From IMG/VR virus record IMGVR_UViG_3300033571_009591, positions 1 through 64,000 of that record: a stretch of DNA of 64,000 bases, one strand, 5' to 3'. Below, piece after piece: positions 1 through 64,000 of this stretch (position 1 is the first letter of the stretch; every line of letters begins with the position of its first letter). Both the position numbers and the translations under genes were made by a program. The notes below the pieces were generated by a model that saw nothing but the letters and a program-made list of their open reading frames with translations, was not told where the DNA came from and made no database searches. This stretch comes from a virus.

Positions 1-1610
1 ACCTCTGCGAGACGTGCAACCTCTGCCAATCTTGCTACTTCTGCAAGTCGTGCTACCTCAGCAGTTGCGGCTGCAATTCTTGCCTCTTCTTGCTGGGCTG
101 CTAACAACGCTGCTGCTTCTGCTTGAAGTCTTGCTACTTCTGCAAGTCTCGCAATCTCCGCTAATCTCGCGACTTCTGCTAACCTAGCTACTTCAGCCAA
201 TCTTGCCGCTTCTGCAATCTCTGCAGCTATTCTTGCTGCTTCAGCGGTTGCTGCTGCTTGCGCTGCTGCTGCTTGTGCTGCAAGTACTGCCGCTTCCGCG
301 GATGTTAAGGTTGAGTAATTAGTAACAAGATTTTTTTGAGGAGCTGTTAAAATTTCATATGCAGCTCTAGCCTGTGCCCAACTTGAATTAGTGATTAGAA
401 GTTTTACCGAATCTGCTGCGGTTTGATCTGCAAGTGCCTGTGCAGCCGCTGCCTGCGCAGCGATAAGAGCTACCGCCTCTGCTTCAAGACGTGCAACCTC
501 TGCTAATCTTGCAACTTCCGCTAGTCTTGCTATCTCCGCTAACCGTGCGGCTTCCGCGGCGATTGCTGCTAACCTTGCGTTCTCTGCATCAATGGCTGCC
601 TGAGCTGCTGCTTGCTCTGCAGCAAGTTCTTCAGCAGTCTTTCCTACCTTAATTGTCACCGCGTTGGAGACAGAAGAGTAAAGAGCTAGCGTGTCATTGT
701 CAGATCTAACTGTGAATGTCCAGACGGTGCCGCTTGGCTTTAGTGAATTAAACAAAGAATGATCTAACGTAATGGTAGTGTTCAACGAGTTAGGACCGCC
801 AACGTTTCCTGTAGCAACTCCCCAACCGCCGCAGCCTTGACAGGTAAAACCAATTGCGTAACGCTCTGGTTGTCTATTTCCATCTGTAGGAGCGTTCCAC
901 GTAAGAACAACCGAAGATGCGCCATCAACTACTGTTAGATTGGTAGGAGCGCCAACGGACAAGACTTCAGGAGGTGGAGGAGTTACGTACGTAAAGGCAG
1001 ACGATGGGATAACTTGCATTGAACCAGACTTATCCCAGAAAAGTTGAACCCAGGCTCCGCCACCATTTTCATAGTACATAAGCTCGATGGACTTAGAAAC
1101 TCCTGCGGTAAAAGGTATAGGCGCACTTGTAGTTCCTCCGCCGCCTTTATCTCGCCAGTCATTTGTTATTAAGACGCCGTCAAGGTAAAGTCTAGTTCCA
1201 TCATCTGCAGATGCTAGAAAAGATATGTCCTGGGTGGTATCACTGGTGATCCATCCGGTGTAGCGAACTATCACGTCCTCGGTGTTAGATGTTCCACCTA
1301 CACCACCGCTACCCCACTGGAAATCAATGTTAGATACGTTAGTTGTAAGTATAGGAGAAGCTCCCTGTGGAATGTAAGGAGCGTTATTCTGGCCTAGAAC
1401 GTTATAAACCTCGGAGGTTAGTCCTGAAGGGTTTGCCTGAGCAGAAGGTATAGCAAAAAGAAGTGGCCCGACAATAAACCCTATAACTAAAAATAACGCA
1501 GATAAAGCCCTCAATAATTTTAATTTACTTGATGTTGTATGTTCTACAACTTTTTTGGTAGGAGTTTTTACTTTGACTGTTTTCTTTTGTAAACGCGCAC
1601 CAAAAAGCAC
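1..1610 (-). CDS. Secreted PA14-domain / coiled-coil repeat protein (3' end outside window)
   Basis: The minus-strand frame is open from 1610 to the window edge. There is no ATG; a GTG at 1610 follows a GGTGGGAG ribosome site about 9 nt upstream. The N-terminus is basic, then has a hydrophobic segment ending in an Ala-x-Ala signal-peptidase-like site (residues about 36-61), so export or membrane anchoring is likely. Next come a PA14-like beta-domain (WITSDTTQDISFLASADDG, LYLDGVLITND), a fibronectin-III-like segment, then long alanine-rich coiled coil built of repeats like ARLAEVARLAEI. PA14 domains usually bind glycans. It could be a moron surface protein or an adhesin; no virion role is shown. 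The repeats are also direct repeats at DNA level. Confidence 0.75.
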   Translation of the reverse strand, partial: MLFGARLQKKTVKVKTPTKKVVEHTTSSKLKLLRALSALFLVIGFIVGPLLFAIPSAQANPSGLTSEVYNVLGQNNAPYIPQGASPILTTNVSNIDFQWGSGGVGGTSNTEDVIVRYTGWITSDTTQDISFLASADDGTRLYLDGVLITNDWRDKGGGGTTSAPIPFTAGVSKSIELMYYENGGGAWVQLFWDKSGSMQVIPSSAFTYVTPPPPEVLSVGAPTNLTVVDGASSVVLTWNAPTDGNRQPERYAIGFTCQGCGGWGVATGNVGGPNSLNTTITLDHSLFNSLKPSGTVWTFTVRSDNDTLALYSSVSNAVTIKVGKTAEELAAEQAAAQAAIDAENARLAAIAAEAARLAEIARLAEVARLAEVARLEAEAVALIAAQAAAAQALADQTAADSVKLLITNSSWAQARAAYEILTAPQKNLVTNYSTLTSAEAAVLAAQAAAAQAAATAEAARIAAEIAEAARLAEVARLAEVARLAEIARLAEVARLQAEAAALLAAQQEEARIAAATAEVARLAEVARLAEVARLAE

Positions 1611-1640
1611 TTCGAGATACTCCCACCATAGGTAATCTCA

Positions 1641-1659
1641 TATGAACGCAGTGTTCATA
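1641..1659. promoter_or_regulatory. Perfect inverted repeat, candidate operator
   Basis: TATGAAC-GCAGT-GTTCATA: 7-bp arms around a 5-bp centre, just upstream of the GTG start of the PA14 gene and downstream of the recombinase gene. It is a candidate operator; a short hairpin is the alternative. Confidence 0.45.
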
Positions 1660-1690
1660 CTTCCACTGCTTATTTTACATTAAATAACTA

Positions 1691-2359
1691 TTATTCTTTA
1701 GTTTTATTGCGTAGATACGCATGACGAACAGTAGACGCGTACCACTTCTCTCCGCCTAATGCAGTAGGAATTTCATCTCTGTTAAGCCCATCAGCAATGA
1801 CTTTATATGATAAATCAATGCTTCTTTCTTTTTCAATTCTTTCTATAACTGATTCAGAAATTAGTGGAAGTGGGCCTAAATCAACACCCCAAACCTTTCC
1901 ACTATTGCGTCTATCTTGGTGTACATCCTTCTGTCGAAGGGAAATCATCCCTCGTTCCATCTCTGCCATAGCAGACATAATGGTTACAACAAAACGTCCT
2001 TGATATGTCGCGGTATCTAAACCTAAATCTAGTAACGCTAGACGCCATTCGTGCTTGTGTGAACGGTCAACAATACTGAGGAAGTCACGAGTAGAACGAG
2101 CAAGACGGTCAAGACGAGTAACAAACAACGCCTCTGCTCTACCAGCATCTAAATCATCTAAAGCCTTCTTCAGCACTGGACGACCAGTAATGTTCTTTCC
2201 AGACTTTCCTTCTTCACGGAGCATTACTACTTCATAGCCCTGAGACTCTGCTGCGTAGCGAAGTTGCTTCTCTTGCCCGTCAAGGCTTACGCCATCCTCT
2301 ACCTGCATCTGAGTAGAGACGCGGGCATAGCAGTAAGCAATTTTGCTACTCTCTGTCAT
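1691..2359 (-). CDS. Serine recombinase (resolvase/invertase family)
   Basis: 222 residues. The N-terminal catalytic domain has YARVST with the nucleophile Ser at about residue 15, then GKNITGRP and RLDRLARS, which are hallmarks of serine recombinases. The C-terminal part (IADGLNRDEIPTALGG, ASTVRHAYLR) resembles the start of the recombinase domain of large serine integrases, but the protein is far shorter than those (usually 450 or more), so it is closer to a resolvase/invertase in size. It overlaps the upstream 67-residue gene by 14 nt. It could resolve or invert phage DNA, or integrate it; no att site or invertible segment was recognised nearby. Confidence 0.9.
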   Translation of the reverse strand: MTESSKIAYCYARVSTQMQVEDGVSLDGQEKQLRYAAESQGYEVVMLREEGKSGKNITGRPVLKKALDDLDAGRAEALFVTRLDRLARSTRDFLSIVDRSHKHEWRLALLDLGLDTATYQGRFVVTIMSAMAEMERGMISLRQKDVHQDRRNSGKVWGVDLGPLPLISESVIERIEKERSIDLSYKVIADGLNRDEIPTALGGEKWYASTVRHAYLRNKTKE

Positions 2360-2549
2360 TGTTATGGTTTCCTAAATTAGCCTTGTGAATAAGAGTGTTA
2401 ACGCAAGACAAGACAAGTGGGTCATATCTATTGCCACAATCTCCGCACTCCCAAATCATCTCCTCGACTGCAGAACTAAAACCATTTTTAAAGCCATTGT
2501 CATACCCCTCGGAGTGAACTTCAAGAAGCTTTTCTTTCATCTTTCCCAT
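2346..2549 (-). CDS. Small Cys-containing protein
   Basis: 67 residues, family not recognised. It has CGDCG in the middle and one further Cys, suggesting an incomplete metal knuckle. GGGAGGGG lies about 11 nt before the ATG. Its end overlaps the start of the serine recombinase, so the two are probably co-transcribed. Confidence 0.6.
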   Translation of the reverse strand: MGKMKEKLLEVHSEGYDNGFKNGFSSAVEEMIWECGDCGNRYDPLVLSCVNTLIHKANLGNHNNDRE

Positions 2550-2577
2550 TAGGGTGAGACCCCTCCCGTATTCAAAG

Positions 2578-2832
2578 TTACTCTTCTTCTTTAACTACCT
2601 TGAAGTTCTTTGCCTTAGCAAAGCGTCCCATGGCGTCCTGATAGGTATCTGCAAGAACATCTGTACTAGACTTTTTCTTCTTGCCAATAAACAAAGCAGG
2701 GACAGACTTAAGGACTGCAATTGATAGTGCAACTCCAAAAGATGCAATCAGTAATACAAGTAGCCAGCCAATAGAGAACATACCTAACTTAAAGGCAATC
2801 TCGAACGGTTGTGTCCAGTTATCTATATTCAT
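2578..2832 (-). CDS. Small membrane protein
   Basis: 84 residues. One long hydrophobic stretch (about residues 16-48) could form one or two membrane helices; it is followed by a KKKK basic patch and a charged tail. GAAGGAAGT precedes the ATG. It starts the transcription unit that continues into the 67-residue gene and the recombinase. Function unknown. Confidence 0.65.
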   Translation of the reverse strand: MNIDNWTQPFEIAFKLGMFSIGWLLVLLIASFGVALSIAVLKSVPALFIGKKKKSSTDVLADTYQDAMGRFAKAKNFKVVKEEE

Positions 2833-2979
2833 TACTTCCTTCTTTCGTTGTTTGTGCGTAAATACGTCGTTATTAGCTGCATATATCTTATCAGACGTAG
2901 TAAGTTAAGTCTAAGTATGTACGTATAAGGTACGACTAATCGTCACTTTTATAAGCGTCACATTGGACGGTTTTACTTA
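2833..2979 (-). promoter_or_regulatory. Intergenic control region
   Basis: 147 bp without a gene. On the minus strand it holds a direct repeat GTGACG-N9-GTGACG and the short dyad GAC-TAATC-GTC, and is AT-rich. It probably carries the promoter for the genes at 2832 and below, but no clear -35/-10 pair could be chosen. Confidence 0.3.
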
Positions 2980-3141
2980 TTATTCGCAATCGCAGGGTTC
3001 GGTGTAATCAAATGTACAGAAGTAGCAACCCATGAATTCGCTGTGCGCTTTACAATAGTAGCGGAATTGTTGTTCGTCGCAGCAAATATGAATCTCATCT
3101 ACGATGTTGTAATACTTCGTTTCATCAATCTTCTTACTCAC
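2980..3141 (-). CDS. Cys-rich microprotein (GTG start)
   Basis: 53 residues with seven Cys (CC, C, CYFC, CDC) and a His, a likely small zinc-binding protein. The GTG start is supported by AAGGAG 8 nt upstream and by an 8-nt overlap with the preceding zinc-finger gene. Function unknown. Confidence 0.65.
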   Translation of the reverse strand: MSKKIDETKYYNIVDEIHICCDEQQFRYYCKAHSEFMGCYFCTFDYTEPCDCE

Positions 3142-3268
3142 TCTTGTGCTCCTTCATATGTCTTGTGTATGTCATATAGGCAAAGGCTGAGCGGACTTCA
3201 ATCTCTGCATTGCAGGTAGGGCAAACTACAACCCTGTTTTTGGCTTTTGTCTCTTTGTTAGTTGTCAT
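3134..3268 (-). CDS. C2H2-like zinc-finger microprotein
   Basis: 44 residues. The spacing CPTC-x17-H-x4-H resembles a C2H2 zinc finger, so nucleic-acid or protein binding is plausible. There is no Shine-Dalgarno; the ATG lies exactly 6 bp after the -10 (TAGGCT) of a promoter, so the mRNA may be leaderless. First gene of a unit continuing into 2980-3141. Confidence 0.6.
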   Translation of the reverse strand: MTTNKETKAKNRVVVCPTCNAEIEVRSAFAYMTYTRHMKEHKSE

Positions 3269-3274
3269 GGCTTC

Positions 3275-3323
3275 AGCCTAGTGGCTATATAATAGAAAGT
3301 CAAATCCTCTGCGCTCTCGTTCC
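3275..3323 (-). promoter_or_regulatory. Promoter with upstream box (copy 1)
   Basis: Minus strand: TTGACT (3298-3303), 17-bp spacer, TAGGCT (3275-3280), then 6 bp to ATG. A 17-bp block GGAACGAGAGCGCAGAG (3307-3323) sits just upstream of the -35 and is repeated identically at 5486-5502 upstream of another promoter, suggesting a shared activator or operator. Confidence 0.7.
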
Positions 3324-3393
3324 GTTATAAGCCGAATCGGAGCAGAGAGGGGTTTAGGGGTGGGGAAGGTTGGGTTGAGAGGTTTGGGGGGTT

Positions 3394-3507
3394 TTACAGG
3401 TCGTCATAACATATCCCACAGACCCATCGAGAACCAATCTCTATTGCTTCTGACTCTGGAGTTGACTCTCTACATAGTGAGCATTTAATTGTAATTTCTT
3501 TTGTCAC
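3394..3507 (-). CDS. Zinc-ribbon microprotein (GTG start)
   Basis: 37 residues with two CxxC knuckles (CSLC and CGIC), a minimal zinc ribbon. The GTG start overlaps the TGA of the methyltransferase gene (GTGA) and AAGGA lies just upstream, so it is translationally coupled to the methyltransferase. Confidence 0.65.
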   Translation of the reverse strand: MTKEITIKCSLCRESTPESEAIEIGSRWVCGICYDDL

Positions 3508-4694
3508 TTTAGTTCCTTATCTTTTTGAGCAAATTCAATTCTTGCTTTAGCAATTGAGAGGTACTCCTCTGTCAAATCAATTCCAACAAAATTAAACCCT
3601 TCATACATACAAGCTTTTCCAGTCGAGCCAGAACCTAGAAAAGGGTCAAGAACAGTCCCGTTTGGGGGAGTGACAAGTCTGACTAAGTACTGCATTAACG
3701 CGGTGGGCTTAACCGTTGGGTGGTAATTTAGTTTTTCGTTGTTAGTGCGATTACGTGGGTTGTCACCGCCGACTCCGCCATCTTTGCGTCCATCATGATC
3801 ACGTTTTGTCTCAAACCCATCAAGACCTTCGTTGCGATCACGTTTATTTGCCTTTGCGCAATAAAAAAATCTTGCTGGCTCACCTAATAAATCAGTGACT
3901 TCTTCACTACCATCATGAATAAAGTTTGCTGGCCATCGGCCACTAGCAGCTTCCCACCCACCTGAGCCATCGCCACCAGATACTGTTTCTTGTGTTCCAA
4001 ATGTTGCTGTTCTACTTCCTGCGCTAGGTTCATCGCCTTCAGCAATATCTATTCGACTAGCGTCAATGTTTACGCCACCAACACCGTGAAGCAACACATT
4101 ACTAGCAACAGTTCCAATAAAAGGTTTACGCGCTAACACAATAGGTTCATGAGCGGGTTTAAGTGCAGTACCCCAGCCTTCCCATTGTTTTGCTTGATTA
4201 GTAGAAGGTGAGAACTCTTTGCGGTCATACACTCTAGTTTCACCGAGTATGCCATTGTTCTTACCTGTTAGTTGATAACTTTCGCCGTCTCCATCTTGTT
4301 CGGTCTTTCTTAAAGCCATAGGATTTGATTTTCCATTTAGCAGATGTGACTCCACTGCTTTACTTACGCTCATAGATTTTGGAAACCCTGAGCCGTATAC
4401 CCACATAATCTGGTCACGAATTTGAAATCCTGCATCTTCAATAGCAACTGCCATTCGATGATAAGTTCGAGAACCAGAAAACGCCAGCAAATGTCCTCCT
4501 GGTTTGAGTACGCGTAACGCCTCAGTCCACATTTCAATTGAGTAAGCAATACCTGTTGAGTCCCAAGACTTACCCATAAAACCTAATTCATATGGTGGGT
4601 CAGTAACAATTGAGTCTACTGAGTTATCTGGCATAGACTTCATTACTTCGTAGCAATCTCCATGATGAAGAGTAAATTGATTTATATTGCTCAT
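3504..4694 (-). CDS. DNA methyltransferase, beta-class (N6-adenine or N4-cytosine)
   Basis: 396 residues. Catalytic motif IV DPPY is at about residues 32-35 and the SAM-binding motif FLGSGST comes near the C-terminus after HPTVKP, the beta-class order. It modifies bases in double-stranded DNA, probably to protect phage DNA from host restriction. A variable central section (about 120-290) would hold the target-recognition region. The ATG overlaps the stop of the upstream 41-residue gene (TAATG). No cognate restriction enzyme is next to it, so it is an orphan methyltransferase. Confidence 0.92.
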   Translation of the reverse strand: MSNINQFTLHHGDCYEVMKSMPDNSVDSIVTDPPYELGFMGKSWDSTGIAYSIEMWTEALRVLKPGGHLLAFSGSRTYHRMAVAIEDAGFQIRDQIMWVYGSGFPKSMSVSKAVESHLLNGKSNPMALRKTEQDGDGESYQLTGKNNGILGETRVYDRKEFSPSTNQAKQWEGWGTALKPAHEPIVLARKPFIGTVASNVLLHGVGGVNIDASRIDIAEGDEPSAGSRTATFGTQETVSGGDGSGGWEAASGRWPANFIHDGSEEVTDLLGEPARFFYCAKANKRDRNEGLDGFETKRDHDGRKDGGVGGDNPRNRTNNEKLNYHPTVKPTALMQYLVRLVTPPNGTVLDPFLGSGSTGKACMYEGFNFVGIDLTEEYLSIAKARIEFAQKDKELK

Positions 4695-4819
4695 TAATAT
4701 CCTTTTTCAATAAGTAGATACCAGCATAAAAAACTAATGTTAAGAGCCTTGTCGTTTGGATAGAACTCTATACCTATTCCCCAAGCATCGCCTTTGGCTA
4801 ATGTAATTGTGGCTTTCAT
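4694..4819 (-). CDS. 41-residue hypothetical protein
   Basis: Small ORF with stop-start overlap (TAATG) with the methyltransferase and a 6-nt gap from the upstream nucleotidyltransferase gene. It contains GDAWGIGIEFYPNDKA and a hydrophobic C-terminal half. Support is mainly from the tight operon packing; function unknown. Confidence 0.55.
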   Translation of the reverse strand: MKATITLAKGDAWGIGIEFYPNDKALNISFLCWYLLIEKGY

Positions 4820-4825
4820 ATAATT

Positions 4826-5260
4826 TTACTCTTGTGACTCCCACTTTTTTAAAATCCAACTGGAACTGTTCTTCTTATCTTCTCCGCCAACGCCAAACTG
4901 GAAAGAAAGACGCGGGTCTTGAATATCCATCTCGGGGATATTTTCAGAGGTACGATCACCACCGTTGGCAAAAACAATCTCTGCATCAGGAAAGAGTTCT
5001 AGAGTTGTTCGTATAAGGTTTTTTGCAGAGCCGTCATCATCATTAAACTCTGCAATATGGTCAACGGAGCGACACTCGGACAGAATTGCCATCCGCTCTT
5101 CAAAGGGTAGAAACGCTTTACCTTTCTTACGGACAAGCCATGCATCAGAGTTAATACCAACTACAAGTTCATCACCTATAGCACGGGCTGCACGAAGGTA
5201 TTCAATGTGTCCTGAGTGAAGTGGATCAAATCCACCGCTAATAACAATTATCTTTTTCAT
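4826..5260 (-). CDS. Cytidylyltransferase-like nucleotidyltransferase
   Basis: About 144 residues. GGFDPLHSGH near the N-terminus is the HxGH signature of the cytidylyltransferase superfamily (glycerol-3-phosphate cytidylyltransferase, RfaE/HldE C-domain type), which joins a phosphorylated alcohol or sugar to CMP or AMP. Domain length fits. I chose the second ATG (5260): it makes an ATGA overlap with the preceding gene and has AGG 7 nt upstream. With the cupin at 7.1 kb and glycan genes at 9.6-11.4 kb it suggests glycan or surface modification. Confidence 0.85.
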   Translation of the reverse strand: MKKIIVISGGFDPLHSGHIEYLRAARAIGDELVVGINSDAWLVRKKGKAFLPFEERMAILSECRSVDHIAEFNDDDGSAKNLIRTTLELFPDAEIVFANGGDRTSENIPEMDIQDPRLSFQFGVGGEDKKNSSSWILKKWESQE

Positions 5261-5448
5261 TTGCATACCTGACAGTAGAAGGGAGTTCGAAGGTTATCTT
5301 CGTGAGTAATAATATCTTGTGAGCATCTTGAGCATCTGGCTTCTGTTAAATCATGCTTTTTTAAATTATCAATCTCCACATTAAGAGATCGTGTGTAATA
5401 AACCTTAGTGGCATACCACGTCAATAAAATTGCAAATAATGTAATCAT
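5257..5448 (-). CDS. Membrane-anchored zinc-ribbon protein
   Basis: 63 residues from ATG 5448: an N-terminal membrane helix, a short charged stretch, then CSRC...CQVC forming a zinc ribbon. An ATG at 5463 would overlap the -10 TATAGT, so the in-frame ATG 6 bp after the -10 is preferred (leaderless). Its stop overlaps the cytidylyltransferase start. Confidence 0.6.
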   Translation of the reverse strand: MITLFAILLTWYATKVYYTRSLNVEIDNLKKHDLTEARCSRCSQDIITHEDNLRTPFYCQVCK

Positions 5449-5454
5449 TGCAAC

Positions 5455-5502
5455 ACTATACATCTATATAATAGAAAATACAATACTCTGCGCTCTCGTT
5501 CC
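5455..5502 (-). promoter_or_regulatory. Promoter with upstream box (copy 2)
   Basis: Minus strand: TTGTAT (5478-5483), 17-bp spacer, TATAGT (5455-5460), then 6 bp to ATG 5448. The 17-bp box at 5486-5502 is identical to the one at 3307-3323, and TTCTATTATATAG in the spacer is shared too. Confidence 0.7.
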
Positions 5503-5524
5503 TTTATTAGAGGAGGAAGCGGAA

Positions 5525-5561
5525 GGGTTTAGGGGGTTAGGGGGTTAGGGGGTTAGGGGGG
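5525..5561. repeat. G-rich GGGGGTTA tandem repeat
   Basis: Four G-tracts separated by TTA on the plus strand (pattern TTAGGGGG), overlapping the 3' end of the gene at 5537. It could form a G-quadruplex. A related, less regular G-rich tract lies at about 3350-3392, also at a minus-strand gene end. Confidence 0.8.
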
Positions 5562-5791
5562 AGTTTGTTTGGGTAGTTCTCTGCATCGTCTGCGAGCAGT
5601 TCGTCAAAGATGGTCGCTGGGAAGGAGTGGCCAATCTTGAGATGTGCCCTGAGGTGGTCAATCATTTCTTGTGTGGACTCTGCAAGGTAGTAAGGCTCTA
5701 GATCATCGCAGAAATAACACTGAGAGCAGATAACACCTTTAGTTGTGGCGTAGACATAAACATCATCTGTAAACATTCTGGAGTAACTCAT
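5537..5791 (-). CDS. Small zinc-finger-like protein
   Basis: 84 residues. CSQCYFC followed by HLRAHLKIGH gives a C2H2-like metal site. The C-terminal PNKLPPNPLTP is encoded by the G-rich repeat. The start is divergent from the gene at 5821 with only 29 bp between; TAGAGT lies 6 bp before this ATG. Function unknown. Confidence 0.7.
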   Translation of the reverse strand: MSYSRMFTDDVYVYATTKGVICSQCYFCDDLEPYYLAESTQEMIDHLRAHLKIGHSFPATIFDELLADDAENYPNKLPPNPLTP

Positions 5792-5820
5792 ATCCCTACT
5801 CTATACCTTATTATTATCAA
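5792..5820. promoter_or_regulatory. Back-to-back minimal promoters
   Basis: 29 bp separate two divergent ATGs. Minus-strand TAGAGT (5798-5803) and plus-strand TATTAT (5809-5814) each sit exactly 6 bp before their ATG, which suggests leaderless transcripts. No good -35 is seen for either. Confidence 0.5.
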
Positions 5821-6132
5821 ATGGATGACTTTGAGGAGTATGTCGAGTTCGAGGATGAGGACTCTTTTGTTGACTATCTTATTGAAATTGGTATTCTTGA
5901 AGAAGAGGGCTTCGATGCAGATGGCGAAGTTACTTATGTGTACAACTTTGAAAAGATGAAAGACCTAATGCCAGATTTGTATAACGAAATTATGGATGGT
6001 CTTAACGAAAATCTAATGGTTCTGTTTGAACATGAGCTTATTAAAGTTGAATATGATGAAGAACTTCGTGCACATATTTCACCAACAGATCAAGGTATGG
6101 AATATTTTAAATCTAAATATGGAGAAGAGTAA
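5821..6132 (+). CDS. Acidic hypothetical protein
   Basis: 103 residues, very acidic in the first 50, with helical-looking segments FEKMKDLMPDLYNEIMDG. It is a lone plus-strand gene among minus-strand ones. No ribosome site; probably leaderless. An acidic DNA-mimic role is possible but not shown. Confidence 0.7.
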   Translation: MDDFEEYVEFEDEDSFVDYLIEIGILEEEGFDADGEVTYVYNFEKMKDLMPDLYNEIMDGLNENLMVLFEHELIKVEYDEELRAHISPTDQGMEYFKSKYGEE

Positions 6133-6135
6133 TTC

Positions 6136-6227
6136 GGATATACGTAGGATAGGTTTCTTCCCACCTAACCGTTAGTTAGGCTCCCTGCTCGTCCAATCAT
6201 GGGCTCTATTGCACCCCACGTATATCC
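6136..6227. ncRNA. Candidate structured RNA closed by a 10-bp stem
   Basis: GGATATACGT (6136-6145) pairs perfectly with ACGTATATCC (6218-6227). Inside are CCTAAC-cgtta-GTTAGG (6164-6180) and GGG...CCC near 6200-6216. There is no ORF across it. Either strand could be the RNA. 6228-6322 shows nothing else. Confidence 0.4.
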
Positions 6228-6322
6228 TTGCCCATTGTTATAGGTATCTAACGCCCTCTTACTTTATACAGAGAGGTACGAGGCTCATCGCTTCCCCTAT
6301 CGGAAAGAGCAGAGTAACAGAG

Positions 6323-6973
6323 TTATTTTACAATGACAATTGATAGTTTGGTTTTTTTACACTTTAAAGTAACATCTTTAAGAACCTTAAGTTCTTTGTC
6401 GTCAACTGTGAGTGACCAACGAACCTTTACCTGAACCCATTGACGTACATAGTCACAATGGTAAGCAGCATTTGTTGGCAACCACTCCGCTGGGTCTTGA
6501 TCAGACTTAGAGCGATTTGAACCAGCACTCACTGCGATAAGAGAAATTGCATCTCCCATATCGTTTGCGTAAACTTCACGCTTTGCTGCGTCCCATTTGC
6601 TTGCGCCTGAGTCCCAAGCCTCTGCAAGAGGAACAAAGTGATCAACATCTAAAGCAGAGAAGTTTGTAATTGTTGTGTTGTCATACGGGCTGTACCACTT
6701 GCCTGTGTCTTTAACAATCTTGCAACCAGCATCTACCTTTGGCTTTACTAGCGCCTCAGCAAGGATTACATCATTACGAGTATTACAACCATTCTTATCT
6801 AGGTCAGACCAATGCCTAAACTGTGAGCGTGCGTAACCTTCACGAACATCTGGAGCAACTTTAAGAACTTTAATTGCTGCGTCAACGGATGCAAAAGTTT
6901 TTGGCTTTTCAGCCGCATTTATTGGAGTAATTGTTAGACCAGTAATTACCAAAGCCATAAGTAGTTTTTTCAT
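6323..6973 (-). CDS. Secreted HNH-family nuclease (DUF1524-like)
   Basis: 216 residues. A signal peptide (about 1-20, ending INAAE) precedes a domain containing DVDHFVPLAEAWDSGASKW, the signature of exported actinobacterial HNH nucleases, and NRSKSDQDPAEWLP. Catalytic His is in DHF. It probably degrades DNA outside the membrane, perhaps host DNA after lysis or competing DNA. It follows a 40-residue ORF with an ATGA overlap. Confidence 0.85.
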   Translation of the reverse strand: MKKLLMALVITGLTITPINAAEKPKTFASVDAAIKVLKVAPDVREGYARSQFRHWSDLDKNGCNTRNDVILAEALVKPKVDAGCKIVKDTGKWYSPYDNTTITNFSALDVDHFVPLAEAWDSGASKWDAAKREVYANDMGDAISLIAVSAGSNRSKSDQDPAEWLPTNAAYHCDYVRQWVQVKVRWSLTVDDKELKVLKDVTLKCKKTKLSIVIVK

Positions 6974-7092
6974 TCTTCTTCAACCTCTTCGTCAAGTTTT
7001 TGTAGCATCTCTTGAAGTTCTAATTTTGCTAGGCTCTCTAAATTTTGTTGAGCCTGTCTAAGTACATTGATATCTAGTCTCTCCCTTTTCAC
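6970..7092 (-). CDS. 40-residue coiled-coil peptide (GTG start)
   Basis: Charged, helical peptide rich in Leu, Glu and Gln. Its stop overlaps the nuclease start (ATGA). No good ribosome site before the GTG, so the call rests on overlap and composition. Confidence 0.45.
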   Translation of the reverse strand: MKRERLDINVLRQAQQNLESLAKLELQEMLQKLDEEVEEE

Positions 7093-7133
7093 TTTATTAG
7101 TTTACAGGAGATAAGTTTTAATGATTTTAAAGA

Positions 7134-7472
7134 CTACCTACCGTAATCATCTTCAATACGAACAATGTCATCTTCGCCAAAATAGATGCCAAGTTGAACC
7201 TCAATAAAGACAAGGTCGTCTTCACCTATGTTATGAATTCTATGCGGGATGCCCTGCTCAATAATGTAAGCCCCTCCACCAACACAGGTGGTTTCTGCGC
7301 CATCAATCGTGACAGTCCCAGTCCCAGATACAACTACCCAATACTCGCTGCGCTTTTCATGCGTTTGATAAGAAAGTCTCTTGCCAGGATTAACTGTGAT
7401 GGTTTTTACTTTATGGTTAGGTGCGTCAAGAAGAACGGTGTAACTACCCCAAGGTCTAATGTCAGTGCTCAT
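7134..7472 (-). CDS. Cupin, mannose-6-phosphate isomerase type
   Basis: 112 residues. RPWGSYTVL, then VNPGKRLSYQTHEKRSEYW, GTGTVTIDG and IPHRIHN match the cupin domain found at the C-terminus of bifunctional mannose-6-phosphate isomerase / GDP-mannose pyrophosphorylase; the metal ligands (Q, H, E, H) are in place. Likely role: sugar-phosphate isomerisation in glycan synthesis. A stand-alone domain of this size is known in the family. Confidence 0.85.
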   Translation of the reverse strand: MSTDIRPWGSYTVLLDAPNHKVKTITVNPGKRLSYQTHEKRSEYWVVVSGTGTVTIDGAETTCVGGGAYIIEQGIPHRIHNIGEDDLVFIEVQLGIYFGEDDIVRIEDDYGR

Positions 7473-7490
7473 ACCTTAATTAAAGCAGAA

Positions 7491-7518
7491 AGCCAGCCCT
7501 GTGAATACAGAACTGGCT
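7491..7518 (-). terminator. Hairpin terminator after the regulator gene
   Basis: Read on the minus strand, AGCCAG-UU-CUGU-AUUC-ACAG-GG-CUGGCU forms a 12-bp stem including two U-G pairs, followed by a U-rich but broken tail. It lies between the regulator (stop 7536) and the cupin gene. Confidence 0.6.
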
Positions 7519-7535
7519 CTCTTTTTACTGACTAA

Positions 7536-8126
7536 TTATGACTTCAGTACGTATCGATTCTTCTCGAGGATAGGTCTGTAACAACTGCTATTCGAGTTAT
7601 GAGTAGTTAAATACCCATAGCGAGCCATACGAAACCTAAGTGAGCCATGTGTAACACCTAGGCGTTTTGCTAGTCGATATAGACTTACTCCTTCAACCTT
7701 ATACACATGATGAAGAAGAGCGGTGTATTCCTCTGCTTCTTGTCGATATCTTGGAGAATGTGAACGCACTTGCTGAGCAAGTGGTTGTAACTCTAGAAGC
7801 CGTGCAAGGGTTTCTTCAGACGGCTCTACATAGACCTTAGGCTTTTTAACTGCCTTAAGTGGTGGAGTCGGGGTTGGGAACGAGAGACTTCCTGCAAGAG
7901 CGCCTAAAGTGTCTGAGCCAACATATGAGCCTTCTACAATCTGTCGAACCCGCTCGCGAGTCATCCCACCTGCTGCGTCAGCAATTGACTGTAAGCTCCA
8001 ATGATTATCTCGCAGCATGCGAATATAAGCATTGCGCTGTAGCGTATCTGTTCCAATTTTAGCAAAAGCCTCCAAGACATCCTGTGGGAGTTGGTGGTTT
8101 ACTTTTACATATTCTGATGTTGTCAT
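7536..8126 (-). CDS. HTH DNA-binding regulator, paralogue A
   Basis: About 196 residues. An N-terminal HTH (NHWSLQSIADAAGGMTRERVRQIV, resembling sigma-factor region 4) is followed by a linker and a C-terminal module with HSPRYRQEAEEYTALLHHVY and a second HTH (GVSLYRLAKRLGVTHGSLRFR). The C-terminal module is closely matched by the gene at 46457. A ribosome site AAAGGA supports ATG 8126; an upstream in-frame ATG (8156) sits 6 bp after TACTCT with TTGCAT 17 bp further up, and could start a leaderless form. Likely a phage transcription regulator. Confidence 0.75.
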   Translation of the reverse strand: MTTSEYVKVNHQLPQDVLEAFAKIGTDTLQRNAYIRMLRDNHWSLQSIADAAGGMTRERVRQIVEGSYVGSDTLGALAGSLSFPTPTPPLKAVKKPKVYVEPSEETLARLLELQPLAQQVRSHSPRYRQEAEEYTALLHHVYKVEGVSLYRLAKRLGVTHGSLRFRMARYGYLTTHNSNSSCYRPILEKNRYVLKS

Positions 8127-8268
8127 CAGTGTCCTTTCGTAATGTGATGTTGTCATGTCTTAAGAGTAGCGATGCTTTACAAACAATGCAAACTAAGATA
8201 CCTTCCTGACTATTTGGTTATTGTTTAGTAACATGTATATAGTCAACTACTACTGGTATTGTTTATAT

Positions 8269-8349
8269 ATGAGTAAAGCTGCTCTACGCATACTAATTCG
8301 TGCAGTAATTATTTATATATTCTTATGGCTATTAGGAAGACTTGGGTGA
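8269..8349 (+). CDS. 26-residue membrane peptide
   Basis: MSKAALRILIRAVIIYIFLW then LLGRLG: basic start and one membrane helix. TATTGT lies 6 bp before the ATG. It is 3 bp upstream of the next membrane-protein gene, so they are probably co-transcribed. Confidence 0.5.
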   Translation: MSKAALRILIRAVIIYIFLWLLGRLG

Positions 8350-8352
8350 GGT

Positions 8353-8565
8353 ATGTGGTCATGGGTGCTCGCAGTAATTGGAGTAACTGGTATATTTTTA
8401 GTTGGTCGCAAGACAATCTGGGGCTGGCTAATTCTTTGTGTCAATGAATGTTTATGGATTGCTTACGCACTTGCTACTGAACAATATGGGTTTATCTTTA
8501 TGGCAGTTGCTTATGCGCTTGTTTACATAAAGTCATTCATCCATTGGCGTAGAGATGGCGCTTAA
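8353..8565 (+). CDS. Small PnuC-like membrane protein
   Basis: 70 residues with two or three membrane helices; GRKTIWGWLILCVNECLWIAY resembles a segment of nicotinamide-riboside transporters of the PnuC type, though the protein is much shorter. Similar small proteins are common in actinophages. It overlaps the Mom-like gene by 11 nt. Confidence 0.65.
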   Translation: MWSWVLAVIGVTGIFLVGRKTIWGWLILCVNECLWIAYALATEQYGFIFMAVAYALVYIKSFIHWRRDGA

Positions 8566-9196
8566 AGACGACTACATAATAAAGCCAATAACTTATCAAG
8601 AGGCAATGGCTATTGTTGTAGAACGTCACTACTTACACCGTAAGTGCCCTGTGAGCAGCGCATTCGGTTTGGTAGAGCGTTTAAGCGGTGAAATTGTTGG
8701 AGTTGTAACTTATGGAGTTAGCCCATCATCAACCTTGCTAAAAGGAATCTGTGGGCCAGAAGAATCAAAAAATGTCTATGAGTTAAATAGACTCTGGGTT
8801 GATGACCGTGTTCCTAAGAATGGTGAGAGTTATTTAGTTGCAAATACTATAAAACTTCTTGATAGAGAAATTATTGTTTCATTCGCAGACTCTTCGCAAA
8901 AGCATGTGGGGATTATTTATCAGGCTGCTAACTTTTTATATACGGGGCTATCAGCAAAGTTCAAAGACCCTAAGGTAGTTGGAAAAGAAAACATGCATCA
9001 CGCTACCTACGCTAACGGACTAACTAACGCGCAAGTTATTGAAAAGTTTGGGGCAGAGAACGTAACTTTTGTAGAACGTCCTCGTAAGCATCGTTATATT
9101 TACTTTAACTGCAGTAAGACAAGAAAAAAGCAACTACTTACAAAACTTAGATATAAATCTATTCCGTACCCAAAGCAGGACGCTTCGGTTCTGTAA
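8555..9196 (+). CDS. Mom-like adenine modification protein
   Basis: 213 residues. YELNRLWVDDRVPKNGESYL, IIVSFADSSQKHVGIIYQAA and the following NF.Y match the GNAT-fold Mom family, whose phage Mu member converts adenine to a carbamoylmethyl derivative that blocks restriction. An early RHYLHRKCP basic stretch is also typical. With the methyltransferase at 3.5 kb it suggests two layers of DNA modification. Family assignment is from motif memory; the donor and base are inferred. Confidence 0.75.
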   Translation: MALKDDYIIKPITYQEAMAIVVERHYLHRKCPVSSAFGLVERLSGEIVGVVTYGVSPSSTLLKGICGPEESKNVYELNRLWVDDRVPKNGESYLVANTIKLLDREIIVSFADSSQKHVGIIYQAANFLYTGLSAKFKDPKVVGKENMHHATYANGLTNAQVIEKFGAENVTFVERPRKHRYIYFNCSKTRKKQLLTKLRYKSIPYPKQDASVL

Positions 9197-9383
9197 GAAC
9201 ATCAGACTCATCATAGATATCAATAGCAACATTTATTAGAGCTTCTTCATTTTTAGAGAAGTGATGACGACAGAAGAATAACTCTCCTGTTTCTAACTTG
9301 ACCTCGTAGTAAGCCTGAGCGTTACAGACATCGCAACGGTCATTGGCAGTGAGAGTTCTTTCTACTGAATCAGTCATTACCAT
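9159..9383 (-). CDS. DUF7455-like zinc-binding protein
   Basis: 74 residues; CDVCNAQAYYEVKLETGELF, then FCRHH. This Cys-Cys...Cys-His-His layout matches a small protein conserved in actinobacteria (DUF7455). GGAG lies 6 nt before ATG 9383. It overlaps the end of the Mom-like gene on the opposite strand by 38 nt and the DUF3039 gene upstream by 14 nt. Confidence 0.8.
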   Translation of the reverse strand: MVMTDSVERTLTANDRCDVCNAQAYYEVKLETGELFFCRHHFSKNEEALINVAIDIYDESDVLTEPKRPALGTE

Positions 9384-9606
9384 CAGCGTCTCCTAAGTGT
9401 GAGTAGAGTTCTTTGCAGGCTGGACAGAGTGGGAACTTCTCTGGGTCACGGGATGGAATCCACACTTTGCCACACAACGCAACTGTAGGAGTTCCCTCAA
9501 CCATCGACCTTACTGCCTCGGATTTTTCAACATAGTGAGCGAAGCGGTCATGATCACCGCTGTCAATTTCAAGGTGTGTGTCAGTGTCTAAAACTACTTC
9601 GCTCAT
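9370..9606 (-). CDS. DUF3039-like protein
   Basis: 78 residues. HYVEKSEAVRSMVEGTPTVA then LCGKVWIPSRDPEKFPLCPAC is almost the textbook DUF3039 sequence, a short metal-binding protein of unknown role found throughout Actinobacteria. TAGAAT lies exactly 6 bp before the ATG, suggesting a leaderless start. Two neighbouring host-like genes imply capture from the host. Confidence 0.88.
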   Translation of the reverse strand: MSEVVLDTDTHLEIDSGDHDRFAHYVEKSEAVRSMVEGTPTVALCGKVWIPSRDPEKFPLCPACKELYSHLGDADGND

Positions 9607-9615
9607 AACCTAATT

Positions 9616-10587
9616 CTAATACTCGATTGGTATCAGTGATTTGATAACTGTTGACCTAGGAATCGATGCAATGTGAGATGAGATGTCTTTTTTCCCCCAA
9701 GAGATTAAAAAGCTATCTTTATGCTCTACAAGACCAGCAGCAAACTCCACACCGCTATGAAAGAAGTTAAAACCTTTAGATATAGCAATAATTTTTCCAT
9801 GGTTGTCATACTGAACAAAGTAGTGTACATATCTTCTTATATAAGAATTAACTGTTCCAAAAGTCTGAGGTACCCAGACTGCTTCTGCTTTTCCAAACAT
9901 TCTATGAACAATACCTAAATATGTGCCATCGTATAGTTTTACAAGATTGCTATTGCCTCTAAGAGCAGAGATATTTTCATTGTCCGTCATGTAAGTAGTT
10001 AAAACATTATTTTTTATAGTTGCATTTGGTCCGTAGATAAAATCAAAATTAGGATTAGTTTCATAAGGCACTGCCCAGTTTTTTTCTGGACGCTTAGGGT
10101 CTATGCCTGCGTATTTAACAAAGTCAACGGCTTTCATCTTTTTTGTATCTAATCGACAAGTAGCCATTCGAGCAACAGGTGTGTGACCCTTCTCCATGGT
10201 TACACAAGTAAAGTGCCATGAACCGTCACGCCAAAATAGTTTAGGGTCTTCAAGACCTCTTTCAATATCTACACCTAAACCAGATACATCTACTTGTTTA
10301 AGTTCTTTTATGTTGAACTCTTTATCAAGTTCAGCAAACCAAATGTTTGCGCGAATAGTTCCATTAGTTGTTACTCGATACTCTCCAGTAGGCATAATTA
10401 CATAATTACTAGAACGGATCATTACAGCATATTTGCCTTTAGAAGACACACCTATGGAAGGATTTGTGGCAGACCAAAGTTGGTCATCTGGATTAACTAA
10501 TCTACGAATCTGATGAGTCTTTCCACCAAGTTCGGTAATGAGAGGAACATCTATCTCTCTTGGTTGATAGTCGTATTTTTTAGACAT
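9616..10587 (-). CDS. Beta-propeller glycosidase-like protein (GH130-like)
   Basis: 323 residues. The order ATNPSI, RGLEDPKLF, KNWAVPYETNPN, YGPNATI and SGVEFAAGL fits the five-bladed propeller of GH130-type mannoside phosphorylases and related domains fused to glycosyltransferases. It would act on mannosides or another glycan. It follows the methyltransferase with an 8-nt overlap; AAGGAAATTT precedes the ATG. Substrate unknown. Confidence 0.65.
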   Translation of the reverse strand: MSKKYDYQPREIDVPLITELGGKTHQIRRLVNPDDQLWSATNPSIGVSSKGKYAVMIRSSNYVIMPTGEYRVTTNGTIRANIWFAELDKEFNIKELKQVDVSGLGVDIERGLEDPKLFWRDGSWHFTCVTMEKGHTPVARMATCRLDTKKMKAVDFVKYAGIDPKRPEKNWAVPYETNPNFDFIYGPNATIKNNVLTTYMTDNENISALRGNSNLVKLYDGTYLGIVHRMFGKAEAVWVPQTFGTVNSYIRRYVHYFVQYDNHGKIIAISKGFNFFHSGVEFAAGLVEHKDSFLISWGKKDISSHIASIPRSTVIKSLIPIEY

Positions 10588-11368
10588 AAATTTCCTTAGG
10601 GTATCTATCTACTATTGGTCCTTCTTTTTTAGCAATAGTAAAAATATTGTCTCCAACATTTTTAATGTTAAATCCTGCACTGTTAAGTCTTTCTACTACT
10701 GCGGGAACGGGGTCTTCAAAAGTATCTTCTGTCCAAATTGTTCCATTAAACCCTGCTGACTTAAGAACTCGAGAAAGAGTATGAATGCTGTACTCATAGT
10801 TGTGACGGTGATAGTCGCCATTTTTGTTGTACTGCATGTAGAAGTAGGGCTCTATCCCATTAACCATTTTTGTAATGCTATGAGTACTTACAGCGTTGGG
10901 GGTAGAGAGGATGAGGACTCCTCCAGGTTTTAGAACACGGTTAATCTCTGAGAGCATGAACATAGGGTCAATTTCCATGTGCTCGATGACTTCACTACAA
11001 ACAACATAATCAAAACTCTCGTCATCAGCTGGAAGTGGAGTCTTCTCTAAGTCAACGGAGTAGCAAGGGAACTTCTGTGTGTGAAGTCCTAAAGTTATCT
11101 CTAGTTCGCTTATCTCTGGGTTAGTTAGATTAAAATCAGTAACGGTTACTTTAATGTTGGGGGCAAGGACTGTTAGGCACATTGGGAGAAAATTGCTGGT
11201 CCCAATTTCAAGAAGACTTCCGTATGGCGATTGATCAAGGATAAGTTGGATAGTCCTTGCAAACCTACGCTTGTGATTGACACTGTGATAGTGATCATTC
11301 TTATCTATATACAACTCCATACAATCTTGAATGTGAGTTGGAACGCCTTTGTATGTGTCTTTGAACAT
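10580..11368 (-). CDS. Class I SAM-dependent methyltransferase
   Basis: 262 residues. SLLEIGTSNFLP (motif I), VTVTDFNL, FDYVVCSEVIEH and INRVLKPGGVLILSTPN are classic Methyltransf_11 motifs. The small-molecule or sugar substrate cannot be told. Its neighbour is a glycan-type enzyme, so methylation of a sugar or surface glycan is plausible. Confidence 0.85.
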   Translation of the reverse strand: MFKDTYKGVPTHIQDCMELYIDKNDHYHSVNHKRRFARTIQLILDQSPYGSLLEIGTSNFLPMCLTVLAPNIKVTVTDFNLTNPEISELEITLGLHTQKFPCYSVDLEKTPLPADDESFDYVVCSEVIEHMEIDPMFMLSEINRVLKPGGVLILSTPNAVSTHSITKMVNGIEPYFYMQYNKNGDYHRHNYEYSIHTLSRVLKSAGFNGTIWTEDTFEDPVPAVVERLNSAGFNIKNVGDNIFTIAKKEGPIVDRYPKEIYV

Positions 11369-11411
11369 TACTACAGTATAGGGGGAGTTAAGTATAAATT
11401 GCTTTTAGACG

Positions 11412-11484
11412 CACCCCCGACTGGGATCGAACCAGTGACGCTAGGCTTAGAAGTCCTACGCTCTATCCACTGAGCTACGAAGGT
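11412..11484 (-). tRNA. tRNA-Arg (anticodon UCU)
   Basis: 73 nt fold: acceptor ACCTTCG/CGGGGGT (two G-U pairs), D-stem GCTC/GAGC, anticodon loop CTTCTAA (anticodon TCT), T-stem ACTGG/CCAGT with TTCGATC, discriminator G. No encoded CCA. The last anticodon-stem pair is an A-G mismatch. It would read AGA/AGG. Its 5' end overlaps the HNH gene by 10 nt. Confidence 0.9.
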
Positions 11485-11774
11485 TTGTTATCTGTAAATC
11501 TTTTATAAGTTCTTATTCTATGACAATTTGCGCAAACAATTTCGCACTTGGCTATTTCTTTTTTAATCGCTTCCCATGAAAAACCATCATGAACCATCCT
11601 TGACACATTGTACTTTTTTTCTTTAATGTGGTCAAAATCTAAAACAATATGATTATTTGTTCCGCAATCTACACACCCATTTAGTTCTTTAATTGCTTTT
11701 ATGCGATTCTTAATTTCTTTTCTAGTCAGCCCTACTTCTTTTTTTACAGGAGTTGGGCGCCTCATGCAAAGCAT
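11475..11774 (-). CDS. HNH endonuclease
   Basis: 99 residues. CVDCGTNNHIVLDFDHI and KCEIVCANCHRIRTYKRF contain the zinc knuckles and the D-H...H...H catalytic set of small HNH nucleases. Start uncertain (two ATGs within four codons). It is probably a free-standing homing-type nuclease; its 3' end runs into the tRNA. Confidence 0.8.
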   Translation of the reverse strand: MLCMRRPTPVKKEVGLTRKEIKNRIKAIKELNGCVDCGTNNHIVLDFDHIKEKKYNVSRMVHDGFSWEAIKKEIAKCEIVCANCHRIRTYKRFTDNKPS

Positions 11775-11810
11775 CCAGGCACGATGGCCACGGTCAATAA
11801 AGATAGGTAA

Positions 11811-11945
11811 CTAATCCATCCTAAGGAAGGCTTCGCATGAGGCACACCTAATTCTACTGTATAAATTTGGTGAGCAGTTTGGACCATGCTCAGGGTTTTG
11901 AACTACGCCGCACGTGTAGAGTTTTAGCTCTTTGACGTATCTCAA
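11811..11945 (-). CDS. Zinc-ribbon microprotein (TTG start)
   Basis: 44 residues with Cys in CGVVQNPEHGPNC and CASC, a possible zinc site. The start is a TTG; GGAGG (inside the end of the upstream FmdB-like gene) lies 12 nt away. 11775-11810 holds nothing recognisable. Confidence 0.45.
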   Translation of the reverse strand: MRYVKELKLYTCGVVQNPEHGPNCSPNLYSRIRCASCEAFLRMD

Positions 11946-11953
11946 ATCTAATT

Positions 11954-12133
11954 CTATCCTCCAGTTTTATAAAAACCTTTACCTTTAAAAACAACTGGGG
12001 CAGCGTCAAAAACTCTTTTTAACTCTGAAGCGCAGGATTTAATTTCACATTCGAAAATTGTTTGTTCTTCAGTCATAAGTCTTACTTGAATATTTGGGTG
12101 CCCATTGGTGCAGATATATTCGTAAGTTGCCAT
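11954..12133 (-). CDS. FmdB-like zinc-ribbon protein
   Basis: 59 residues from ATG 12133. MATYEYIC, a second Cys pair region FECEIKSC, and the C-terminal FKGKGFYKTGG are the pattern of the FmdB/CxxC small zinc-ribbon family, although the first knuckle has lost a Cys (CTNGH). The start is chosen by TAATG overlap with the upstream membrane peptide and AAAGAAGTA before it. Confidence 0.75.
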   Translation of the reverse strand: MATYEYICTNGHPNIQVRLMTEEQTIFECEIKSCASELKRVFDAAPVVFKGKGFYKTGG

Positions 12134-12216
12134 TACTTCTTTCCATACCTCATATGAACATACATAACAATCATTCCTGAAACAAAAAACCATAAAGGTA
12201 AAAAGAGGTTGTCCAT
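12133..12216 (-). CDS. 27-residue membrane peptide
   Basis: MDNLFLPLWFFVSGMIVMYV then HMRYGKK: one membrane helix and a basic tail. Its stop overlaps the FmdB-like start (TAATG), and it begins 4 nt after the thioredoxin stop, so it fits the operon. Confidence 0.5.
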   Translation of the reverse strand: MDNLFLPLWFFVSGMIVMYVHMRYGKK

Positions 12217-12220
12217 AAAA

Positions 12221-12541
12221 CTATCCTAACACTTCCTCTAACTCTACAAGGAGCGCGGGTTTAGGTTTTGCGCCAGTAATTCTTTTAACTTCTTTACCTT
12301 TAACAAAAATAATCGTTGTAGGAATGGAACGGATGCCAAACTCTGCTACAAGACTTGTATTATTGTCAGCATTGACTTTTACAATTTTTAGTGAAGTATT
12401 TAACTCTTCAGAAAGTTCTTCGAGAATCGGGGCAATCATTCTGCAGGGTCCACACCACTCAGCCCAAAAATCAACTAGAACAGGAATGTCAGATAGAAGA
12501 ACATCTTCTGCAAAATTTTTTGCGCTACTTTCTAAAATCAT
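12221..12541 (-). CDS. Thioredoxin
   Basis: 106 residues, full-length thioredoxin fold with the active site WCGPC at 29-33, cis-Pro in IRSIPTTI, and the normal length. It reduces protein disulfides; class II ribonucleotide reductase needs an external reductant, so this protein may supply electrons to the RNR 1.4 kb away in the same direction. Confidence 0.95.
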   Translation of the reverse strand: MILESSAKNFAEDVLLSDIPVLVDFWAEWCGPCRMIAPILEELSEELNTSLKIVKVNADNNTSLVAEFGIRSIPTTIIFVKGKEVKRITGAKPKPALLVELEEVLG

Positions 12542-12855
12542 TTATCTTCTTCTTCCTTCGCTGTTCCTGCTGCAGATGTTCCATTAAGCATGAAGCCTGA
12601 AATTACACCTACAAGAAATGAAATTGTTGTTGAAAGCAGACCAAAAAACGCCTTATCGTTTTCAGACTGAACTTCACCGAGTGGTTGAGTAACAAAAGTT
12701 ACAGCGTAGATAATTGCCATTGTTGCGCCAAATACGGTCATAGCAAGCATAAGACCTACATAAAAGCGAAGACGAGCGTTTAGTTCGTCTGTAGTAAATC
12801 GTGCTCGTCTATTTATTTGTAGACGGGGCATTTTCATACTCTGCTTCTTCATCAT
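12538..12855 (-). CDS. Two-helix membrane protein
   Basis: 105 residues. Basic N-terminus (RRARFTTDELNARLRFYV), two membrane helices (about 33-55 and 72-90), acidic Lys/Glu tail. ATG choice uncertain: start 12837 (MKMPRLQ) would reduce the overlap with the lipoprotein gene. Its stop overlaps the thioredoxin start. Role unknown. Confidence 0.7.
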   Translation of the reverse strand: MMKKQSMKMPRLQINRRARFTTDELNARLRFYVGLMLAMTVFGATMAIIYAVTFVTQPLGEVQSENDKAFFGLLSTTISFLVGVISGFMLNGTSAAGTAKEEEDK

Positions 12856-13045
12856 AAAGTGGTGTTCCTCTCATCACATCTTTAGTGCAAATACCAAAAG
12901 CTTCACAGTTTGGAGGTTGGCAATCTGGGCTTTCCCAATTTGCTGGGTCTTGACATGGGTAACGATAGACCTCTTTAAAGTCATACTTGCCACATCCTGT
13001 AAGCATGAGGGAGCACAAAACGATGATAAATACTTTTTTGAACAT
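12809..13045 (-). CDS. Small lipoprotein
   Basis: 78 residues from ATG 13045, preceded by GGAAGGAC. The N-terminus MFKKVFIIVLCSLMLTGC is a lipoprotein signal with lipobox LTGC, so it should be attached outside the membrane. The mature part has paired Cys (CQ, CQPPNCEAFGIC). It could be a superinfection-exclusion lipoprotein; that is speculation. Confidence 0.8.
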   Translation of the reverse strand: MFKKVFIIVLCSLMLTGCGKYDFKEVYRYPCQDPANWESPDCQPPNCEAFGICTKDVMRGTPLYDEEAEYENAPSTNK

Positions 13046-13117
13046 AGACGTCCTTCCACACACTATTTTAGAGTATGGAGGGGGGTATGAGATTTAAGCG
13101 TGTTTTACTTCTAGTTA

Positions 13118-13420
13118 TTAAATTCTTACTACGCTATAGGCAATGCCTAAACTGTTTGCAAGTTCTGCTCTATTTTCTTCAGTCATACCGCCCCAGACTC
13201 CGTAAATCTCTGGAACATTAAGAGCATGGTCTAAGCATTGCTTTTTTACAGGACAAGTATTGCAGATAGCAATTGCTTTCTTTTCTCTATTCTTCTTGCT
13301 AGCACCTCGTTGACCTGGGTCGAGGAAGAAACTTTCTGGGTCTGCCCCGTTACATGCTCCTTCGAACTGCCAAGACCATTGATCTGCTATAGGTTTTAAA
13401 GCGGTACTTACTGTTGTCAC
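13118..13420 (-). CDS. whiB: WhiB-family Fe-S transcription regulator
   Basis: 100 residues. Cys at 23, 53, 56 and 62 (C...CNTCPVKKQC) would bind a [4Fe-4S] cluster, and GVWGG follows, the WhiB signature. The family is restricted to Actinobacteria and their phages and works with the principal sigma factor. The start is a GTG after AGGAGAGG. It is likely to modulate host or phage promoters. Confidence 0.95.
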   Translation of the reverse strand: MTTVSTALKPIADQWSWQFEGACNGADPESFFLDPGQRGASKKNREKKAIAICNTCPVKKQCLDHALNVPEIYGVWGGMTEENRAELANSLGIAYSVVRI

Positions 13421-13461
13421 TGTGTCCTCTCCTAAGGGTTACTGGTTATTAATAATTTACT

Positions 13462-13908
13462 TTAATCTATAGAACAAGTACATGTGGCGCAGTGATTTCT
13501 ATCCCAAGCACGTTGAGTATTTTTTGAATGACTGACTGGCTCTAAATGTTCTGGATTTACACATAACTTAACGCTACAGAGATGGTCTATAACTAGTCCT
13601 TTAGTTATCTCCCCCTTTATCAAGGTATAGATAACTCTATGTGCAACCGTTGCTTTTCCTTCCCATCTAATGCTTCCATAACCGCTTTTATGAACGGACC
13701 CTGACCAAATCCAACAACCTTTTTCGTCAACTGTGTAACGAGTAAGAGGGTCCATAGGAATAGGTCCAGGGGGCCTACCGTTAGTTAGGCAGTCCCTGCA
13801 CTTAGACCTACGACCATCTTTCTTTACACGACTATCAGAATAGAATTGCTCTAAAGGTTTGTCTTCTTTGCAAGCCCTACATAGACGAGTTGTTGTTTTA
13901 GTTTTCAT
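13462..13908 (-). CDS. HNH homing-type endonuclease
   Basis: 148 residues: N-terminal zinc ribbon (CRACKEDKPLEQFY...CRDC), then an HNH_3-type domain (CWIWSG, VAHRVIYTLIKGEI, VIDHLCSVKLCVNPEHLEPV). A perfect TATAAT (13915-13920) sits 6 bp before this ATG, so a leaderless start here is preferred over ATG 13926. It lies directly after the RNR gene, a favourite target of homing nucleases. Confidence 0.88.
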   Translation of the reverse strand: MKTKTTTRLCRACKEDKPLEQFYSDSRVKKDGRRSKCRDCLTNGRPPGPIPMDPLTRYTVDEKGCWIWSGSVHKSGYGSIRWEGKATVAHRVIYTLIKGEITKGLVIDHLCSVKLCVNPEHLEPVSHSKNTQRAWDRNHCATCTCSID

Positions 13909-13937
13909 AAAACAATTATATCGCATTTATTAGTAGT

Positions 13938-15989
13938 TTACTTGTCCTTAAGGTTCTCTGCGATAGACTTTACTTCACATGCGTCCGTAACGCAATAGCT
14001 TTCACCAATTGCATCAGAAGCCAAACCTGCATAGACACCAGAGAAGTCAATCGGGAACAACTTCATTACTCCCTCTTGCTCATACTCTTCTTCAGTAATC
14101 TGCGTGTAAGGCATTTGAGGATATGTAAAGTTTCCTGAAGGTAGGAATGAAACTGTCTTCAACTGTCCGTCATACATATGTAGAACGGTTCCTACATGCT
14201 CGCCTTCTTTCTCGGGGTCAAATGAAACTGTTACTGATACAGAGTTGTCTGACCAATAACGCTGAGCCATCGCAGCAAGTGACATCTTTTCAAAAATAGT
14301 GACATCTTTTTCTGCTCGCTCTGAGTCAGATTTGATTGGGAAGAAAACAACAGAAGTTGTTTCAGGAGATTCAGAAGCTGGTTCAACTCTGTAGTTAGCC
14401 AATTTAAATAATGGAAGCATAGGATCGTTATTTCCAAAACGAATTGCTCGATTGAAATACTTTCCGCCTGGAGTCCAATGAACTCCTGGAGATTCACCTG
14501 CAAGAATTGAAACGGTTCCTGATGGCTTAACGGTTGTAGTTTTAATTGATTCGCGAATACCAAGCCACTCTGAGTAAATGGTGTCGTACTTCTTAATTAC
14601 TGCGTAACCTTCATCCATCCAAACCTTAAGTGTTGGAATACCATTGATATCTGCAAAGTTAGCAACACCTGACATTGAAGTTCCGATGCGTCGGTTACGC
14701 TGCATAATTGCGTTTGTCTCTTCCCAGTGGGTTGGAAGAAGTGTGACAGTCTTTGCGTAGAGATAAGCAAACTTAAGAGTGCGCTTGTAATCATCTAATG
14801 ATTCGTGACGGTTGAGATAAGTTTCAACAAGCGTACACATTTCGTAAGACTCTAGTGACTGCTCAGCGCAAGGGTTATAACCTGCGATGCGCCAATCTTT
14901 ATTATTGATTGGATCTGCAAGTCTTCCGTATTGACGAGAAGTATCCATCCAGATAACTCCTGGCTCACCATTGCGAACAATGCCATCAATAATTCCATCA
15001 AAGTTAGTACCAACAGATACTGCTACAGAGTTATTAGACATCCATGCCCATCCTGGATTCTCTGCATCATATGAATTGCGCTCTGGGAAACGTTCTGCGT
15101 TCTTTAAGTTTAGAAACTCATCATCATTAATATCACCAATAAGAATTTCTGCGCTTCGACGAACATTGCCTGAAACAACGCAACGGCCAATAAGGTTTCC
15201 AATATCTGCAATATCTGTGCGAGTTAGCTTCTGCCCTGCGCGACCTGTAAACATCTTACGAATAACTTCGTGAAGAGTTACAAGTGGGTCTGGACCAGAT
15301 GCTGTTCCGCCAAATGTCGCGATGGGCTCTCCGTATGGACGAATATCTGTGTAATCAAATGTTAAAGACTTTTGTCCTTCTTTAAGAAAAGAGTTAATAA
15401 GTGCAACTGTTGCTTCTTGCCATCCTTCACGAGTATCAGGAATTAAATAAAACTCTTCACCTTGTGGTTCATAAATTGTAAAATCTTTATCTGCGCCAAC
15501 TTGGTCAAAGCCAACACCAACACCAAGCATTGATGCTTCCATAAGAAATGCGAATGGCTTTCCTGGATTGTTTTTAGTCATCTCTGAAGTAGAAACAAAT
15601 GCGCAGTTCTGTAAAGCAGCAGAATTCTTTTGAACATTAACAATCTCTGTACCCATAACCCAGAGTCCGCGTCCTGGCGGTGTCCACTTCAATTGAAAGA
15701 GACGGTCAAAGAATTCTTTTGCAGATGCTTGAGCCTTAACATCAGACCAAGGAAGACGCTGACTTTTTGCGTACTCTTTCTGAAGTGAGTATGTGCCATT
15801 GGTTACGCGCTCGCAAACCTCTGCCCATGTCTCTTTAGTTCCGTCTGGCTTCTTGCGTGAGTATGTGCGAAGGAATGTAATTTCGCCAACAGAGTTACCT
15901 GCTGCATCACGATAACCAAATGGTGCTTTTTTATTTCTGTAACCTTCTACAAAATCTTCGGTCAACTTAAATGAAAAATGGACGGTCAC
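13938..15989 (-). CDS. nrdJ: Adenosylcobalamin-dependent ribonucleoside-triphosphate reductase (class II)
   Basis: 683 residues. LQNCAF, GVGVGFDQVG, NVRRSAEILIG, NPCAEQSLESYEMCTLVETY and the C-terminal CVTDAC pair match class II RNR; its length is close to the 700-740 usual. It makes deoxynucleotides for replication using B12 and works with or without oxygen. The start is GTG 15989 because GAGGGAG lies 7 nt upstream and falls inside the longer TTG-started frame. No intron is seen, although an HNH gene follows. Confidence 0.93.
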   Translation of the reverse strand: MTVHFSFKLTEDFVEGYRNKKAPFGYRDAAGNSVGEITFLRTYSRKKPDGTKETWAEVCERVTNGTYSLQKEYAKSQRLPWSDVKAQASAKEFFDRLFQLKWTPPGRGLWVMGTEIVNVQKNSAALQNCAFVSTSEMTKNNPGKPFAFLMEASMLGVGVGFDQVGADKDFTIYEPQGEEFYLIPDTREGWQEATVALINSFLKEGQKSLTFDYTDIRPYGEPIATFGGTASGPDPLVTLHEVIRKMFTGRAGQKLTRTDIADIGNLIGRCVVSGNVRRSAEILIGDINDDEFLNLKNAERFPERNSYDAENPGWAWMSNNSVAVSVGTNFDGIIDGIVRNGEPGVIWMDTSRQYGRLADPINNKDWRIAGYNPCAEQSLESYEMCTLVETYLNRHESLDDYKRTLKFAYLYAKTVTLLPTHWEETNAIMQRNRRIGTSMSGVANFADINGIPTLKVWMDEGYAVIKKYDTIYSEWLGIRESIKTTTVKPSGTVSILAGESPGVHWTPGGKYFNRAIRFGNNDPMLPLFKLANYRVEPASESPETTSVVFFPIKSDSERAEKDVTIFEKMSLAAMAQRYWSDNSVSVTVSFDPEKEGEHVGTVLHMYDGQLKTVSFLPSGNFTYPQMPYTQITEEEYEQEGVMKLFPIDFSGVYAGLASDAIGESYCVTDACEVKSIAENLKDK

Positions 15990-16074
15990 AGAGTTCTCCC
16001 TCAATGCTAAAAATGATTTACGAATATTTTTTTCGTCTATGGTGTTCGACCCTAGACAGAAATTTTACTACTAT

Positions 16075-16299
16075 TTAGAACAGTGGAGGCTGAGTATCGT
16101 GGTTATTTTCATACGGGTCAAATCCTAAAACAATAGAATTTGCTAACTCTAAACCACTAACAAAATGAGTATTAACACCCCTGCTGCTTGCAGTCTCTAT
16201 GTTTTTTGTAATCAGTGTTGAAAGTTTATGTCTCATCTCATATTCAATTTCTTCTTTATGAGTTGAGAAATTGCTCCAATTTGTCATTGCATCACTCAT
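16075..16299 (-). CDS. Hypothetical protein
   Basis: 74 residues, no recognised domain; soluble, mixed charge, ends DTQPPLF. The ATG overlaps the stop of the DUF4406 gene. It lies upstream of the RNR gene, so perhaps in a nucleotide-metabolism unit. 15990-16074 probably carries the RNR promoter but no clear boxes were found. Confidence 0.6.
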   Translation of the reverse strand: MSDAMTNWSNFSTHKEEIEYEMRHKLSTLITKNIETASSRGVNTHFVSGLELANSIVLGFDPYENNHDTQPPLF

Positions 16300-16621
16300 G
16301 TTCAACCAACTTTCTTGCTAGTTTAATTGTAAAGTCATTGTAACTCTCTACTGGTACTCCAATTGCTTTAGCAACCTCAACCTCTAGTCGAGCCCCAGAT
16401 GACTCTTCCCAACCATCTAGGGTCACGACCAAAGTTGCTTTAAGTACAGCAGTGATATCTTCACGCATATAAGTTTCTTTTAAAAGTGTTTGGTCTCCAT
16501 CAAAACACTCTGACGGATCAAAAACTTCTAAACCTTGTGTACGAAGAACATCTGCAGCTTTTCTAAAAGCAGGATAATTAAAATCAGGATAGCCAGTCAT
16601 TGGCCCTGACAAATAAATCAT
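16292..16621 (-). CDS. DUF4406 / nucleoside 2-deoxyribosyltransferase-like protein
   Basis: 109 residues. MIYLSGPMTGYPDFNYPAFR, REDITAVLKATLVVTLDGWE and SSGARLEVEVAKAIGVPV fit DUF4406, a fold related to nucleoside 2-deoxyribosyltransferases (the E and D residues kept). It may process or salvage nucleotides next to RNR. Confidence 0.85.
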   Translation of the reverse strand: MIYLSGPMTGYPDFNYPAFRKAADVLRTQGLEVFDPSECFDGDQTLLKETYMREDITAVLKATLVVTLDGWEESSGARLEVEVAKAIGVPVESYNDFTIKLARKLVEHE

Positions 16622-16628
16622 CTACTAA

Positions 16629-17486
16629 CTATTTAGCCTTAGTAATTGCAGCCCAAGTCTTTGGGCCAATAACTCCATCAGCAGCGCCTAGCTTTGGGTG
16701 AGCCTTCTGGAAAGCAATAACTGCTTTTAGAGTGGCATCTCCATAAACACCATCTGCTTCTAGTTTAAGAGCAGTTTGTAGTTTCTTAACATCAGCACCC
16801 TTAGAACCTTTCTTCAACGGTGTGAAAGCCTTAGGGGCTGTGGTTGTGGTAGTTGGTGCTACGGCTGTTGAAACTTTTGTAGTTGTCGTTGTTGCTGGCT
16901 TCTTAGGTGCTGCAACTTTTTTAGCAGGTGCATCAGATGAACCAACCTTTGAGAGTAGTGGAAGGTCTTCTTCTCCAACATAAACTGGGCGACCCCAGCC
17001 AACTACTGCGTTAACAAGTTTTAACTTATTGTCTTTTACATATGCGCGAGTTTTCTCTACGCACATTCCGCCATTGCGCTGGTCTCCCTTTGCAGTGCCA
17101 GATGTGTTTCCTTCAATAACTTGGATGGTTCCGTTTCCGTTGTTCTTGATACAGATACCAACATGAGAAATTCTATTGACGCCATCATCTGGGAAATCAA
17201 AATAAATCCAGTCTCCAGCAGTTGGGTCATCATTACGGGCATCTGCCCATCTTTTATTTTTTTTAAACCAATCAGATGCTGCAATTGTTGATGCAGACTT
17301 TGGATACTTCTTTGGGTCTAGACCTGCTGTAAATGCTGACCAAGAAACAAATGACTGACACCATGGGAGAAAGTTTGCACCAGTCCACTTGCCATATTTT
17401 GTTTCATTATCTTTTGGACCTTCAATGGTTCCAACTTCTGCTTTAGCAACCTCGATGATTCGGGCTACTGTTCCTTTGTCTGTCAT
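16629..17486 (-). CDS. Endolysin: CHAP domain plus peptidoglycan-binding domain
   Basis: 285 residues. CHAP amidase/endopeptidase with Cys43 (PWCQSFVSW) and His108 (RISHVGIC); a Thr/Pro/Ala linker at about 165-215; then a PG_binding_1 domain (GSKGADVKKLQTAL, DGVYGDATLKAVIAFQ, DGVIGPKTW). It cuts host cell wall at lysis. No holin is adjacent; a second lysis cassette lies at 44.9-46.4 kb. Confidence 0.93.
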   Translation of the reverse strand: MTDKGTVARIIEVAKAEVGTIEGPKDNETKYGKWTGANFLPWCQSFVSWSAFTAGLDPKKYPKSASTIAASDWFKKNKRWADARNDDPTAGDWIYFDFPDDGVNRISHVGICIKNNGNGTIQVIEGNTSGTAKGDQRNGGMCVEKTRAYVKDNKLKLVNAVVGWGRPVYVGEEDLPLLSKVGSSDAPAKKVAAPKKPATTTTTKVSTAVAPTTTTTAPKAFTPLKKGSKGADVKKLQTALKLEADGVYGDATLKAVIAFQKAHPKLGAADGVIGPKTWAAITKAK

Positions 17487-17497
17487 CTTTTTCCTCT

Positions 17498-17779
17498 CTA
17501 TAGTTCAGTAATCATATTGTATGAGTTGTGGGGGATCTCTACTAATAAATCTTCGTGTTCACATGTTGGGACACATTCACTGCAACCAATTCTGGAGAAG
17601 GCTGCGTCTGGGTAGTCAAGGTTGAGGTAGAGGGCGCCTTCTAATTCTGTGGAGTCTGGGAGTTTGAGAAAGTCAACTTTTTCAAGCCAATCCCTTACAT
17701 CTCCAATAGTGATGCCTTCACCATCTGGCGCCTTACAGAAAAGAAAGATGGTGTTGATAGAGGTGATGTTAGAGGACAT
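17498..17779 (-). CDS. Hypothetical protein with Cys cluster
   Basis: 93 residues from ATG 17779, chosen for GGGGAGGAAG just upstream. It ends with CSECVPTCEHEDL, a possible metal site. It overlaps the upstream gene by 11 nt. Family not recognised. Confidence 0.65.
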   Translation of the reverse strand: MSSNITSINTIFLFCKAPDGEGITIGDVRDWLEKVDFLKLPDSTELEGALYLNLDYPDAAFSRIGCSECVPTCEHEDLLVEIPHNSYNMITEL

Positions 17780-17972
17780 CTGCTTCCTCCCCTGTTGTGA
17801 CATAGCCTGATGGAAAACTGGCTGCGTAGAACGCTAGGCAGTCTGTGGCGTGGAAGAATTTAACGGTCTTGTTCCAAGACAAGATGAGGACATTTCTGGA
17901 CTCTTCAACCCTAGCCCTAAGGTGTGTCGGACAACCCTCGTAATCGCAAGTAAGAGTTGTGTTAAATGTCAT
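17769..17972 (-). CDS. Hypothetical zinc-knuckle protein
   Basis: 67 residues. CDYEGCPTHLRARVEESRNV and FHATDCLAFY suggest a small treble-clef-like domain. It is the first gene of the leftward unit reading out of the 18-kb control region. Confidence 0.6.
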   Translation of the reverse strand: MTFNTTLTCDYEGCPTHLRARVEESRNVLILSWNKTVKFFHATDCLAFYAASFPSGYVTTGEEADVL

Positions 17973-18442
17973 GGCTGTAATTATAGGTTTAAGACGGCTA
18001 AGTTAGACGACAACACGCCGAGCGTGAGAGGGATTGGAGGAGGGGGAGGGAGATTTGTCGACAATTTTATAGGAAAAAGAGGGCTAAATGGGGTATGGAT
18101 TTACTTGAATAGTTGTGTTAAAGTAGTGTAGTGTTAGGGGCTTTTTTAGGAATCTAGTTGCTGTATACAGCATCAGTCTAGGAAGTCAAATGTAGAAGGT
18201 TACGGAGAGGTTTTGTTGATTGTTGATGGACTTTTTGGTGACCGTACAACTATTTTTGAATTACTTAATTACTTAATTACTTACTATTTAGTTAGACAGT
18301 TTGGATGAAATCCTATTACGCGTAAGGGAAAAATAGTGGTGAATTCAGTAATTAAGTAATAGTGATAGAATAGTGAATACTGAATAGTGATAGAGTAGTT
18401 CTTATAAGGATTTAAAAATAGATAGGGAAGGGTGTAAAGTTT
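17973..18442. promoter_or_regulatory. Divergent control region I
   Basis: 470 bp without a gene between leftward and rightward units. It holds a perfect 14-bp palindrome TGCTGTATACAGCA (18159-18172) flanked by CTAG, three tandem ATTACTTA units (about 18256-18282), their inverse AGTAATTAAGTAAT (about 18346-18360), and direct repeats of GAATAGTGATAGA (18365-18400). It is probably an operator/promoter region; a replication origin is possible. Confidence 0.55.
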
Positions 18443-18721
18443 ATGAATACAGAGATTGAAAGGGAAGAAGAGATGACGGATAGACCAGAGTTAGAAGTTG
18501 TTAGAGCGGAAATTTCTTTACCAGAGATTCCAAGTGACTTAGTTATTTCTTTGATTCAAGAAGCTGCAACGGCACTAATGCAACGATGGTTTCCTAATCG
18601 ACTTCCTACTGGAGAAGATTTTGAAAGATGGACAGAGATTGCTTTGGCAGATGCTAGCGCTGTGATTGCTCACTTTATGGAGAGAGGAATTATTGTAGAG
18701 GCAGAATTCCATGACCGTTGA
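18443..18721 (+). CDS. Hypothetical protein
   Basis: 92 residues; a predicted helical body (LVISLIQEAATALMQRWFPN). An internal ATG at residue 11 has a better purine-rich site (AGGGAAGAAG). First rightward gene after control region I; overlaps the next gene by 11 nt. Function unknown. Confidence 0.65.
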   Translation: MNTEIEREEEMTDRPELEVVRAEISLPEIPSDLVISLIQEAATALMQRWFPNRLPTGEDFERWTEIALADASAVIAHFMERGIIVEAEFHDR

Positions 18722-18932
18722 GATATGGATGGTTCCTGTTATTGCGGTTTTAATTTATCTAATTGCCTTTAGTGGTTCCTTCTCTGCCTTTAGTTTCCTG
18801 AGATGGAGAGAGCGCAGATTCAAACAACGGATGTTAGAAGAGTTCATGATGACACTTCAAGACAAGATTCAGACTGAAGAAGATTTTAATTCTATTATAA
18901 ACAAGTTAAGAAAGGACTACGGAGATGAGTGA
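18711..18932 (+). CDS. Membrane-anchored helical protein
   Basis: 73 residues: one membrane helix (about 5-27) then a basic, coiled-coil-like cytoplasmic tail. Overlaps both neighbours by 8-11 nt, so it is translated as part of the unit. Confidence 0.65.
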   Translation: MTVEIWMVPVIAVLIYLIAFSGSFSAFSFLRWRERRFKQRMLEEFMMTLQDKIQTEEDFNSIINKLRKDYGDE

Positions 18933-19401
18933 CTTCAACGAAGAGTCTATAAAGAACTTAGCCAAAACTGGAATTTCTTTAGAGGAGATTCAAAAGATTT
19001 CTGAGATTCTTAAAACTACAAGAACTAAAGATAATCGAGTTTGTGTTTGTGGCCATACCATGTCTAAACACAATCGGGCTGAGAATGGGATTATTACCTG
19101 TCGTCCTTCTGCTCTTTCCTGTAGCTGTAAGAGAATGCATCCTGTCCTAAAGTCAGACAATATCCGTCCATTTATGAGGAAGACTTCAGGACACAGAATG
19201 GAGCATGCCTTGATGTTGGGTATTGCCAAGTGTATTGAGATCGGGGCAACCTTTGAATGGTTGGAAGATCCACTATCTTGTGAGAGATGTAAGAAGGAGA
19301 CAACTGTGTTTCCAGTCTGCCTAACAAGTCAAGGTTTTAAAGCACCTGACTCAATGGGCTATGACTACTTACTATGTAATGATTGCTTTGGAGAAGTCTA
19401 A
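18925..19401 (+). CDS. Zinc-binding hypothetical protein
   Basis: 158 residues with three Cys/His groups: CVCGHTMSKH...CRP...CSC, CERCKK and CNDC. Multiple zinc sites suggest nucleic-acid or protein binding. Its stop overlaps the next start (TAATG). Confidence 0.7.
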   Translation: MSDFNEESIKNLAKTGISLEEIQKISEILKTTRTKDNRVCVCGHTMSKHNRAENGIITCRPSALSCSCKRMHPVLKSDNIRPFMRKTSGHRMEHALMLGIAKCIEIGATFEWLEDPLSCERCKKETTVFPVCLTSQGFKAPDSMGYDYLLCNDCFGEV

Positions 19402-19724
19402 TGAATAAAGATGTTCGCTCTATAATAGTTTCATACCTTGAAGGAATGATGATGGATGGCTCTATTAAACCCGAGGCTGTTCCACCTTTGACAAGATTCT
19501 TAGATGAAGTAACTAGCGGAATTAATGAAGAACTTATTGAAGAGTTAGTTAAAAAGATTAAAGACTGGGAAGACACAATGGGTGAAGATGACAGATCTCT
19601 CTACACCTTAGGGATTCGACAAGCTGTTGATGTTCTTCGTGGCGATTCACCTGCCCATGCTAAGGAATACAAACCTCTAGATGAAGAAGACTTCCGACCT
19701 AAAGAAGAAACAAAAGACTTCTAA
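19401..19724 (+). CDS. Hypothetical helical acidic protein
   Basis: 107 residues from ATG 19401 (TAATG overlap, GGAGAAG upstream). Acidic, helical; no known domain. Last gene of the 18.4-19.7 kb unit. Confidence 0.65.
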   Translation: MNKDVRSIIVSYLEGMMMDGSIKPEAVPPLTRFLDEVTSGINEELIEELVKKIKDWEDTMGEDDRSLYTLGIRQAVDVLRGDSPAHAKEYKPLDEEDFRPKEETKDF

Positions 19725-19958
19725 CTATCATAGTTTTATAGGATTGCAAAAGCAGTTTCATTATTACTTTTTTTAAAATTTTATTGTATCTCTGATTAGA
19801 GATTAAACCCTTATTTCACGCTGGTTTCATTGTTACAGGCCACCTTGTTGTTTATAAAAGGTGCGCGAAATTCAGACCGTATTCAAAAATTCGTCGCCAT
19901 CATATAGCTCTATATTTGGTACCAGTAGACATCCCTTCCAAGTCTACCAAGGAGACCA
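19725..19958 (+). promoter_or_regulatory. Intergenic region with two short hairpins
   Basis: 234 bp with no gene. ATCTCT-gatt-AGAGAT and CACCTT-N10-AAGGTG are short hairpins; the first follows a T-rich stretch and may end the upstream unit. AAGGAG precedes the next ATG. The promoter for 19959 is not clear. Confidence 0.35.
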
Positions 19959-20246
19959 ATGAATAAAGCAATGATTGAGTCCTACCTACGAAACCTTCTA
20001 GGTCAAGTAGTTGGGTCAGCGGTTGTCGTATCGCAGGCAACGGGTGTTAGCCTCGCAGATTTCGGCCAGAGCGAATACCTTCTAGTAGCCAACGCACTCT
20101 GGGCATCTCTTGTTCCAGTAGTGATCCGCTACGCAAAGAAGTCAGACCCAGCCTTCGGCCTAGTCGCTGAGGTTGCTGTAGCACAAGTGACAAAGAAAGT
20201 CAACACGGCTACAAAGAAGCCAGCGGCAAAAAAGAAGACCAAGTAA
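19959..20246 (+). CDS. Holin-like membrane protein
   Basis: 95 residues. Two hydrophobic segments (about 13-34 and 43-60), the phrase VIRYAKKSDPAFG, and a Lys/Ala/Thr-rich tail resemble small actinophage holins. If right, it would pore the membrane for the endolysin; it is not next to one, so the call is tentative. AAGGAG lies 7 nt before the ATG. Confidence 0.5.
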   Translation: MNKAMIESYLRNLLGQVVGSAVVVSQATGVSLADFGQSEYLLVANALWASLVPVVIRYAKKSDPAFGLVAEVAVAQVTKKVNTATKKPAAKKKTK

Positions 20247-20259
20247 CAACAACTTTGGT

Positions 20260-20312
20260 AAGTCCCCGTCCCAGGTAAAACATATCCAAAATATATCTCT
20301 GGGGCGGGGCTT
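20260..20312 (+). terminator. GC-rich long hairpin
   Basis: AAGTCCCCGTCCCAG pairs imperfectly with CTGGGGCGGGGCTT across a 24-nt AT-rich loop. There is no U-run, so it may be a processing or attenuation structure rather than a simple terminator. Confidence 0.4.
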
Positions 20313-20340
20313 ATCATTCGAAGGGTAGCAAAAAGTAAAA

Positions 20341-21249
20341 ATGTCTGAAACGGTTCCATACGGCGGCAAGGAAGAGGAAGACCCAAGTCTTTCCCTACCT
20401 GACATTTCCATCCCCTATGACTTGCGGCCAGACCTTTCCGACCTCGGAATGATTGAGCATGAGCGCGGCGTCTGTGAAGATACCTACGAAAACCGCGCCG
20501 CTCTCAGAAGAGCACATTTAAATTGGGACCCCGTCTATGATCAGATGGGTGCGCCAACGGGCTTGATAGTGGCACGGTCAGAAGAAGCGATGAAAGAACG
20601 GCGAGTGATGTCGTTGGCGGAAAAGCGTCCGCTTCTCCTGGACCCAACTAGCAACAACTCAGATTATTTAACGGGCCTCGACCTGATGCTTGAAGATTCA
20701 GCGGTGAAGGTAACGCCACCTTGGGTTATCGGCGCGACTAAGGCTTGGCTTGAGGAACAGCGTAACGGCGGCCCGAAGAGTCCACGGCGTGCCCCTGCTA
20801 GTCTACCACACCGTTGTCGAATTGTCAAGACGGACGGTATCCGCTGCATGCTCTGGACATCGGGACGGGTTAAAGATGACGGCTTGTGCCGCGTCCATCT
20901 ACGAACAACTAGACGGCCTGGAGCTGACATCGAGCGAGCGCGAGCGAAGCTGGTTCAGTCCGCCCCATACGCGGTTGATGTTTTGGAAGACATTATGGAG
21001 AACGGCCAGAGCGAACCCGCTCGCCTCAAAGCCGCTACAGAAATCCTTGACCGTGCTGGTGTGAGAGGCGGCGTGGAGATGGACATAGGTGTTGATGTCC
21101 AAGTTCGCTCAGCCGCTGAGATTGTCAACGAAAGATTACAACGGCTTGCCCTAGGAGCAATTCACGCAGCGGCTAGGTTGCCAGATGCCCTAGTTGTTGA
21201 TGCCGACCCTGTAATTGAAGATTCAACTACTACCGAGGAGATAGCATGA
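20341..21249 (+). CDS. Putative small terminase-like / DNA-binding protein
   Basis: 302 residues. Middle: HRCRIVKTDGIRCMLWTSGR...CRVH, a Cys/His cluster. C-terminal third: VLEDIMENGQSEPARLKAAT then EILDRAGVRGG, a phrase common in phage small-terminase-type proteins. Base composition is clearly more G+C-rich than its neighbours, hinting at separate origin. It starts directly at the end of the TAGCAAAAAGTAAAAATG repeat without a Shine-Dalgarno. No large terminase follows, so the role is uncertain. Confidence 0.5.
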   Translation: MSETVPYGGKEEEDPSLSLPDISIPYDLRPDLSDLGMIEHERGVCEDTYENRAALRRAHLNWDPVYDQMGAPTGLIVARSEEAMKERRVMSLAEKRPLLLDPTSNNSDYLTGLDLMLEDSAVKVTPPWVIGATKAWLEEQRNGGPKSPRRAPASLPHRCRIVKTDGIRCMLWTSGRVKDDGLCRVHLRTTRRPGADIERARAKLVQSAPYAVDVLEDIMENGQSEPARLKAATEILDRAGVRGGVEMDIGVDVQVRSAAEIVNERLQRLALGAIHAAARLPDALVVDADPVIEDSTTTEEIA

Positions 21250-21416
21250 CTACGGACAACAATATCCAACTAATGACAGCGGAAGTAGAAAGACTTACCA
21301 ATGCCATCAAACTAAGCAAGAACCGTGAAGAACATATACAACTGACAACGGAAGCAAATGAAGCAGCCTCAATACTGTCAGCGCTTATAGAGCACTCTCA
21401 AATTGGAAAAGAATAA
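21246..21416 (+). CDS. 56-residue helical protein
   Basis: ATGA overlap with the preceding gene. Highly helical, coiled-coil-like (QLMTAEVERLTNAIKLSKN). Unknown function. Confidence 0.55.
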   Translation: MTTDNNIQLMTAEVERLTNAIKLSKNREEHIQLTTEANEAASILSALIEHSQIGKE

Positions 21417-21428
21417 AACAAACGCCAA

Positions 21429-21524
21429 ATGAAAAAAGAACTAAAGGATTGTTTCTGGTGCGGCGAGACTTATGGAGCCGACACAAAGAACTGTCCCAAC
21501 TGCGCAACAAAGACGGACAGCTGA
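21429..21524 (+). CDS. 31-residue zinc-ribbon microprotein
   Basis: CFWCG...CPNC: two CxxC knuckles 15 residues apart in a 31-residue peptide. It lies 12 nt after the previous stop. Small but the motif is convincing. Confidence 0.55.
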   Translation: MKKELKDCFWCGETYGADTKNCPNCATKTDS

Positions 21525-22253
21525 GCTAGCGGCCAGAGTTCCTGAGTTGTTTCTAGTTGAACGGGCATCACAGCTTTCTGCAGTAGATTATTGTTCATAA
21601 TGTATTACGGTTAGTACAACCTTAGAATTAACCCTATACACAACGGCCTGCCTAATGGACGCCTGATTTGCATCAACGGCCTGACGGATGTACTCTGCGA
21701 TTCTTGCTAGATGACGGTCAACATAGAGGTTTCTGGGTTAATGATTTTCCCTTGTGATCTATGAAGGACGGTCATCACGGAGTTCTAGGTCGGAACCGCC
21801 ACTTTCTCTCCTAGTCGTACCTGCCGTCATCTAGCTCCTTTTAAAATTAACGGCGTGCCCAGAGCTCAGCGGCCCGCCCACATCCAAACAACTTCTTGAA
21901 GCCGACAGCGATCCACTGGAGGTGGGACGCCAGGTATCACTTCCAAACAACTTCTTTTAAAACGGTAGCTACCGCAGCTGATTTAGCAAAAAGTAAAAAC
22001 GGCTTGCAGCTGTAAGCGGCCCGCCAGGAACCGCGAGTTGTTTGTAGTTTCATATGGCGGCCAGACAAACCTCCGCCTACACCTCCTCCACCTCCACCTG
22101 CAACAAAAAATTTAACGGCGTGCTAGACTCCGCTTTGCGACTTCAGTCGCAAAGTGAACTACAGACAACTTAACAACTTTGGATAGCGGCCTGGTAGCTG
22201 CACGGTTGCAAAAAGTAAAAGCGGCCTGGTAGAAGCGCCCGATATATAACGGT
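21525..22253. other. Repeat-rich non-coding island
   Basis: About 730 bp without a convincing gene and richer in G+C than the surroundings. It holds many AACGGC/CGGCCTG words, the dyad set GATGACGG / GACGGTCATC / CCGTCATC (21710-21830), a perfect 10-bp hairpin (22133-22154), one AGCAAAAAGTAAAAA (21985), one variant (22207) and four AACAACTT-type repeats. A 39-residue ORF at 22053 is doubtful. Confidence 0.6.
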
Positions 22254-22295
22254 GTGTCTTCGTTGACAGTAAGCCAACGGTGCCTTAAAGTAGTG

Positions 22296-22517
22296 GGCAT
22301 GCTAGTGGAGTTGTATGTACTCAGCCGTGTAGTCAAAGCCAGGAAAGCGCGACAAGCATTAGCGGATGCTGAAGAGTACGAAGACGATGACGGATATCGC
22401 TATCCTGCCTACTTCCACTGTCGACGGTGTAAGAACCAGATGGACAAGATGCGCATCGAAGAACAACTTCAGGGATGGAAGAGGACTGGTGACGGTGGAG
22501 AAGAAATTCTCGATTGA
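22296..22517 (+). CDS. Hypothetical protein with CxxC
   Basis: 73 residues if begun at ATG 22296 (a GTG at 22254 is possible). Hydrophobic N-terminal 12, basic middle, then CRRC in a Tyr-rich stretch. Overlaps the next gene by 29 nt. Start and function uncertain. Confidence 0.5.
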   Translation, partial: GMLVELYVLSRVVKARKARQALADAEEYEDDDGYRYPAYFHCRRCKNQMDKMRIEEQLQGWKRTGDGGEEILD

Positions 22518-22692
22518 TGCAAGAGGAGTCCCATCGCCGGTCTGCCCCAATTGCGGATGCATGCTCTTAAGAATTACAGTTCAGTTCGAATTAGATAATT
22601 ATGAAATTTCTGGATACCTATTAGATGACGCTGAGTGTTCGTCATGCGGATGCCTCATTACCGCCCCCACTCCCATCGACCACATTAGTTAG
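22489..22692 (+). CDS. Zinc-ribbon protein (GTG start)
   Basis: 67 residues with CPNCGC and CSSCGC about 35 apart, a zinc ribbon. GTG 22489 is chosen because AGAGG lies 5 nt upstream; upstream in-frame ATGs at 22366 would overlap the previous gene more. Confidence 0.6.
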   Translation: MTVEKKFSIDARGVPSPVCPNCGCMLLRITVQFELDNYEISGYLLDDAECSSCGCLITAPTPIDHIS

Positions 22693-22697
22693 TTAAC

Positions 22698-22726
22698 TTG
22701 ACAACACGTCAATGGTGTACTAGTAT
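22698..22726 (+). promoter_or_regulatory. Promoter
   Basis: TTGACA, 17 bp, TAGTAT; drives the gene at 22760. Confidence 0.8.
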
Positions 22727-22759
22727 GTATACATACCAATAGGACTAGAAGGGGATCAG

Positions 22760-22939
22760 ATGAATTACAAGGGAGTAGAGGTAAAGACTTTTATCTCATG
22801 CTACGAATGCCGAGAAGTTATTAGTAACTCCAAAAATGAAAAGGAAGTTACTTATCCTGACGGTTACCTTTACGCGGTTTGCGTAAAGTGCGCAGACTCT
22901 TTAAGTACACATCTGGATTTGACACTACCAAAAAAATAG
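22760..22939 (+). CDS. Zinc-ribbon protein
   Basis: 59 residues, CYEC...CVKC zinc ribbon, preceded by GAAGGGGAT and its own promoter. The -35 of the next gene's promoter lies within its 3' end. Function unknown. Confidence 0.65.
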   Translation: MNYKGVEVKTFISCYECREVISNSKNEKEVTYPDGYLYAVCVKCADSLSTHLDLTLPKK

Positions 22940-22946
22940 TTATACT
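22919..22946 (+). promoter_or_regulatory. Promoter
   Basis: TTGACA, 16 bp, TATACT; drives 22978. Confidence 0.8.
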
Positions 22947-22977
22947 TGGAATACACACTCAAGCAAAGGGGATATAA

Positions 22978-23157
22978 ATGAATACAACTACTCAAGTAAC
23001 AGCATTACCTCAGTGCGATATCTGCACGGGACAAACTGCTAAGTACGATGCAATGACATCTAGAGGTCCATGGGCCTACATGTGTCAAGAATGTTTTGGG
23101 GACTACGGCGTGGGCCTTGGTCTTGGAAGAGGACAGGAGTTATTACTATGCAAGTAA
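22978..23157 (+). CDS. Zinc-ribbon protein
   Basis: 59 residues; CDIC...CQEC zinc ribbon with a Gly-rich C-terminus. AAAGGGGAT before the ATG. Overlaps the next start by 10 nt. Confidence 0.65.
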   Translation: MNTTTQVTALPQCDICTGQTAKYDAMTSRGPWAYMCQECFGDYGVGLGLGRGQELLLCK

Positions 23158-23396
23158 AAGATTTGATTAACGCACTTACAGAGTACTACAAACCAACTGA
23201 TGAACTTGTAGTACTTTTCTACAGCAAAGATGAATTCGCTTTTGATGATGATGAGGAACTGGTCCTCACTGATGAAGGCTGGAACGAGATTGTAAAAGTC
23301 ATGCACGAAAAGGGTGGCTTGGATTCTCCCGACCAATACATTACAGATTACATTAGGGACTTAGCAGGCGAGCACGGCGAGGAACGGGGAGAGTAA
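23148..23396 (+). CDS. Early hypothetical protein, paralogue of 32476
   Basis: 82 residues from ATG 23148 (AGGAG upstream; the longer frame lacks support). MQVKDLINALTEYYKPTDEL matches the start of the gene at 32476 (MKVRELVSQLQLNYLPDDEI), so they form a small phage family. Acidic; function unknown. Confidence 0.7.
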   Translation: MQVKDLINALTEYYKPTDELVVLFYSKDEFAFDDDEELVLTDEGWNEIVKVMHEKGGLDSPDQYITDYIRDLAGEHGEERGE

Positions 23397-23602
23397 TGAA
23401 AGTTAAAATTAGTCTTGAACAGATCATAGATATAGATGATGCCATGTCTAACGATATAGGGTTTGAAATGTACGGCCCTAAAGATATGAGCACTGAAGAT
23501 AAAGTGGATTATCTAATGGCTCGCTTTGCTGAAGATATAGACACTATGGTTAAGTACGATGAAGTGTTAGGCAACATCTCTATAGAATATATAGAGGATT
23601 AA
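23396..23602 (+). CDS. Acidic hypothetical protein
   Basis: 68 residues, stop-start overlap (TAATG) with the preceding gene. Helical, acidic. No domain recognised. Confidence 0.65.
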   Translation: MKVKISLEQIIDIDDAMSNDIGFEMYGPKDMSTEDKVDYLMARFAEDIDTMVKYDEVLGNISIEYIED

Positions 23603-23704
23603 ATGTTGACCTGTAACTGGTGCGGTGACGAGATGAAGGCAGGCGTGTACGAGATACACAGATGCCTACAAGACGGTGAAGCCGAAACGGCTAGCGCTGA
23701 GTAA
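23603..23704 (+). CDS. 33-residue Cys/His microprotein
   Basis: CNWCGDEM...HRC gives a possible zinc site. It begins immediately after the previous stop, implying coupling. Confidence 0.5.
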   Translation: MLTCNWCGDEMKAGVYEIHRCLQDGEAETASAE

Positions 23705-23764
23705 GTAAAAGATTCGTACACCAATTCCATTGTGGGTTACTGGTAGACGAAGTACGGCAAGACG

Positions 23765-23791
23765 GCGTGTCCATAACGGGCACGCTTTTTT
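23765..23791 (+). terminator. Intrinsic terminator
   Basis: GCGTG-T-CC-ataac-GG-G-CACGC followed by TTTTTT; ends the 22.7-23.7 kb unit. Confidence 0.75.
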
Positions 23792-23837
23792 GTTGCCCGA
23801 AAACTGAAGTCGCCCTATAACCTGGAACGGGCAAGCG

Positions 23838-23938
23838 AAGTTGTTTGTAGTTATGCAGTGATCGGATGCATTTAGCAAAAAGTAAAAAACGGCCTGGATA
23901 CCTGGATGCTGTCGAACAACGTTGAGTTGTTTGTAGTT
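23838..23938. repeat. Three-part composite repeat
   Basis: AAGTTGTTTGTAGTT (23838-23852), 21 bp, AGCAAAAAGTAAAAA (23874-23888), 36 bp, AGTTGTTTGTAGTT (23925-23938). Same arrangement, inverted, as at 35796-35900 and 42029-42134. No gene in 23705-24033. Confidence 0.85.
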
Positions 23939-23997
23939 GTGAAACGGATCTTAGCTGGACTGAACGAAACGGCAAGGTTGAGTGGCCTCGACTCAAC

Positions 23998-24027
23998 TTG
24001 ACTGACGGCATGCCTTAGTGCTAGTAT
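23998..24027 (+). promoter_or_regulatory. Promoter (leaderless geometry)
   Basis: TTGACT, 18 bp, TAGTAT, then exactly 6 bp to ATG 24034, so a leaderless transcript is expected. Confidence 0.75.
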
Positions 24028-24033
24028 GTACCC

Positions 24034-24183
24034 ATGAACAAGAAAGACGCACTCAACGGACTCCTTCGCATGAAGGGACGCTTTGTGCTGAACCAAAGTC
24101 CGAAGGTCTTTGCGGACAAGAGGACAAAGCGAAACCGCACGCGCTCTGACAAGAAGCGCCGTGCCCTAGATGAACAGGAATAG
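24034..24183 (+). CDS. 49-residue basic protein
   Basis: Strongly basic C-terminal half (DKRTKRNRTRSDKKRRALDE), a likely nucleic-acid binder. No ribosome site; leaderless. Its TAG stop is the first codon of the repeat TAGGAAAAAGTAAAAATG. Confidence 0.6.
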   Translation: MNKKDALNGLLRMKGRFVLNQSPKVFADKRTKRNRTRSDKKRRALDEQE

Positions 24184-24195
24184 GAAAAAGTAAAA

Positions 24196-24357
24196 ATGTC
24201 ACACACATACTTTGCCGTTGACGGGTCTTACGGAAACGGAGTAGACATCCTCGTTGTTGATACTTCGAGTTGGACGGAAGCGGATTGGGACGCGGTTGAT
24301 GAAGCCAGCGACTCTGAAAGAATTGAAGTTGCTCGTAACTTGACAATCAAGAAATAA
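24196..24357 (+). CDS. 53-residue acidic protein
   Basis: MSHTYFAVDGSYGNGVDILV...; the ATG is the end of a TAGGAAAAAGTAAAAATG repeat copy, which bridges it to the preceding stop. Acidic, function unknown. Confidence 0.6.
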   Translation: MSHTYFAVDGSYGNGVDILVVDTSSWTEADWDAVDEASDSERIEVARNLTIKK

Positions 24358-24368
24358 AATGAGATACT
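24340..24368 (+). promoter_or_regulatory. Promoter
   Basis: TTGACA, 17 bp, GATACT; overlaps the end of the previous gene and drives 24420. Confidence 0.7.
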
Positions 24369-24419
24369 TGGTTGTTGAACAGTTATTAAACAAAACTAGG
24401 GGAATAGGAAAAAGTAAAA

Positions 24420-24683
24420 ATGGAAAAATACCAAATAATCGAAGAACGCTGGAACGCTGGGTACTACGCTCAACTTGAAGGCGCAACAATCCTAAAGTTT
24501 TTAGGAACTGAACCTGAGTTTGCGAGTCGAGGATTTCCAAGATTTTCCGCAAAACTAAAAAATGGTGAAGTAGTCGAACTTGTTTTATCTCAAGATGAAG
24601 AAGGTAATGGTGGGGGATTTATGTTCGGTCTTCCTGACTACACACTTCCCGAGTTTCGTACTGACTTGACAGAATCAAAATAA
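24420..24683 (+). CDS. Hypothetical protein
   Basis: 87 residues, beta-rich, with KNGEVVELVLSQDEEGNGGG. Its ATG is again the end of a repeat copy (AGGAAAAAGTAAAAATG). Function unknown. Confidence 0.65.
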   Translation: MEKYQIIEERWNAGYYAQLEGATILKFLGTEPEFASRGFPRFSAKLKNGEVVELVLSQDEEGNGGGFMFGLPDYTLPEFRTDLTESK

Positions 24684-24694
24684 AATGCGATAAT
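24666..24694 (+). promoter_or_regulatory. Promoter
   Basis: TTGACA, 17 bp, GATAAT; drives 24725. Confidence 0.75.
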
Positions 24695-24724
24695 TCGCTA
24701 ACAACAACAAAAGGGGGAAAACAA

Positions 24725-24913
24725 ATGGTAGTAATTGGATATAACGTTAAGTTCTTAAATTGGATGTCATTACACAACAGTTACAATTTTGTAAGTCTTG
24801 AAGTCGCAACAGAGTTCTGTAAGAAATACGAGCGATTCGGCTATACATCAGAGATCAACACAATTTGGGCGCAAGAATCTGTAAGCCCTTCAGTCGAAAT
24901 TTCGGTGGCATAA
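24725..24913 (+). CDS. Hypothetical protein
   Basis: 62 residues, ribosome site AAGGGGGAAA. No domain recognised. Stop overlaps next start (TAATG). Confidence 0.65.
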   Translation: MVVIGYNVKFLNWMSLHNSYNFVSLEVATEFCKKYERFGYTSEINTIWAQESVSPSVEISVA

Positions 24914-25167
24914 TGACTACAAAAGCAAAGTGCTTGGCATTAGCCGAACAACACGGCATTGAGATTGAAGTAAGCAAAAACTATGATTATGAGTATAGCC
25001 TCTCAGTACCGAAGGGTTATCAACTCGAGGATTTTGATGGTGCCAGAAGTGGACTTTCAATGTGCGACATACCATCAGCCAAAGAACTCTGGAAAGATAT
25101 TTACTCTGACTTAAACACAATGATTAACTATAAGCCTTGGCATAAAGTTTCACAAGGTTGGGAGTAA
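24913..25167 (+). CDS. Hypothetical protein
   Basis: 84 residues from ATG 24913 (TAATG overlap). MTTKAKCLALAEQHGIEIEV suggests a short helix then a mixed fold. Unknown. Confidence 0.65.
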   Translation: MTTKAKCLALAEQHGIEIEVSKNYDYEYSLSVPKGYQLEDFDGARSGLSMCDIPSAKELWKDIYSDLNTMINYKPWHKVSQGWE

Positions 25168-25172
25168 TCATC

Positions 25173-25535
25173 ATGATTACAACAATAATCGCAGGAACTT
25201 TTCTTGGGGATTGGCAACCAGCCTCGGAAGATTGGTTTGCTAGTGCTGAACAAGGAACAGAGGACGCTAGTTGGATTGACCTAATCAACAAACTCTATGA
25301 TGCTCCACAAATAAAAAGTGGAAAAGGATTTAGAGTAAAAGTTGAACTTACTGAAAACGAGGCTGAACTTCTCAAAGGAGAGGCAAAGTATCGTATGGAG
25401 TATTGGTCTTTGATGTATCAAGATTGTAAAGCAGATATAGATAGGAACGCCCACACCTGCGCCAAAAAACTTTACCTAAGTTTAGGTGGGGTTGTTACAG
25501 AAAAAATGTCTAGACAAATGGGCATTAAAGTTTGA
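25173..25535 (+). CDS. Hypothetical protein
   Basis: 120 residues from ATG 25173, with GGGAG upstream. Charged, helical centre (VELTENEAELLKGEAKYRME). Third gene of the unit from 24725. Confidence 0.65.
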   Translation: MITTIIAGTFLGDWQPASEDWFASAEQGTEDASWIDLINKLYDAPQIKSGKGFRVKVELTENEAELLKGEAKYRMEYWSLMYQDCKADIDRNAHTCAKKLYLSLGGVVTEKMSRQMGIKV

Positions 25536-25536
25536 T

Positions 25537-25565
25537 TTGACAGAAACAAAATAAAGTTTTATACT
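25537..25565 (+). promoter_or_regulatory. Promoter
   Basis: TTGACA, 17 bp, TATACT; drives 25596. Confidence 0.85.
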
Positions 25566-25595
25566 TGGAGCTAACAAACTAAAAAGGGGAAATAA

Positions 25596-25724
25596 ATGAT
25601 TACAGTTACAAGCCATCAGTTAAAGATCTGTATCGAAGCCTTGAAAATGGCAGAGGCTACAGAAAAAAATGACTCGAAGTTTGGGTCAGTTCTTGACGAC
25701 CTACTACTCAAGACAGGAGAGTGA
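25596..25724 (+). CDS. 42-residue helical protein
   Basis: Amphipathic helix-rich; AAAAAGGGGAAATAA precedes the ATG. It lies 6 bp upstream of the YubB-like gene. Unknown. Confidence 0.6.
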   Translation: MITVTSHQLKICIEALKMAEATEKNDSKFGSVLDDLLLKTGE

Positions 25725-25730
25725 TAACAA

Positions 25731-26399
25731 ATGCCAAACTGGGTTTTTAACGACCTTCACATTGAGGGAAGCAAAGAGGCTATACAAAAAGTAAAAGCGC
25801 AACTCAATGCGCCATACACTAGGAACACCACAGAGGGAGAAGAAGTTATTTACAGTAATCCTGTAATCTCTTTCTTAAACATAGTTCGACCACCCGAAGA
25901 CAAGATGGACGAATACGAAGGCGTACATGGTTACAAAGATGGCGAGAAGCAAGGGCAAGGCGAGTTCAACTGGTACAACTTTAATAATCGCGAGTGGGGA
26001 ACAAAGTGGGATGTCGCAGTTCATGATGGCGAGAAGCACTCAGACACTCAACTCAACCAAGAAGAAGAAACCAAACTTCACTACTACTTCCAAACTGCGT
26101 GGTCACCACCACTTCCAGTAATCGAAGCCCTCTCACTTCAGCACCCTGAACTAGAAATAACTTTGAGGTATGAAGAAGAGCAGGGCTGGGGTGGAGAAAT
26201 CTACTGGGATAAAACTGGCTCGACTATTGTCGAAGAGTGGGACATACCTGACTCTCACGCAGATTATGTTAAGAAAGATGATGTTGATGGCTGTGTCTGC
26301 TCTAGAGAAGAAGATACAGATGAGTGGTATGACGATTGCCCCGGCAAAAAAACTATCATTGAACTTCACGCCAAGCGTGATGTGGTTCAACTCAAATAA
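25731..26399 (+). CDS. YubB ferredoxin-like (DUF1281) protein
   Basis: 222 residues. MPNWVFNDLHIEG, the WGTKWDV core, YYFQTAWSPPLPVIEALS and the final acidic EEEQGWGGE match the YubB/Api92 ferredoxin-like domain found in plasmid and phage proteins; it is the usual length. Function is unknown in the family. Contains CVCSREED...DDCP near the end, an extra metal-like site. Confidence 0.85.
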   Translation: MPNWVFNDLHIEGSKEAIQKVKAQLNAPYTRNTTEGEEVIYSNPVISFLNIVRPPEDKMDEYEGVHGYKDGEKQGQGEFNWYNFNNREWGTKWDVAVHDGEKHSDTQLNQEEETKLHYYFQTAWSPPLPVIEALSLQHPELEITLRYEEEQGWGGEIYWDKTGSTIVEEWDIPDSHADYVKKDDVDGCVCSREEDTDEWYDDCPGKKTIIELHAKRDVVQLK

Positions 26400-26431
26400 A
26401 AATCCTTAGCAAAAAGTAAAAATAAATGGAT

Positions 26432-26459
26432 TTGACAATCCATAAAAAACCTTTATACT
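26432..26459 (+). promoter_or_regulatory. Promoter
   Basis: TTGACA, 16 bp, TATACT, 10 bp downstream of an AGCAAAAAGTAAAAA copy; drives 26489. Confidence 0.8.
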
Positions 26460-26488
26460 TGAACCAACACCTAAGAAAGGGGAAGCAA

Positions 26489-26716
26489 ATGGAAATGAAA
26501 TCAAAATCGTTTCTTGTTACTGTTTATTATCGAGGTAGTGATTTAGTCGCTGACACTAATCAAAGTGATTATGACTACGACCTCTCTACTAGCAAAGTAA
26601 TTCGTGACCACCTAGAGGAGATTAACGAGGACACTAGCATTGTTGATGTTGCCATTGACACTAACTATCCTCGTATTCTAGAAGTTATGGACAGACAGAT
26701 AAACGACCCTCTATAA
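26489..26716 (+). CDS. Hypothetical protein
   Basis: 75 residues from ATG 26489; AAAGGGGAAG upstream. The longer frame from 26426 spans its own promoter and is rejected. Acidic centre; unknown. Confidence 0.65.
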   Translation: MEMKSKSFLVTVYYRGSDLVADTNQSDYDYDLSTSKVIRDHLEEINEDTSIVDVAIDTNYPRILEVMDRQINDPL

Positions 26717-26722
26717 AAGGAT

Positions 26723-26750
26723 TTGACAATCTGTAAAAAAGTGCTAGACT
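26723..26750 (+). promoter_or_regulatory. Promoter
   Basis: TTGACA, 16 bp, TAGACT; drives 26781. Confidence 0.8.
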
Positions 26751-26780
26751 CAGATCAACACCTACAGAAAGGGGAACAAA

Positions 26781-27146
26781 ATGGGAGACAGAGCAGTAGT
26801 TGGATTTAAGGCAAATGCTGAAAGTCCAGTTATTTATCTTTATTCACATTGGGCAGGTTCAGACATGGACTTCCTATTAGCACAGGCACTAGAAAAGGCA
26901 GAGCCTCGTTGGAGTGACTCAGACTATGCGACTCGTATAGTTATTTCACACTTGATTTCAGATGATTGGAAATCACTAACAGGCTGGGGTATCTCAGTAA
27001 ATACTTTCGCTTACCCTGACTATCAGACAATTAAGGTAGTCGAGTGGAGTGAGGGGATTGTTTCTGAACGCCTCACAGATAGCCCTGACACAGTAATTCA
27101 TACAGACACCTTCGCAGATTTCGTATCAGCGAAACAGAAAGTCTAA
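26781..27146 (+). CDS. Hypothetical protein
   Basis: 121 residues, MGDRAVVGFKANAESPVIYL then YSHWAGSD, a phrase seen in early phage proteins. Compact alpha/beta protein with many aromatic residues. Own promoter and AAAGGGGAAC site. No function known to me. Confidence 0.7.
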   Translation: MGDRAVVGFKANAESPVIYLYSHWAGSDMDFLLAQALEKAEPRWSDSDYATRIVISHLISDDWKSLTGWGISVNTFAYPDYQTIKVVEWSEGIVSERLTDSPDTVIHTDTFADFVSAKQKV

Positions 27147-27176
27147 GACACGCACGATTGAGTGGGCTAGATGGAT

Positions 27177-27206
27177 TTGACACTAGCCACTCTATCGTGT
27201 TAAACT
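27177..27206 (+). promoter_or_regulatory. Promoter of the ATPase operon
   Basis: TTGACA, 18 bp, TAAACT; drives 27251 and probably the MoxR gene. Confidence 0.75.
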
Positions 27207-27250
27207 CAGCCCAGCAAGAACCCAAGACACAATGACAAGGAGAACACCCA

Positions 27251-27712
27251 ATGTTAGACAAAGAAAAGAAAGTTCAAGGCATAGCAGTTTATGCTGAGTT
27301 TCGTCGAGCAGGTCAAACAATGCAGTTAATTGTTACACCTGACGCATACACAACAGAAGGCAATTTAGTTCCAATGACTTTAATTCGCCGAATTGTTACC
27401 AAAGAAACACCTAAGAAACAATGGAAGAATTCAACTCTTCGTGGACTAGACCTTAATGAAATTATTTCAGAAAAAAGAACTGTATCTGACTCAGACAAAA
27501 ATGAGTTCACAGAGAAGCGCATGCGACATGCTATTCATTTCTTTGATCAAATTATTAGTCAAGGTTGGACTATCGAGCAGAAACCAATTCTCGTTGAGGT
27601 ATCACGCCACGACGCAGATGATTTAATTAAAGGCAAGACACCAAACAAAATAATCTATCGCGTTCACATTTCTCGTAAAGCCTTAGGCTTTCCTGAATTA
27701 GTGGCTGCGTAA
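27251..27712 (+). CDS. Hypothetical protein upstream of MoxR
   Basis: 153 residues, mixed charge; QGIAVYAEFRRAGQTMQLIV at the N-terminus looks beta-rich. It lies 14 nt before the ATPase gene, so it is probably part of the same system. AAGGAG precedes the ATG. Not recognised. Confidence 0.7.
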   Translation: MLDKEKKVQGIAVYAEFRRAGQTMQLIVTPDAYTTEGNLVPMTLIRRIVTKETPKKQWKNSTLRGLDLNEIISEKRTVSDSDKNEFTEKRMRHAIHFFDQIISQGWTIEQKPILVEVSRHDADDLIKGKTPNKIIYRVHISRKALGFPELVAA

Positions 27713-27726
27713 GGGGGGATATAAAA

Positions 27727-28782
27727 ATGGAAAATCTTAAAGAGCGTTTCGACGCACTCACACCAAATCTAACACCAACACTATGGGATACCATTGTGGA
27801 TGTTGCCTCACAAGGAGTCAATGAAAACGCAGGGCTAATCCTTAATGGAAGTGTTCTTCCACAAGGTCGTTATGTTGAACGCGCACTTGGCGCAGACAGA
27901 GCCCCACGCAAATCTAAGATGGCTATGGCAGGTGGCATTGTGGAAAATCTCGAAGGCGAAGAGCAATACCTTCGACCAAATGGCACACCATACTTCTCTC
28001 GTTTATGGGGAGAGCATAGAGATGTAGAAACTTTGCGCAAAGCAAGAAGCGCAACTGCGATTTCTAATTCAACAGGTAAAGGCTCTGCTATGTATCCTTT
28101 ACTTTATGGCGCACCCGGTTGCGGAAAAACTGCCCTTATTGAAGCAGCGTATGGAACTAATGTTCGTACTTTGCTAGGTAATGGAGATGTTGAAGCAGCA
28201 GACATGATTGGTTCTTATGTTCAAACTCCAAGTGGAAACTTTGAGTGGGTAGATGGTGACCTAGTGAAGGCTGCGGAAAATGGCGAAGTTTATTTCATTG
28301 ACGAAATTGGTTTGATTGACCCTAAGGTTCTCGCACTCGTGTATGGACTTATGGATGGTCGTCGTGAATTAACTATCACTACAAATCCTGAGCGAGGAAC
28401 TATCAAGGCTCATCCTGATTTCTTCGTAGTAGCAGCGACAAATCCAAACGCACCCGGCGTTCGTTTATCTGAGGCGTTGCTATCTCGTTTCACACTTCAA
28501 GCAGAAATGACAACAGATTGGAATCTCGCTCGCAAATTAGGAGTACCAACAATTGTTGTAACTGCTGCTCAGAATCTTTATCGTAAGCAGATGAACAAGG
28601 AAGGCATTTCTTGGTCACCACAAATGCGCGAACTTCTAGCGTTTCGTGACATAGCAGAAACCTTTGGAACTGCGTTCGCACTTTCAAATCTAATCGCTGC
28701 TGCTCCACAGAACGACAGAGCAAGTGTGGCTGATGTTCTTTCCCGTGCCTTTGGGGAAGAGATGAAGCCAGCCAAAATCTAA
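27727..28782 (+). CDS. MoxR/CobS-type AAA+ ATPase
   Basis: 351 residues. Walker A GAPGCGKT (128-135), Walker B VYFIDEIG (about 187-194), sensor-1 ATNPN (about 236-240) and RLSEALLSRF carrying the arginine finger. MoxR-type ATPases work with VWA proteins as remodelling chaperones; CobS, a relative, powers cobalt insertion in B12 synthesis. The VWA partner is the next large gene. A pseudoknot directly follows the stop codon. Confidence 0.92.
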   Translation: MENLKERFDALTPNLTPTLWDTIVDVASQGVNENAGLILNGSVLPQGRYVERALGADRAPRKSKMAMAGGIVENLEGEEQYLRPNGTPYFSRLWGEHRDVETLRKARSATAISNSTGKGSAMYPLLYGAPGCGKTALIEAAYGTNVRTLLGNGDVEAADMIGSYVQTPSGNFEWVDGDLVKAAENGEVYFIDEIGLIDPKVLALVYGLMDGRRELTITTNPERGTIKAHPDFFVVAATNPNAPGVRLSEALLSRFTLQAEMTTDWNLARKLGVPTIVVTAAQNLYRKQMNKEGISWSPQMRELLAFRDIAETFGTAFALSNLIAAAPQNDRASVADVLSRAFGEEMKPAKI

Positions 28783-28858
28783 GGACACCCCCGTCCTAGA
28801 TTGAGGTGAGGGGTCGAGGGTTGAGCGTGGTTCTTGGGTGTCCTACGCTCCCCTCGAC
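28783..28858 (+). ncRNA. Predicted H-type pseudoknot after the ATPase gene
   Basis: GGACACCC (28783-28790) pairs with GGGTGTCC (28836-28843). GTCGAGGG-tt-GAGCGT (28813-28828) pairs with ACGCTC-CCCTCGAC (28845-28858). The first stem's 3' strand lies in the loop of the second, giving a pseudoknot of 8 and 14 bp. No U-run follows. It could be a 3'-end stabiliser, an attenuator or a separate RNA. Confidence 0.65.
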
Positions 28859-28873
28859 ACTTCCAAAATGGAT

Positions 28874-28902
28874 TTGACAATAGAAAATTAAAATGAAATA
28901 AT
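28874..28902 (+). promoter_or_regulatory. Promoter (long duplicated form)
   Basis: TTGACA, 17 bp, AATAAT. About 45 bp here is repeated nearly identically at 32934-32980. Drives the VWA gene. Confidence 0.7.
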
Positions 28903-28953
28903 TGCTTTATTAGGTCGGAAGCCTAGTAACTAAAAAGAAAAGGGGTAAGAAAA

Positions 28954-30732
28954 ATGCGTCACTTAAAAACAGGTGAAACAAGAGCAGAGGCAACTCCAAC
29001 AGAGTGGCTAAGAGCAGGACGCACGATTGGCGAACTAGCCAACAAATGGTCTTTGCGTAACGACATTGTTGCGTATGTAGGGCCGGGAGCAGGTGGGCAA
29101 GCCCCTGCGTGTTTCGCTCCAACAACTGCCGAGGTTGAAGTTAATGTTGATATTGCTTTCGGATTTGGCGTAAAGCCCGAAGAGGTCGAGCGACTTAACG
29201 AACGCAAAGTTCAATACGAATTCCCAAAGGGAACTGGCGCAATTATGCACGAGGCATTTCATGCTCGCTACTCTCGCTGGTCTATGCCTGAGGCATACAA
29301 AGAATTAAAGTCTGACGAATATCAAGCACTTATCCTATTAGAGGAAAGTCGTATCGAGTTTCAGGGATTGAAGTCAATGCCTACTGCTCGTCCTTTCCTT
29401 CGCTCATGCGCTATGGAAATTGTAATTGGTGATGTTAAAGAAGATATGGAAAAACAAACTCCAACAAAATCACTAACAAATTTAATTGGTTTAGTTCACG
29501 CAAGAATTGACGCAGGTATTCTTGAAGAGCATGAAGTCGCAGTAATAATGGAATTAGTTGAAAACCAAATTCCAGCAGATGTAGTAACTCAACTACGAAC
29601 AATTGCTCTATCTGCTCAAGCGCACGAACTTCACGAAGACGCTACTGAACTTTATCCACTAGCGATTGAGTGGGCGCGTATTGTTCGTGAACTCGCTAAA
29701 GAGCGTGGAGATGAAGAAGGTAATAATCCAGTAGGCGAAGCCTTGAAGAAACTTATGAGTGATGTTCTCGACGCTATGGAAGAAGCAAGTGATGAAATCT
29801 CTGCGACTAACTTTGGCGAACTAGCAGATCAAGAACAATCTGAGGATTGGAAAGATGAAGTCAAAGGCAAAGCAGAGGACGCGAAAGAGAAAGAAGAAAA
29901 TCGCGAAATCGCAAAAGATGTATTTAGTAAATCTACTGGGGCAGGTTCAACAAAAAGCAGTAGTAGATTAGTAGATACTCGCAGCCCTAACGCAGACGAG
30001 TTAGTCGCAGCAGTAACTATTGGTCAATGGTTAGAGAAGGCAAAGTATCGCGAGCGCGACGAACACGAGGTTGCCAGTATTCTCCCACCCGGACGACTTC
30101 GCACACGAGCCATTGTTCAAAACGCAGCATTGAAATCTCGTGGAGTGAACCAGCAAGTCGAGGCGTTTCGTCGCACAGTTCGTAAGCACACAGACGACCC
30201 AACACTTCATGTCGGAGTTATGGTGGACATTTCAGGTTCAATGGGTTCAGCCATGCAACCAATGGCAACAACTGCGTGGGTTATGTCTGAGGCAGTAAAT
30301 CGTATTCAAGGTGAGTGCGCTATGGTCTATTTCGGAAATGATGTATTCCCTACTCTCAAAGCAGGGCAACGACTTAAAGAAGTTTCTATTTACTCTGCCC
30401 CTGATGGCACAGAGAAATTTGCTAAAGCGTTCTCGGCACTTGATGGCGCGTTGAACTTACTTCACGGAAATGGCGCACGATTGCTCGTCATAGTTTCAGA
30501 TGGTCAATACACTTCGGAAGAAACTCGGAAGGCTGAGGAAATTGTTGCGAAGTGTAAAGAGGCTGGCGTAGCAATTCTGTGGTTGCCATTTGATAATGGA
30601 CAGGGCGCGGATAGATTGGCTGCCAACTATGCGGAAGTAATCCGAGAGATTACAAACCCAGCACAGGCTGCCGAAACTATTGGTAGAGCAGCAGAGCGTG
30701 TCATGACAAGGATTGGGCAACGAGTGGCATAA
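28954..30732 (+). CDS. VWA-domain protein with HExxH metallopeptidase-like domain (CobT/VWA type)
   Basis: 592 residues. N-terminal HEAFH (99-103) with Glu residues about 27-32 positions on (LLEESRIE) looks like a zinc-peptidase site; an acidic Glu/Lys-rich middle (about 250-330) follows; the C-terminus is a VWA domain with MIDAS DISGS (about 425-429) and later SDG. VWA proteins pair with MoxR ATPases, encoded just upstream. CobT, the partner of CobS, has a similar acidic-middle plus VWA plan. The substrate is unknown. Confidence 0.88.
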   Translation: MRHLKTGETRAEATPTEWLRAGRTIGELANKWSLRNDIVAYVGPGAGGQAPACFAPTTAEVEVNVDIAFGFGVKPEEVERLNERKVQYEFPKGTGAIMHEAFHARYSRWSMPEAYKELKSDEYQALILLEESRIEFQGLKSMPTARPFLRSCAMEIVIGDVKEDMEKQTPTKSLTNLIGLVHARIDAGILEEHEVAVIMELVENQIPADVVTQLRTIALSAQAHELHEDATELYPLAIEWARIVRELAKERGDEEGNNPVGEALKKLMSDVLDAMEEASDEISATNFGELADQEQSEDWKDEVKGKAEDAKEKEENREIAKDVFSKSTGAGSTKSSSRLVDTRSPNADELVAAVTIGQWLEKAKYRERDEHEVASILPPGRLRTRAIVQNAALKSRGVNQQVEAFRRTVRKHTDDPTLHVGVMVDISGSMGSAMQPMATTAWVMSEAVNRIQGECAMVYFGNDVFPTLKAGQRLKEVSIYSAPDGTEKFAKAFSALDGALNLLHGNGARLLVIVSDGQYTSEETRKAEEIVAKCKEAGVAILWLPFDNGQGADRLAANYAEVIREITNPAQAAETIGRAAERVMTRIGQRVA

Positions 30733-30869
30733 TTCGGTTTGGGTGGTCGGTAGATTGCTCAAAGACTTTCAGTTCGGGTGCGTCCTTCCAACGCTTTCCC
30801 ACCAGAACCGAACGGAGAGTAAAGTGGGCAGAGTCCCTTAACCCCCTTTCGGGACTCTGCTCACACTTT
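30731..30869 (+). ncRNA. Structured 3' region ending in a strong hairpin
   Basis: CGGTT-TG-GGTGG (about 30734-30745) pairs with CCACC-AG-AACCG (about 30799-30810) enclosing GCGT...ACGC. Then GCAGAGTCCC/GGGACTCTGC (30828-30860) flanked by AAAGTG/CACTTT forms a hairpin. It ends the VWA transcript or is an RNA on its own. Confidence 0.5.
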
Positions 30870-30915
30870 AACAAAAAGTAAAAACGACAAATGACGAAAT
30901 GACAAGGGGAAAGAA

Positions 30916-31347
30916 ATGACAGATGAACCGAAAGTAAAAAGGCATGTTATTGAGACAGACCTCGATAGAACAGACGCGGTGTTTTACACAGGCGAAGGTC
31001 TTATTGCCACAGTTACATACAAAGGCTTTCATGTTGATGTTTATTGTGACGGCGTAACCCACGCAGAACTTTTAGACCAGCCTAACGGCTACCCTGTTTC
31101 AAGACTATCCTCTGCCTCAGATTTTATTAGTGCGGGGCTTAGTACGGATGACGCTATTAGTTTGGCGGTAGAGCAAGAAATACTCATATTCATAAACAAC
31201 TCGTGGTTCGACTTGTATTGCGAAGGCGAACACTTAGACATTGTGTGCCACACAATAGGCGACGCCATAGACTCAGCAAAGACTTATGTCGAAGAACAGT
31301 ATTTTGATGAACAAGAGTTGATGAAAGAACTTGACACGGCTAGTTAA
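30916..31347 (+). CDS. Hypothetical protein
   Basis: 143 residues, acidic, beta-rich start (GEGLIATVTYKGFHVDVYCD). AAGGGGAAAG before ATG; a repeat variant (AACAAAAAGTAAAAA) lies 32 bp upstream. No domain recognised. Confidence 0.68.
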   Translation: MTDEPKVKRHVIETDLDRTDAVFYTGEGLIATVTYKGFHVDVYCDGVTHAELLDQPNGYPVSRLSSASDFISAGLSTDDAISLAVEQEILIFINNSWFDLYCEGEHLDIVCHTIGDAIDSAKTYVEEQYFDEQELMKELDTAS

Positions 31348-31359
31348 TTTTGGTAAACT
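31331..31359 (+). promoter_or_regulatory. Promoter
   Basis: TTGACA, 17 bp, TAAACT; overlaps the end of the previous gene and drives 31389. Confidence 0.8.
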
Positions 31360-31388
31360 AACGGCAACAGAAAGAAAGGGGAAAACAA

Positions 31389-31904
31389 ATGCACACATGT
31401 CACATACTTTTAGTTGAAGCGGATAATGCCGAAGAGGCGTTGGATTATGTACGCTCTCAACTTAACGGCGAAGACCCATACCCAACTTGGTCTGATTGGC
31501 ACGAAGTTGGCGGGCGTTGGTCTGGATTATTTCAAGGCTGGGACGATACAAAAGATGTTCTTGGCTATGCGGACAACCCAACACTAGCCGAAGACATCCT
31601 AAAACAATTCTCGGACTTCAGGCTCGCGGAAATGAAGCGGTACAAAGAGCAACTGGACGAAGCGGACTTTTCACTAGACAAAGTTCTAGCCGACTACAAA
31701 ATAAACGACAACAAGGCGAACTTTGAGAACGGCATGAATTTATGGCGTATGCAAAAACTAATGCAGACACTTCAAGATGATTGGACTTCCGATAGCGGTG
31801 TGTTCGACCTTCAAGAAGGAACGGCAAGTCTTACATACTTTAAGGAACGATTGACGGCTCGCCCCGAGAAACAATTTTTAGTCCCAGTAGATTTTCACTT
31901 CTAA
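31389..31904 (+). CDS. Hypothetical protein
   Basis: 171 residues. YPTWSDWHEVGGRWSGLFQG is a phrase common in phage proteins of unknown role. An AAAGGGGAAA site precedes the ATG. Ends in FLVPVDFHF, suggesting a beta strand. Confidence 0.7.
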   Translation: MHTCHILLVEADNAEEALDYVRSQLNGEDPYPTWSDWHEVGGRWSGLFQGWDDTKDVLGYADNPTLAEDILKQFSDFRLAEMKRYKEQLDEADFSLDKVLADYKINDNKANFENGMNLWRMQKLMQTLQDDWTSDSGVFDLQEGTASLTYFKERLTARPEKQFLVPVDFHF

Positions 31905-31943
31905 GAGAAACTCGCTTTTAGCAAAAAGTAAAAACGGACAAGA

Positions 31944-31972
31944 TTGACACGGCAAGGAAAAATTGTTATTAT
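31944..31972 (+). promoter_or_regulatory. Promoter
   Basis: TTGACA, 17 bp, TATTAT, 10 bp after an AGCAAAAAGTAAAAA copy; drives 32001. Confidence 0.85.
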
Positions 31973-32000
31973 TGCTTAAACACAACAAAGGGGAAACCAA

Positions 32001-32309
32001 ATGGAATACAAAGAGATTACATACCGACTACGGCTTGTTCGTAAAATAAAAGGTTTCACACTACATGAAGTAGAGAAGCACTCGAACGGCGTGATAAATG
32101 CGGTTGCCTTAGGTAGTTGGGAACGAGGAGATAGAAAACCTACATTAGAACGATTGCTTGTTCTTTGTAGTGAAGTCTATAAAGTTCCGCTTTCTGCCGT
32201 TGTTAGCGGTAGTCATGACGAATTCATAAAGCAAATGCTTACTACGATTTACGCAGACCCTAAAGACCCGAACTTATTAAGTAAATACTTACCAAAGGAT
32301 AAAAAATGA
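32001..32309 (+). CDS. XRE-family HTH regulator
   Basis: 102 residues. LRLVRKIKGFTLHEVEKHSN, ALGSWERGDRKPTLERLLVL and CSEVYKVPL form a Cro/C1-type HTH. It likely represses or activates phage promoters. ATGA overlap with the next gene. Confidence 0.88.
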   Translation: MEYKEITYRLRLVRKIKGFTLHEVEKHSNGVINAVALGSWERGDRKPTLERLLVLCSEVYKVPLSAVVSGSHDEFIKQMLTTIYADPKDPNLLSKYLPKDKK

Positions 32310-32455
32310 AACCTTGTATCAAATGCGGTTGGCTAGTCAAAGACGACTTCGGATTATTGAAAGACGAGATGAACGGGTATGTCTGCGACTTCGCAGGAAC
32401 AACTCCGTTGCCACATCAAATAACTTTAGAAAGGAGTTTTGCTTTCGTTGTATAA
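32306..32455 (+). CDS. Cys-containing small protein
   Basis: 49 residues; CIKC plus a later Cys. ATGA overlap with the XRE gene indicates coupling. Unknown. Confidence 0.55.
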   Translation: MKPCIKCGWLVKDDFGLLKDEMNGYVCDFAGTTPLPHQITLERSFAFVV

Positions 32456-32475
32456 GCGAATAGCAAAAAGTAAAA

Positions 32476-32706
32476 ATGAAAGTTAGAGAACTTGTAAGTC
32501 AGTTGCAATTAAATTATCTCCCTGATGATGAAATTATTGTTGCTTACTGGGATAAAGAAACGATAGAAAATTACGGCTCGCCTGAACTTTCTAAAACTCA
32601 ATGGTCATTAGTTGTTGATGATTACGAGTCTGGTGAGTGGGGTTGGCAAAGTACGGCTGCCGAGGAATTTGTCGAGATTGCGGAAAGGATTGTCGGAGAT
32701 GAGTAA
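32476..32706 (+). CDS. Early hypothetical protein, paralogue of 23148
   Basis: 76 residues. MKVRELVSQLQLNYLPDDEI is related to the gene at 23148. Its ATG is the end of the TAGCAAAAAGTAAAAATG repeat; there is no Shine-Dalgarno. Acidic. Confidence 0.68.
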   Translation: MKVRELVSQLQLNYLPDDEIIVAYWDKETIENYGSPELSKTQWSLVVDDYESGEWGWQSTAAEEFVEIAERIVGDE

Positions 32707-32863
32707 AACTTGGAAAGTTACTTTCGTATCCCACTTCGGTACTGAGGTCACCTCGGAAACTCAAAGAGGGGCGCAAGCCCTTGCCTCGGAGTGGTTGGAG
32801 AACGAGTACGGTCACGATCTTGCTCGAGCCACCGAGATTGAGGTCGAGGAAGTCGAGCAATAG
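32699..32863 (+). CDS. 54-residue hypothetical protein
   Basis: Starts at ATG 32699 inside the end of the previous gene; the longer frame from 32612 is a shadow. Its TAG stop opens the next TAGCAAAAAGTAAAAA copy. Alpha/beta, acidic C-terminus. Confidence 0.6.
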   Translation: MSKTWKVTFVSHFGTEVTSETQRGAQALASEWLENEYGHDLARATEIEVEEVEQ

Positions 32864-32891
32864 CAAAAAGTAAAAACTAGGGGGGCAAAAT

Positions 32892-32907
32892 TGTGTCCTC
32901 TATCACA
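32892..32907. promoter_or_regulatory. Crp/GlxR-like site (imperfect)
   Basis: TGTGTCCTCTATCACA: one mismatch to TGTGA-N6-TCACA. Its centre is about 75 bp upstream of the expected start of the promoter at 32940. Confidence 0.45.
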
Positions 32908-32939
32908 AAAGATTTTTTTGGCGACACGCTTAAATGGAT

Positions 32940-32968
32940 TTGACAATAGAAAATTAAAATGAAATAAT
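32940..32968 (+). promoter_or_regulatory. Promoter (duplicate of the VWA promoter)
   Basis: TTGACA, 17 bp, AATAAT; near-identical to 28874-28902; drives 33030. Confidence 0.7.
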
Positions 32969-33029
32969 TGCTTTATCAAGTCAGATACTTGATGAACGAC
33001 AAAACGACATAGTGAAGGGAATTGGGCAA

Positions 33030-33416
33030 ATGCCTAGAACCAACATAGAGCAGGAAGTAGTTGTTAAGACAACTATCGCAGTATCAACAACAACAGTTGC
33101 GCTAGACGCAACAAATGCTAGTGAGTTAATCGCTAAACTTAACTCAATGCGTGACGCTATCAAGGCGCAACAAGACGCAGAGAAGGCTATCAAGGCTGAA
33201 CTCTACGGACTTATGGGCTACACACTCGTTAATGATGAGTGGGTCGGAACTGCCGAAGTTGGCACTATCGCAGGTATTACAGTTGCGAAGGTCGCAACAG
33301 TAAATGCTACAAAGTTGAACAAAGAAAAATTGTTCGCTGAAAACCCAAACGCTGAAGCCTTGCTAAAGGCTTACACAGAGCCAGCACCCTACAAGGCTCT
33401 AAAGATAGGTAAGTAA
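33030..33416 (+). CDS. Thr/Val/Ala-rich hypothetical protein
   Basis: 128 residues from ATG 33030. Contains a helical LIAKLNSMRDAIKAQQDAEK coiled coil and low-complexity TTIAVSTTTVALDATNA. Ends in a clear terminator. Function unknown. Confidence 0.68.
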   Translation: MPRTNIEQEVVVKTTIAVSTTTVALDATNASELIAKLNSMRDAIKAQQDAEKAIKAELYGLMGYTLVNDEWVGTAEVGTIAGITVAKVATVNATKLNKEKLFAENPNAEALLKAYTEPAPYKALKIGK

Positions 33417-33423
33417 TTCGAGA

Positions 33424-33457
33424 AGCCCTCGCACCGAAAGGTGCGGGGGTTTCTTTA
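33424..33457 (+). terminator. Intrinsic terminator
   Basis: CCCTCGCACC-gaaa-GGTGCGGGGG then TTTCTTT. Confidence 0.9.
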
Positions 33458-33505
33458 CCAAAAATTAAACCAACAACAAAAAGTAAAAAAGGGGAAAAAG
33501 AAAAA

Positions 33506-33655
33506 ATGGAAACTGAAAAAACAGTATGGGCGTCAAGTGTTACAGAGACTATGGTCGCTGAAGCAGGGTTAAACGATAACGAGATAAGTATGCTCGTTGA
33601 GTCGCTTAATGACGCGGTTATGGAAGTCTGCCTTAATTACAACATTACTAACTAA
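33506..33655 (+). CDS. 49-residue hypothetical protein
   Basis: Acidic helical peptide; AAAGGGGAAAA site, preceded by repeat variant AACAAAAAGTAAAAA (33475). Unknown. Confidence 0.55.
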   Translation: METEKTVWASSVTETMVAEAGLNDNEISMLVESLNDAVMEVCLNYNITN

Positions 33656-33661
33656 AGGTGA

Positions 33662-33690
33662 TTGACAAAAAAGAATTAAAGTTTTATACT
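33662..33690 (+). promoter_or_regulatory. Promoter
   Basis: TTGACA, 17 bp, TATACT; spacer almost identical to the promoter at 33938. Drives 33717. Confidence 0.9.
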
Positions 33691-33716
33691 TAGCACTACA
33701 CAACAAAGGGGGAAAG

Positions 33717-33932
33717 ATGAGTGAAATGTATAGATGTGTCGTGTGTGATAGCGACAAAGTAAATGAACACCCAAAGATTAAAGATAGTTTTTATGGACTC
33801 CAGTACCTATGTGATGATGATGAAAAAGGTTGCTGGGATACTTACGAGGGTTGGTATTGCGACACTTGTAAGTTGCTACACGACCACGATACCACTATGG
33901 AAAGTGATAACAGTTGCCAAGTAAAGGACTAA
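33717..33932 (+). CDS. Zinc-binding protein
   Basis: 71 residues with CVVC...C...GC...CDTC and H/D residues: two likely zinc knuckles. AAAGGGGGAAAG before the ATG. Unknown. Confidence 0.68.
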   Translation: MSEMYRCVVCDSDKVNEHPKIKDSFYGLQYLCDDDEKGCWDTYEGWYCDTCKLLHDHDTTMESDNSCQVKD

Positions 33933-33937
33933 GGTAC

Positions 33938-33966
33938 TTGACAAACAAGAATTAAAGTTTTATACT
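33938..33966 (+). promoter_or_regulatory. Promoter
   Basis: TTGACA, 17 bp, TATACT; drives 34008. Confidence 0.9.
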
Positions 33967-34007
33967 TAGCACTACCAACGCACGACTAACTAGAAAAGGG
34001 GAAATAA

Positions 34008-34490
34008 ATGACTACAACAACAATAGAAAAAGTTACAGTTAAGCAAGCAAGTCAAGCAATAAACCAACTCGCAACAAACTTTATGGAGTCAAACGAGATT
34101 GACGCGGACTTACTTTTGATTGTCACTAAGGGAATTACAACTAATACAATTGCCCACTTACGCGACTACATGCTCGGTATGCCAGCAGATTTTGGCGTAG
34201 GGTTTATGATTAATTTTGCTGAAGCGATTGAAGCACAAACACCTGCGGAGAACTCTTACGCAATTAAAACAATTCTCTCGGCTTTCTATTATGAAAACTT
34301 AGACTCTACTAAGGCTAAGGCAAAGGTTGATGAAGCACTAGCAATTAATCCTTCATACTCACTCGCTCAATTACTCTCACGAGTATTCGGTTCGGGTTGG
34401 TCTGCGGAGTCTTTCGTAAGTATGCGGAGCGAACTTCACCCTAAAGTTATTCTTTCGATTAAAGATGACGCGGAAGTAGAACTTTCATAA
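34008..34490 (+). CDS. DUF4192-like protein
   Basis: 160 residues. The C-terminal phrase KAKAKVDEALAINPSYSLAQ then LLSRVFGSGW resembles the end of actinobacterial DUF4192 proteins (tetratricopeptide-like helices). It is shorter than the host proteins. Function unknown. Confidence 0.6.
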   Translation: MTTTTIEKVTVKQASQAINQLATNFMESNEIDADLLLIVTKGITTNTIAHLRDYMLGMPADFGVGFMINFAEAIEAQTPAENSYAIKTILSAFYYENLDSTKAKAKVDEALAINPSYSLAQLLSRVFGSGWSAESFVSMRSELHPKVILSIKDDAEVELS

Positions 34491-34500
34491 GTAAGAGAAG

Positions 34501-34528
34501 CCCCGCAGAAATGCGGGGTTTTTCTTTT
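34501..34528 (+). terminator. Intrinsic terminator
   Basis: CCCCGCA-gaaa-TGCGGGG then TTTTTCTTTT. Confidence 0.92.
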
Positions 34529-34549
34529 CCCCGACACGCAGGTTAGGAT

Positions 34550-34578
34550 TTGCTATTTTGATTTTGATAGGATACAAT
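34550..34578 (+). promoter_or_regulatory. Promoter
   Basis: TTGCTA, 17 bp, TACAAT; drives 34608. Confidence 0.7.
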
Positions 34579-34607
34579 TAAGTTATCAAAACAAGGGGGT
34601 GAAATAA

Positions 34608-34829
34608 ATGTTAAGTTTCGGAGATTATGTAAATGGTCTTAATGACAACGCATGTTGTCAATGCGGACGCAAGGTGGGTAAGAGTCCTAAGTGGGTTCAT
34701 CTATCTATCTTTGGTTCGATACTCCACCCCGCGAGTGACGCGGACGGAGGAACGCAATCACAGGGGTTTTGGCCGGTGGGGAGCGAGTGCGCCAAAGCGT
34801 TCGACCCTGCGGTGCTAGTAAAAAACTAA
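34608..34829 (+). CDS. Zinc-binding protein
   Basis: 73 residues; CCQCGRK and later GSECAKAF, resembling the DUF6011-like phage zinc module (compare the gene at 41556, which ends VCGALL...GPVCGKRI). AAGGGGGTGAAA before the ATG. Confidence 0.65.
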   Translation: MLSFGDYVNGLNDNACCQCGRKVGKSPKWVHLSIFGSILHPASDADGGTQSQGFWPVGSECAKAFDPAVLVKN

Positions 34830-34841
34830 ATAGAAGTAAAA

Positions 34842-34876
34842 AGAACCCTCGCAGAAATGCGGGGGTTCTTTTTTTT
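34842..34876 (+). terminator. Intrinsic terminator
   Basis: AGAACCCTCGCA-gaaa-TGCGGGGGTTCT then eight T. Confidence 0.93.
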
Positions 34877-34997
34877 AGGTTTAGCAAAAAGTAAAAATAG
34901 CACCAAGATCGCTAGTGCGGTGCTGGACTTCCAAACAACTTTCATAGTTACCAAAACCTTAGCAAAAGAAGTGTTAAGACAAAACGGACATTTTGCT

Positions 34998-35013
34998 TGT
35001 GATGTATGTCACA
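34998..35013. promoter_or_regulatory. Crp/GlxR-like site (perfect)
   Basis: TGTGATGTATGTCACA matches TGTGA-N6-TCACA exactly, the binding pattern of Crp/GlxR. It lies 87 bp upstream of the gene at 35100, about 50-60 bp before a candidate CATAAT -10 (35063). The rest of 34877-35099 holds only an AGCAAAAAGTAAAAA copy (34883) and an AAACAACTT repeat (34930-34941). Confidence 0.65.
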
Positions 35014-35099
35014 AAATATTTTTTAGATTTTTGATTGACTTTTGTCCCTCTAATTCGTCTTACATAATAGAAGGATAAAAAATAACTAAGGGGGAAAAA

Positions 35100-35312
35100 A
35101 TGTACGATTACACAGATTACTTAGAGAGTAAATACGCCATGCCAGCCGGCCCAAAGCGTATAGCCCGACCAAACCTAACTACGATTGTGAAGCCTCGCAA
35201 GGTCGCACCAGCCCGCTACTGCGAGTGCGGTCAAAAGTTATCTATTGCCAACGAAGGCGTTGCTTGCTTTATCTGTACGCGGAAAAAAGATAAAGAAAAG
35301 AGAAAGAAATAA
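35100..35312 (+). CDS. Basic zinc-ribbon protein
   Basis: 70 residues; CECG...CFIC zinc ribbon with a Lys-rich tail (KKDKEKRKK), a likely nucleic-acid binder. AAGGGGGAAAAA site. Confidence 0.68.
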   Translation: MYDYTDYLESKYAMPAGPKRIARPNLTTIVKPRKVAPARYCECGQKLSIANEGVACFICTRKKDKEKRKK

Positions 35313-35323
35313 GTTATAGGTAT

Positions 35324-35352
35324 TTGACTTACTTATAGAAAAATGCTACAAT
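35324..35352 (+). promoter_or_regulatory. Promoter
   Basis: TTGACT, 17 bp, TACAAT; drives 35385. Confidence 0.8.
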
Positions 35353-35384
35353 TACGACAACAACAACTTATAGGGGGTAAATAA

Positions 35385-35513
35385 ATGTCAGACGCGGTTA
35401 TCAAACACTTAGGCTTATACGCCAATGGGAAAGTTGTTCCTATTTGCGGAGAGTGCGAGAAGGCACTCACACCCGAGGATCTCGGGTATGGACACGATTG
35501 TGAGGTTAAGTAA
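35385..35513 (+). CDS. 42-residue Cys protein
   Basis: CGEC and H-x-C near the end give a small metal site. Stop overlaps the next start (TAATG). Confidence 0.58.
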   Translation: MSDAVIKHLGLYANGKVVPICGECEKALTPEDLGYGHDCEVK

Positions 35514-35746
35514 TGGATACGATCTCAATGAGTTATCACTTGCGGGGAAATTTCTATCCACCGCTACCACTTGATTACGCTGAACCTGCCGTTAAAGCAT
35601 GGGAGTTGTATCAAGAGGAAAACTATGATGCGGTAGTCGTACTACCTGCAAGCATAGAGCCCCACCCCGCTACTGCCGTAAAGACAGAGGCCGGCTGGGA
35701 AATAACTGCAAGCGAGTTGGTGCGGATACTTAGATTAGATCGATAA
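35513..35746 (+). CDS. Hypothetical protein
   Basis: 77 residues, alpha/beta, with LVRILRLDR at the end. Coupled by TAATG. Followed by a terminator. Unknown. Confidence 0.65.
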   Translation: MDTISMSYHLRGNFYPPLPLDYAEPAVKAWELYQEENYDAVVVLPASIEPHPATAVKTEAGWEITASELVRILRLDR

Positions 35747-35760
35747 GTTAAACTAAAAGA

Positions 35761-35790
35761 GCCCCGTCAGAAATGGCGGGGTTTCTTATT
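35761..35790 (+). terminator. Intrinsic terminator
   Basis: CCCCGTCA-gaaa-TGGCGGGG (one U-G pair) then TTTCTTATTT. Confidence 0.85.
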
Positions 35791-35795
35791 TCCCC

Positions 35796-35900
35796 CTACA
35801 AACAACTTTTTGATCCGTACTATCTACTAATGCAATTTTTACTTTTTGCTAATGCAGGTTTTTTTTTGCAGCTGACCAGTTCCCGACTTACAAACAACTT
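35796..35900. repeat. Three-part composite repeat
   Basis: CTACAAACAACTT (35796-35808), 27 bp, TTTTTACTTTTTGCT (35836-35850), 37 bp, TTACAAACAACTT (35888-35900). CGACACGCT follows at 35926. Fills the gap between a terminator and the next promoter. Confidence 0.85.
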
Positions 35901-35943
35901 TCTGACCTACGCTTTTTTATTTGGGCGACACGCTGATTTAGAT

Positions 35944-35971
35944 TTGACAATCTGTAAAAAACCTTTATACT
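35944..35971 (+). promoter_or_regulatory. Promoter
   Basis: TTGACA, 16 bp, TATACT; close copy of the promoter at 26432; drives 36003. Confidence 0.85.
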
Positions 35972-36002
35972 TAGACTTACAACCAAACAAAGGGGGAACA
36001 AA

Positions 36003-36242
36003 ATGAAAAAGTTTATCTTGGTAAAGAAGTCTGACGGAGAACGCGGACAAAATGGCAAGAAGAAGATTTACGAAATTGTTCAAGAAGGAACTCGCGTTGT
36101 GATGATGTGGGGTAAGGCAGAAGAACTTAAGAAGCAAGAAAATGTCAAGACCTTCCAAACAGAACAACAGGCTTACTGGTTCGCACTTGATAAGCAATGG
36201 GAGAAGCAGAACAAGGGTTACGAGTTAGTAGCCTCTCTCTAA
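36003..36242 (+). CDS. WGR-domain-like protein
   Basis: 79 residues. KIYEIVQEGTRVVMMWGKAE, TFQTEQQAYWFALDKQWEKQ and NKGYEL follow the WGR-domain layout (Trp-Gly-Lys in place of Trp-Gly-Arg), a nucleic-acid-binding module best known from PARPs. About normal length for a lone WGR domain. Confidence 0.7.
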   Translation: MKKFILVKKSDGERGQNGKKKIYEIVQEGTRVVMMWGKAEELKKQENVKTFQTEQQAYWFALDKQWEKQNKGYELVASL

Positions 36243-36252
36243 GATGTGGGGA

Positions 36253-36276
36253 AGCCCCACCGAAAGGTGGGGTTAT
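36253..36276 (+). terminator. GAAA-loop hairpin, weak terminator
   Basis: CCCCACC-gaaa-GGTGGGG with only TTATCC after it; probably partial termination. Confidence 0.6.
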
Positions 36277-36283
36277 CCAACAC

Positions 36284-36312
36284 TTGACTTTACTTAGGTA
36301 AAGTGCTAAACT
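36284..36312 (+). promoter_or_regulatory. Promoter
   Basis: TTGACT, 17 bp, TAAACT; drives 36339. Confidence 0.85.
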
Positions 36313-36338
36313 TACGACAACAAAAGAAAAGGGAAAAA

Positions 36339-36653
36339 ATGAAAAACTTAGAACTGGTCAGAGAAAGAGTAAGCGAGGCTAAGGCTATCGCTTGGGATAC
36401 CTGCCACAAGATTTATGTCCTTATGGATGATGAGCAGGTAGAACTAATGCGCAAGTATCAGTATGACGACCTTATTACAAAAGAAAAAATGACAACTGAT
36501 GAAATGGTAGACACCTTAGAAGATTGGTTCGGGGCGTCTTGCAGTCTTAGATTTATTGAAGCAGTAAGCACTAATCACGAAAACCCGAACGCGGGTTTTG
36601 AGTCGCTCATTGGTCAAGGTGAAGATGAGGATTATTATGACGACGAAAACTAA
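36339..36653 (+). CDS. Hypothetical acidic helical protein
   Basis: 104 residues from ATG 36339 after AAAAGGGAAAAA. KIYVLMDDEQVELMRKYQYD looks like a phage early protein family; very acidic C-terminus (EDEDYYDDEN). Overlaps next gene by 17 nt. Confidence 0.68.
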   Translation: MKNLELVRERVSEAKAIAWDTCHKIYVLMDDEQVELMRKYQYDDLITKEKMTTDEMVDTLEDWFGASCSLRFIEAVSTNHENPNAGFESLIGQGEDEDYYDDEN

Positions 36654-37029
36654 AAAACCACCACGCTATCTCTATCACGCAACTGCGGTTTGTAACCAAG
36701 AGGGCATTGAGAAAGAAGGACTTCGTGCTGGTTTCGGAGAAGTCTATGCGAGCGAGAGCGAAGATGATTGTCTAGCCTTTATGGGATTTCGGTTAATGTC
36801 ACACTTTCACTTTAGTAAAAAAGGTGAAGAGCCTGTGTTTGTAGAACACGACAGATTACTTGTTTATGAGATTGACACAAAGGTTACTGGGAAAAGTAAA
36901 TGGGAAGTTGGAACAGACCACAACCCTGAGTTTTTTGGTAACGCAACTTCATGGGTTCACTTTGGTTCGATAGAACGAGGAGCGATTGTTCGCTGCATTG
37001 AGTTCGCTCCACAGGTTAGCAAAAAGTAA
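36637..37029 (+). CDS. ADP-ribosyltransferase-like protein
   Basis: 130 residues. PRYLYHATAVCNQEGIEKEG, GEVYASESEDDCLAF and later LLVYEID follow the H-Y-E type layout of Tpt1/PARP-like ART folds (His in YHAT, Tyr in VYAS). If active it would use NAD to modify protein or nucleic acid. Its last three codons and stop (SKK-TAA) are formed by the AGCAAAAAGTAAAAA repeat. The WGR-like gene lies just upstream. Confidence 0.5.
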   Translation: MTTKTKKPPRYLYHATAVCNQEGIEKEGLRAGFGEVYASESEDDCLAFMGFRLMSHFHFSKKGEEPVFVEHDRLLVYEIDTKVTGKSKWEVGTDHNPEFFGNATSWVHFGSIERGAIVRCIEFAPQVSKK

Positions 37030-37050
37030 AAACTGCGGTGATGCGGGTGC

Positions 37051-37079
37051 TTGACAAAAAACAACTCGCATGAGATACT
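37051..37079 (+). promoter_or_regulatory. Promoter
   Basis: TTGACA, 17 bp, GATACT; drives the four-gene unit from 37108. Confidence 0.85.
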
Positions 37080-37107
37080 TACACTACAAAGAAAGGGGGT
37101 CGCTCAA

Positions 37108-37365
37108 ATGAGTGACAAAGAAACAATAGCAATAGAGATAGATGTTGAAGAAGGTGCTTTCCTTAACATGGGGTTAGCACTATTACTAGAGATGTTAGGT
37201 AACGACATTGAAAATTGGGAGAACAAGAAAGAGTCCTCTATGGACAAATTGTTCTTCCTCATGGATACAAAGGTAGGAGTCGCAAGCCTATGGCGCAAGA
37301 TTCTTATCACAATGGGAGCAAGCCCTGAAGACATTGCTGAACACTTAGAGAGTGCGGGTGAGTGA
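37108..37365 (+). CDS. Hypothetical protein
   Basis: 85 residues from ATG 37108 (AAAGGGGG upstream). Leu-rich helical; unknown. Confidence 0.65.
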   Translation: MSDKETIAIEIDVEEGAFLNMGLALLLEMLGNDIENWENKKESSMDKLFFLMDTKVGVASLWRKILITMGASPEDIAEHLESAGE

Positions 37366-37366
37366 T

Positions 37367-37591
37367 ATGGCTGAGCACCATTACATAATTAAGTTTGATG
37401 ATGTTACTAAGGTATGGTCACATGACACAGATTCCGAAGAAGTGCGGTTTGTTGATGGCACTATCTATGATGAAGCAGAGCAAGCGTGGTTCGTACCATA
37501 CCAAGGTGATGGACAATTCTACCGAAACGCTGATGAGATTGACGAGCGACTATCAACAGTTATAGACCTACTAGAAGGGTTGAAAAAATAA
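37367..37591 (+). CDS. Hypothetical protein
   Basis: 74 residues, starts 1 bp after the previous stop. Acidic beta-rich. Stop-start overlap (TAATG) with next. Confidence 0.62.
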   Translation: MAEHHYIIKFDDVTKVWSHDTDSEEVRFVDGTIYDEAEQAWFVPYQGDGQFYRNADEIDERLSTVIDLLEGLKK

Positions 37592-37821
37592 TGGACGAGA
37601 TTCTTTTAAGTCGAACAGTTATGTTCGTAGGTGACTACTTTACTTTGATGACGACAGTTGTCCTTGACGAGAAGTTGCGGAACGACGATGAAGGTGACAA
37701 CGATTTCGCAGTTAGAGTTGCCTCAGTTTTTATGAATGAATACTACGGATTTGATGTAGAGGCAGTATCTAATAACATTGGAGTTGTTGATGATGATGGA
37801 GAGGTAGTTGAAGATGAGTAA
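37591..37821 (+). CDS. Acidic hypothetical protein
   Basis: 76 residues, acidic tail DDDGEVVEDE. Overlaps the next gene by 8 nt (ATGAGTAA). Confidence 0.62.
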   Translation: MDEILLSRTVMFVGDYFTLMTTVVLDEKLRNDDEGDNDFAVRVASVFMNEYYGFDVEAVSNNIGVVDDDGEVVEDE

Positions 37822-38164
37822 TCTCACACTTGACATGCTTTCTAATTTAGTTGATGACATTACAAATGGAAGTTTAGATGGTCAGTTGGATTCGATTAGT
37901 AAAGCAGTAGAGCAGAGAAAGAAAGACATTCGTAGTGGAACGACCATTGACGATTTTAGAGTTGGAGATGTTGTGACCATTAACGAGCGTTGCGGAACTA
38001 AGTACCTTATTGGAGAACGAGGCACAGTTGTCGGGATTCGTAGGACTAAGATAACAATTCAGTTTGAGAACCCGAAGGGTAGGTTCGTGCGGAAGAACGC
38101 AGATGGAACTACCTATTCTTCAGATGTTGTAGTGCCAGTAGAAATTGTTGATAGAAAAAAGTAA
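37814..38164 (+). CDS. KOW/Tudor-like protein
   Basis: 116 residues from ATG 37814. DFRVGDVVTIN...LIGERGTVVGIRRTKITIQFE reads like an SH3-type KOW/Tudor barrel, often RNA- or protein-binding. Ends DRKK-TAA within a weak copy of the A-rich repeat. Confidence 0.65.
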   Translation: MSNLTLDMLSNLVDDITNGSLDGQLDSISKAVEQRKKDIRSGTTIDDFRVGDVVTINERCGTKYLIGERGTVVGIRRTKITIQFENPKGRFVRKNADGTTYSSDVVVPVEIVDRKK

Positions 38165-38193
38165 AAGAGAAGGAAATGCGGTAAAGTATTATC

Positions 38194-38297
38194 ACCTCGG
38201 CAAATAGGCAACCCCTTCGCCTCCGCCGAGATGAGAGTGGGCTCACCCTTCCACTCCGCCAACTTCTCTCTTTAACCCCTTTTAGATGAGAAGTTGG
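38194..38297 (+). ncRNA. Candidate RNA with three hairpins
   Basis: CTCGGC/GCCGAG enclosing AGGC/GCCT (38196-38230), GAGTGG/CCACTC (38235-38256), and CCAACTTCTC/GAGAAGTTGG (38259-38297). A TAAAGT hexamer (38182-38187) ends 6 bp before 38194; no -35 is evident, so it may also be the 3' part of the upstream mRNA. Confidence 0.5.
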
Positions 38298-38310
38298 TGT
38301 AGTAGGGTGC

Positions 38311-38378
38311 TTGACTTTCTATAAGAAGTTTGATAAAATACAAACAAGCCTCGCATGAAAATGCGGGGCTTTGTTTTT
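38311..38378 (+). promoter_or_regulatory. Promoter directly joined to a terminator
   Basis: TTGACT (38311-38316), 17 bp, TAAAAT (38334-38339); the expected start at 38346 is the first base of AAGCCTCGCATG and a hairpin with GCGGGGCT, followed by TTTGTTTTTT. The transcript would be only about 34 nt. Confidence 0.7.
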
Positions 38379-38418
38379 TCCCTAATCACTAGTATGAAAT
38401 GACGATACGATTTTATAC

Positions 38419-38664
38419 ATGAAGATTGTTGATAAGGATTACCACCCAAATGGCTCAGCCAATCCTTTTGTTGTTGCTATCGTAGATAGTCCTGAAGAAG
38501 GGGACACGAAACTAGTAATAATGTTTGAGGATTATGATTATGTTGCGGTATTATCACTTGACTATCTTGTTCGTGATGAAGACATCTCTGTAAAATTCAA
38601 TGGACATCACGGGGACAAGTACGAAAAACTTCGTAACGATCTCTGGGATGACTTTGCTGGATAG
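38419..38664 (+). CDS. Hypothetical protein
   Basis: 81 residues, acidic, beta-rich. No ribosome site; TTTATAC immediately precedes the ATG. The TAG stop opens a TAGCAAAAAGTAAAAA copy. Unknown. Confidence 0.6.
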   Translation: MKIVDKDYHPNGSANPFVVAIVDSPEEGDTKLVIMFEDYDYVAVLSLDYLVRDEDISVKFNGHHGDKYEKLRNDLWDDFAG

Positions 38665-38694
38665 CAAAAAGTAAAAACTAAGGGTGGGGGTGAA

Positions 38695-39264
38695 ATGACA
38701 ACTGTTGCAGCGGTGCAGGGTGAAGGCTGGGTTGTTGTTGGTTACGACTCTAGAGTCACGGAAAACCAAGAGAAGATATTTACTTTGGCTAAAGACAATG
38801 GCAAAGTAGTTAAGAATGGAAATTACTTACTAGGCGCGGCCGGCGACATGAGAGCCATCAACTTACTCAGTTATGTCTTTAAGCCACCTGTTATTAATCC
38901 AACAACTTATGGCGTCAGGTTGGATAAGTTTATGACTGCAGTTTTTATTCCTGAACTCAAGAAATGTTTTGAGGAAGCCTCATACTCCAAAGATGGGGAG
39001 ATGGAGTCCCAAGTGATGGTTGTGGTCAATGGGACTATTTACGAGATAGGAAATGACTTTTCGTGGGCACATGATGAGTCAGGTATCTACTCAATAGGTT
39101 CGGGTGGCGACTACGCCATCAGCGCGTTGCTTGCCACATTCGAAACACGCAAGAGAACTATTGGAACTGCGAAGGCACTTGTGCGTCAAGCAATAACTAT
39201 TGCCTCGAAGTTAGACCCAAACACTGCACCGCCCATCTACATACAAGTACAGCACTTCGGTTAA
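38695..39264 (+). CDS. Proteasome-like Ntn hydrolase
   Basis: 189 residues. MTTVAAVQGEGWVVVGYDSR: after Met removal Thr would be the nucleophile, and DSRV, the Lys in the following strand, GAAGD and GSGGDYA fit the proteasome beta / HslV fold, at the short end of its length range. It may degrade or process proteins, or be a self-assembling peptidase. Preceded by AAGGGTGGGGG. Host actinobacteria carry 20S proteasomes, so interference is possible. Confidence 0.75.
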   Translation: MTTVAAVQGEGWVVVGYDSRVTENQEKIFTLAKDNGKVVKNGNYLLGAAGDMRAINLLSYVFKPPVINPTTYGVRLDKFMTAVFIPELKKCFEEASYSKDGEMESQVMVVVNGTIYEIGNDFSWAHDESGIYSIGSGGDYAISALLATFETRKRTIGTAKALVRQAITIASKLDPNTAPPIYIQVQHFG

Positions 39265-39265
39265 A

Positions 39266-39328
39266 TTTTTACTTTTTGCTGTTTAGCTCTGCAGCCGGCG
39301 TTCACTGGAAGCCAACTACAAACAACTT
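39266..39328. repeat. Two-part composite repeat
   Basis: TTTTTACTTTTTGCT (39266-39280), 33 bp, AACTACAAACAACTT (39314-39328), immediately after the Ntn-hydrolase stop and before the small-RNA promoter. Confidence 0.85.
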
Positions 39329-39349
39329 CGTGATGTCTGCTACAAGGAC

Positions 39350-39378
39350 TTGACATGTCACCTTCGTTAATATATACT
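39350..39378 (+). promoter_or_regulatory. Promoter of the small RNA
   Basis: TTGACA, 17 bp, TATACT; 6 bp later starts the 88-nt stem-closed RNA. Confidence 0.85.
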
Positions 39379-39384
39379 TATGCT

Positions 39385-39472
39385 ATTCAGTAAGGGGGAA
39401 GTCGCTGGTCACCTGAACGACCTGAAACCTAGGGGGTCGGAAACAATACGACTCCCTTACTGAATCTTTTTT
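39385..39472 (+). ncRNA. Candidate 88-nt small RNA with own promoter and terminator
   Basis: ATTCAGTAAGGG (39385-39396) pairs perfectly with CCCTTACTGAAT (39454-39465); after a 3-nt bulge AGTCG pairs with CGACT. Inside, CGACC (39418-39422) can pair with either GGTC at 39407 or GGTCG at 39435. TTTTTT ends it and the next promoter starts at once. No ORF. Confidence 0.75.
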
Positions 39473-39499
39473 GACATTACGAAATTGATGTACTAGAGT
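39471..39499 (+). promoter_or_regulatory. Promoter
   Basis: TTGACA, 17 bp, TAGAGT; drives the subtilase gene. Confidence 0.85.
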
Positions 39500-39539
39500 A
39501 ACTAACACAAGGACACAAAGACAAAGGGAGAAAAGATAT

Positions 39540-40424
39540 ATGAAAAGACTAATACTAATAGTCGCACTTGTAGCGTCATCGCTAACACCTGCGCATGCTC
39601 AACCAACTCAAACTATTGCGGTGATTGACTCAGGAGTCAATACTGCGTTATTTAATAATATTGTTACAGAGGTATGTATTCTTGAATACTCCAACTGCGC
39701 TAATGGAAAGCCTTTCATGGAAGGTAAGGGTGCGGCTCATACAGGAGTGACAACTAATGCTGCGCTTAATCATGCGACTGGAATGATATCTATTATCAAC
39801 AAAGTGAACCCTTCAGTAAATATTATTCCAATTCGTATTATTGGAATTACTGATAAAGGTAACCCATTTATTTACTCAAACAATGCGGTGAAGTTAGCAC
39901 TCGACTGGGTTGTTGCTAACCACGCTAAATACAATATTACTGCGGTATCCGTATCGCAGGGTAAAGTTTTTGCTGGATGTAGAGTCCCTGATGGAACTGC
40001 CAATGCGGTAGCAACACTAAAGGCTAACAATGTTGCCGTAATTGGTGCGACAGGTAATGCTAGTAATCGAAAAGAGATGGACTCGATTGCCTGCCTACCT
40101 GATGTAATCTCGGTAGGGGCAACAGACAACCCTGATAAGGGAACTAGCGGAATTGCTTACGACCCTAAGGCAAAGCCATATATTGCTCGATACAGTAATG
40201 GTAATGCTCAGACAAGTTTTTACTTGAACGCTAGATGGTATGTACTTCAGAGTAATGGAACTCAGAAGTTTACAGTCGGAACTTCCAACTCAACTGCCTC
40301 ACTCGCTGGACTATGGACGCTGAATAGGAAGTCAAGCGTTGCGGAAACGCAAGCAACTCTCAACTCTTTAGCAACAACTGCGAGTAACGAGTGGCTAACA
40401 GGAAAGTATCTTCAGATTCCATAA
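39540..40424 (+). CDS. Secreted subtilisin-like serine protease (S8)
   Basis: 294 residues. Signal peptide (1-20, AHA), then catalytic Asp30 in IAVIDSGVN, His78 in LNHATGM, oxyanion Asn in IGATGNAS and Ser in GTSNSTASLAGLW. All triad residues are present but the surrounding motifs are variant. No propeptide is visible. It should act outside the cell, perhaps on surface proteins or a competing phage. Ends 30 bp before a terminator. Confidence 0.85.
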   Translation: MKRLILIVALVASSLTPAHAQPTQTIAVIDSGVNTALFNNIVTEVCILEYSNCANGKPFMEGKGAAHTGVTTNAALNHATGMISIINKVNPSVNIIPIRIIGITDKGNPFIYSNNAVKLALDWVVANHAKYNITAVSVSQGKVFAGCRVPDGTANAVATLKANNVAVIGATGNASNRKEMDSIACLPDVISVGATDNPDKGTSGIAYDPKAKPYIARYSNGNAQTSFYLNARWYVLQSNGTQKFTVGTSNSTASLAGLWTLNRKSSVAETQATLNSLATTASNEWLTGKYLQIP

Positions 40425-40456
40425 CCTAACCCCTTAGGAAAAAGTAAAAATAGATG

Positions 40457-40480
40457 CCCCCTCCCCCGAGGGGGTTTTCT
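40457..40480 (+). terminator. Intrinsic terminator
   Basis: CCCCCT/AGGGGG hairpin with TTTTCT, 7 bp after a repeat variant (40436-40450). Confidence 0.75.
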
Positions 40481-40493
40481 ATTGTTGCGGTGC

Positions 40494-40521
40494 TTGACTT
40501 TCTACAAAAAAGTGCTAAACT
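40494..40521 (+). promoter_or_regulatory. Promoter
   Basis: TTGACT, 16 bp, TAAACT; drives 40551. Confidence 0.8.
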
Positions 40522-40550
40522 TAGATCAACAAAACGAAAGGGGAAAGTAA

Positions 40551-40667
40551 ATGGAACTAGAAGTAGAATTGGCTCAATGTACGCGGTGTGAGGATGAAGT
40601 TGATGCGAGCACACTAATGGCTTATGGCGATTGGGAATTGTGTGAGATATGCCAGGACGACATTTAA
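40551..40667 (+). CDS. 38-residue zinc-ribbon microprotein
   Basis: CTRC...CEIC, two knuckles 20 residues apart, own promoter and AAAGGGGAAAG site. Confidence 0.65.
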   Translation: MELEVELAQCTRCEDEVDASTLMAYGDWELCEICQDDI

Positions 40668-40676
40668 TATCAAGTA

Positions 40677-40705
40677 TTGACTTTCTAAAAAATTATTTTT
40701 ATACT
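40677..40705 (+). promoter_or_regulatory. Promoter
   Basis: TTGACT, 17 bp, TATACT; drives 40736. Confidence 0.88.
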
Positions 40706-40735
40706 TACGCTACTTAATAAGAAAAGGGGAACACA

Positions 40736-41200
40736 ATGAAAGATACACACGAGATTGTAAAGTGTAAGAATTGCTTAAAAGATACCGAATACTCTTCATA
40801 TGAAGTCTACGAAGCAATATGCTTAAAGTGCCAGAAGCAAGTGGTGGTATTAGAAAGCGATTGCGTGTGCGCAGATGAAGATGGTCCAGACTATGGTGAG
40901 TGCTTCGGTTGCTATGATGATGCTAAAGATAATCTTAAGTATCTAATCAACGCTTGGGTAGATGCTCAAGGTAAAGAATTTTCTGAAGTCCGTATAGATG
41001 GAACGGGAATGGGATGGCAACGCCAGAGTGGTTATGCCCATACGGACATAGATGATATTGCTCATGCCCTCGCACTTCGCGGTGACTTCCGTATTATCTT
41101 TACTTTAGAAAATGGCGAACTAACTGCGACTCGATCATCTCATGATGAACCTACGGGAGCGCACTTCACCTTCACGCCAAGCGACACGCCAAGCGAGTAA
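40736..41200 (+). CDS. Zinc-binding hypothetical protein
   Basis: 154 residues. N-terminal CKNC...CLKC ribbon, then CVCADEDG...CFGC, then a DGTGMGWQRQSGYAHT domain. The 3' end overlaps a CGACACGC word. Function unknown. Confidence 0.7.
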   Translation: MKDTHEIVKCKNCLKDTEYSSYEVYEAICLKCQKQVVVLESDCVCADEDGPDYGECFGCYDDAKDNLKYLINAWVDAQGKEFSEVRIDGTGMGWQRQSGYAHTDIDDIAHALALRGDFRIIFTLENGELTATRSSHDEPTGAHFTFTPSDTPSE

Positions 41201-41202
41201 GG

Positions 41203-41231
41203 TTGCGTATATTGATTGACTATGTTATGCT
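41203..41231 (+). promoter_or_regulatory. Promoter
   Basis: TTGCGT, 17 bp, TATGCT; drives 41263. Confidence 0.65.
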
Positions 41232-41262
41232 TACTCCATAACAATAACGAAGGGGGAATAAA

Positions 41263-41358
41263 ATGATCTGCTCAAGTTGCTCGATAAGAGGTATCCGTGT
41301 TTGCTACCATATCGCGGTAAGTAAAGATGAACTTTACACGGAATATCTCGAAGATTAA
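41263..41358 (+). CDS. 31-residue Cys microprotein
   Basis: CSSC and a third Cys; AAGGGGGAATAAA before the ATG and a terminator just after support it. Confidence 0.58.
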   Translation: MICSSCSIRGIRVCYHIAVSKDELYTEYLED

Positions 41359-41371
41359 ATAGTAATTAAAA

Positions 41372-41398
41372 GCCCCCACCAAGTGTGGGGGTTTTTCT
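41372..41398 (+). terminator. Intrinsic terminator
   Basis: GCCCCCAC-caagt-GTGGGGG then TTTTTCTTT. Confidence 0.92.
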
Positions 41399-41414
41399 TT
41401 GCCGCGATGCATTT

Positions 41415-41471
41415 AGCAAAAAGTAAAAATTCAACAGCTGCGGTTGTCAGCTGCGCAACTGCAAACAACTT
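41415..41471. repeat. Two-part composite repeat
   Basis: AGCAAAAAGTAAAAA (41415-41429), 27 bp containing CAGCTG twice, AACTGCAAACAACTT (41457-41471). Here the two words are in opposite relative orientation to most other pairs. Confidence 0.8.
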
Positions 41472-41500
41472 CGCCACTTCCGCTTACTACCTACTAATAC

Positions 41501-41528
41501 TTGACTTTCTATAAAAAAGTAGTAGACT
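41501..41528 (+). promoter_or_regulatory. Promoter
   Basis: TTGACT, 16 bp, TAGACT; drives 41556. Confidence 0.82.
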
Positions 41529-41555
41529 TAGGTTAACAAAACGAAAGGGGAAAAA

Positions 41556-41981
41556 ATGTTAATTTCACCAAAGCAACTCGCGTTCGCGGGACGCCTTGCC
41601 AACGAACGCGGAGTCGCGCTCGCTACTGATTTTTCTACTTGGTCAATGAACCAAGCAAGCGAGGAAATTGCTCGCCTACTCGCAATGCCAAAGGTTGGCG
41701 TACGCGTACTTCCTGAAGGTATCTACTTCAAGGATGGGATTGTCTACAAGGTTCAAGTGTCTGGTGCTGGACGCTCATACGCAAAGGTCTTGCGTGAAAA
41801 GGGTGGGTTCGAGTACGACAATACTGCCATCAAGAATCTTTCCATCGAGGATAAGATTACGATTGAGCAGGCTAAGGCATATGGCGTTCAGTATGGCGTC
41901 TGCGTTGTCTGCGGAGCGTTGCTTACGGACGCAAAGAGTGTGGCAGCAGGGATTGGGCCGGTGTGCGGTAAGCGCATCTAA
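41556..41981 (+). CDS. DUF6011-like phage protein
   Basis: 141 residues. The C-terminal YGVCVVCGALLTDAKSVAAG then IGPVCGKRI is the DUF6011-type zinc site of phage early proteins. The N-terminal MLISPKQLAFAGRLANERG resembles a helical module seen with it. Probably nucleic-acid linked; not proven. Confidence 0.75.
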   Translation: MLISPKQLAFAGRLANERGVALATDFSTWSMNQASEEIARLLAMPKVGVRVLPEGIYFKDGIVYKVQVSGAGRSYAKVLREKGGFEYDNTAIKNLSIEDKITIEQAKAYGVQYGVCVVCGALLTDAKSVAAGIGPVCGKRI

Positions 41982-41995
41982 GTATTAAAAGTTAA

Positions 41996-42025
41996 GCCCC
42001 TCGCATACGCGGGGGGTTTTTCTTT
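41996..42025 (+). terminator. Intrinsic terminator
   Basis: GCCCCTCGC-ata-CGCGGGGGG hairpin then TTTTTCTTT. Confidence 0.88.
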
Positions 42026-42028
42026 GCT

Positions 42029-42134
42029 CACTACAAACAACTTCGTTCAGATCTAGCTGCGTGCGGTATGTTTTTACTTTTTGCTAAATATCTCTGCATT
42101 TTTGAGATGCGTCTGAGAGAACTACAAACAACTT
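42029..42134. repeat. Three-part composite repeat
   Basis: CACTACAAACAACTT (42029-42043), 27 bp, TTTTTACTTTTTGCT (42071-42085), 34 bp, AACTACAAACAACTT (42120-42134). Closest match in layout to 35796-35900. Confidence 0.88.
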
Positions 42135-42218
42135 CATTACAATAAACGGTAGTACCTCTCGTCCAAAATGCGGTTTGCTTACTAAAATAGTAAGTAGAAC
42201 CTAGAGAAAGGGAGAGAG

Positions 42219-42386
42219 ATGAGCAGAGATAAGAGCGAGGTAGAGTGCGCTGGGTGTAGTCAGGTAATGCTGAGTCAGAAAAAGACTATTGACACTTCGT
42301 GGCATTATGACAAGAGGACAGGCGACCTATGGCACTTGGAGTGCTGGGAAGCCTTCAGGGCTTGGTTTGACTTTCCTGACCTTTAA
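42219..42386 (+). CDS. Zinc-binding small protein
   Basis: 55 residues; CAGCSQVM...H...HLECW gives a plausible zinc site. AAAGGGAGAGAG before ATG. The next promoter's -35 lies in its 3' end. Confidence 0.62.
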   Translation: MSRDKSEVECAGCSQVMLSQKKTIDTSWHYDKRTGDLWHLECWEAFRAWFDFPDL

Positions 42387-42395
42387 TGATAGACT
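42367..42395 (+). promoter_or_regulatory. Promoter
   Basis: TTGACT, 17 bp, TAGACT; drives 42427. Confidence 0.82.
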
Positions 42396-42426
42396 CGCGC
42401 TAACTAAATAGAAAGGGGGGTTAGTC

Positions 42427-42939
42427 ATGGAAAACCTAGACAACCTCGCAGTAATAGATGAGAGCGTGGAAGCACCGCGCTACGAGATTGAGTATCCACA
42501 AGAGTTGTGGTCTGAAGTCTTAGAAGGATTGTGGATTGGTGGAACAGATGACAATGACATCTACGACCAATTAGAGAAGCCAATGATTAGGCGAGAGCAT
42601 TTCGATACGGTCTTTACGGCGTATGCGTGGGCTAATCCTGTGGATTGGTTTGTCAAAGAAATTCGTTATGGTTTTTGGGATAGCCATGTTCAAGGTGAAG
42701 CAGGGTTTAATCCTGCGGAGTTAGATGACATAGCCTCAATGGCGTATGCGGATTGGAAAAAGGGTAAGAAGGTTTTATTCCGTTGCCAAGCAGGGCTTAA
42801 TCGTTCGAGCCTATGTGCCGCTTTGGTGTTAATGAAAGACGGCTATACGGCAGATGACGCTATCGCCCTTATTCGTGAGAAGCGAAGTAAGTACGCACTA
42901 TTTAATAAGACTTTCGTAGATTACCTGAGAAGCCTGTAA
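42427..42939 (+). CDS. Dual-specificity/tyrosine phosphatase-like protein
   Basis: 170 residues. The P-loop FRCQAGLNRSS has the CX5R signature (Cys120, Arg126), and helix ADDAIALIREKR follows as in dual-specificity phosphatases; LWIGGTDD at the start is also typical. It would remove phosphate from Tyr/Ser/Thr proteins, or from RNA 5' ends as some relatives do. Complete and normal length. Confidence 0.85.
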   Translation: MENLDNLAVIDESVEAPRYEIEYPQELWSEVLEGLWIGGTDDNDIYDQLEKPMIRREHFDTVFTAYAWANPVDWFVKEIRYGFWDSHVQGEAGFNPAELDDIASMAYADWKKGKKVLFRCQAGLNRSSLCAALVLMKDGYTADDAIALIREKRSKYALFNKTFVDYLRSL

Positions 42940-42964
42940 GCGACACGCCGAAGGTCAGGAAGGT

Positions 42965-42993
42965 TTGACTTATGTCAGGAAGGTCTGTATTAT
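42965..42993 (+). promoter_or_regulatory. Promoter
   Basis: TTGACT, 17 bp, TATTAT; drives the 43037-44256 unit. Confidence 0.85.
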
Positions 42994-43036
42994 TAAGGTA
43001 TTAACAAAAGTTGTTAATAAGAAAAGGGGTAGAAAA

Positions 43037-43192
43037 ATGAAAACAGAAGCGAAGTTCATCAGACGCCGTATCGCAGTTGCCGTTATATTTTTCGCTATGT
43101 TCGGTTGGGCGTTAGACGCTACAACACCTGAAATGTGTAAAGTACCTGTGGAGCAGATGAACCAATACTGTATAGATTTAATCTACCCATAA
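43037..43192 (+). CDS. Small membrane or secreted protein
   Basis: 51 residues from ATG 43037 after AAAAGGGG. Basic start, one membrane helix (about 12-27), short exterior tail with two Cys. Confidence 0.62.
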   Translation: MKTEAKFIRRRIAVAVIFFAMFGWALDATTPEMCKVPVEQMNQYCIDLIYP

Positions 43193-43209
43193 TCGAAAGG
43201 GGAATAAAA

Positions 43210-43362
43210 ATGAAATGTTTAACTTGCGGAACTACTGAAGGCATAGTGTATTCAGGCGTAGATGCTTTCTGCCTCGGAGTAGAAACAGAAAAGATTTGCT
43301 ACTCGTGCGCTAATGCGGTTGCCTCACAAAAGAGGTTGGAGTCAGCCAATGAAGGTAACTAA
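43210..43362 (+). CDS. Zinc-ribbon protein
   Basis: 50 residues, CLTC...C...CYSC. GAAAGGGGAATAAAA precedes the ATG. Overlaps the next gene by 14 nt. Confidence 0.65.
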   Translation: MKCLTCGTTEGIVYSGVDAFCLGVETEKICYSCANAVASQKRLESANEGN

Positions 43363-43582
43363 AAAAGGAAAGGCTTTCCTCAAAGAGAGAGAAAGAACTA
43401 GCCCACTTCGTGCGGAGTTTTTACTTAAGTTTGCCTTCATGAGTGACGAACAGTTTTGGAAGTGGTCTGAACTAAAGACAACTGCCGAAGCAAGAGCGTT
43501 TATGGAAGCAATACCAATGCCTCCAATGAGGACAAACAAAATGTTTATCGAACTAGAAAAACAGGAAGGTAGCAAAAAGTAA
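43349..43582 (+). CDS. Basic helical hypothetical protein
   Basis: 77 residues from ATG 43349 (GGAG upstream). The last residues GSKK and its TAA stop are formed by the AGCAAAAAGTAAAAATG repeat, whose ATG starts the next gene. Confidence 0.62.
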   Translation: MKVTKKGKAFLKERERTSPLRAEFLLKFAFMSDEQFWKWSELKTTAEARAFMEAIPMPPMRTNKMFIELEKQEGSKK

Positions 43583-43584
43583 AA

Positions 43585-43734
43585 ATGACACTAGACACGG
43601 GAACTTTAGTCGCAATAATGATCGCACTTGCAGGCTCATGTACGGTGATGATTATTTCTATTCGCAGAATTGGCGATCTAGAAAGACAGAACAGATTTCT
43701 ACGCAACCAACTAAAAACGAAAGCAGGTAAGTAA
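43585..43734 (+). CDS. Single-helix membrane protein
   Basis: 49 residues, one membrane helix then a basic helical tail (RRIGDLERQNRFLRNQLKTK). ATG from the repeat; stop overlaps next start (TAATG). Looks like a small spanin- or holin-accessory-type protein, not certain. Confidence 0.58.
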   Translation: MTLDTGTLVAIMIALAGSCTVMIISIRRIGDLERQNRFLRNQLKTKAGK

Positions 43735-43922
43735 TGGATGACACAACTCAGGTAGTACTACCCGACAACTGCGGGTTTTCATGTCAGTTCGAGTGGATTG
43801 AGGTTTCCTCAAACTTCTTTAATGTTTCTGTCTATACGCCTGCGCTTATCGCTGGCTTGGCTGGGTATTTGATTTACCGAGTTATTAAGAAGAGCAAGAA
43901 GAGTCCATTTGAGAAAAAGTAA
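43734..43922 (+). CDS. Single-helix membrane protein
   Basis: 62 residues: outside N-terminus with two Cys, membrane helix (about 35-50), Lys-rich tail. Overlaps the next gene by 14 nt. Confidence 0.6.
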   Translation: MDDTTQVVLPDNCGFSCQFEWIEVSSNFFNVSVYTPALIAGLAGYLIYRVIKKSKKSPFEKK

Positions 43923-44103
43923 AAACATAGAGGCAGACGCTTCTAAACTCTATGACTCAGGATTGTCCATAGACAATGTTGCTTTGGAGTTAGATGTTTG
44001 CTACCGAACAGCAAGAAGGGCTATTAAGAACGCTGGCGTCACACTTCGTGACCCCTCTGCCCGCCTGAAAGGGCGTACAAGCCCTAAGAGAAAGAAGGGT
44101 TAA
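43909..44103 (+). CDS. HTH DNA-binding protein (TTG start)
   Basis: 64 residues. LYDSGLSIDNVALELDVCYR then TARRAIKNAG is a resolvase-type HTH and the tail is basic. The start codon is TTG inside a repeat variant, giving RKSKN as residues 2-6. Confidence 0.65.
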   Translation: MRKSKNIEADASKLYDSGLSIDNVALELDVCYRTARRAIKNAGVTLRDPSARLKGRTSPKRKKG

Positions 44104-44256
44104 ATGAACAACCTTAGTATAGTTTGGACAGCCGTGGTAGCCGTTGTAGCAGGTCTAGCGTCAATTCTAGCCTCTATCGCTGGTAACGACTCGTTGTCTA
44201 TAAGTTTCGGTCTGTGTGCGGTTGCTTCGTCAATGCTCGCAAGCCGAGAACGCTAA
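44104..44256 (+). CDS. Two-helix membrane protein, holin-like
   Basis: 50 residues with two short hydrophobic segments and a charged end (SRER). Follows the HTH gene directly. Could be a minimal holin. Confidence 0.52.
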   Translation: MNNLSIVWTAVVAVVAGLASILASIAGNDSLSISFGLCAVASSMLASRER

Positions 44257-44272
44257 GCCGTTCCTTAGCACC

Positions 44273-44312
44273 GAAAGACTCACTAACAACCTTCCCCGTT
44301 GGTGAGTCTTTC
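44273..44312 (+). terminator. Intrinsic terminator
   Basis: GAAAGACTCAC...GTGAGTCTTTC hairpin then TTTTGG; ends the 43.0-44.3 kb unit. Confidence 0.85.
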
Positions 44313-44326
44313 TTTTGGTGTGTCAC

Positions 44327-44355
44327 TTGCTTTAATTTTTTAATACTGTTAGTAT
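44327..44355 (+). promoter_or_regulatory. Promoter
   Basis: TTGCTT, 17 bp, TAGTAT; drives 44400. Confidence 0.68.
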
Positions 44356-44399
44356 TTGCCTTATCAGGGGAACAGCCCCTAAATATCGAAAGGTAAAAA

Positions 44400-44609
44400 A
44401 TGACCACTTACAAGCGCGTTGCGATTACAGAAAATGCTAAAGGTTTCTCATTTGACCTAGTTACAGAAAACTGGTTACGCCCAAATTCATATTCAAAAAA
44501 TGCTCAAACAATGCTTACACTTGACCAAATTAAGTCAGTCATTACTTACTACTGTAACTACAGAAATGTGGAAGTCATCAATGGCATTATGTATCTTGGA
44601 AAGGTGTAA
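44400..44609 (+). CDS. Hypothetical protein
   Basis: 69 residues; GAAAGGTAAAAA site. Contains YSKNAQTMLTLDQIKSVITY. Unknown. Confidence 0.62.
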   Translation: MTTYKRVAITENAKGFSFDLVTENWLRPNSYSKNAQTMLTLDQIKSVITYYCNYRNVEVINGIMYLGKV

Positions 44610-44611
44610 AA

Positions 44612-44734
44612 ATGACAAAAGGTACAAATCCGACAAAAGTTCAAATCATTTACATAAATTGCTGGAAGTGCGGGATTTCAATGTCCTTGCCTGAAAAAGA
44701 TTACTATCACGGCGCAAGTTGCGGGAAGTGCTGA
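44612..44734 (+). CDS. 40-residue zinc-ribbon protein
   Basis: CWKC...CGKC knuckles 17 residues apart; begins 2 nt after the previous stop. Confidence 0.62.
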   Translation: MTKGTNPTKVQIIYINCWKCGISMSLPEKDYYHGASCGKC

Positions 44735-44765
44735 CAAAAAGGCTACTTTCCTGACCTCTCTGTGC

Positions 44766-44880
44766 TAAAGTATTACCTATGAATGACGAAAGACGACTTG
44801 AAAGGTAAGTAATACCTCCTCCCCAATGAGGGTGGCTGAGTTGGCTAGTACAGCAACCAACTGCGGTTAGTTGAACGCAG
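44766..44880 (+). ncRNA. Candidate structured leader or RNA
   Basis: TGC-TAAAGT (44763-44771) looks like an extended -10. GTATTAC (44770-44776) pairs with GTAATAC (44809-44815), GTTGG with CCAAC (44840-44861) and CTGCG with CGCAG (44861-44880). It lies just before the lysis genes and shares TAAAGTATTA with the region at 38182. Confidence 0.45.
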
Positions 44881-44909
44881 AGTCCATGTCCCCAAACAAA
44901 GGAATACCA

Positions 44910-45506
44910 ATGAATACAGTTCCTAATAAAACTGTCGAACAAATAATCAGCGTAGCCATTGCGGTTGTGTTGGTTTCTTGTTTCTCGAGTTATGTTCAAA
45001 CTTCGAGCGCAGATGTAGTAACAAATAAAGTAACGAAGGCTCAACTGGCTGAAGAGATTGCTGTACATGAACAAAAGATTAAAGAACTTCAACTCAAGAG
45101 GTTTGCAGAACAACGAACACCATTTACAGATGAAGAACTAGCCCAGATGCTTTACGCAGTTGGCTTCGAGGGCAAGGCTCTCCGAGTTGCTTGGGCAGTT
45201 GTAAAGAAAGAGTCCAACGGACGACCACTAGCCTTTAATGGCAACACCCGTACTGGCGATAGTTCATACGGTATCTTCCAAATCAACATGATTGGTGGAT
45301 TAGGCGTAGACCGCCGAGAAAAGTATGACTTAAAAACAAATAGAGAATTATTCGACCCTGTTGTTAATGCTGAGATTGCGCTTCACATGACGAACGAAGG
45401 TGAGAACTGGAGTTCTTGGAAAGTTGGAAGCGGGTATAATGGTAGAGATCAAGCCCGTTTCTTAGACTGGTACAAGAAATTTCCAGAAGGAGTAAACCTC
45501 TCATGA
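44910..45506 (+). CDS. Lytic transglycosylase-like lysis protein
   Basis: 198 residues from ATG 44910 (AAAGGAATACC). N-terminal membrane anchor (about 10-30), a coiled coil, then an SLT/lysozyme-like domain with catalytic Glu in VVKKESNGRPLAFN and SSYGIFQINMIGG. It cleaves glycan strands. ATGA overlap with the next gene. Confidence 0.85.
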   Translation: MNTVPNKTVEQIISVAIAVVLVSCFSSYVQTSSADVVTNKVTKAQLAEEIAVHEQKIKELQLKRFAEQRTPFTDEELAQMLYAVGFEGKALRVAWAVVKKESNGRPLAFNGNTRTGDSSYGIFQINMIGGLGVDRREKYDLKTNRELFDPVVNAEIALHMTNEGENWSSWKVGSGYNGRDQARFLDWYKKFPEGVNLS

Positions 45507-46009
45507 CTGAAGAAGTAAACCCAATTCAAGGTCAAGTAGTTCCGACACCCGCCGAGTGGGTTGCTGAGCCACGCCATGAAGAACCTGTGGTTCCCGTTGA
45601 GGAACCTAAGGTTGAAGAAGTAGTTGTTGTTGTTGAACCAACACCAGAAGTTGTTGTTGAACCAACGCCGCCAGCTGCCAAAGAGCCAGTAGCAAAAAGT
45701 AAAAATGAAGAGCCTGTTGCAGCGGCAGCTCCAGCTCATGGCTTAGATGAAAAAGTTGTTCATACATCAGCCTTGGTTTTCAAGTCTAATTCTCACAATT
45801 CTGTATCAGTTGGTTTGGTACAAGAACGCTTAGTTGAGATGGGATTTGTCGATGCCAGTTCAGACAAGTACGGATGGCTATGCGAAGGAACAATGAAAGC
45901 CCTCGCTGAGTTTGCTAACATAAGTGTGGAAGAAGTTAATCTCAAGGACGCTTCAGTCATTGAAGCGTTGTTTGCGGGTACACAAGTTAAGGTCATTGAC
46001 TGTAAGTAA
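45503..46009 (+). CDS. Peptidoglycan-binding protein with P/E/V linker
   Basis: 168 residues. An N-terminal Pro/Glu/Val-rich linker (VVPVEEPKVEEVVVVVEPTP) and a C-terminal peptidoglycan-binding-like domain (VGLVQERLVEMGFV...YGWLCEGTMKALAEF). The repeat AGCAAAAAGTAAAAA lies in frame (45691-45705) and encodes AKSKN. Coupled to the transglycosylase; probably anchors it to the wall. Confidence 0.8.
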   Translation: MTEEVNPIQGQVVPTPAEWVAEPRHEEPVVPVEEPKVEEVVVVVEPTPEVVVEPTPPAAKEPVAKSKNEEPVAAAAPAHGLDEKVVHTSALVFKSNSHNSVSVGLVQERLVEMGFVDASSDKYGWLCEGTMKALAEFANISVEEVNLKDASVIEALFAGTQVKVIDCK

Positions 46010-46018
46010 TTCATAATC

Positions 46019-46062
46019 AGCGTCCAGTCCCTCGTCTAAAATTGAGGGGCTGGGCGCTTTTT
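46019..46062 (+). terminator. Terminator whose U-run is a repeat copy
   Basis: AGCG-CCAG-CCCTC/GAGGG-CTGG-CGCT stem (46019-46058) runs into TTTTTACTTTTTGCT (46058-46072), so the inverted repeat supplies the U-run. Confidence 0.8.
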
Positions 46063-46107
46063 ACTTTTTGCTAAGCGCTTTCGTGTGGAACATGGAAGGA
46101 CGACACA

Positions 46108-46398
46108 ATGGCAAAGAAAACAATAACGGAAGATGAGCGTGAGAATGCTTTCCTAGAGAAGGCAAAGATGCTTATTGGTCGTGTAGTCGCGGTGTTCGCT
46201 GCGTCTGGATTGTCTGTAGTTGGTGCGGGTTCTCTCTTTGGTATCGAAGTGTGGAAGTCTATTGCGCTCGCTGGAGGTTTGGGTGTCGCTACTGTTGTAG
46301 AGGCTTTGTCCCGCGCCTATCTAGCGGACGGGAAACTTACTACCTCCGAGATTAACGATGCGTTTCGCTTAGTTGATAAGAAGAAGGCTGACGACTAA
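46108..46398 (+). CDS. Holin-like protein
   Basis: 96 residues. Two membrane segments (about 24-45 and 50-68), then SRAYLADGKLTTSEINDAFR, a phrase typical of holins beside actinophage lysins. Context (downstream of two wall-lytic genes) supports holin. Confidence 0.72.
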   Translation: MAKKTITEDERENAFLEKAKMLIGRVVAVFAASGLSVVGAGSLFGIEVWKSIALAGGLGVATVVEALSRAYLADGKLTTSEINDAFRLVDKKKADD

Positions 46399-46411
46399 TA
46401 CGGATTGTCAA

Positions 46412-46449
46412 AAAAGAAACCCCCTAGTTTTCACTAGGGGGTTTTCTTT
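46412..46449. terminator. Bidirectional terminator
   Basis: AAAGAAACCCCCTAG and CTAGGGGGTTTTCTTT: 8-bp core with A-run and T-run on both sides, between convergent genes at 46398 and 46457. Confidence 0.92.
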
Positions 46450-46456
46450 AATTAGT

Positions 46457-47080
46457 TTAGGAAGTTGCCCTGCGGTTAGAGGCTTTGATTTGCGTATAGA
46501 CACTAGAGCCACCATTTGAAGTCTTATACCCATACCGAACAAGTCTGAAGACAAGTCCCGAAGTGGTAACTCCAAGTAACTTACCGAGTCTGTACATAGA
46601 AACCCCATGTACTGTGTGCGCTTCGTTGAGCAAGTAGGAATACTCTTCGGCTTCAGCGCGGTAGCGCGGTGAGTTTGAGCGAACCTTCTCTGCTATTGGC
46701 TTGAGTTCTTTGAGCCTTGCTAGTAGTTCAGCGGGAGGCAAGGCATGAATAGTCAATGAAGACTTAGGCTCATGCTTTGGAACCTCTGGAATTACTAGAG
46801 TTGGAGGTACAGGCTCTGCGGTGTGCTTGCCTATAATAATTCTTACCATCTCATTTGATAGCCCTGCCGATTTAGCAATGCTGACATGTGTCCACCCTGC
46901 GTGTACTAGCGCAATGATGTAATCATTTCGCAAGTTTTTTAAGTTGCTTTTAGCCAATGCGGTGAAGTTGTTTGTAACCTCTTCAGGTAGTTGAACATTA
47001 GCAACCTTGTTCATGCCTGCGCGTTTGTAGTAGTTTTTACTTTTTGCTAACTGTGTTTCTTCGATTGTCGTTGTTGTCAT
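46457..47080 (-). CDS. HTH DNA-binding regulator, paralogue B
   Basis: 207 residues. N-terminal HTH (AGWTHVSIAKSAGLSNEMVR), linker, then VRSNSPRYRAEAEEYSYLLN and GVSMYRLGKLLGVTTSGLVF, closely matching the gene at 7536. An in-frame repeat copy (47034-47048) encodes LAKSKN near the N-terminus and AACTT-type repeat encodes VTNNF. AAAGGACA site. Likely a phage regulator of the adjacent control region. Confidence 0.78.
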   Translation of the reverse strand: MTTTTIEETQLAKSKNYYKRAGMNKVANVQLPEEVTNNFTALAKSNLKNLRNDYIIALVHAGWTHVSIAKSAGLSNEMVRIIIGKHTAEPVPPTLVIPEVPKHEPKSSLTIHALPPAELLARLKELKPIAEKVRSNSPRYRAEAEEYSYLLNEAHTVHGVSMYRLGKLLGVTTSGLVFRLVRYGYKTSNGGSSVYTQIKASNRRATS

Positions 47081-47101
47081 TTGTTATCTGTCCTTTGTCT
47101 T

Positions 47102-47434
47102 TTATAGTCCGAATAGTTTTCGTAGTTTGTTTGCGGTGGCTTCGTCAAGTCCAAGGGTTGAACCTTCTTCATCTACTCCACCCGTGAAGATTACATTTCC
47201 TTTAATTGAGTCTGTCTTTCCGAAAAACTCTTCCCATAAGTCTGTTGCTAGTGAGTTGAATGGTAAGCCGATTAGTTTGCCTTCTTCGTTACACCACATG
47301 GTAAGCGTTGGGTTTAGGTCTACGGCTTCTATCCATCCACCTACTGCTTCTTGAAGTTGCTTTAGTTGTGAACCCTGCTCTGCTAGGTCTACCTCCACCG
47401 CGACTCCATCTGTATTTAACTTAATTGCTAACAT
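47102..47434 (-). CDS. DUF3846 protein
   Basis: 110 residues. VGGWIEAVDLNPTLTMWCNE, GLPFNSLATDLWEEF and GNVIFTGGVDEEGSTLGL are the DUF3846 pattern, common in phages and plasmids, role unknown. Own promoter; GAGGGGCAG site. Confidence 0.88.
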   Translation of the reverse strand: MLAIKLNTDGVAVEVDLAEQGSQLKQLQEAVGGWIEAVDLNPTLTMWCNEEGKLIGLPFNSLATDLWEEFFGKTDSIKGNVIFTGGVDEEGSTLGLDEATANKLRKLFGL

Positions 47435-47468
47435 TTGTCTGCCCCTCTTTCTTTGTTGTTATGCCGTA

Positions 47469-47497
47469 AGTTTAGTACTAGTGTTTTCATTTGTCAA
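47469..47497 (-). promoter_or_regulatory. Promoter
   Basis: Minus strand TTGACA, 17 bp, TAAACT; drives 47434. Confidence 0.88.
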
Positions 47498-47509
47498 ACT
47501 ATCTTACAT

Positions 47510-47536
47510 AAGAAAACCCCCGCATTTCTGCGGGGG
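47510..47536 (-). terminator. Intrinsic terminator (minus)
   Basis: CCCCCGCA-gaaa-TGCGGGGG then TTTTCTT on the minus strand; ends the 47551 gene. Confidence 0.9.
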
Positions 47537-47550
47537 CTTGTCTGTGAGTT

Positions 47551-47718
47551 TTAGTTAGTTGCCCAGAAGTCTTCTACTGCGAAGTTCTCGACCTTACTCA
47601 CCTTGCGGTTTCGCTTGTTCATCTTGCGGTCTTGCTTGATTGTGTCAATTACGAAAGGTGAAGCGATTAGTAGGACACCTGTGAAGTAAGCGATAAATAC
47701 TGCTGTATCTGATGACAT
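47551..47718 (-). CDS. Small membrane protein
   Basis: 55 residues from ATG 47718 (AGGGGAAATAAA upstream). One membrane helix (about 5-24) and a basic tail (KQDRKMNKRNRK). Function unknown. Confidence 0.65.
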   Translation of the reverse strand: MSSDTAVFIAYFTGVLLIASPFVIDTIKQDRKMNKRNRKVSKVENFAVEDFWATN

Positions 47719-47762
47719 TTTATTTCCCCTGTTCTGTAAGCACCCCTTGTGCTTATGAGATA

Positions 47763-47790
47763 AGTTTATCAAACTGTAGGCTAGTGTCAA
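47763..47790 (-). promoter_or_regulatory. Promoter
   Basis: Minus strand TTGACA, 16 bp, TAAACT; drives 47718. A Crp-like site lies about 62 bp upstream of the expected start. Confidence 0.82.
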
Positions 47791-47810
47791 GTATTATCAA
47801 GCGTTTTCTT

Positions 47811-47826
47811 TGTGATGTCTGTCACA
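47811..47826. promoter_or_regulatory. Crp/GlxR-like site (perfect)
   Basis: TGTGATGTCTGTCACA, an exact TGTGA-N6-TCACA. Its centre is near -62 relative to the expected start of the promoter at 47763-47790, a classic activator position. Confidence 0.65.
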
Positions 47827-48441
47827 CAGATTGCTAGGCGATTACTAGATATCTGACCAATCACGACCAGTTACGACCAGTCATCTAGTAGAAGTTGTCT
47901 GTAGTTCATAGACCTACTACCTATCAGCCAAGACCTATGTTACTCATTAGTAACCTACTCACTAGTAACTTACTCATCTTTTAGGTTAGTTCTTATATTA
48001 GTTTTTAGGTTACTCCCCAGTAACTTACTTATTTTTTATGTCACTATTTAATAACTTGCCCCCTACTAAATTACCCACTAATAAATTATCTATTAGTAGT
48101 CATTTACTTGCCTACCCCCACCCACCAGTAGGCTACTCACTAGTAGATATTATTTCTCATAAGTTACTAATGAGTATTTTTTATATATTTTTTAAAATTC
48201 AATTTTTATCTTTTTTAGAAAAATTTAAAGTATTTAAATCTTAGTTGGCTATCGAAAAGGTAGAAGTCAGCAAAAAGTAAAATCTCCGGAAACGATTAAG
48301 AAACGCTCTAAAACTATGCAAAGCCGTCTCGCAGGCCAAAAGCAAAAAACGGTACTGTTCATATGTTTTAACGCTTCGTCCAATGCTTCCGCTGCTTCAA
48401 TATCCACTGTACGCCTTTGAAAAAGACTGTACGATAAGCCA
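47827..48441. promoter_or_regulatory. Control region II with TTACT-N4-AGTAA operators
   Basis: About 615 bp without a gene between leftward genes and the rightward virion operon. It holds tandem ACGACCAGT (47864-47882), GTTACTCATTAGTAAC (47939-47954), CTACTCACTAGTAAC (47955-47969), GTTACTCCCCAGTAAC (48009-48024), CTACTCACTAGTAG (48133-48146), GTTACTAATGAGTA (48173-48186), the last repeat-family copy (48269) and no clear gene. Probably a late-operon switch and/or origin. Confidence 0.65.
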
Positions 48442-48942
48442 GTGAAACATAGCCAGAAATTGCCAGACGACGAAGTTCGTTTTATTTCTGCCATGCCTCC
48501 AGAACTTATTCCAGGACGCCTCCGCGCCCTCTGGGAAGCAGGCTGGTCTCTGGGAGTTATTGCTAAATCCCTCAAACCTGTCCGCCCAAAGTCCACAGTT
48601 CATTTCTGGGTTAAAAACGCCGCTAATCAGGAGCAAACACGAACAATTCCCTCTCCTCCAGCTAAATCTTTAACTTCTTCCGCTCCGCTTGCCTCTTCTC
48701 CTCGTATGCGTAGCATCTCTCCAGAGGTTCCTCTTGATATGGTCGCTCATATTGGCCAGTTGGCAGAGTTGTCGAAACGTTACAGGTCTAAAACTCCTTC
48801 CTCTAGTCCCCTAGCGCAGGCAAATAGAGAACTTACAGAGATTGCCCTAGACCTTTATCACCGAGGAGTCCCCGCAGCCTCTATTGCTCAGGCCGCAGGA
48901 GTTACTTATCGTGCTATGGCAAGGAGGATTGCTAATGGCTAA
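48442..48942 (+). CDS. HTH protein, candidate small terminase (paralogue C)
   Basis: 166 residues, GTG start. N-terminal HTH (LRALWEAGWSLGVIAKSLKP, RPKSTVHFWVKNA), Pro/Ser linker, then YRSKTPSSSPLAQANRELTE and a second HTH ending GVTYRAMARRIA. The layout matches the regulators at 7536 and 46457 but the position, first in the virion operon, suggests a DNA-packaging role. Similar proteins stand near terminase/portal genes in actinophages. Confidence 0.6.
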   Translation: MKHSQKLPDDEVRFISAMPPELIPGRLRALWEAGWSLGVIAKSLKPVRPKSTVHFWVKNAANQEQTRTIPSPPAKSLTSSAPLASSPRMRSISPEVPLDMVAHIGQLAELSKRYRSKTPSSSPLAQANRELTEIALDLYHRGVPAASIAQAAGVTYRAMARRIANG

Positions 48943-49261
48943 GTCCGCGAGCAGTGAAGACCTTGTTGTAGCAGTCTGGGCTAATCCAAAGAAGCAAAAG
49001 GGACGCCCTAACGCCCGCACCCTTGAGACTCTTATCTCTGAGTCATCAATTCATCCTATTGCGATGTCTTTAGCCTCTTTGAAAGCAATTCAATCTTGGA
49101 AAAGCTGTCCAGTAGCAACAACTTCTATAGAAATAGACTTTTTGTTGACTCCAGAGATATCTAATAGAGAAAATCCTATTCTCATTCCGATATCTTTAGC
49201 CAAATCCTATCTGGGTTGGCAAGAATTCTATGTTTCACCGATACATGCGGAGAATAAGTGA
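48935..49261 (+). CDS. Conserved virion-operon hypothetical protein
   Basis: 108 residues from ATG 48935 with AGGAGG upstream; overlaps the HTH gene by 8 nt. No domain recognised. Confidence 0.65.
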   Translation: MAKSASSEDLVVAVWANPKKQKGRPNARTLETLISESSIHPIAMSLASLKAIQSWKSCPVATTSIEIDFLLTPEISNRENPILIPISLAKSYLGWQEFYVSPIHAENK

Positions 49262-49620
49262 GAATCAGAGCAGATGTTTTTCCAGCAGTGCTCACGATTG
49301 CTGACTCAGGCTCTCTAGAGGATATAAATGAACTACTTCCACGAGGTGGTGCGCCTAAGGGGGCTAGAAAGTTAGACAGATGTAGGATTATTGCTACCGA
49401 GGAAAAAATTATGGTTGTTGTTGACGACCCTTCTGGCCCAAAACTTATCTTTAGTGAAAATATAACCTTCTACTCTAAGGAAGAGAAGGTTCATAGGGTG
49501 ATTACCGAGTCTGGAAAGATGATTGCTTTCCGAAAAGACGAAAATTGCGGATGTGGCTCACGCCTACGCAGTTGGAGCCTATATGGAAGCATTTTAATGT
49601 CACAAACGGACGGAGAATGA
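49258..49620 (+). CDS. Conserved actinophage protein (GTG start)
   Basis: 120 residues. FPAVLTIADSGSLEDINELL, RGGAPKGARKLDR and DENCGCGSRLRSW are phrases I associate with a family located just before portal genes in actinophages. Function unknown. Coupled on both sides (GTGA and ATGA overlaps). Confidence 0.75.
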   Translation: MRIRADVFPAVLTIADSGSLEDINELLPRGGAPKGARKLDRCRIIATEEKIMVVVDDPSGPKLIFSENITFYSKEEKVHRVITESGKMIAFRKDENCGCGSRLRSWSLYGSILMSQTDGE

Positions 49621-49907
49621 TGACAACGCTAGAGTTTTTAATTATGGGATTGGCTACATACAGAATCACTAGGCTAATTATTCGTGATGAATTACTAGCA
49701 AGACCTCGTAATTTCTTCTGGAAGAAGTTCCCTCCAGAGAAGTCTTTACTAGGGTATCTTCTGACTTGCCCTTGGTGTATAAGCATTTGGGTCGCATCAA
49801 TTCTTCAGATATCTAGTATCATTAATCCAGAAGCCACGTATGTAGTCGAGATAATTTTTGCTCTATCTGCAATCGCTGGCCTGTTAACTGCACATGAAGA
49901 GCGGTAG
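49617..49907 (+). CDS. DUF1360 membrane protein
   Basis: 96 residues from ATG 49617. GLATYRITRLIIRDE...PRNFFWKKFP...LLTCPWCISIWVA is the DUF1360 signature, with two or three membrane helices. Common in actinophages; role unknown. Confidence 0.85.
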   Translation: MMTTLEFLIMGLATYRITRLIIRDELLARPRNFFWKKFPPEKSLLGYLLTCPWCISIWVASILQISSIINPEATYVVEIIFALSAIAGLLTAHEER

Positions 49908-49945
49908 CCCCTCATGTTCCGTAACAACGACGAGGAGTTAGATCA

Positions 49946-51709
49946 GTGAGCGTATTTAAGCGCAGCGAACCAAACAATGACTCTACCCCCGTCTCCGTGC
50001 CAAAAAAGAAATCTGCTCCTAAGAAAAAAAATCAGTCGAAGCAGACAACTCGTTCTCGCACACAATCTAGAATTCCTCAGGCTGCTCCGATAATTAGTGG
50101 AGCCGCATCTGTATTTTTATCTCAGTCAAATCAAGCTCAAGCAGTTCCATATAACCAACCTCGCTCTCTTACAGCAGCGGCGGTACAGGTAAAATTAAAT
50201 GACAAAGGTGAATCAGAGCAATTTAGAAATCGCCGCTCTGCTGCTTCAAGCGCGTGGCAAGCAGAAGCATGGGAATACTACGACGCAATTGGTGAAATCA
50301 AGTACGCATTCAATCTTGTTGCATCAGTTGTATCACGAATCAGAATTTTTCCAGCAGTAATTGATGATCCTTCTCAGGCTCCAACATCAGTACGTTCTTC
50401 AACAACTTTAGATAAACAACTATCTGCTGCAGCAGAGCGAGCACTTGCTCGTCTTGATTCTGCATACGGTGGACAAGCTGGACTCCTCCGAGATGCTGCA
50501 CTCAACCTCTCAGTGGCTGGCGAATGTTATCTAGTGCAGATGCCAGAGCGTAAGGGCTCAGGTATTCCAGAGTCTTGGGATATTCGTTCTGTAGATGAAG
50601 TAGTTATAGATGCTCGTGGCGGATACAACGTAGTAAGTCGCCGTGAGCAGACAACTGGTGGCGGAAATACAGGACCAGCAACTCATTTAGGTAACAGCGC
50701 ATTTGTTGGTCGCATCTGGCGCTCACATCCACGCTTTTCTGATGAATCAGATTCTTCAATACGCGGTCTTTTAGACCTTTGCGCAGAGCTACTTCTTCTT
50801 AACAGAACATTCCGTGCGACTGCTCGCTCTCGCTTAAATGCTGGCGCACTTTATCTTCCAGATGGTTTATCAGTTGCTGCACAAGGCGACCCAGATTATC
50901 CGTATGAAGATGGAGATGGTCAAACAGATCCTGGTTTCACAGCAGAAGAAGCAGAAGATGAGTTTGAAGATCAACTCATTGATGCGATGACAACTCCGAT
51001 TCGTGATGAAGAGTCTGCATCCGCTGTTGTTCCACTTATTATTCGCGGACCTGCTGAACTTGGCGACAAGATTAAGCAGTTTAAGTTCGAACGTTCATTT
51101 GACCCAGCACTTGCACAACGCGCAGACCGTGTTCTAGAACGCATCCTTCAGGGACTAGATGTTCCTAAGGATGTTGTTACAGGTCTTGCTAACGTTAAGT
51201 ATTCAAACGCTTTACAGATTGACGAAGGACTTTACAAAGCGCACATTGAGCCTTTGATGCTTCTTATTGTTGATGCTCTAACAATTGTTTACTTGCGTCC
51301 ATACTTAATTGCTCAAGGCTATTCACCTGCAGATGTTGACCGCATTGTTGTTTGGTATGACCCATCAGCAGTTGCTACTCGCAATGACCGCGCAACTGAT
51401 GCTGATGCTGGCTTTGATCGTGGCGCCGTTTCATACGAGACATGGCGTCGCGCTCATGGTTTCTCAAACGCAGATGCTCCTACATCAAACGAAATCGCAA
51501 TTCGTATGTTGTTCGAGAAGGGTGCAATCACCCCAGAACTTACAGAATCAATGCTTGCAACTGTTGCCCCAGAGATGATGGAAGCAGTTCGCAATGCTCA
51601 GCAAGCAGCATCTGTTGCTCCGCTTCCACCAGGGCTTGAAGATATTCTCAAGGGAGCTACAGCAACCCCTGAGGCACCAGCAGAGCCTGCTCCAGGAACA
51701 GAGCAATAA
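49946..51709 (+). CDS. Portal protein
   Basis: 587 residues. Basic Ser/Lys-rich N-terminus, then AWEYYDAIGEIKYAFNLVAS, an acidic insert, and the clip-like segment RADRVLERILQGLDVPKDVV, TGLANVKYSNALQIDEGLYK, typical of actinophage portals; length normal. It forms the dodecameric gate for DNA. GTG start after GAGGAG. A large terminase gene, normally just upstream, is absent here. Confidence 0.88.
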   Translation: MSVFKRSEPNNDSTPVSVPKKKSAPKKKNQSKQTTRSRTQSRIPQAAPIISGAASVFLSQSNQAQAVPYNQPRSLTAAAVQVKLNDKGESEQFRNRRSAASSAWQAEAWEYYDAIGEIKYAFNLVASVVSRIRIFPAVIDDPSQAPTSVRSSTTLDKQLSAAAERALARLDSAYGGQAGLLRDAALNLSVAGECYLVQMPERKGSGIPESWDIRSVDEVVIDARGGYNVVSRREQTTGGGNTGPATHLGNSAFVGRIWRSHPRFSDESDSSIRGLLDLCAELLLLNRTFRATARSRLNAGALYLPDGLSVAAQGDPDYPYEDGDGQTDPGFTAEEAEDEFEDQLIDAMTTPIRDEESASAVVPLIIRGPAELGDKIKQFKFERSFDPALAQRADRVLERILQGLDVPKDVVTGLANVKYSNALQIDEGLYKAHIEPLMLLIVDALTIVYLRPYLIAQGYSPADVDRIVVWYDPSAVATRNDRATDADAGFDRGAVSYETWRRAHGFSNADAPTSNEIAIRMLFEKGAITPELTESMLATVAPEMMEAVRNAQQAASVAPLPPGLEDILKGATATPEAPAEPAPGTEQ

Positions 51710-53229
51710 TGGCTGATATTAACGGCTGCCCTCCTGCTACACAGGACATTGCAATTAATCTTACTAACCGTAAGAAGGCAATTGATACTGCGATGTATGG
51801 CCCGCTTAATCCTGCGGAACCAAACGAAGAATATTGGAATGCACTTGGTCAAGAATGGAATGTAGATGCAGAAACTGCAAAGAAACAACGTTGCGGTAAT
51901 TGCGCTGTCTTTATTCAGACTCCAGAGATGCTTTCTTGTATTGAAAAAGGTTTAACAGATAACACAGACGAGTTTGATTCAATTAACGAGGCTGGCGAAC
52001 TCGGCTACTGCGAAATCTTTGATTTTAAATGCGCATCAGCACGCACCTGCCGCGCCTGGGTTGCTGGTGGCCCAGTAACTGCAGCAGCGATAGACCTTAT
52101 TAGTGATGTAGAACCAATGACAGCAGCGCAAGGTCCCTGCTGGGATGGATACAAGCAAGTAGGTATGAAGAAAGGCAAAGACGGAAAGATGGTTCCTAAC
52201 TGTGTACCTGTTGATGCTTCAGATTCTACAGAGTTTGCAAGTAAAGATAGAACTATTGCCCAAACTCCTGCTCCTAAAAAAGATAAAATAAAAGGCTCTA
52301 GCAAAAATAAAAAAGGTTCAGCATCTGGAACTAGAAAAGTTGTATTTAGTAAGGCAACAGAGAATACACTTTCTGCCAAAGTCAAAGAGCACAATGAAAA
52401 AGCACCAGCAGGTAGAAAAGCCTCTTTAGGAATGCTTAAGGCTGTATATCGCCGTGGCGCAGGAGCATTTTCTACATCTCACCGTCCTGGTATGAACCGC
52501 AATCAGTGGGCTATGGGTCGTGTTAACGCTTTCCTTAAACTTCTTAAATCAGGTAAGCCAACAAACTCTGCCTACACAACAGATAATGATTTACTACCAG
52601 CTAAACACCCTCGTTCAACAAAAAGAGATAACTCAATCACCGCCTCTGCTGGTTTAGTTCCAGAAGAGTCAGACCTAGCTAATGCTCTCGTCGAAATCGC
52701 CGAGAAGTATGGAAAGTTTAATGAAGATGCCACAGGAATTTGGGCAGGATATGTCTCAGCCGAAGAGAATAAGTACAAGGGAATCGGAGTCAAGTGCTCT
52801 TCTTGCGTTTTATACATGGGCAATGGCTCGTGCAGAATCATCGAACAAGAAGTCGAAGACGAAGGTAAATGTCGTTTTGCGGTTATTCCAGATGGGGTCG
52901 TTGATGTCGGAGTTCTCGAAGGCGAAAAACTTGGAAACGAAAATCGACTAAGAGAAGAAACTCTGCAGGAGTATCGTTTTGAACAAGAATTATCTGTCTC
53001 TCTAGGCAGTAGAGAAGATTACGATTCTCCAGAAGATGCCATACTTGCTATGGCAGAGTTTTCTGGAGCAGGGTATGAAGCAGAAGATGCAATTAGAGCG
53101 TCTTGGCTTCGTGCAGTTCGTGCGGGTGGAGACCCGTTTAGAAGAGCATCTCTATTAGCATTACATGGAGAACTCAGTCTTGACTCAGATTTACTACCAA
53201 GTTCAGAAGAAGAAGAGGATGACAACTAA
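51709..53229 (+). CDS. Cys-rich head-operon protein with DUF5872-like domain
   Basis: 506 residues. Two Cys clusters (about 60-115: RCGNC, GYCEIF, CASARTC; about 365-395: CSSC, SCRI, KCRF) resembling Fe-S or zinc sites; PCWDGYKQVGMKKGKDGKMV then PNCVP; and GAGAFSTSHRPGMNRNQWAM then GRVNAFLKLL, a DUF5872-type module. It shares DLLPxxHPRST with the giant protein downstream. Probably a minor head or maturation protein; role unproven. Confidence 0.65.
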   Translation: MADINGCPPATQDIAINLTNRKKAIDTAMYGPLNPAEPNEEYWNALGQEWNVDAETAKKQRCGNCAVFIQTPEMLSCIEKGLTDNTDEFDSINEAGELGYCEIFDFKCASARTCRAWVAGGPVTAAAIDLISDVEPMTAAQGPCWDGYKQVGMKKGKDGKMVPNCVPVDASDSTEFASKDRTIAQTPAPKKDKIKGSSKNKKGSASGTRKVVFSKATENTLSAKVKEHNEKAPAGRKASLGMLKAVYRRGAGAFSTSHRPGMNRNQWAMGRVNAFLKLLKSGKPTNSAYTTDNDLLPAKHPRSTKRDNSITASAGLVPEESDLANALVEIAEKYGKFNEDATGIWAGYVSAEENKYKGIGVKCSSCVLYMGNGSCRIIEQEVEDEGKCRFAVIPDGVVDVGVLEGEKLGNENRLREETLQEYRFEQELSVSLGSREDYDSPEDAILAMAEFSGAGYEAEDAIRASWLRAVRAGGDPFRRASLLALHGELSLDSDLLPSSEEEEDDN

Positions 53230-56200
53230 TGAGCCGTATTCGCCGCTTAAGCCAAGTAATTTCTGAAGAGGGTCGCCGTGCATTGGCATCTCAGCAGGCA
53301 TCACGTATTCGCGACACCGCTTTTGGAATTGTCGACGAAGCAAACTTAAACGCATCTACGAGTCGTAAGATTACAAAGAAGGCTGCCTTCACAGTTGTAC
53401 TTCGCTCATTACAATCAACACGCAATCTTCCATTCTCACTTCGCGAGCACATGGCTATTAAAGAGCTTTCTCAATACATCACTCTTGCTCAAAGCGATAA
53501 ATCTAACTCTCTTACTCTTTCTAACACAGACCTTCTACCAGTTTCACACCCACGTTCTACCCGCAACCACGCAATGACTGCTTCTGCTCTTCTGGAAGCT
53601 CGCGCACGCTGGGTTGCAGATGACCCTCGCATTGTTGATGGGTACGCAAAAACAATTATTGCTTCTGCTCTTACATCTAAATATGCATCTGTAGAACATG
53701 TCTACTACAACTCTATTCTTTCTAGCCTTCCTCAGGGCGTAGTTCCTGCAGAGGTTATTGTTGCTGCTAGTAATCCATTCTCAGGTGGAAACTCAAGTGC
53801 GGAGCGCTCACTTCGTGCTCGTTTACAGCGTCGTGACCGCTACGGTAGATTCGCATTTATGGGCGGCGGACTCAGCGCTCTCGTTCGTAGAAGCAATGGC
53901 AGAGTTTATAACCTTGTAGGTCGCCCAATCATTGATGGACCTAACGGCGATGACATTCAGATGGAACTTCCTGATGGAAGAATTGTAAACATTCCCGCAT
54001 CAAAGGGTATGTTTATTAAGGCTGTTATTAATCCTACTCCAGATGGATACAGTAAAGACACTGCAAAGACAGCAACAACGGGAAACATCATTAATGAAGA
54101 AGATTTGGTTTTTGTAGACGCACCTAAGGGATGGAGCAAGACTGGCACCAATACTTGGAGTGCTGAAGATGGTTGGAGCATTGAAAAAGGCAGAGATAAA
54201 AATGGCTTCTTCCAATATGAGATTAAAGATCCTGCTGGAAAAACAGTAGGGACTAGTAGCGGAGATTGGGAAGATGCTTTAGACAGTATTGCAGAAAAGA
54301 AAGAAGGAAAGAAAGCTGTCCTTCCTTCAGATAACATAAACAACATTGTTCCAAAAAAGGCTCCTGTAGAAATTGGTGGTAACGGAGAAGGACCTAAGCC
54401 TCCAAAACCTTTCGAGTTTAAATACCCTGAAGGCGCAGTTAAAATTAAAATTGATGAGTCATACGAGCCTGAAGGTCGTAATGAGGAAGAAAGCCCAGAT
54501 TTTACAGATGACCCTGTAGAACTCGGTCAGAAGTTTGACCCTAGAGATTTAATTCAAGCTTTAGAGCAAGGTGTTATTCCTCAAAATAAGGGAGAGAACG
54601 CTATTGGTTATGGTGTTCTTCGCTTTAACGGTGGAGATGAGTACGTCCCTGTACAAGCAATTTATAACGCACTTGATGAAGCAGGAGAAGATGCTCCTTT
54701 AGAACTCGCACGTATTTATGATAAAGGTTTAGGAAACAACAGTAACGAAAACGCTCTTAAGGATAACCGTAAAGGCATCGCACGACTTGATCAATCAAAG
54801 CCAGATGTTGCAGAGTCATTTGAGCGCACTGTTTCTATGAATCCAGATGAGGTTCCAGCAACTAAAACACCAAAGTTTAGTGAAGCAGAGATGAATGAAT
54901 CTTCACTTCCTCCAGTTCTTGAGGGTCTATCAGAGGCGGAGATGAGGCAGTTCATGGAAACAGGAGACCACACTCCTTATCTTCCAGAAAATGAATCAAT
55001 TGATATGCCAGAGGGCTATAACAGTCTTGACCCTTCACCTTTTTCTTCTTGGCGTGAAGTAACTGCTGATACACCAGATGCAGTTCTTCCAGAAGGTTTT
55101 AGCGATAACCCAGTATTTCTTGCTCAGTCAATTGACAGGCAGAGTCTAGAAACAGAGCTTCGTCGTTCTATTGAACCAGACTCTGCAACACCAGGATATG
55201 CAAACATTTCACTTCAAGATGAAGATGGCGAAGAGTTTGTTGCTAACGTTCCAGGAGAAGCAGTGCGTGATGCGCTTCAACTTCAGGGCGTAGATACAAA
55301 TGAACTTATCAAAAGCATTGCTGATGAAGGTTTTGCTGGTCAGGAAGATCAGATAATCATGGACCCACCAAAAGATGGTGGTCAAGATATTAAAGATGTA
55401 GATAAAGCATTAGATTTCTTAGATAAGCACATGGATGATATGGGCACTACTGAAGATGCCGCGATGGGCATCTCTCAAGCGCAGGAGCACCTTAAGGAAG
55501 CAAAGAAGGACCTTGAAAATGGAGATATAAAGTCTGCTATTTCATCTCTTGAAGATGCGTTTAACTTAATGGATGGCCTAGAAAGACCAAGCGAAGGCAT
55601 CTTCCCTAACGGTGAGAACTCCGCTGAAGCTGTAGACGTTGTAAATAAACTAATTACTCGCCTACAAGAAGCAGATACTTCTAAAACATCAGGAGAGAAG
55701 TCAGTTGTAGAGAAGAAGCCAATGAATGCTTACGAGCGTTTGATGGCAGAAAATAAGGCAGCAGAGGACGCTGTTAAAGAGCGTAAAGCAAAACTTGATA
55801 AAGATGCTCAAGACCGAGTTGATGATATGGGACGACCTATCCCTGAAGGCTGGGGATTTACAACAAAGAACAAGCCTAACTTCGGTCAACTAGATAGACC
55901 AGATAACTATTTCAATGTCTATGGAAATAACAATTTTGAAGCATCAGTAGATTCTGAAGGAAAGATTCTTGTTAAGGACCGTAACGGTCTTGTCCCAGAT
56001 AAGTCTTACGATAACTGGGAAGACCTACAAGCAGACCTAGCAAACCAGAAGGCAGAATACTCTTCTGCTGCTCGTGCGCGTGTAGCAGAGATTGCAAAAG
56101 GATATGGATATTCCGATGAGCAGATTGCTTCATTTGATTCAATGTCCCAGCAAGAACTTGCTGACTTCTTTGCTAACCCAGACAATCACACACCTGCCTA

Positions 56201-59200
56201 CGCTGACGCACTTGTTGATTGGGTTAACTCATTTGCAGTGGATTTACCTAACCCTCAGCAAAAAGCACGTTGGGCTCAGATGGCAAAAGATGAAAAGATT
56301 CTTGCCCAGGCAGGAGATGCTCCTTCTAAGAGCGTAGAAGACCTTTTGATTGAAAAGCCTGCATTAGATAAACTTGTTTCAGAGATTAATAAGAAGGATG
56401 GATACGAGGCTAACGGTCTTAACTTCCGAATTAATACAGGAGCATTTGGTGTTAAAGATGACAACATTGAAGTAACTCCAATTAATTGGGAGCCAGGAGA
56501 CCCTATCGTTGCTCGTATTGATATGGATGGTGAAATCGATTGGGAGAATGACGCTCAATTCGATAAGTATGCCAACGATATGAATGAAGCACTAAATGGT
56601 TTAAATACACCTGAAGAAATTAATGACGAGGCTTTATTAGATCGTCGTCTAGCTGGAGAGTCACTTGATGTAGTTGCCGAAGACTTAGGGATCTCTCGTG
56701 AAGAAGTTCGCCGCCGCGAGATGAATGCACTGCGTAAGCGTAGAGAAGCAAATCCAGAAGCACCTCTTGCACCTACAGGTTTAGATAAGCCTGAAAATAA
56801 AGAAGCAATTGCCGCATTTAATAGACAATATGTAAAAGAGTTGCTAGATCAAGAAGAAGCACGAGCAGACGAGCTACAAGCAGAAGGCGATGGCATGCCT
56901 CGCGGTGATGCGCAAGGAATTGCTGAAGCAGAGATGAAGATTATGTATGGCAAGACTGCTGGTGAAGCTCTTGATGAACTTCCTCGCGAGGAGGCATTGA
57001 GAGTTCTTAGAGAAAGACAACACGAGTTTGATAAAGATGTAGTACCAGATATTTCTGAACCACCTACACAATCAAATGTTGTTCTTGCTGTTGATGTAAA
57101 TAGTCCTAATCTTCAAGAAGAAATTCAATCTGCAATTGACAAGGGTCAAAAAATTGCCTTTTCCTATAATGGAAAAGAAAGAGTTGTTCTTCCAAAGGGA
57201 ATTTGGACTAACCCGAAGAACGGAAACGTCAACCTTCGTGCTATAGAAGATGGAACTGATGGAGGACTAAAAGTCTTTACGTTGAACAAGATGGAGATGG
57301 CCGCTCCGCCTCCTCCTCGTAATACAACTAAGCCTAAAGAACTTAGTGAAGGCGATAAGGCTGTTATCAAGAACAACGCTTTTGTAGAAGAAAATGCTGG
57401 CTCACTGCAACCTATAGCAGCAGAAGATGTTCAAGTTGGTGACTTCATTTGGAACGCATTCCATGGTCGCTATGAAGAGGTTCTCTCCAATAAGTACGCA
57501 GGAGTTATGAACCGTATGGAGATGGAAGTCTTTAACGTTAAAAATGGACAAAGAGAAATCCGTTATTTTGAAATGGATTCTCCACTTCGCAATGTTCGTC
57601 GTCCTGGTGTTGAAGATCAAGCAGAACCAATTCCATCTGCAAAAGCAGCACCTCGCGGAGGAAAGCGCAATGTAATTAAGCGTAAAGCACCTTCCGAGCG
57701 AGTTGTCGCTAAAGAAGGACGTCAAATGGGCGGAAACTTTGAAAAAGAAGGTTTCTATAGAGACATGAACGGTGTAGCACTTGTTCCTGGTGATGTAGTT
57801 ATACATAGAGACCCTTCCCCTGGTAAAGGCGGTAAGTGGAAGCGTGGAGTTGTAAAACTTCGTATTGGTGCACAGGTTGAAGAAGGTAAGAAAGCTGGAG
57901 CAGTCGGCCGTAAAGGTATTGCCTATCTTGATTACTTAATTGTTCAATGGGAAGGCGAAGATGTTGAAGCAGCGCTTAACCAAGGTGGTCGTCAAGTAAA
58001 GGCTAAGAACCTTGTTAAGTTTGACGGAAGTGTTGACGGAATGGTTATGCCAGAGTTCCGTGGAGGAAATGTAAAACCTAATACTCCAGCAAATCCTGCT
58101 GCCCCTGCTAAGCCAAATGTTCGTCCTGGAGTACCAGAAAAGATTTACAATAATAAGTTCCAAGATAAAAACGGTGGAAACTTTGAAATTAATCTTATTA
58201 AAATAGATGACGTATATGAAGGCGCTCTTATTGATAGAAACGTAGCAGAAGATCCTCAGGACGCTAGAGTTCAGATTGTTGTCAGAGATAAAGATAAAAA
58301 AGTTGCAATGAATGCGTTAGCAGATGCTCGTGACATCATTAAGGATGCTGCCAACGGCCAAGAAGCTTTGCCAGATATTCCTAATCTTGATGGAGAATTT
58401 CTTGGAGATGAAAATTTAAAACCTACTCAAGCTTTAGAACAAGGAAGACTTCTAGACACTCCTGAGGGTAGACCTGCCGCACCTGCTGGTCCAGGTATGC
58501 CTAAGCCTGTTTATAAGGCAGAGGTCGAAGATGAAAAAGGTAACAACTTTAAAATTAGTGTAATAAAAATTGATGACATGTATGAGGCTGCAGTATTTAA
58601 TGAAAGTGGCGACCTTAATGCAGTTATTGCTAAAAATACTTCACTTGCTGAAGTACAAGGAGTAGTTGGGCGTTTTATTGGTGATGTCGCTGAGTCTAAT
58701 GATGGAGACAAAGTTATCCGTCTTTATGGAAATATCCCAGAGCCTGTTGAACTTGTATTAGATAAAGACAATATTACAAACGAAAACTTAAATGCAGCGC
58801 TAAAAGACGTACAGGCGCGTCTATCAGAGGGTCCTAATGACTGGAGGATTAGAGAAGCACAAAGGGCTGTAGAAAAGCTCATCAAAGATTTAGATAATGG
58901 CATAGACCCTATGTCGTTAAGCATAACGCGCCTTGGTCAAATCTTTACTGGATTGGGAGCCTCTTCAAATGCTTCTTATATTGAACTTGCCAAAAAACTA
59001 AAACCTATATTCCAAGTAATTATAAAAAAACAGAGAGAAAAACAGGTTCCAAATAGAAAAGCAAATCTTAATAAACCTGACCCTGTAGCTTTGGCTAACG
59101 AACGTGTACTAGCGGGAGAAAATATTGTAGATGCTCCAAATGTAAAAGATATTTTTACAAAAGATGATGTCTTTGCTGCTAATCCATTTCTTGAACCTTT

Positions 59201-60308
59201 CAAGGAAGAGTTACAAGGCTTCTTTGCTCCCGCGCAAGGACAACCTCTTGCTAAACTCAGCGCCCCTGCGCGTCAAGCGTTAAATCAATATCTTTCTGGT
59301 TCTATTCGTGATGTTAAAGTGCTTAAAGGATCAACTCCCGAGCAAACAGACAGCAACATTAGAGAAGTAGCAGACTTTATTCTTGCTTTAAGAAAAGAAG
59401 AGCTTGCCTATTCTCCAAATAGAGACAATATTGATGTTGCACAGGCGTTAAAAGGTATGGACCCTGAGAAAATTTTTAAATATGGAAACGAAGAGGCAAC
59501 TCAGGAATTTGTTCCACTAATTATTGACGGTGTTGATACTGGTTTTCTTATGAAACTTAATGAAAGAGGTGTTAATGCAGGAAATGGTAATAACTTCTGG
59601 CTTATTGACACTAATTCAGGTCAAAAGTTAATCATTAAAAGAGAAACTATTAAAGGTAGATCAGATGCAGAAGTATGGTCAGCAAAACTACTTAATGCTT
59701 TAGGTGTCAGAGGCGTCTCCCACGTTGAACGTCATCCTAAAGATAAAGATATTCTTTTTGTAGCTTTTGCTGGAGATAATTTAGATTTAAAAACAACTCC
59801 AAACGTATATGATGTAGTTAGAAATGACCTTAATTTGTATGCTGAAAAAACAGCAGCAAGAGCAAAAGTTGCGGATCTCATTGGAATGATGATTTTTGAT
59901 GGTGTTGCTTCTAATACTGACCGTCACGAAGAGAACTTCCTTGCAGCAGAGACTCCTAGAAACGGTGTTGCTGGAAATGGACATGAAGATTTACAACTTC
60001 TTCCAATTGACCACGGTTATGCGCATCGTTTGTCTCGTCGTAGAGGTGCTATATATGACCCAGAAACATTACTTCGGACAAATGGATATGCTACATCTCG
60101 TTTAATCTATCAAGAACTTGTCAAATCGATTGGTGGAAGAGCTACACACCATCTTGTAGACTTAACTGTACAGCAAGCAATACAAGAACTTAAGAGAGAT
60201 AATGGTGGAATAGATTCCACTGTATTAAAAGAAGTAATAGCTCAGCTAGAAGTTTTAAGAGGAATAACCCCTGAGAAGTGGGCTAAATTTATGAAAGCGA
60301 GGGAGTAA
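53229..60308 (+). CDS. Giant head-operon protein with C-terminal kinase-like domain
   Basis: 2359 residues. N-terminal helical region, then DLLPVSHPRST (about 98-108), an actinophage head-protein phrase AERSLRARLQRRDRYGRFAF then MGGG (about 185-215), several repeated small domains (for example two copies of KIDD.YE near residues 1658 and 1778), long acidic spacers, and at about 2120-2300 a HipA/PI3K-like kinase fold (ASNTDRHEENFL catalytic loop, LLPIDHGYA metal-binding Asp). Such a protein could be packaged and injected; that is inference. It is continuous, without frameshift. Confidence 0.75.
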   Translation: MSRIRRLSQVISEEGRRALASQQASRIRDTAFGIVDEANLNASTSRKITKKAAFTVVLRSLQSTRNLPFSLREHMAIKELSQYITLAQSDKSNSLTLSNTDLLPVSHPRSTRNHAMTASALLEARARWVADDPRIVDGYAKTIIASALTSKYASVEHVYYNSILSSLPQGVVPAEVIVAASNPFSGGNSSAERSLRARLQRRDRYGRFAFMGGGLSALVRRSNGRVYNLVGRPIIDGPNGDDIQMELPDGRIVNIPASKGMFIKAVINPTPDGYSKDTAKTATTGNIINEEDLVFVDAPKGWSKTGTNTWSAEDGWSIEKGRDKNGFFQYEIKDPAGKTVGTSSGDWEDALDSIAEKKEGKKAVLPSDNINNIVPKKAPVEIGGNGEGPKPPKPFEFKYPEGAVKIKIDESYEPEGRNEEESPDFTDDPVELGQKFDPRDLIQALEQGVIPQNKGENAIGYGVLRFNGGDEYVPVQAIYNALDEAGEDAPLELARIYDKGLGNNSNENALKDNRKGIARLDQSKPDVAESFERTVSMNPDEVPATKTPKFSEAEMNESSLPPVLEGLSEAEMRQFMETGDHTPYLPENESIDMPEGYNSLDPSPFSSWREVTADTPDAVLPEGFSDNPVFLAQSIDRQSLETELRRSIEPDSATPGYANISLQDEDGEEFVANVPGEAVRDALQLQGVDTNELIKSIADEGFAGQEDQIIMDPPKDGGQDIKDVDKALDFLDKHMDDMGTTEDAAMGISQAQEHLKEAKKDLENGDIKSAISSLEDAFNLMDGLERPSEGIFPNGENSAEAVDVVNKLITRLQEADTSKTSGEKSVVEKKPMNAYERLMAENKAAEDAVKERKAKLDKDAQDRVDDMGRPIPEGWGFTTKNKPNFGQLDRPDNYFNVYGNNNFEASVDSEGKILVKDRNGLVPDKSYDNWEDLQADLANQKAEYSSAARARVAEIAKGYGYSDEQIASFDSMSQQELADFFANPDNHTPAYADALVDWVNSFAVDLPNPQQKARWAQMAKDEKILAQAGDAPSKSVEDLLIEKPALDKLVSEINKKDGYEANGLNFRINTGAFGVKDDNIEVTPINWEPGDPIVARIDMDGEIDWENDAQFDKYANDMNEALNGLNTPEEINDEALLDRRLAGESLDVVAEDLGISREEVRRREMNALRKRREANPEAPLAPTGLDKPENKEAIAAFNRQYVKELLDQEEARADELQAEGDGMPRGDAQGIAEAEMKIMYGKTAGEALDELPREEALRVLRERQHEFDKDVVPDISEPPTQSNVVLAVDVNSPNLQEEIQSAIDKGQKIAFSYNGKERVVLPKGIWTNPKNGNVNLRAIEDGTDGGLKVFTLNKMEMAAPPPPRNTTKPKELSEGDKAVIKNNAFVEENAGSLQPIAAEDVQVGDFIWNAFHGRYEEVLSNKYAGVMNRMEMEVFNVKNGQREIRYFEMDSPLRNVRRPGVEDQAEPIPSAKAAPRGGKRNVIKRKAPSERVVAKEGRQMGGNFEKEGFYRDMNGVALVPGDVVIHRDPSPGKGGKWKRGVVKLRIGAQVEEGKKAGAVGRKGIAYLDYLIVQWEGEDVEAALNQGGRQVKAKNLVKFDGSVDGMVMPEFRGGNVKPNTPANPAAPAKPNVRPGVPEKIYNNKFQDKNGGNFEINLIKIDDVYEGALIDRNVAEDPQDARVQIVVRDKDKKVAMNALADARDIIKDAANGQEALPDIPNLDGEFLGDENLKPTQALEQGRLLDTPEGRPAAPAGPGMPKPVYKAEVEDEKGNNFKISVIKIDDMYEAAVFNESGDLNAVIAKNTSLAEVQGVVGRFIGDVAESNDGDKVIRLYGNIPEPVELVLDKDNITNENLNAALKDVQARLSEGPNDWRIREAQRAVEKLIKDLDNGIDPMSLSITRLGQIFTGLGASSNASYIELAKKLKPIFQVIIKKQREKQVPNRKANLNKPDPVALANERVLAGENIVDAPNVKDIFTKDDVFAANPFLEPFKEELQGFFAPAQGQPLAKLSAPARQALNQYLSGSIRDVKVLKGSTPEQTDSNIREVADFILALRKEELAYSPNRDNIDVAQALKGMDPEKIFKYGNEEATQEFVPLIIDGVDTGFLMKLNERGVNAGNGNNFWLIDTNSGQKLIIKRETIKGRSDAEVWSAKLLNALGVRGVSHVERHPKDKDILFVAFAGDNLDLKTTPNVYDVVRNDLNLYAEKTAARAKVADLIGMMIFDGVASNTDRHEENFLAAETPRNGVAGNGHEDLQLLPIDHGYAHRLSRRRGAIYDPETLLRTNGYATSRLIYQELVKSIGGRATHHLVDLTVQQAIQELKRDNGGIDSTVLKEVIAQLEVLRGITPEKWAKFMKARE

Positions 60309-60309
60309 A

Positions 60310-60738
60310 ATGAAAGTTTCAATATATAGAGTGTATCCAGTCAGGTTTGATAACGACCCAGTTAACCCTGAAGAACATTTATTTTCAGTGATTGCTACCG
60401 AATCTAGTGCAGCATACGCAGTTCCCCCTGAAAATGATCTAAATCAAGAACGTATTGAAATGATTATTCAGATGTTTAAAGATAGTGATATAAATATACC
60501 TACTACCCCCGAAGGCTGGGTAAATTTAGCATTAGATAATATGAACTATGTTACCGCTATCTCGGTTGATGCTTCCAAATATGAAAATATTAAAGATGCT
60601 ATTTTTGATGAAAGTAACGCTGCAGAAGTAGCTGCGAATATAAGAAAAGAGCAACATAAACTAAATAAAGAAGCAATGGACTCTCTAGGTATCTCATCAC
60701 TAGGTAGTCTAATGGATGATATAGAGGAAGGTATATAA
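60310..60738 (+). CDS. Hypothetical protein
   Basis: 142 residues, begins 1 bp after the giant gene's stop (GAGGGAG upstream). Alpha/beta; no domain recognised. Likely a partner of the giant protein. Confidence 0.72.
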   Translation: MKVSIYRVYPVRFDNDPVNPEEHLFSVIATESSAAYAVPPENDLNQERIEMIIQMFKDSDINIPTTPEGWVNLALDNMNYVTAISVDASKYENIKDAIFDESNAAEVAANIRKEQHKLNKEAMDSLGISSLGSLMDDIEEGI

Positions 60739-60739
60739 C

Positions 60740-61039
60740 ATGGCCTTTACACCAGATAAACCAGAAGATCCTAAGGATTTAGTCTGTCATTACGATAGCG
60801 ATATCGACCAAGCGGCTATCCTTACTTACGAGTCAGATGATGGCTTCTTCTATCGTGATAACTTTGAGTGGAAAGAAATTACTCCAGAAGACGACTGGGA
60901 GTTGGATTTTGATGGTTTAATTAGAGTATATATCGACCCCGCCTTTATTGCCGTCTATGACGAAGCCGAAAAGCAAGACTTGGCTATTCCGATTGATGAA
61001 GTAATGAAGTACGAGTCAGTTGGTCCAGAGACGGAGTAA
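60740..61039 (+). CDS. Acidic hypothetical protein
   Basis: 99 residues, strongly acidic; follows the previous gene by 1 bp. Unknown role within the head operon. Confidence 0.72.
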   Translation: MAFTPDKPEDPKDLVCHYDSDIDQAAILTYESDDGFFYRDNFEWKEITPEDDWELDFDGLIRVYIDPAFIAVYDEAEKQDLAIPIDEVMKYESVGPETE

Positions 61040-61041
61040 AA

Positions 61042-64000
61042 GTGCTATTTATTGGTCGTAGTGGCGATGAGATCCTATTTTCCGCAGGGGAATTAGCAGT
61101 AGTTGTCGACGAGAAAAGAAAATTAGTTTCTTCCGTAGGTAGTTCAGAGGTTCTAGTTGCCTCTTTTACTCCCTTTGGCGACCAAACAGCACCAGACTCT
61201 GTACCCTTTGAGTTAGCAGTAGCTGCTACAACAGACTTAGATGTCAAGGTTTTTTCAAATAATGACCGTCTTTATACAATCCCAAAAGCAGTTCAGGCAG
61301 AAGCAAAGCGTGCTTTAGAGTGGCGCAAAAAAGAAAAACGTGGCGGAACACCTGTTGGTTTAAACACTGCTCGTACTCTTGCTAAAGGTGGACAAATTGG
61401 AATCCGCAAGGTTCGCCACATTGCTAAGTACTTTCCACGCCATCAGGTAGATAAAAAAGGTAAGGGCTACGAGCCTGGAGAATCTAACTACCCATCAAAT
61501 GGTCGTATCGCTTGGGCACTATGGGGTGGAGATGCTGCAGAGCGTTGGGCATCAGCAATTGTTGACCGTGAAAATAAAAAGGCTCAGTCAAACTCAATTA
61601 CTGCCTCCTACAACCACATTATGGGCGGCTACGAGAGCCCAGGTCGAATTGAGTTCGATGCGTTTATAGAGTCAGAAACACTTCCTATAGAGAGTGCTCC
61701 TCAGTTTTATATCCGAATCCGTTTGGACTCTGGAAAAGTTGACCGTATCTATAAAGTAATTCCAGATGGTGCTTGTTTTGTTTGGGATGACGGTATGTGG
61801 GAAGATTTAGGAAATGTAAATCACGATTTTGAAACATACGATCGTTCATTAGATGACCCGTATGACAGAACTGTAAAGATGCATGTACCTGTAGATGTTC
61901 AAACATCGATCATTCTTTGCGGAATGTTTGACTCTAACCCATTTGAACCAGTATCAATCTCTCAACTAGCCCCTGAAGAGGCTCAACTCTTTGTTGACCA
62001 AGTCAGCGGTGTTGACTGGGGTCTTATTGATGCAGTCTTGTTTGATAATACTGACAACTATGTAAGTTTTGAAGATTACTCAGGCAGTTCAATCACCGCA
62101 GCCGCTCCTGAAAAGGGAGACTCTGTAACTTTAAAGTCTACTATTACAGACCAAGATGGAAACTACACACCAGAAGAGCGCTCATCTAAGGCTCGGGGTC
62201 AGGTTCGTAATAAGAATGGCGAGTTTGCTAAATCTGGTGGCCGTGTAGTTATTGGTGGAAATGCTAAATACTCAGGAACAGTTGAATCTGCAAACTCAGA
62301 TACACAAACATTAAAAATTAAACTTGATAACGGAACATTTGTAGATGTTCCAGGAAACACAACAGAACCTGCAGATACTTTTAAACCTATGCCTCAAGTT
62401 CAATCAGCATCTTCTACCAAACAACTTACCCGTAATATTTTAGGACAACCTCGCACACCTATTGATAGCCCTGTTGCAAACATGCCTAATAAGCTCCCGC
62501 AACTAAGAAGCAATCAAGTAAGTACAATTCTTGCTGACTTCTCTCCTTGGGCTACTGATGCTAGAACAGCTAAATTATCTACTGGTATTGGCTCTAAGGG
62601 CGCTAATGAAGACGCCGAGGTTGCTCGGATAGTAGCGAATAGTAAGGCACCTAATGCTTACAATGACCCATCACTCCGTGCGTTTTTAGAAAAGAGTACA
62701 AAAGCACCAAATGGAGAAACAATTTATCCAAATTCTATTTGGTATCGCCCAGACATATTTGGAGTTAAGCCAGGGGATGTAGATAAGTACAAGGCAACTA
62801 GAGACTTAACCCCATCTCCAGGAAAAAATCCTGCAAATTGGCTACAACAAAAACCTAAAGGATTCACATCTGCAGCAGAGTCAGCTTCACAGACTAAAGA
62901 ACTTACTCCAGATACTTCAGATGTTCCACCAATTTATATGGCCATCGTTTCTCCTGATGATCCTCAGGCAGTTATGGATTTAGTTTCTTTAATACCTGTA
63001 TCAACAACTTCTACTAAACCTATGACATTTATTCGTAAGCCTGGCAAGTGGGAAAAAAACGAACAAGTTCTTAATGACCTAAATAGTCCTACACCCCCAC
63101 CAGTTGTTGTATTAGATGATGAAACACTAGCGACTGTTCTAGAGCAGGTTGATTCAATAGAACCAATGACATCTTCTGGATACGATGAATCAGATATGAA
63201 GATTGTTGCTGTAATGATTGCGGCAGGCGGGGCTGACAGAAATAAAGGAAACGCTGAGGAGTTACGTCAGTATTGGCTAACTGGTAAAGGCGCGGCAAAG
63301 ATTCGTTGGGGAACTGGTGGAGATTGGACACGATGCGTTCGTCAGCTCTCCAAATATATGGGCCCTCGAGCAAAAGGCTATTGCGCACTTCGTCACAAGG
63401 AAGCGACTGGTCTTTGGACTGGCGATAGCAAACACAGACAACTTTTTGGGAAGAAAGGCAGAGCTAAAAACACATTTAGCAGCGACTTCATTGTCTCTTC
63501 AGAAGCAGTAATTGCTTCAGCAACTATTAGAGCAAGAGCAGAAGATGCTCGAATAAGAGTATTCGGTGAACAACCTATCTCAGAAAATAAGGGCGCAAGT
63601 TTCTTTATCCCTCTGGTAATTCCAGAAGGAATTGAGTCAGGAGATGGTCGCAAGTTTGATGCTGGCGCAATTACTATTCGCGACCTTCCTCTCCCATTTC
63701 TATGGCAAATCAAGACTGGTGAAGGCCATTCAGGATCAGTTGTAGTTGGAACAATTACAAAGATGGAAAGAGTCGAAAACGGTATTGGAAATGCTTATGG
63801 GCATTTTGATACTGGAGAGTATGGAAAAGAAGCGGAAAGATTGGTTCGTGGAGGCTTCATTCGTGGAGTGTCTGCTGACCTAGATATGTTCGAAGCAAAA
63901 GAACATGAGAATGCTGCTAAAGATGATGCTGACGGCAAAGTTGGAGCAGGTAAAATGAAGATAACAAAGGCAAGAGTTATGGCTGTAACCCTTGTACCAA
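61042..64000 (+). CDS. Prohead-protease fusion protein (3' end outside window)
   Basis: Open frame from GTG 61042 (ACGGAG upstream) through the window end, at least 986 residues. After about 700 residues of mixed domains come IRWGTGGDWTRCVRQLSKYM, GPRAKGYCALRHKEATG, then an HK97-type prohead protease: AGAITIRDLPLPFLWQ, GHSGSVVVGTITKMER, RGGFIRGVSADLDMFE. The His in EGHSG and Ser in VSAD fit the catalytic pair. The protease matures the capsid; the N-terminal fusion is unusual but seen in actinophages. Confidence 0.85.
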   Translation, partial: MLFIGRSGDEILFSAGELAVVVDEKRKLVSSVGSSEVLVASFTPFGDQTAPDSVPFELAVAATTDLDVKVFSNNDRLYTIPKAVQAEAKRALEWRKKEKRGGTPVGLNTARTLAKGGQIGIRKVRHIAKYFPRHQVDKKGKGYEPGESNYPSNGRIAWALWGGDAAERWASAIVDRENKKAQSNSITASYNHIMGGYESPGRIEFDAFIESETLPIESAPQFYIRIRLDSGKVDRIYKVIPDGACFVWDDGMWEDLGNVNHDFETYDRSLDDPYDRTVKMHVPVDVQTSIILCGMFDSNPFEPVSISQLAPEEAQLFVDQVSGVDWGLIDAVLFDNTDNYVSFEDYSGSSITAAAPEKGDSVTLKSTITDQDGNYTPEERSSKARGQVRNKNGEFAKSGGRVVIGGNAKYSGTVESANSDTQTLKIKLDNGTFVDVPGNTTEPADTFKPMPQVQSASSTKQLTRNILGQPRTPIDSPVANMPNKLPQLRSNQVSTILADFSPWATDARTAKLSTGIGSKGANEDAEVARIVANSKAPNAYNDPSLRAFLEKSTKAPNGETIYPNSIWYRPDIFGVKPGDVDKYKATRDLTPSPGKNPANWLQQKPKGFTSAAESASQTKELTPDTSDVPPIYMAIVSPDDPQAVMDLVSLIPVSTTSTKPMTFIRKPGKWEKNEQVLNDLNSPTPPPVVVLDDETLATVLEQVDSIEPMTSSGYDESDMKIVAVMIAAGGADRNKGNAEELRQYWLTGKGAAKIRWGTGGDWTRCVRQLSKYMGPRAKGYCALRHKEATGLWTGDSKHRQLFGKKGRAKNTFSSDFIVSSEAVIASATIRARAEDARIRVFGEQPISENKGASFFIPLVIPEGIESGDGRKFDAGAITIRDLPLPFLWQIKTGEGHSGSVVVGTITKMERVENGIGNAYGHFDTGEYGKEAERLVRGGFIRGVSADLDMFEAKEHENAAKDDADGKVGAGKMKITKARVMAVTLVP

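Follow-up and report, generated by a model that had tools for sequence, protein, structure and literature searches.

A short oriented word repeated among the non-structural genes of an actinophage looks like a conserved regulatory site

The window analyzed here is a stretch of 64,000 bases from a viral record of 84,215 bases. In its portal protein, the virus shares 74% identity with Actinomycetia phage DSL-LC01, which comes from a lake, and 58 to 62% with the Microbacterium phages Pumpernickel, Zooman, and their relatives; the virus is therefore an actinophage, and lake water is its likely habitat. Ahead of the structural genes, the section from 20 to 48 kb carries many short genes, mostly on the plus strand; terminators and promoter-like sites of the TTGACA type are frequent there. 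Because genes were called with a simple script, all gene-based counts given below are approximate. A 15-bp word, AGCAAAAAGTAAAAA, is scattered over this section, and its copies are collected in Table 1 together with the genes of proteins considered as its binder.

Table 1. Copies of the 15-bp word and genes of helix-turn-helix proteins in the window
Feature	Position	Strand	Setting
Word, exact	20327-20341	+	into ATG of gene 20341-21249; conserved in G006, G014, G027, G008
Word, exact	21985-21999	+	intergenic; second motif flanks
Word, 2 mismatches	22207-22221	+	intergenic
Word, exact	23874-23888	+	intergenic; second motif flanks
Word, 1 mismatch (AGG)	24182-24196	+	into ATG of gene 24196-24357
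Word, 1 mismatch (AGG)	24406-24420	+	into ATG of gene 24420-24683
Word, 3 mismatches	25783-25797	+	within gene 25731-26399
Word, exact	26408-26422	+	TTGACA -35 box 9 bp downstream
Word, 1 mismatch	30870-30884	+	intergenic, behind VWA gene
Word, exact	31920-31934	+	TTGACA -35 box 9 bp downstream
Word, exact	32462-32476	+	into ATG of gene 32476-32706
Word, exact	32862-32876	+	intergenic by the gene call used
Word, 1 mismatch	33475-33489	+	follows terminator
Word, exact	34883-34897	+	follows terminator; second motif 35 bp downstream
Word, exact	35836-35850	-	reversed; second motif flanks
Word, exact	37018-37032	+	TTGACA -35 box 18 bp downstream
Word, 2 mismatches	38153-38167	+	gene end
Word, exact	38663-38677	+	overlaps stop of gene 38419-38664; upstream of HslV-like gene; best conserved site
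Word, exact	39266-39280	-	reversed; intergenic
Word, 1 mismatch	40436-40450	+	precedes terminator
Word, exact	41415-41429	+	intergenic; follows terminator
Word, exact	42071-42085	-	reversed; second motif flanks
Word, exact	43571-43585	+	overlaps gene end and next ATG (43585)
Word, 3 mismatches to reference, full core	43911-43925	+	first codons of P3
Word, exact	45691-45705	+	within gene 45503-46009 (AKSKN)
Word, exact	46058-46072	-	reversed; directly behind terminator; orientation conserved in relatives
Word, exact	47034-47048	-	early codons of P1a (AKSKN)
Word, 1 mismatch	48269-48283	+	last copy ahead of structural genes
P1a, 207 aa	46457-47080	-	two helix-turn-helix domains; first candidate binder
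P1b, 206 aa	7536-8156	-	paralogue of the two-domain protein
P3, 64 aa	43909-44103	+	single helix-turn-helix; second candidate binder
P2	48460-48942		two helix-turn-helix-like segments

Exact copies of the word number 18 (13 on the plus and 5 on the minus strand), all within 20327 to 47048 and none elsewhere in the whole 84,215-base record, so the count of the first-pass annotation, 18 exact copies between 20.3 and 48.3 kb and none outside, extends to the entire record. In 100 dinucleotide-preserving shuffles the expected number of exact copies was 0; with up to two mismatches, we found 28 matches against a shuffle mean of 0.61 and a maximum of 4, and with up to three mismatches, 38 matches against 7.45 expected, while a control pattern with the bases in reversed order gave no match. 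The recurrence thus lies beyond chance, as had been claimed, and shuffled genomes, which had been named as a possible refutation, do not reproduce the count. Since the core AAAAGTAAAA occurs 28 times, always at 20.3 to 48.3 kb, the earlier estimate of about 27 copies was also right. The bases preceding this core are variable, and the whole word reads as an asymmetric, near direct repeat (GCAAAAA-GTAAAAA). Outside the section, two-mismatch matches lie only at 7403 and 52300, which is near the chance number.

Most copies lie in gaps between genes, in agreement with the annotation: 20 of the 28 in the window fall mostly within intergenic DNA, which makes up 27% of the region (p = 1.5e-6), and 187 of 225 sites in 14 word-bearing contigs are intergenic, against a background of about 38%. 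In these contigs, 190 of the 215 scorable sites point with transcription and 25 against it, and in the lineages with GGGGTAAAAA the numbers are 55 and 8; since the contigs are mostly partial and related to one another, these statistics count sites and not independent events. Within the window, four of the five reversed copies occupy gaps of a plus-transcribed stretch, and the remaining one, at 47034, points with transcription because it is inside a minus-strand gene. The reported formation of stop codons and of the next ATG was likewise seen (Table 1), the end of the word running into a start codon in five of the 28 copies. Two further copies are at most 20 bases from a start codon, and for most the next start is 16 to several hundred bases away; some are followed after 9 to 18 bp by a -35 box, and others stand behind a terminator. 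Copies are also present at conserved gene junctions, and in three genes the word reads (A)KSKN.

The strong orientation with transcription and the five overlaps with ATG would suit a word that acts in the transcript, either on translation or as an RNA-protein site near starts, like start-associated sequences; A-rich leaders can favor initiation, and the AGG variants bring in a Shine-Dalgarno-like core. However, that core is absent from most copies, the usual distance to the next start is large, several copies stand upstream of a promoter-like site, and of the four copies reversed in gaps, the one at 46058 keeps its reversed orientation in relatives. Action at the RNA level is therefore unlikely, and so is the translation signal suggested by the annotation. 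An architectural or genome-maintenance site, at which a nucleoid-like, partition, or replication protein would organize the non-structural region without controlling genes directly, could also account for the density, roughly one copy in every kilobase of a single section, and for a second motif, CTACAAACAACTT, which lies next to as many as a third of the copies and in some cases brackets a copy with two occurrences about 90 bp from each other. Such a role would not need placement at transcription-unit borders or orientation with transcription, and ParA (PF13614) had no match in ten records, several of them partial; we consider it quite unlikely.

Comparison with relatives at 65 to 75% identity showed that 13 to 15 of the 15 bases are usually kept at matched sites, while the flanks are about half identical, and that the orientation is kept as well. 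A few matched sites are lost or weaker, such as the 38663 site, at which L044 retains 8 of 15 bases. With 19 to 32 sites per contig (G006, G014, G008, and G027), relatives have the word at matching borders, where the annotation had allowed that it might be missing. All this makes the word look like a conserved regulatory site. The word itself changes with lineage: AGTAAAAAGTAAAAA is the word of G007 and G008 (AGT in 17 of 28 in G008), and G029, G025, L078, L065, and others use AGGGGTAAAAA or AGGGTAAAAA, with AAAAGTAAAA absent or nearly so (in G029, 18 copies of GGGGTAAAAA and none of AAAAGTAAAA). One and the same position bears AGCAAAAAGTAAAAA, AGTAAAAAGTAAAAA, GGCAAAAAGTAAAAA, or TAGGGGTAAAAA according to lineage, and the switch is seen at the start upstream of the HslV-like gene as well as at gene 43585. 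DSL-LC01 lacks GTAAAAA in the corresponding 30 kb and bears a repeated promoter-like word of its own. A trans-acting factor with altered specificity best explains why all copies changed together, and altered words at the same places are what would be expected if a phage protein binds the word and so controls many genes.

The annotation had proposed a recombination anchor for gene-cassette swapping, with copies at breakpoints, and copies do lie at the borders of genes in a section that is mosaic. A per-gap rank test agreed (p = 0.03; 14 and 21 gaps), but in the pooled test, gene pairs with a copy were adjacent in 99 cases and moved in 10, compared with 188 and 13 for pairs without one (Fisher p = 0.38), so the anchor is little supported, although a weak effect is possible. 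Moreover, the best conserved copy has its neighboring genes adjacent in 15 relatives and separated in none, and recombination by itself would not be expected to change the word throughout a lineage, which makes this reading very improbable. A compositional accident or a favored codon run (AKSK), to which the A-richness of the word and its reading in three genes might lend some appeal, has practically no chance of being correct, as it is ruled out by the shuffles and by the conservation against flanks, with most copies intergenic and the reversed-order control empty.

It seems fairly probable that a phage-encoded, sequence-specific regulator recognizes the word. This regulator would occupy about 28 oriented sites, placed between the many short transcription units that make up the non-structural region (20 to 48 kb), and, once bound, would control or limit RNA polymerase in the manner of cluster A mycobacteriophage stoperators. 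This favors the protein-binding site among the earlier proposals, on the strength of conservation relative to flanks, lineage-wide change, and orientation, from which we infer the binding itself and an action on transcription. With copies inside genes and a promoter distance that is not fixed in the window, more than one step of transcription could be the target, and the four reversed copies fit poorly with a strictly one-way stoperator. The regulator may be P1a, or else P3; as each of the two genes has a copy of the word in its first codons, the protein would then also regulate its own expression.

Homologues of P1a were found on 55 viral contigs, and the tree separates a P1a clade, which goes with the AAAAAGTAAAA phages, from a wider P1b clade that includes the second window copy at 7536-8156. 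Among 39 contigs scanned whole, a strong P1a match occurred in 17 of 23 with at least four copies of the word and in none of 16 with 0 to 2 copies, an association that follows phylogeny and hence is not independent evidence. P1a was not found in six word-bearing contigs with 7 to 17 copies (G017, G028, and G042 to G045), whose records of 15 to 52 kb are probably partial, and a clear P1 was not found in the GGGGTAAAAA lineages, though their word has switched. Pfam gave an N-terminal Sigma70_r4-like match in 20 of 25 P1 members and a C-terminal HTH_3 match in 20 of 25. The AlphaFold2 model of P1a (mean pLDDT 82) predicts two separate helical units with a helix-turn-helix pattern, and Foldseek found no match to it in the PDB with an E value of 0.001 or less. 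Matching of the P1 recognition helices to the words by eye revealed no simple code. The second motif might be the site of P1b, but G025 carries this motif and shows no clear P1.

P3 (model mean pLDDT 79) occurs in almost every lineage, among them DSL-LC01, and in the AAAAAGTAAAA phages its first codons overlap the word or the core of the word; in a comparison with solved structures by sequence only, it had no cluster A repressor match. Two other proteins were rejected as binders. P2 is conserved in all lineages whatever their word, and a relative of it appears among the terminase genes of Pumpernickel, Cece, and Zooman, so it probably serves packaging. A small membrane protein (11636-11815 in G014) has a perfect presence pattern but resembles no DNA-binding protein; P3 is its neighbor.

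P1 homologues accompany other repeated words in further phages, namely GAAAAAACGAATAC in L145 and L147, AAAATGAAAAAT in L146, L158, and L165, GAAAAAATGAATA in L154, AGAAAAAATAACTA in L163, L186, and L284, TGCGTGGAAAA in L143, and TACACGGAAAA in L161. L284 is a contig in an Aquiluna bin and was the sole find of one bacterial-genome scan with P1. All copies share a single orientation in L146, L154, L158, and L163, and the orientation is mixed in L161 and L143. Most copies in L154 and L163 have a terminator on one side and a promoter on the other and precede the next start by about 85 to 115 bp, with a TTGAC -35 box downstream at exactly 30 bp at four L163 sites and at 27 to 30 bp at five L154 sites. 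Cultured Microbacterium phages also have P1 homologues (gp49 of Pumpernickel, gp45 of Cece, and gp40 of Zooman), and a repeated word in the first 20 kb of these phages gave 5, 8, and 7 matches, respectively, against 0.2 to 0.3 expected and none in the next 20 kb, a pairing that is a correlation found after looking. This word has two parts in Cece and Zooman, the second of which, CACTAAA or a close variant, follows the first after 5 bases (CGCAAGAGT-N5-CACTAAA). Repeated words also occur in phages without P1. Tentatively, P1 could represent a new family of regulators with a pair of helix-turn-helix domains, the first related to sigma region 4, that would bind phage-specific oriented words once per transcription unit in many lake actinophages and cultured Microbacterium phages, as a stoperator-like layer with no sign of lysogeny.

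To our knowledge, scattered oriented sites with a matching regulator have been well studied mainly in temperate mycobacteriophages. If such sites work alike in phages without lysogeny genes, they would have a role other than immunity, for example, in early-gene shutdown or timing, and the pairing with a word in the cultured phages Zooman, Cece, and Pumpernickel would permit tests in ordinary laboratory strains.

Among known repeats, the 17-bp repeats of cluster O phages number more than 30, many of them intergenic, in phages not known to be temperate, and have no known function (PMC4351075). The word resembles them in its many intergenic copies and in a phage not known to be temperate; however, those repeats are palindromic and without orientation (PMC4351075), whereas the word is asymmetric and oriented and has no 7-bp inverted repeat or dyad symmetry. 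The start-associated sequences of cluster K are a repeated asymmetric 13-mer that is confined to non-structural genes, has one main orientation, contains AGGAG, lies 3 to 7 bp before starts, and is joined by a second associated motif (PMC3203893). The resemblance in spirit seen by the annotation holds for an asymmetric repeat in non-structural genes with one main orientation and a second motif, but not for proximity to starts, which seven copies at most approach, or for the AGGAG-type core, which most window copies lack.

The stoperators of cluster A mycobacteriophages such as L5 and Bxb1 are 20 to 30 short asymmetric sites, mostly between genes, in one main orientation relative to transcription and with a consensus that varies among related phages, bound by a monomer with two DNA-binding domains (PMC9283540, PMC6550527). 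The word differs from them in sequence, in its confinement to one non-structural section, and in the roughly 12% of sites that are reversed, and the cluster A immunity repressor is not among the 60 PDB sequence matches listed for P1. Because of this last point, and because the ten records gave no match to integrase (PF00589) or ParA and seven of them carry a small serine resolvase, we do not file the word under the stoperator system. Nevertheless, with 28 asymmetric sites in the window, a main orientation along transcription, and a consensus that shifts between related phages, the word set seems to work like stoperators in number, orientation, and consensus drift (PMC6550527, PMC9283540).

In the window, a second repeated motif, (C/T)ACAAACAACTT, occurs in about 12 copies and often lies close to the 15-mer, the 15-bp candidate regulator site; some 15-mers are bracketed by it, with about 90 bp between the flanking copies. 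The related viral contigs G006, G008 and G025 likewise carry this motif. Three separate window genes contain the 15-mer in a reading frame that spells (A)KSKN, and two of them encode the candidate word-binding proteins P1a and P3. Elsewhere, the gene pair of an AAA ATPase and a VWA-domain (CoxE-like) protein is conserved among relatives, and the small serine recombinase was found in every scanned relative longer than 100 kb.

Window coordinates of the second motif and of selected genes
Feature	Position	Strand
(C/T)ACAAACAACTT	21885-22046, 23838-23935, 34932, 35798-35900, 39318, 41462, 42033-42134, 46965	
(A)KSKN gene	45503-46009	
(A)KSKN gene, P1a	46457-47080	-
(A)KSKN gene, P3	43909-44103	+
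AAA ATPase gene, then VWA-domain (CoxE-like) gene	27727-30732	
HslV-like peptidase	38695-39264	
Small serine recombinase, resolvase family	1895-2338	-

Other phages have repeated words of their own. On contig L161, which has a P1 homologue, the DnaA-box-like AAGTTATCCACA is repeated 15 times in one locus, which also bears the word TACACGGAAAA. The lake phage DSL-LC01 repeats a promoter-like word, TCTAAAGATGTTATA, about 16 times (24793-41523), and a conserved leader, ACGACGAAAGGACAA, comes after many of these copies. Among cultured Microbacterium phages, Cece and Zooman (1-20000) carry the bipartite word CGCAAGAGT-N5-CACTAAA, located mainly in gaps between genes, and Pumpernickel a variant, CGCAAGAGA...CTAAT; one copy lies immediately upstream of the Zooman P1 homologue.
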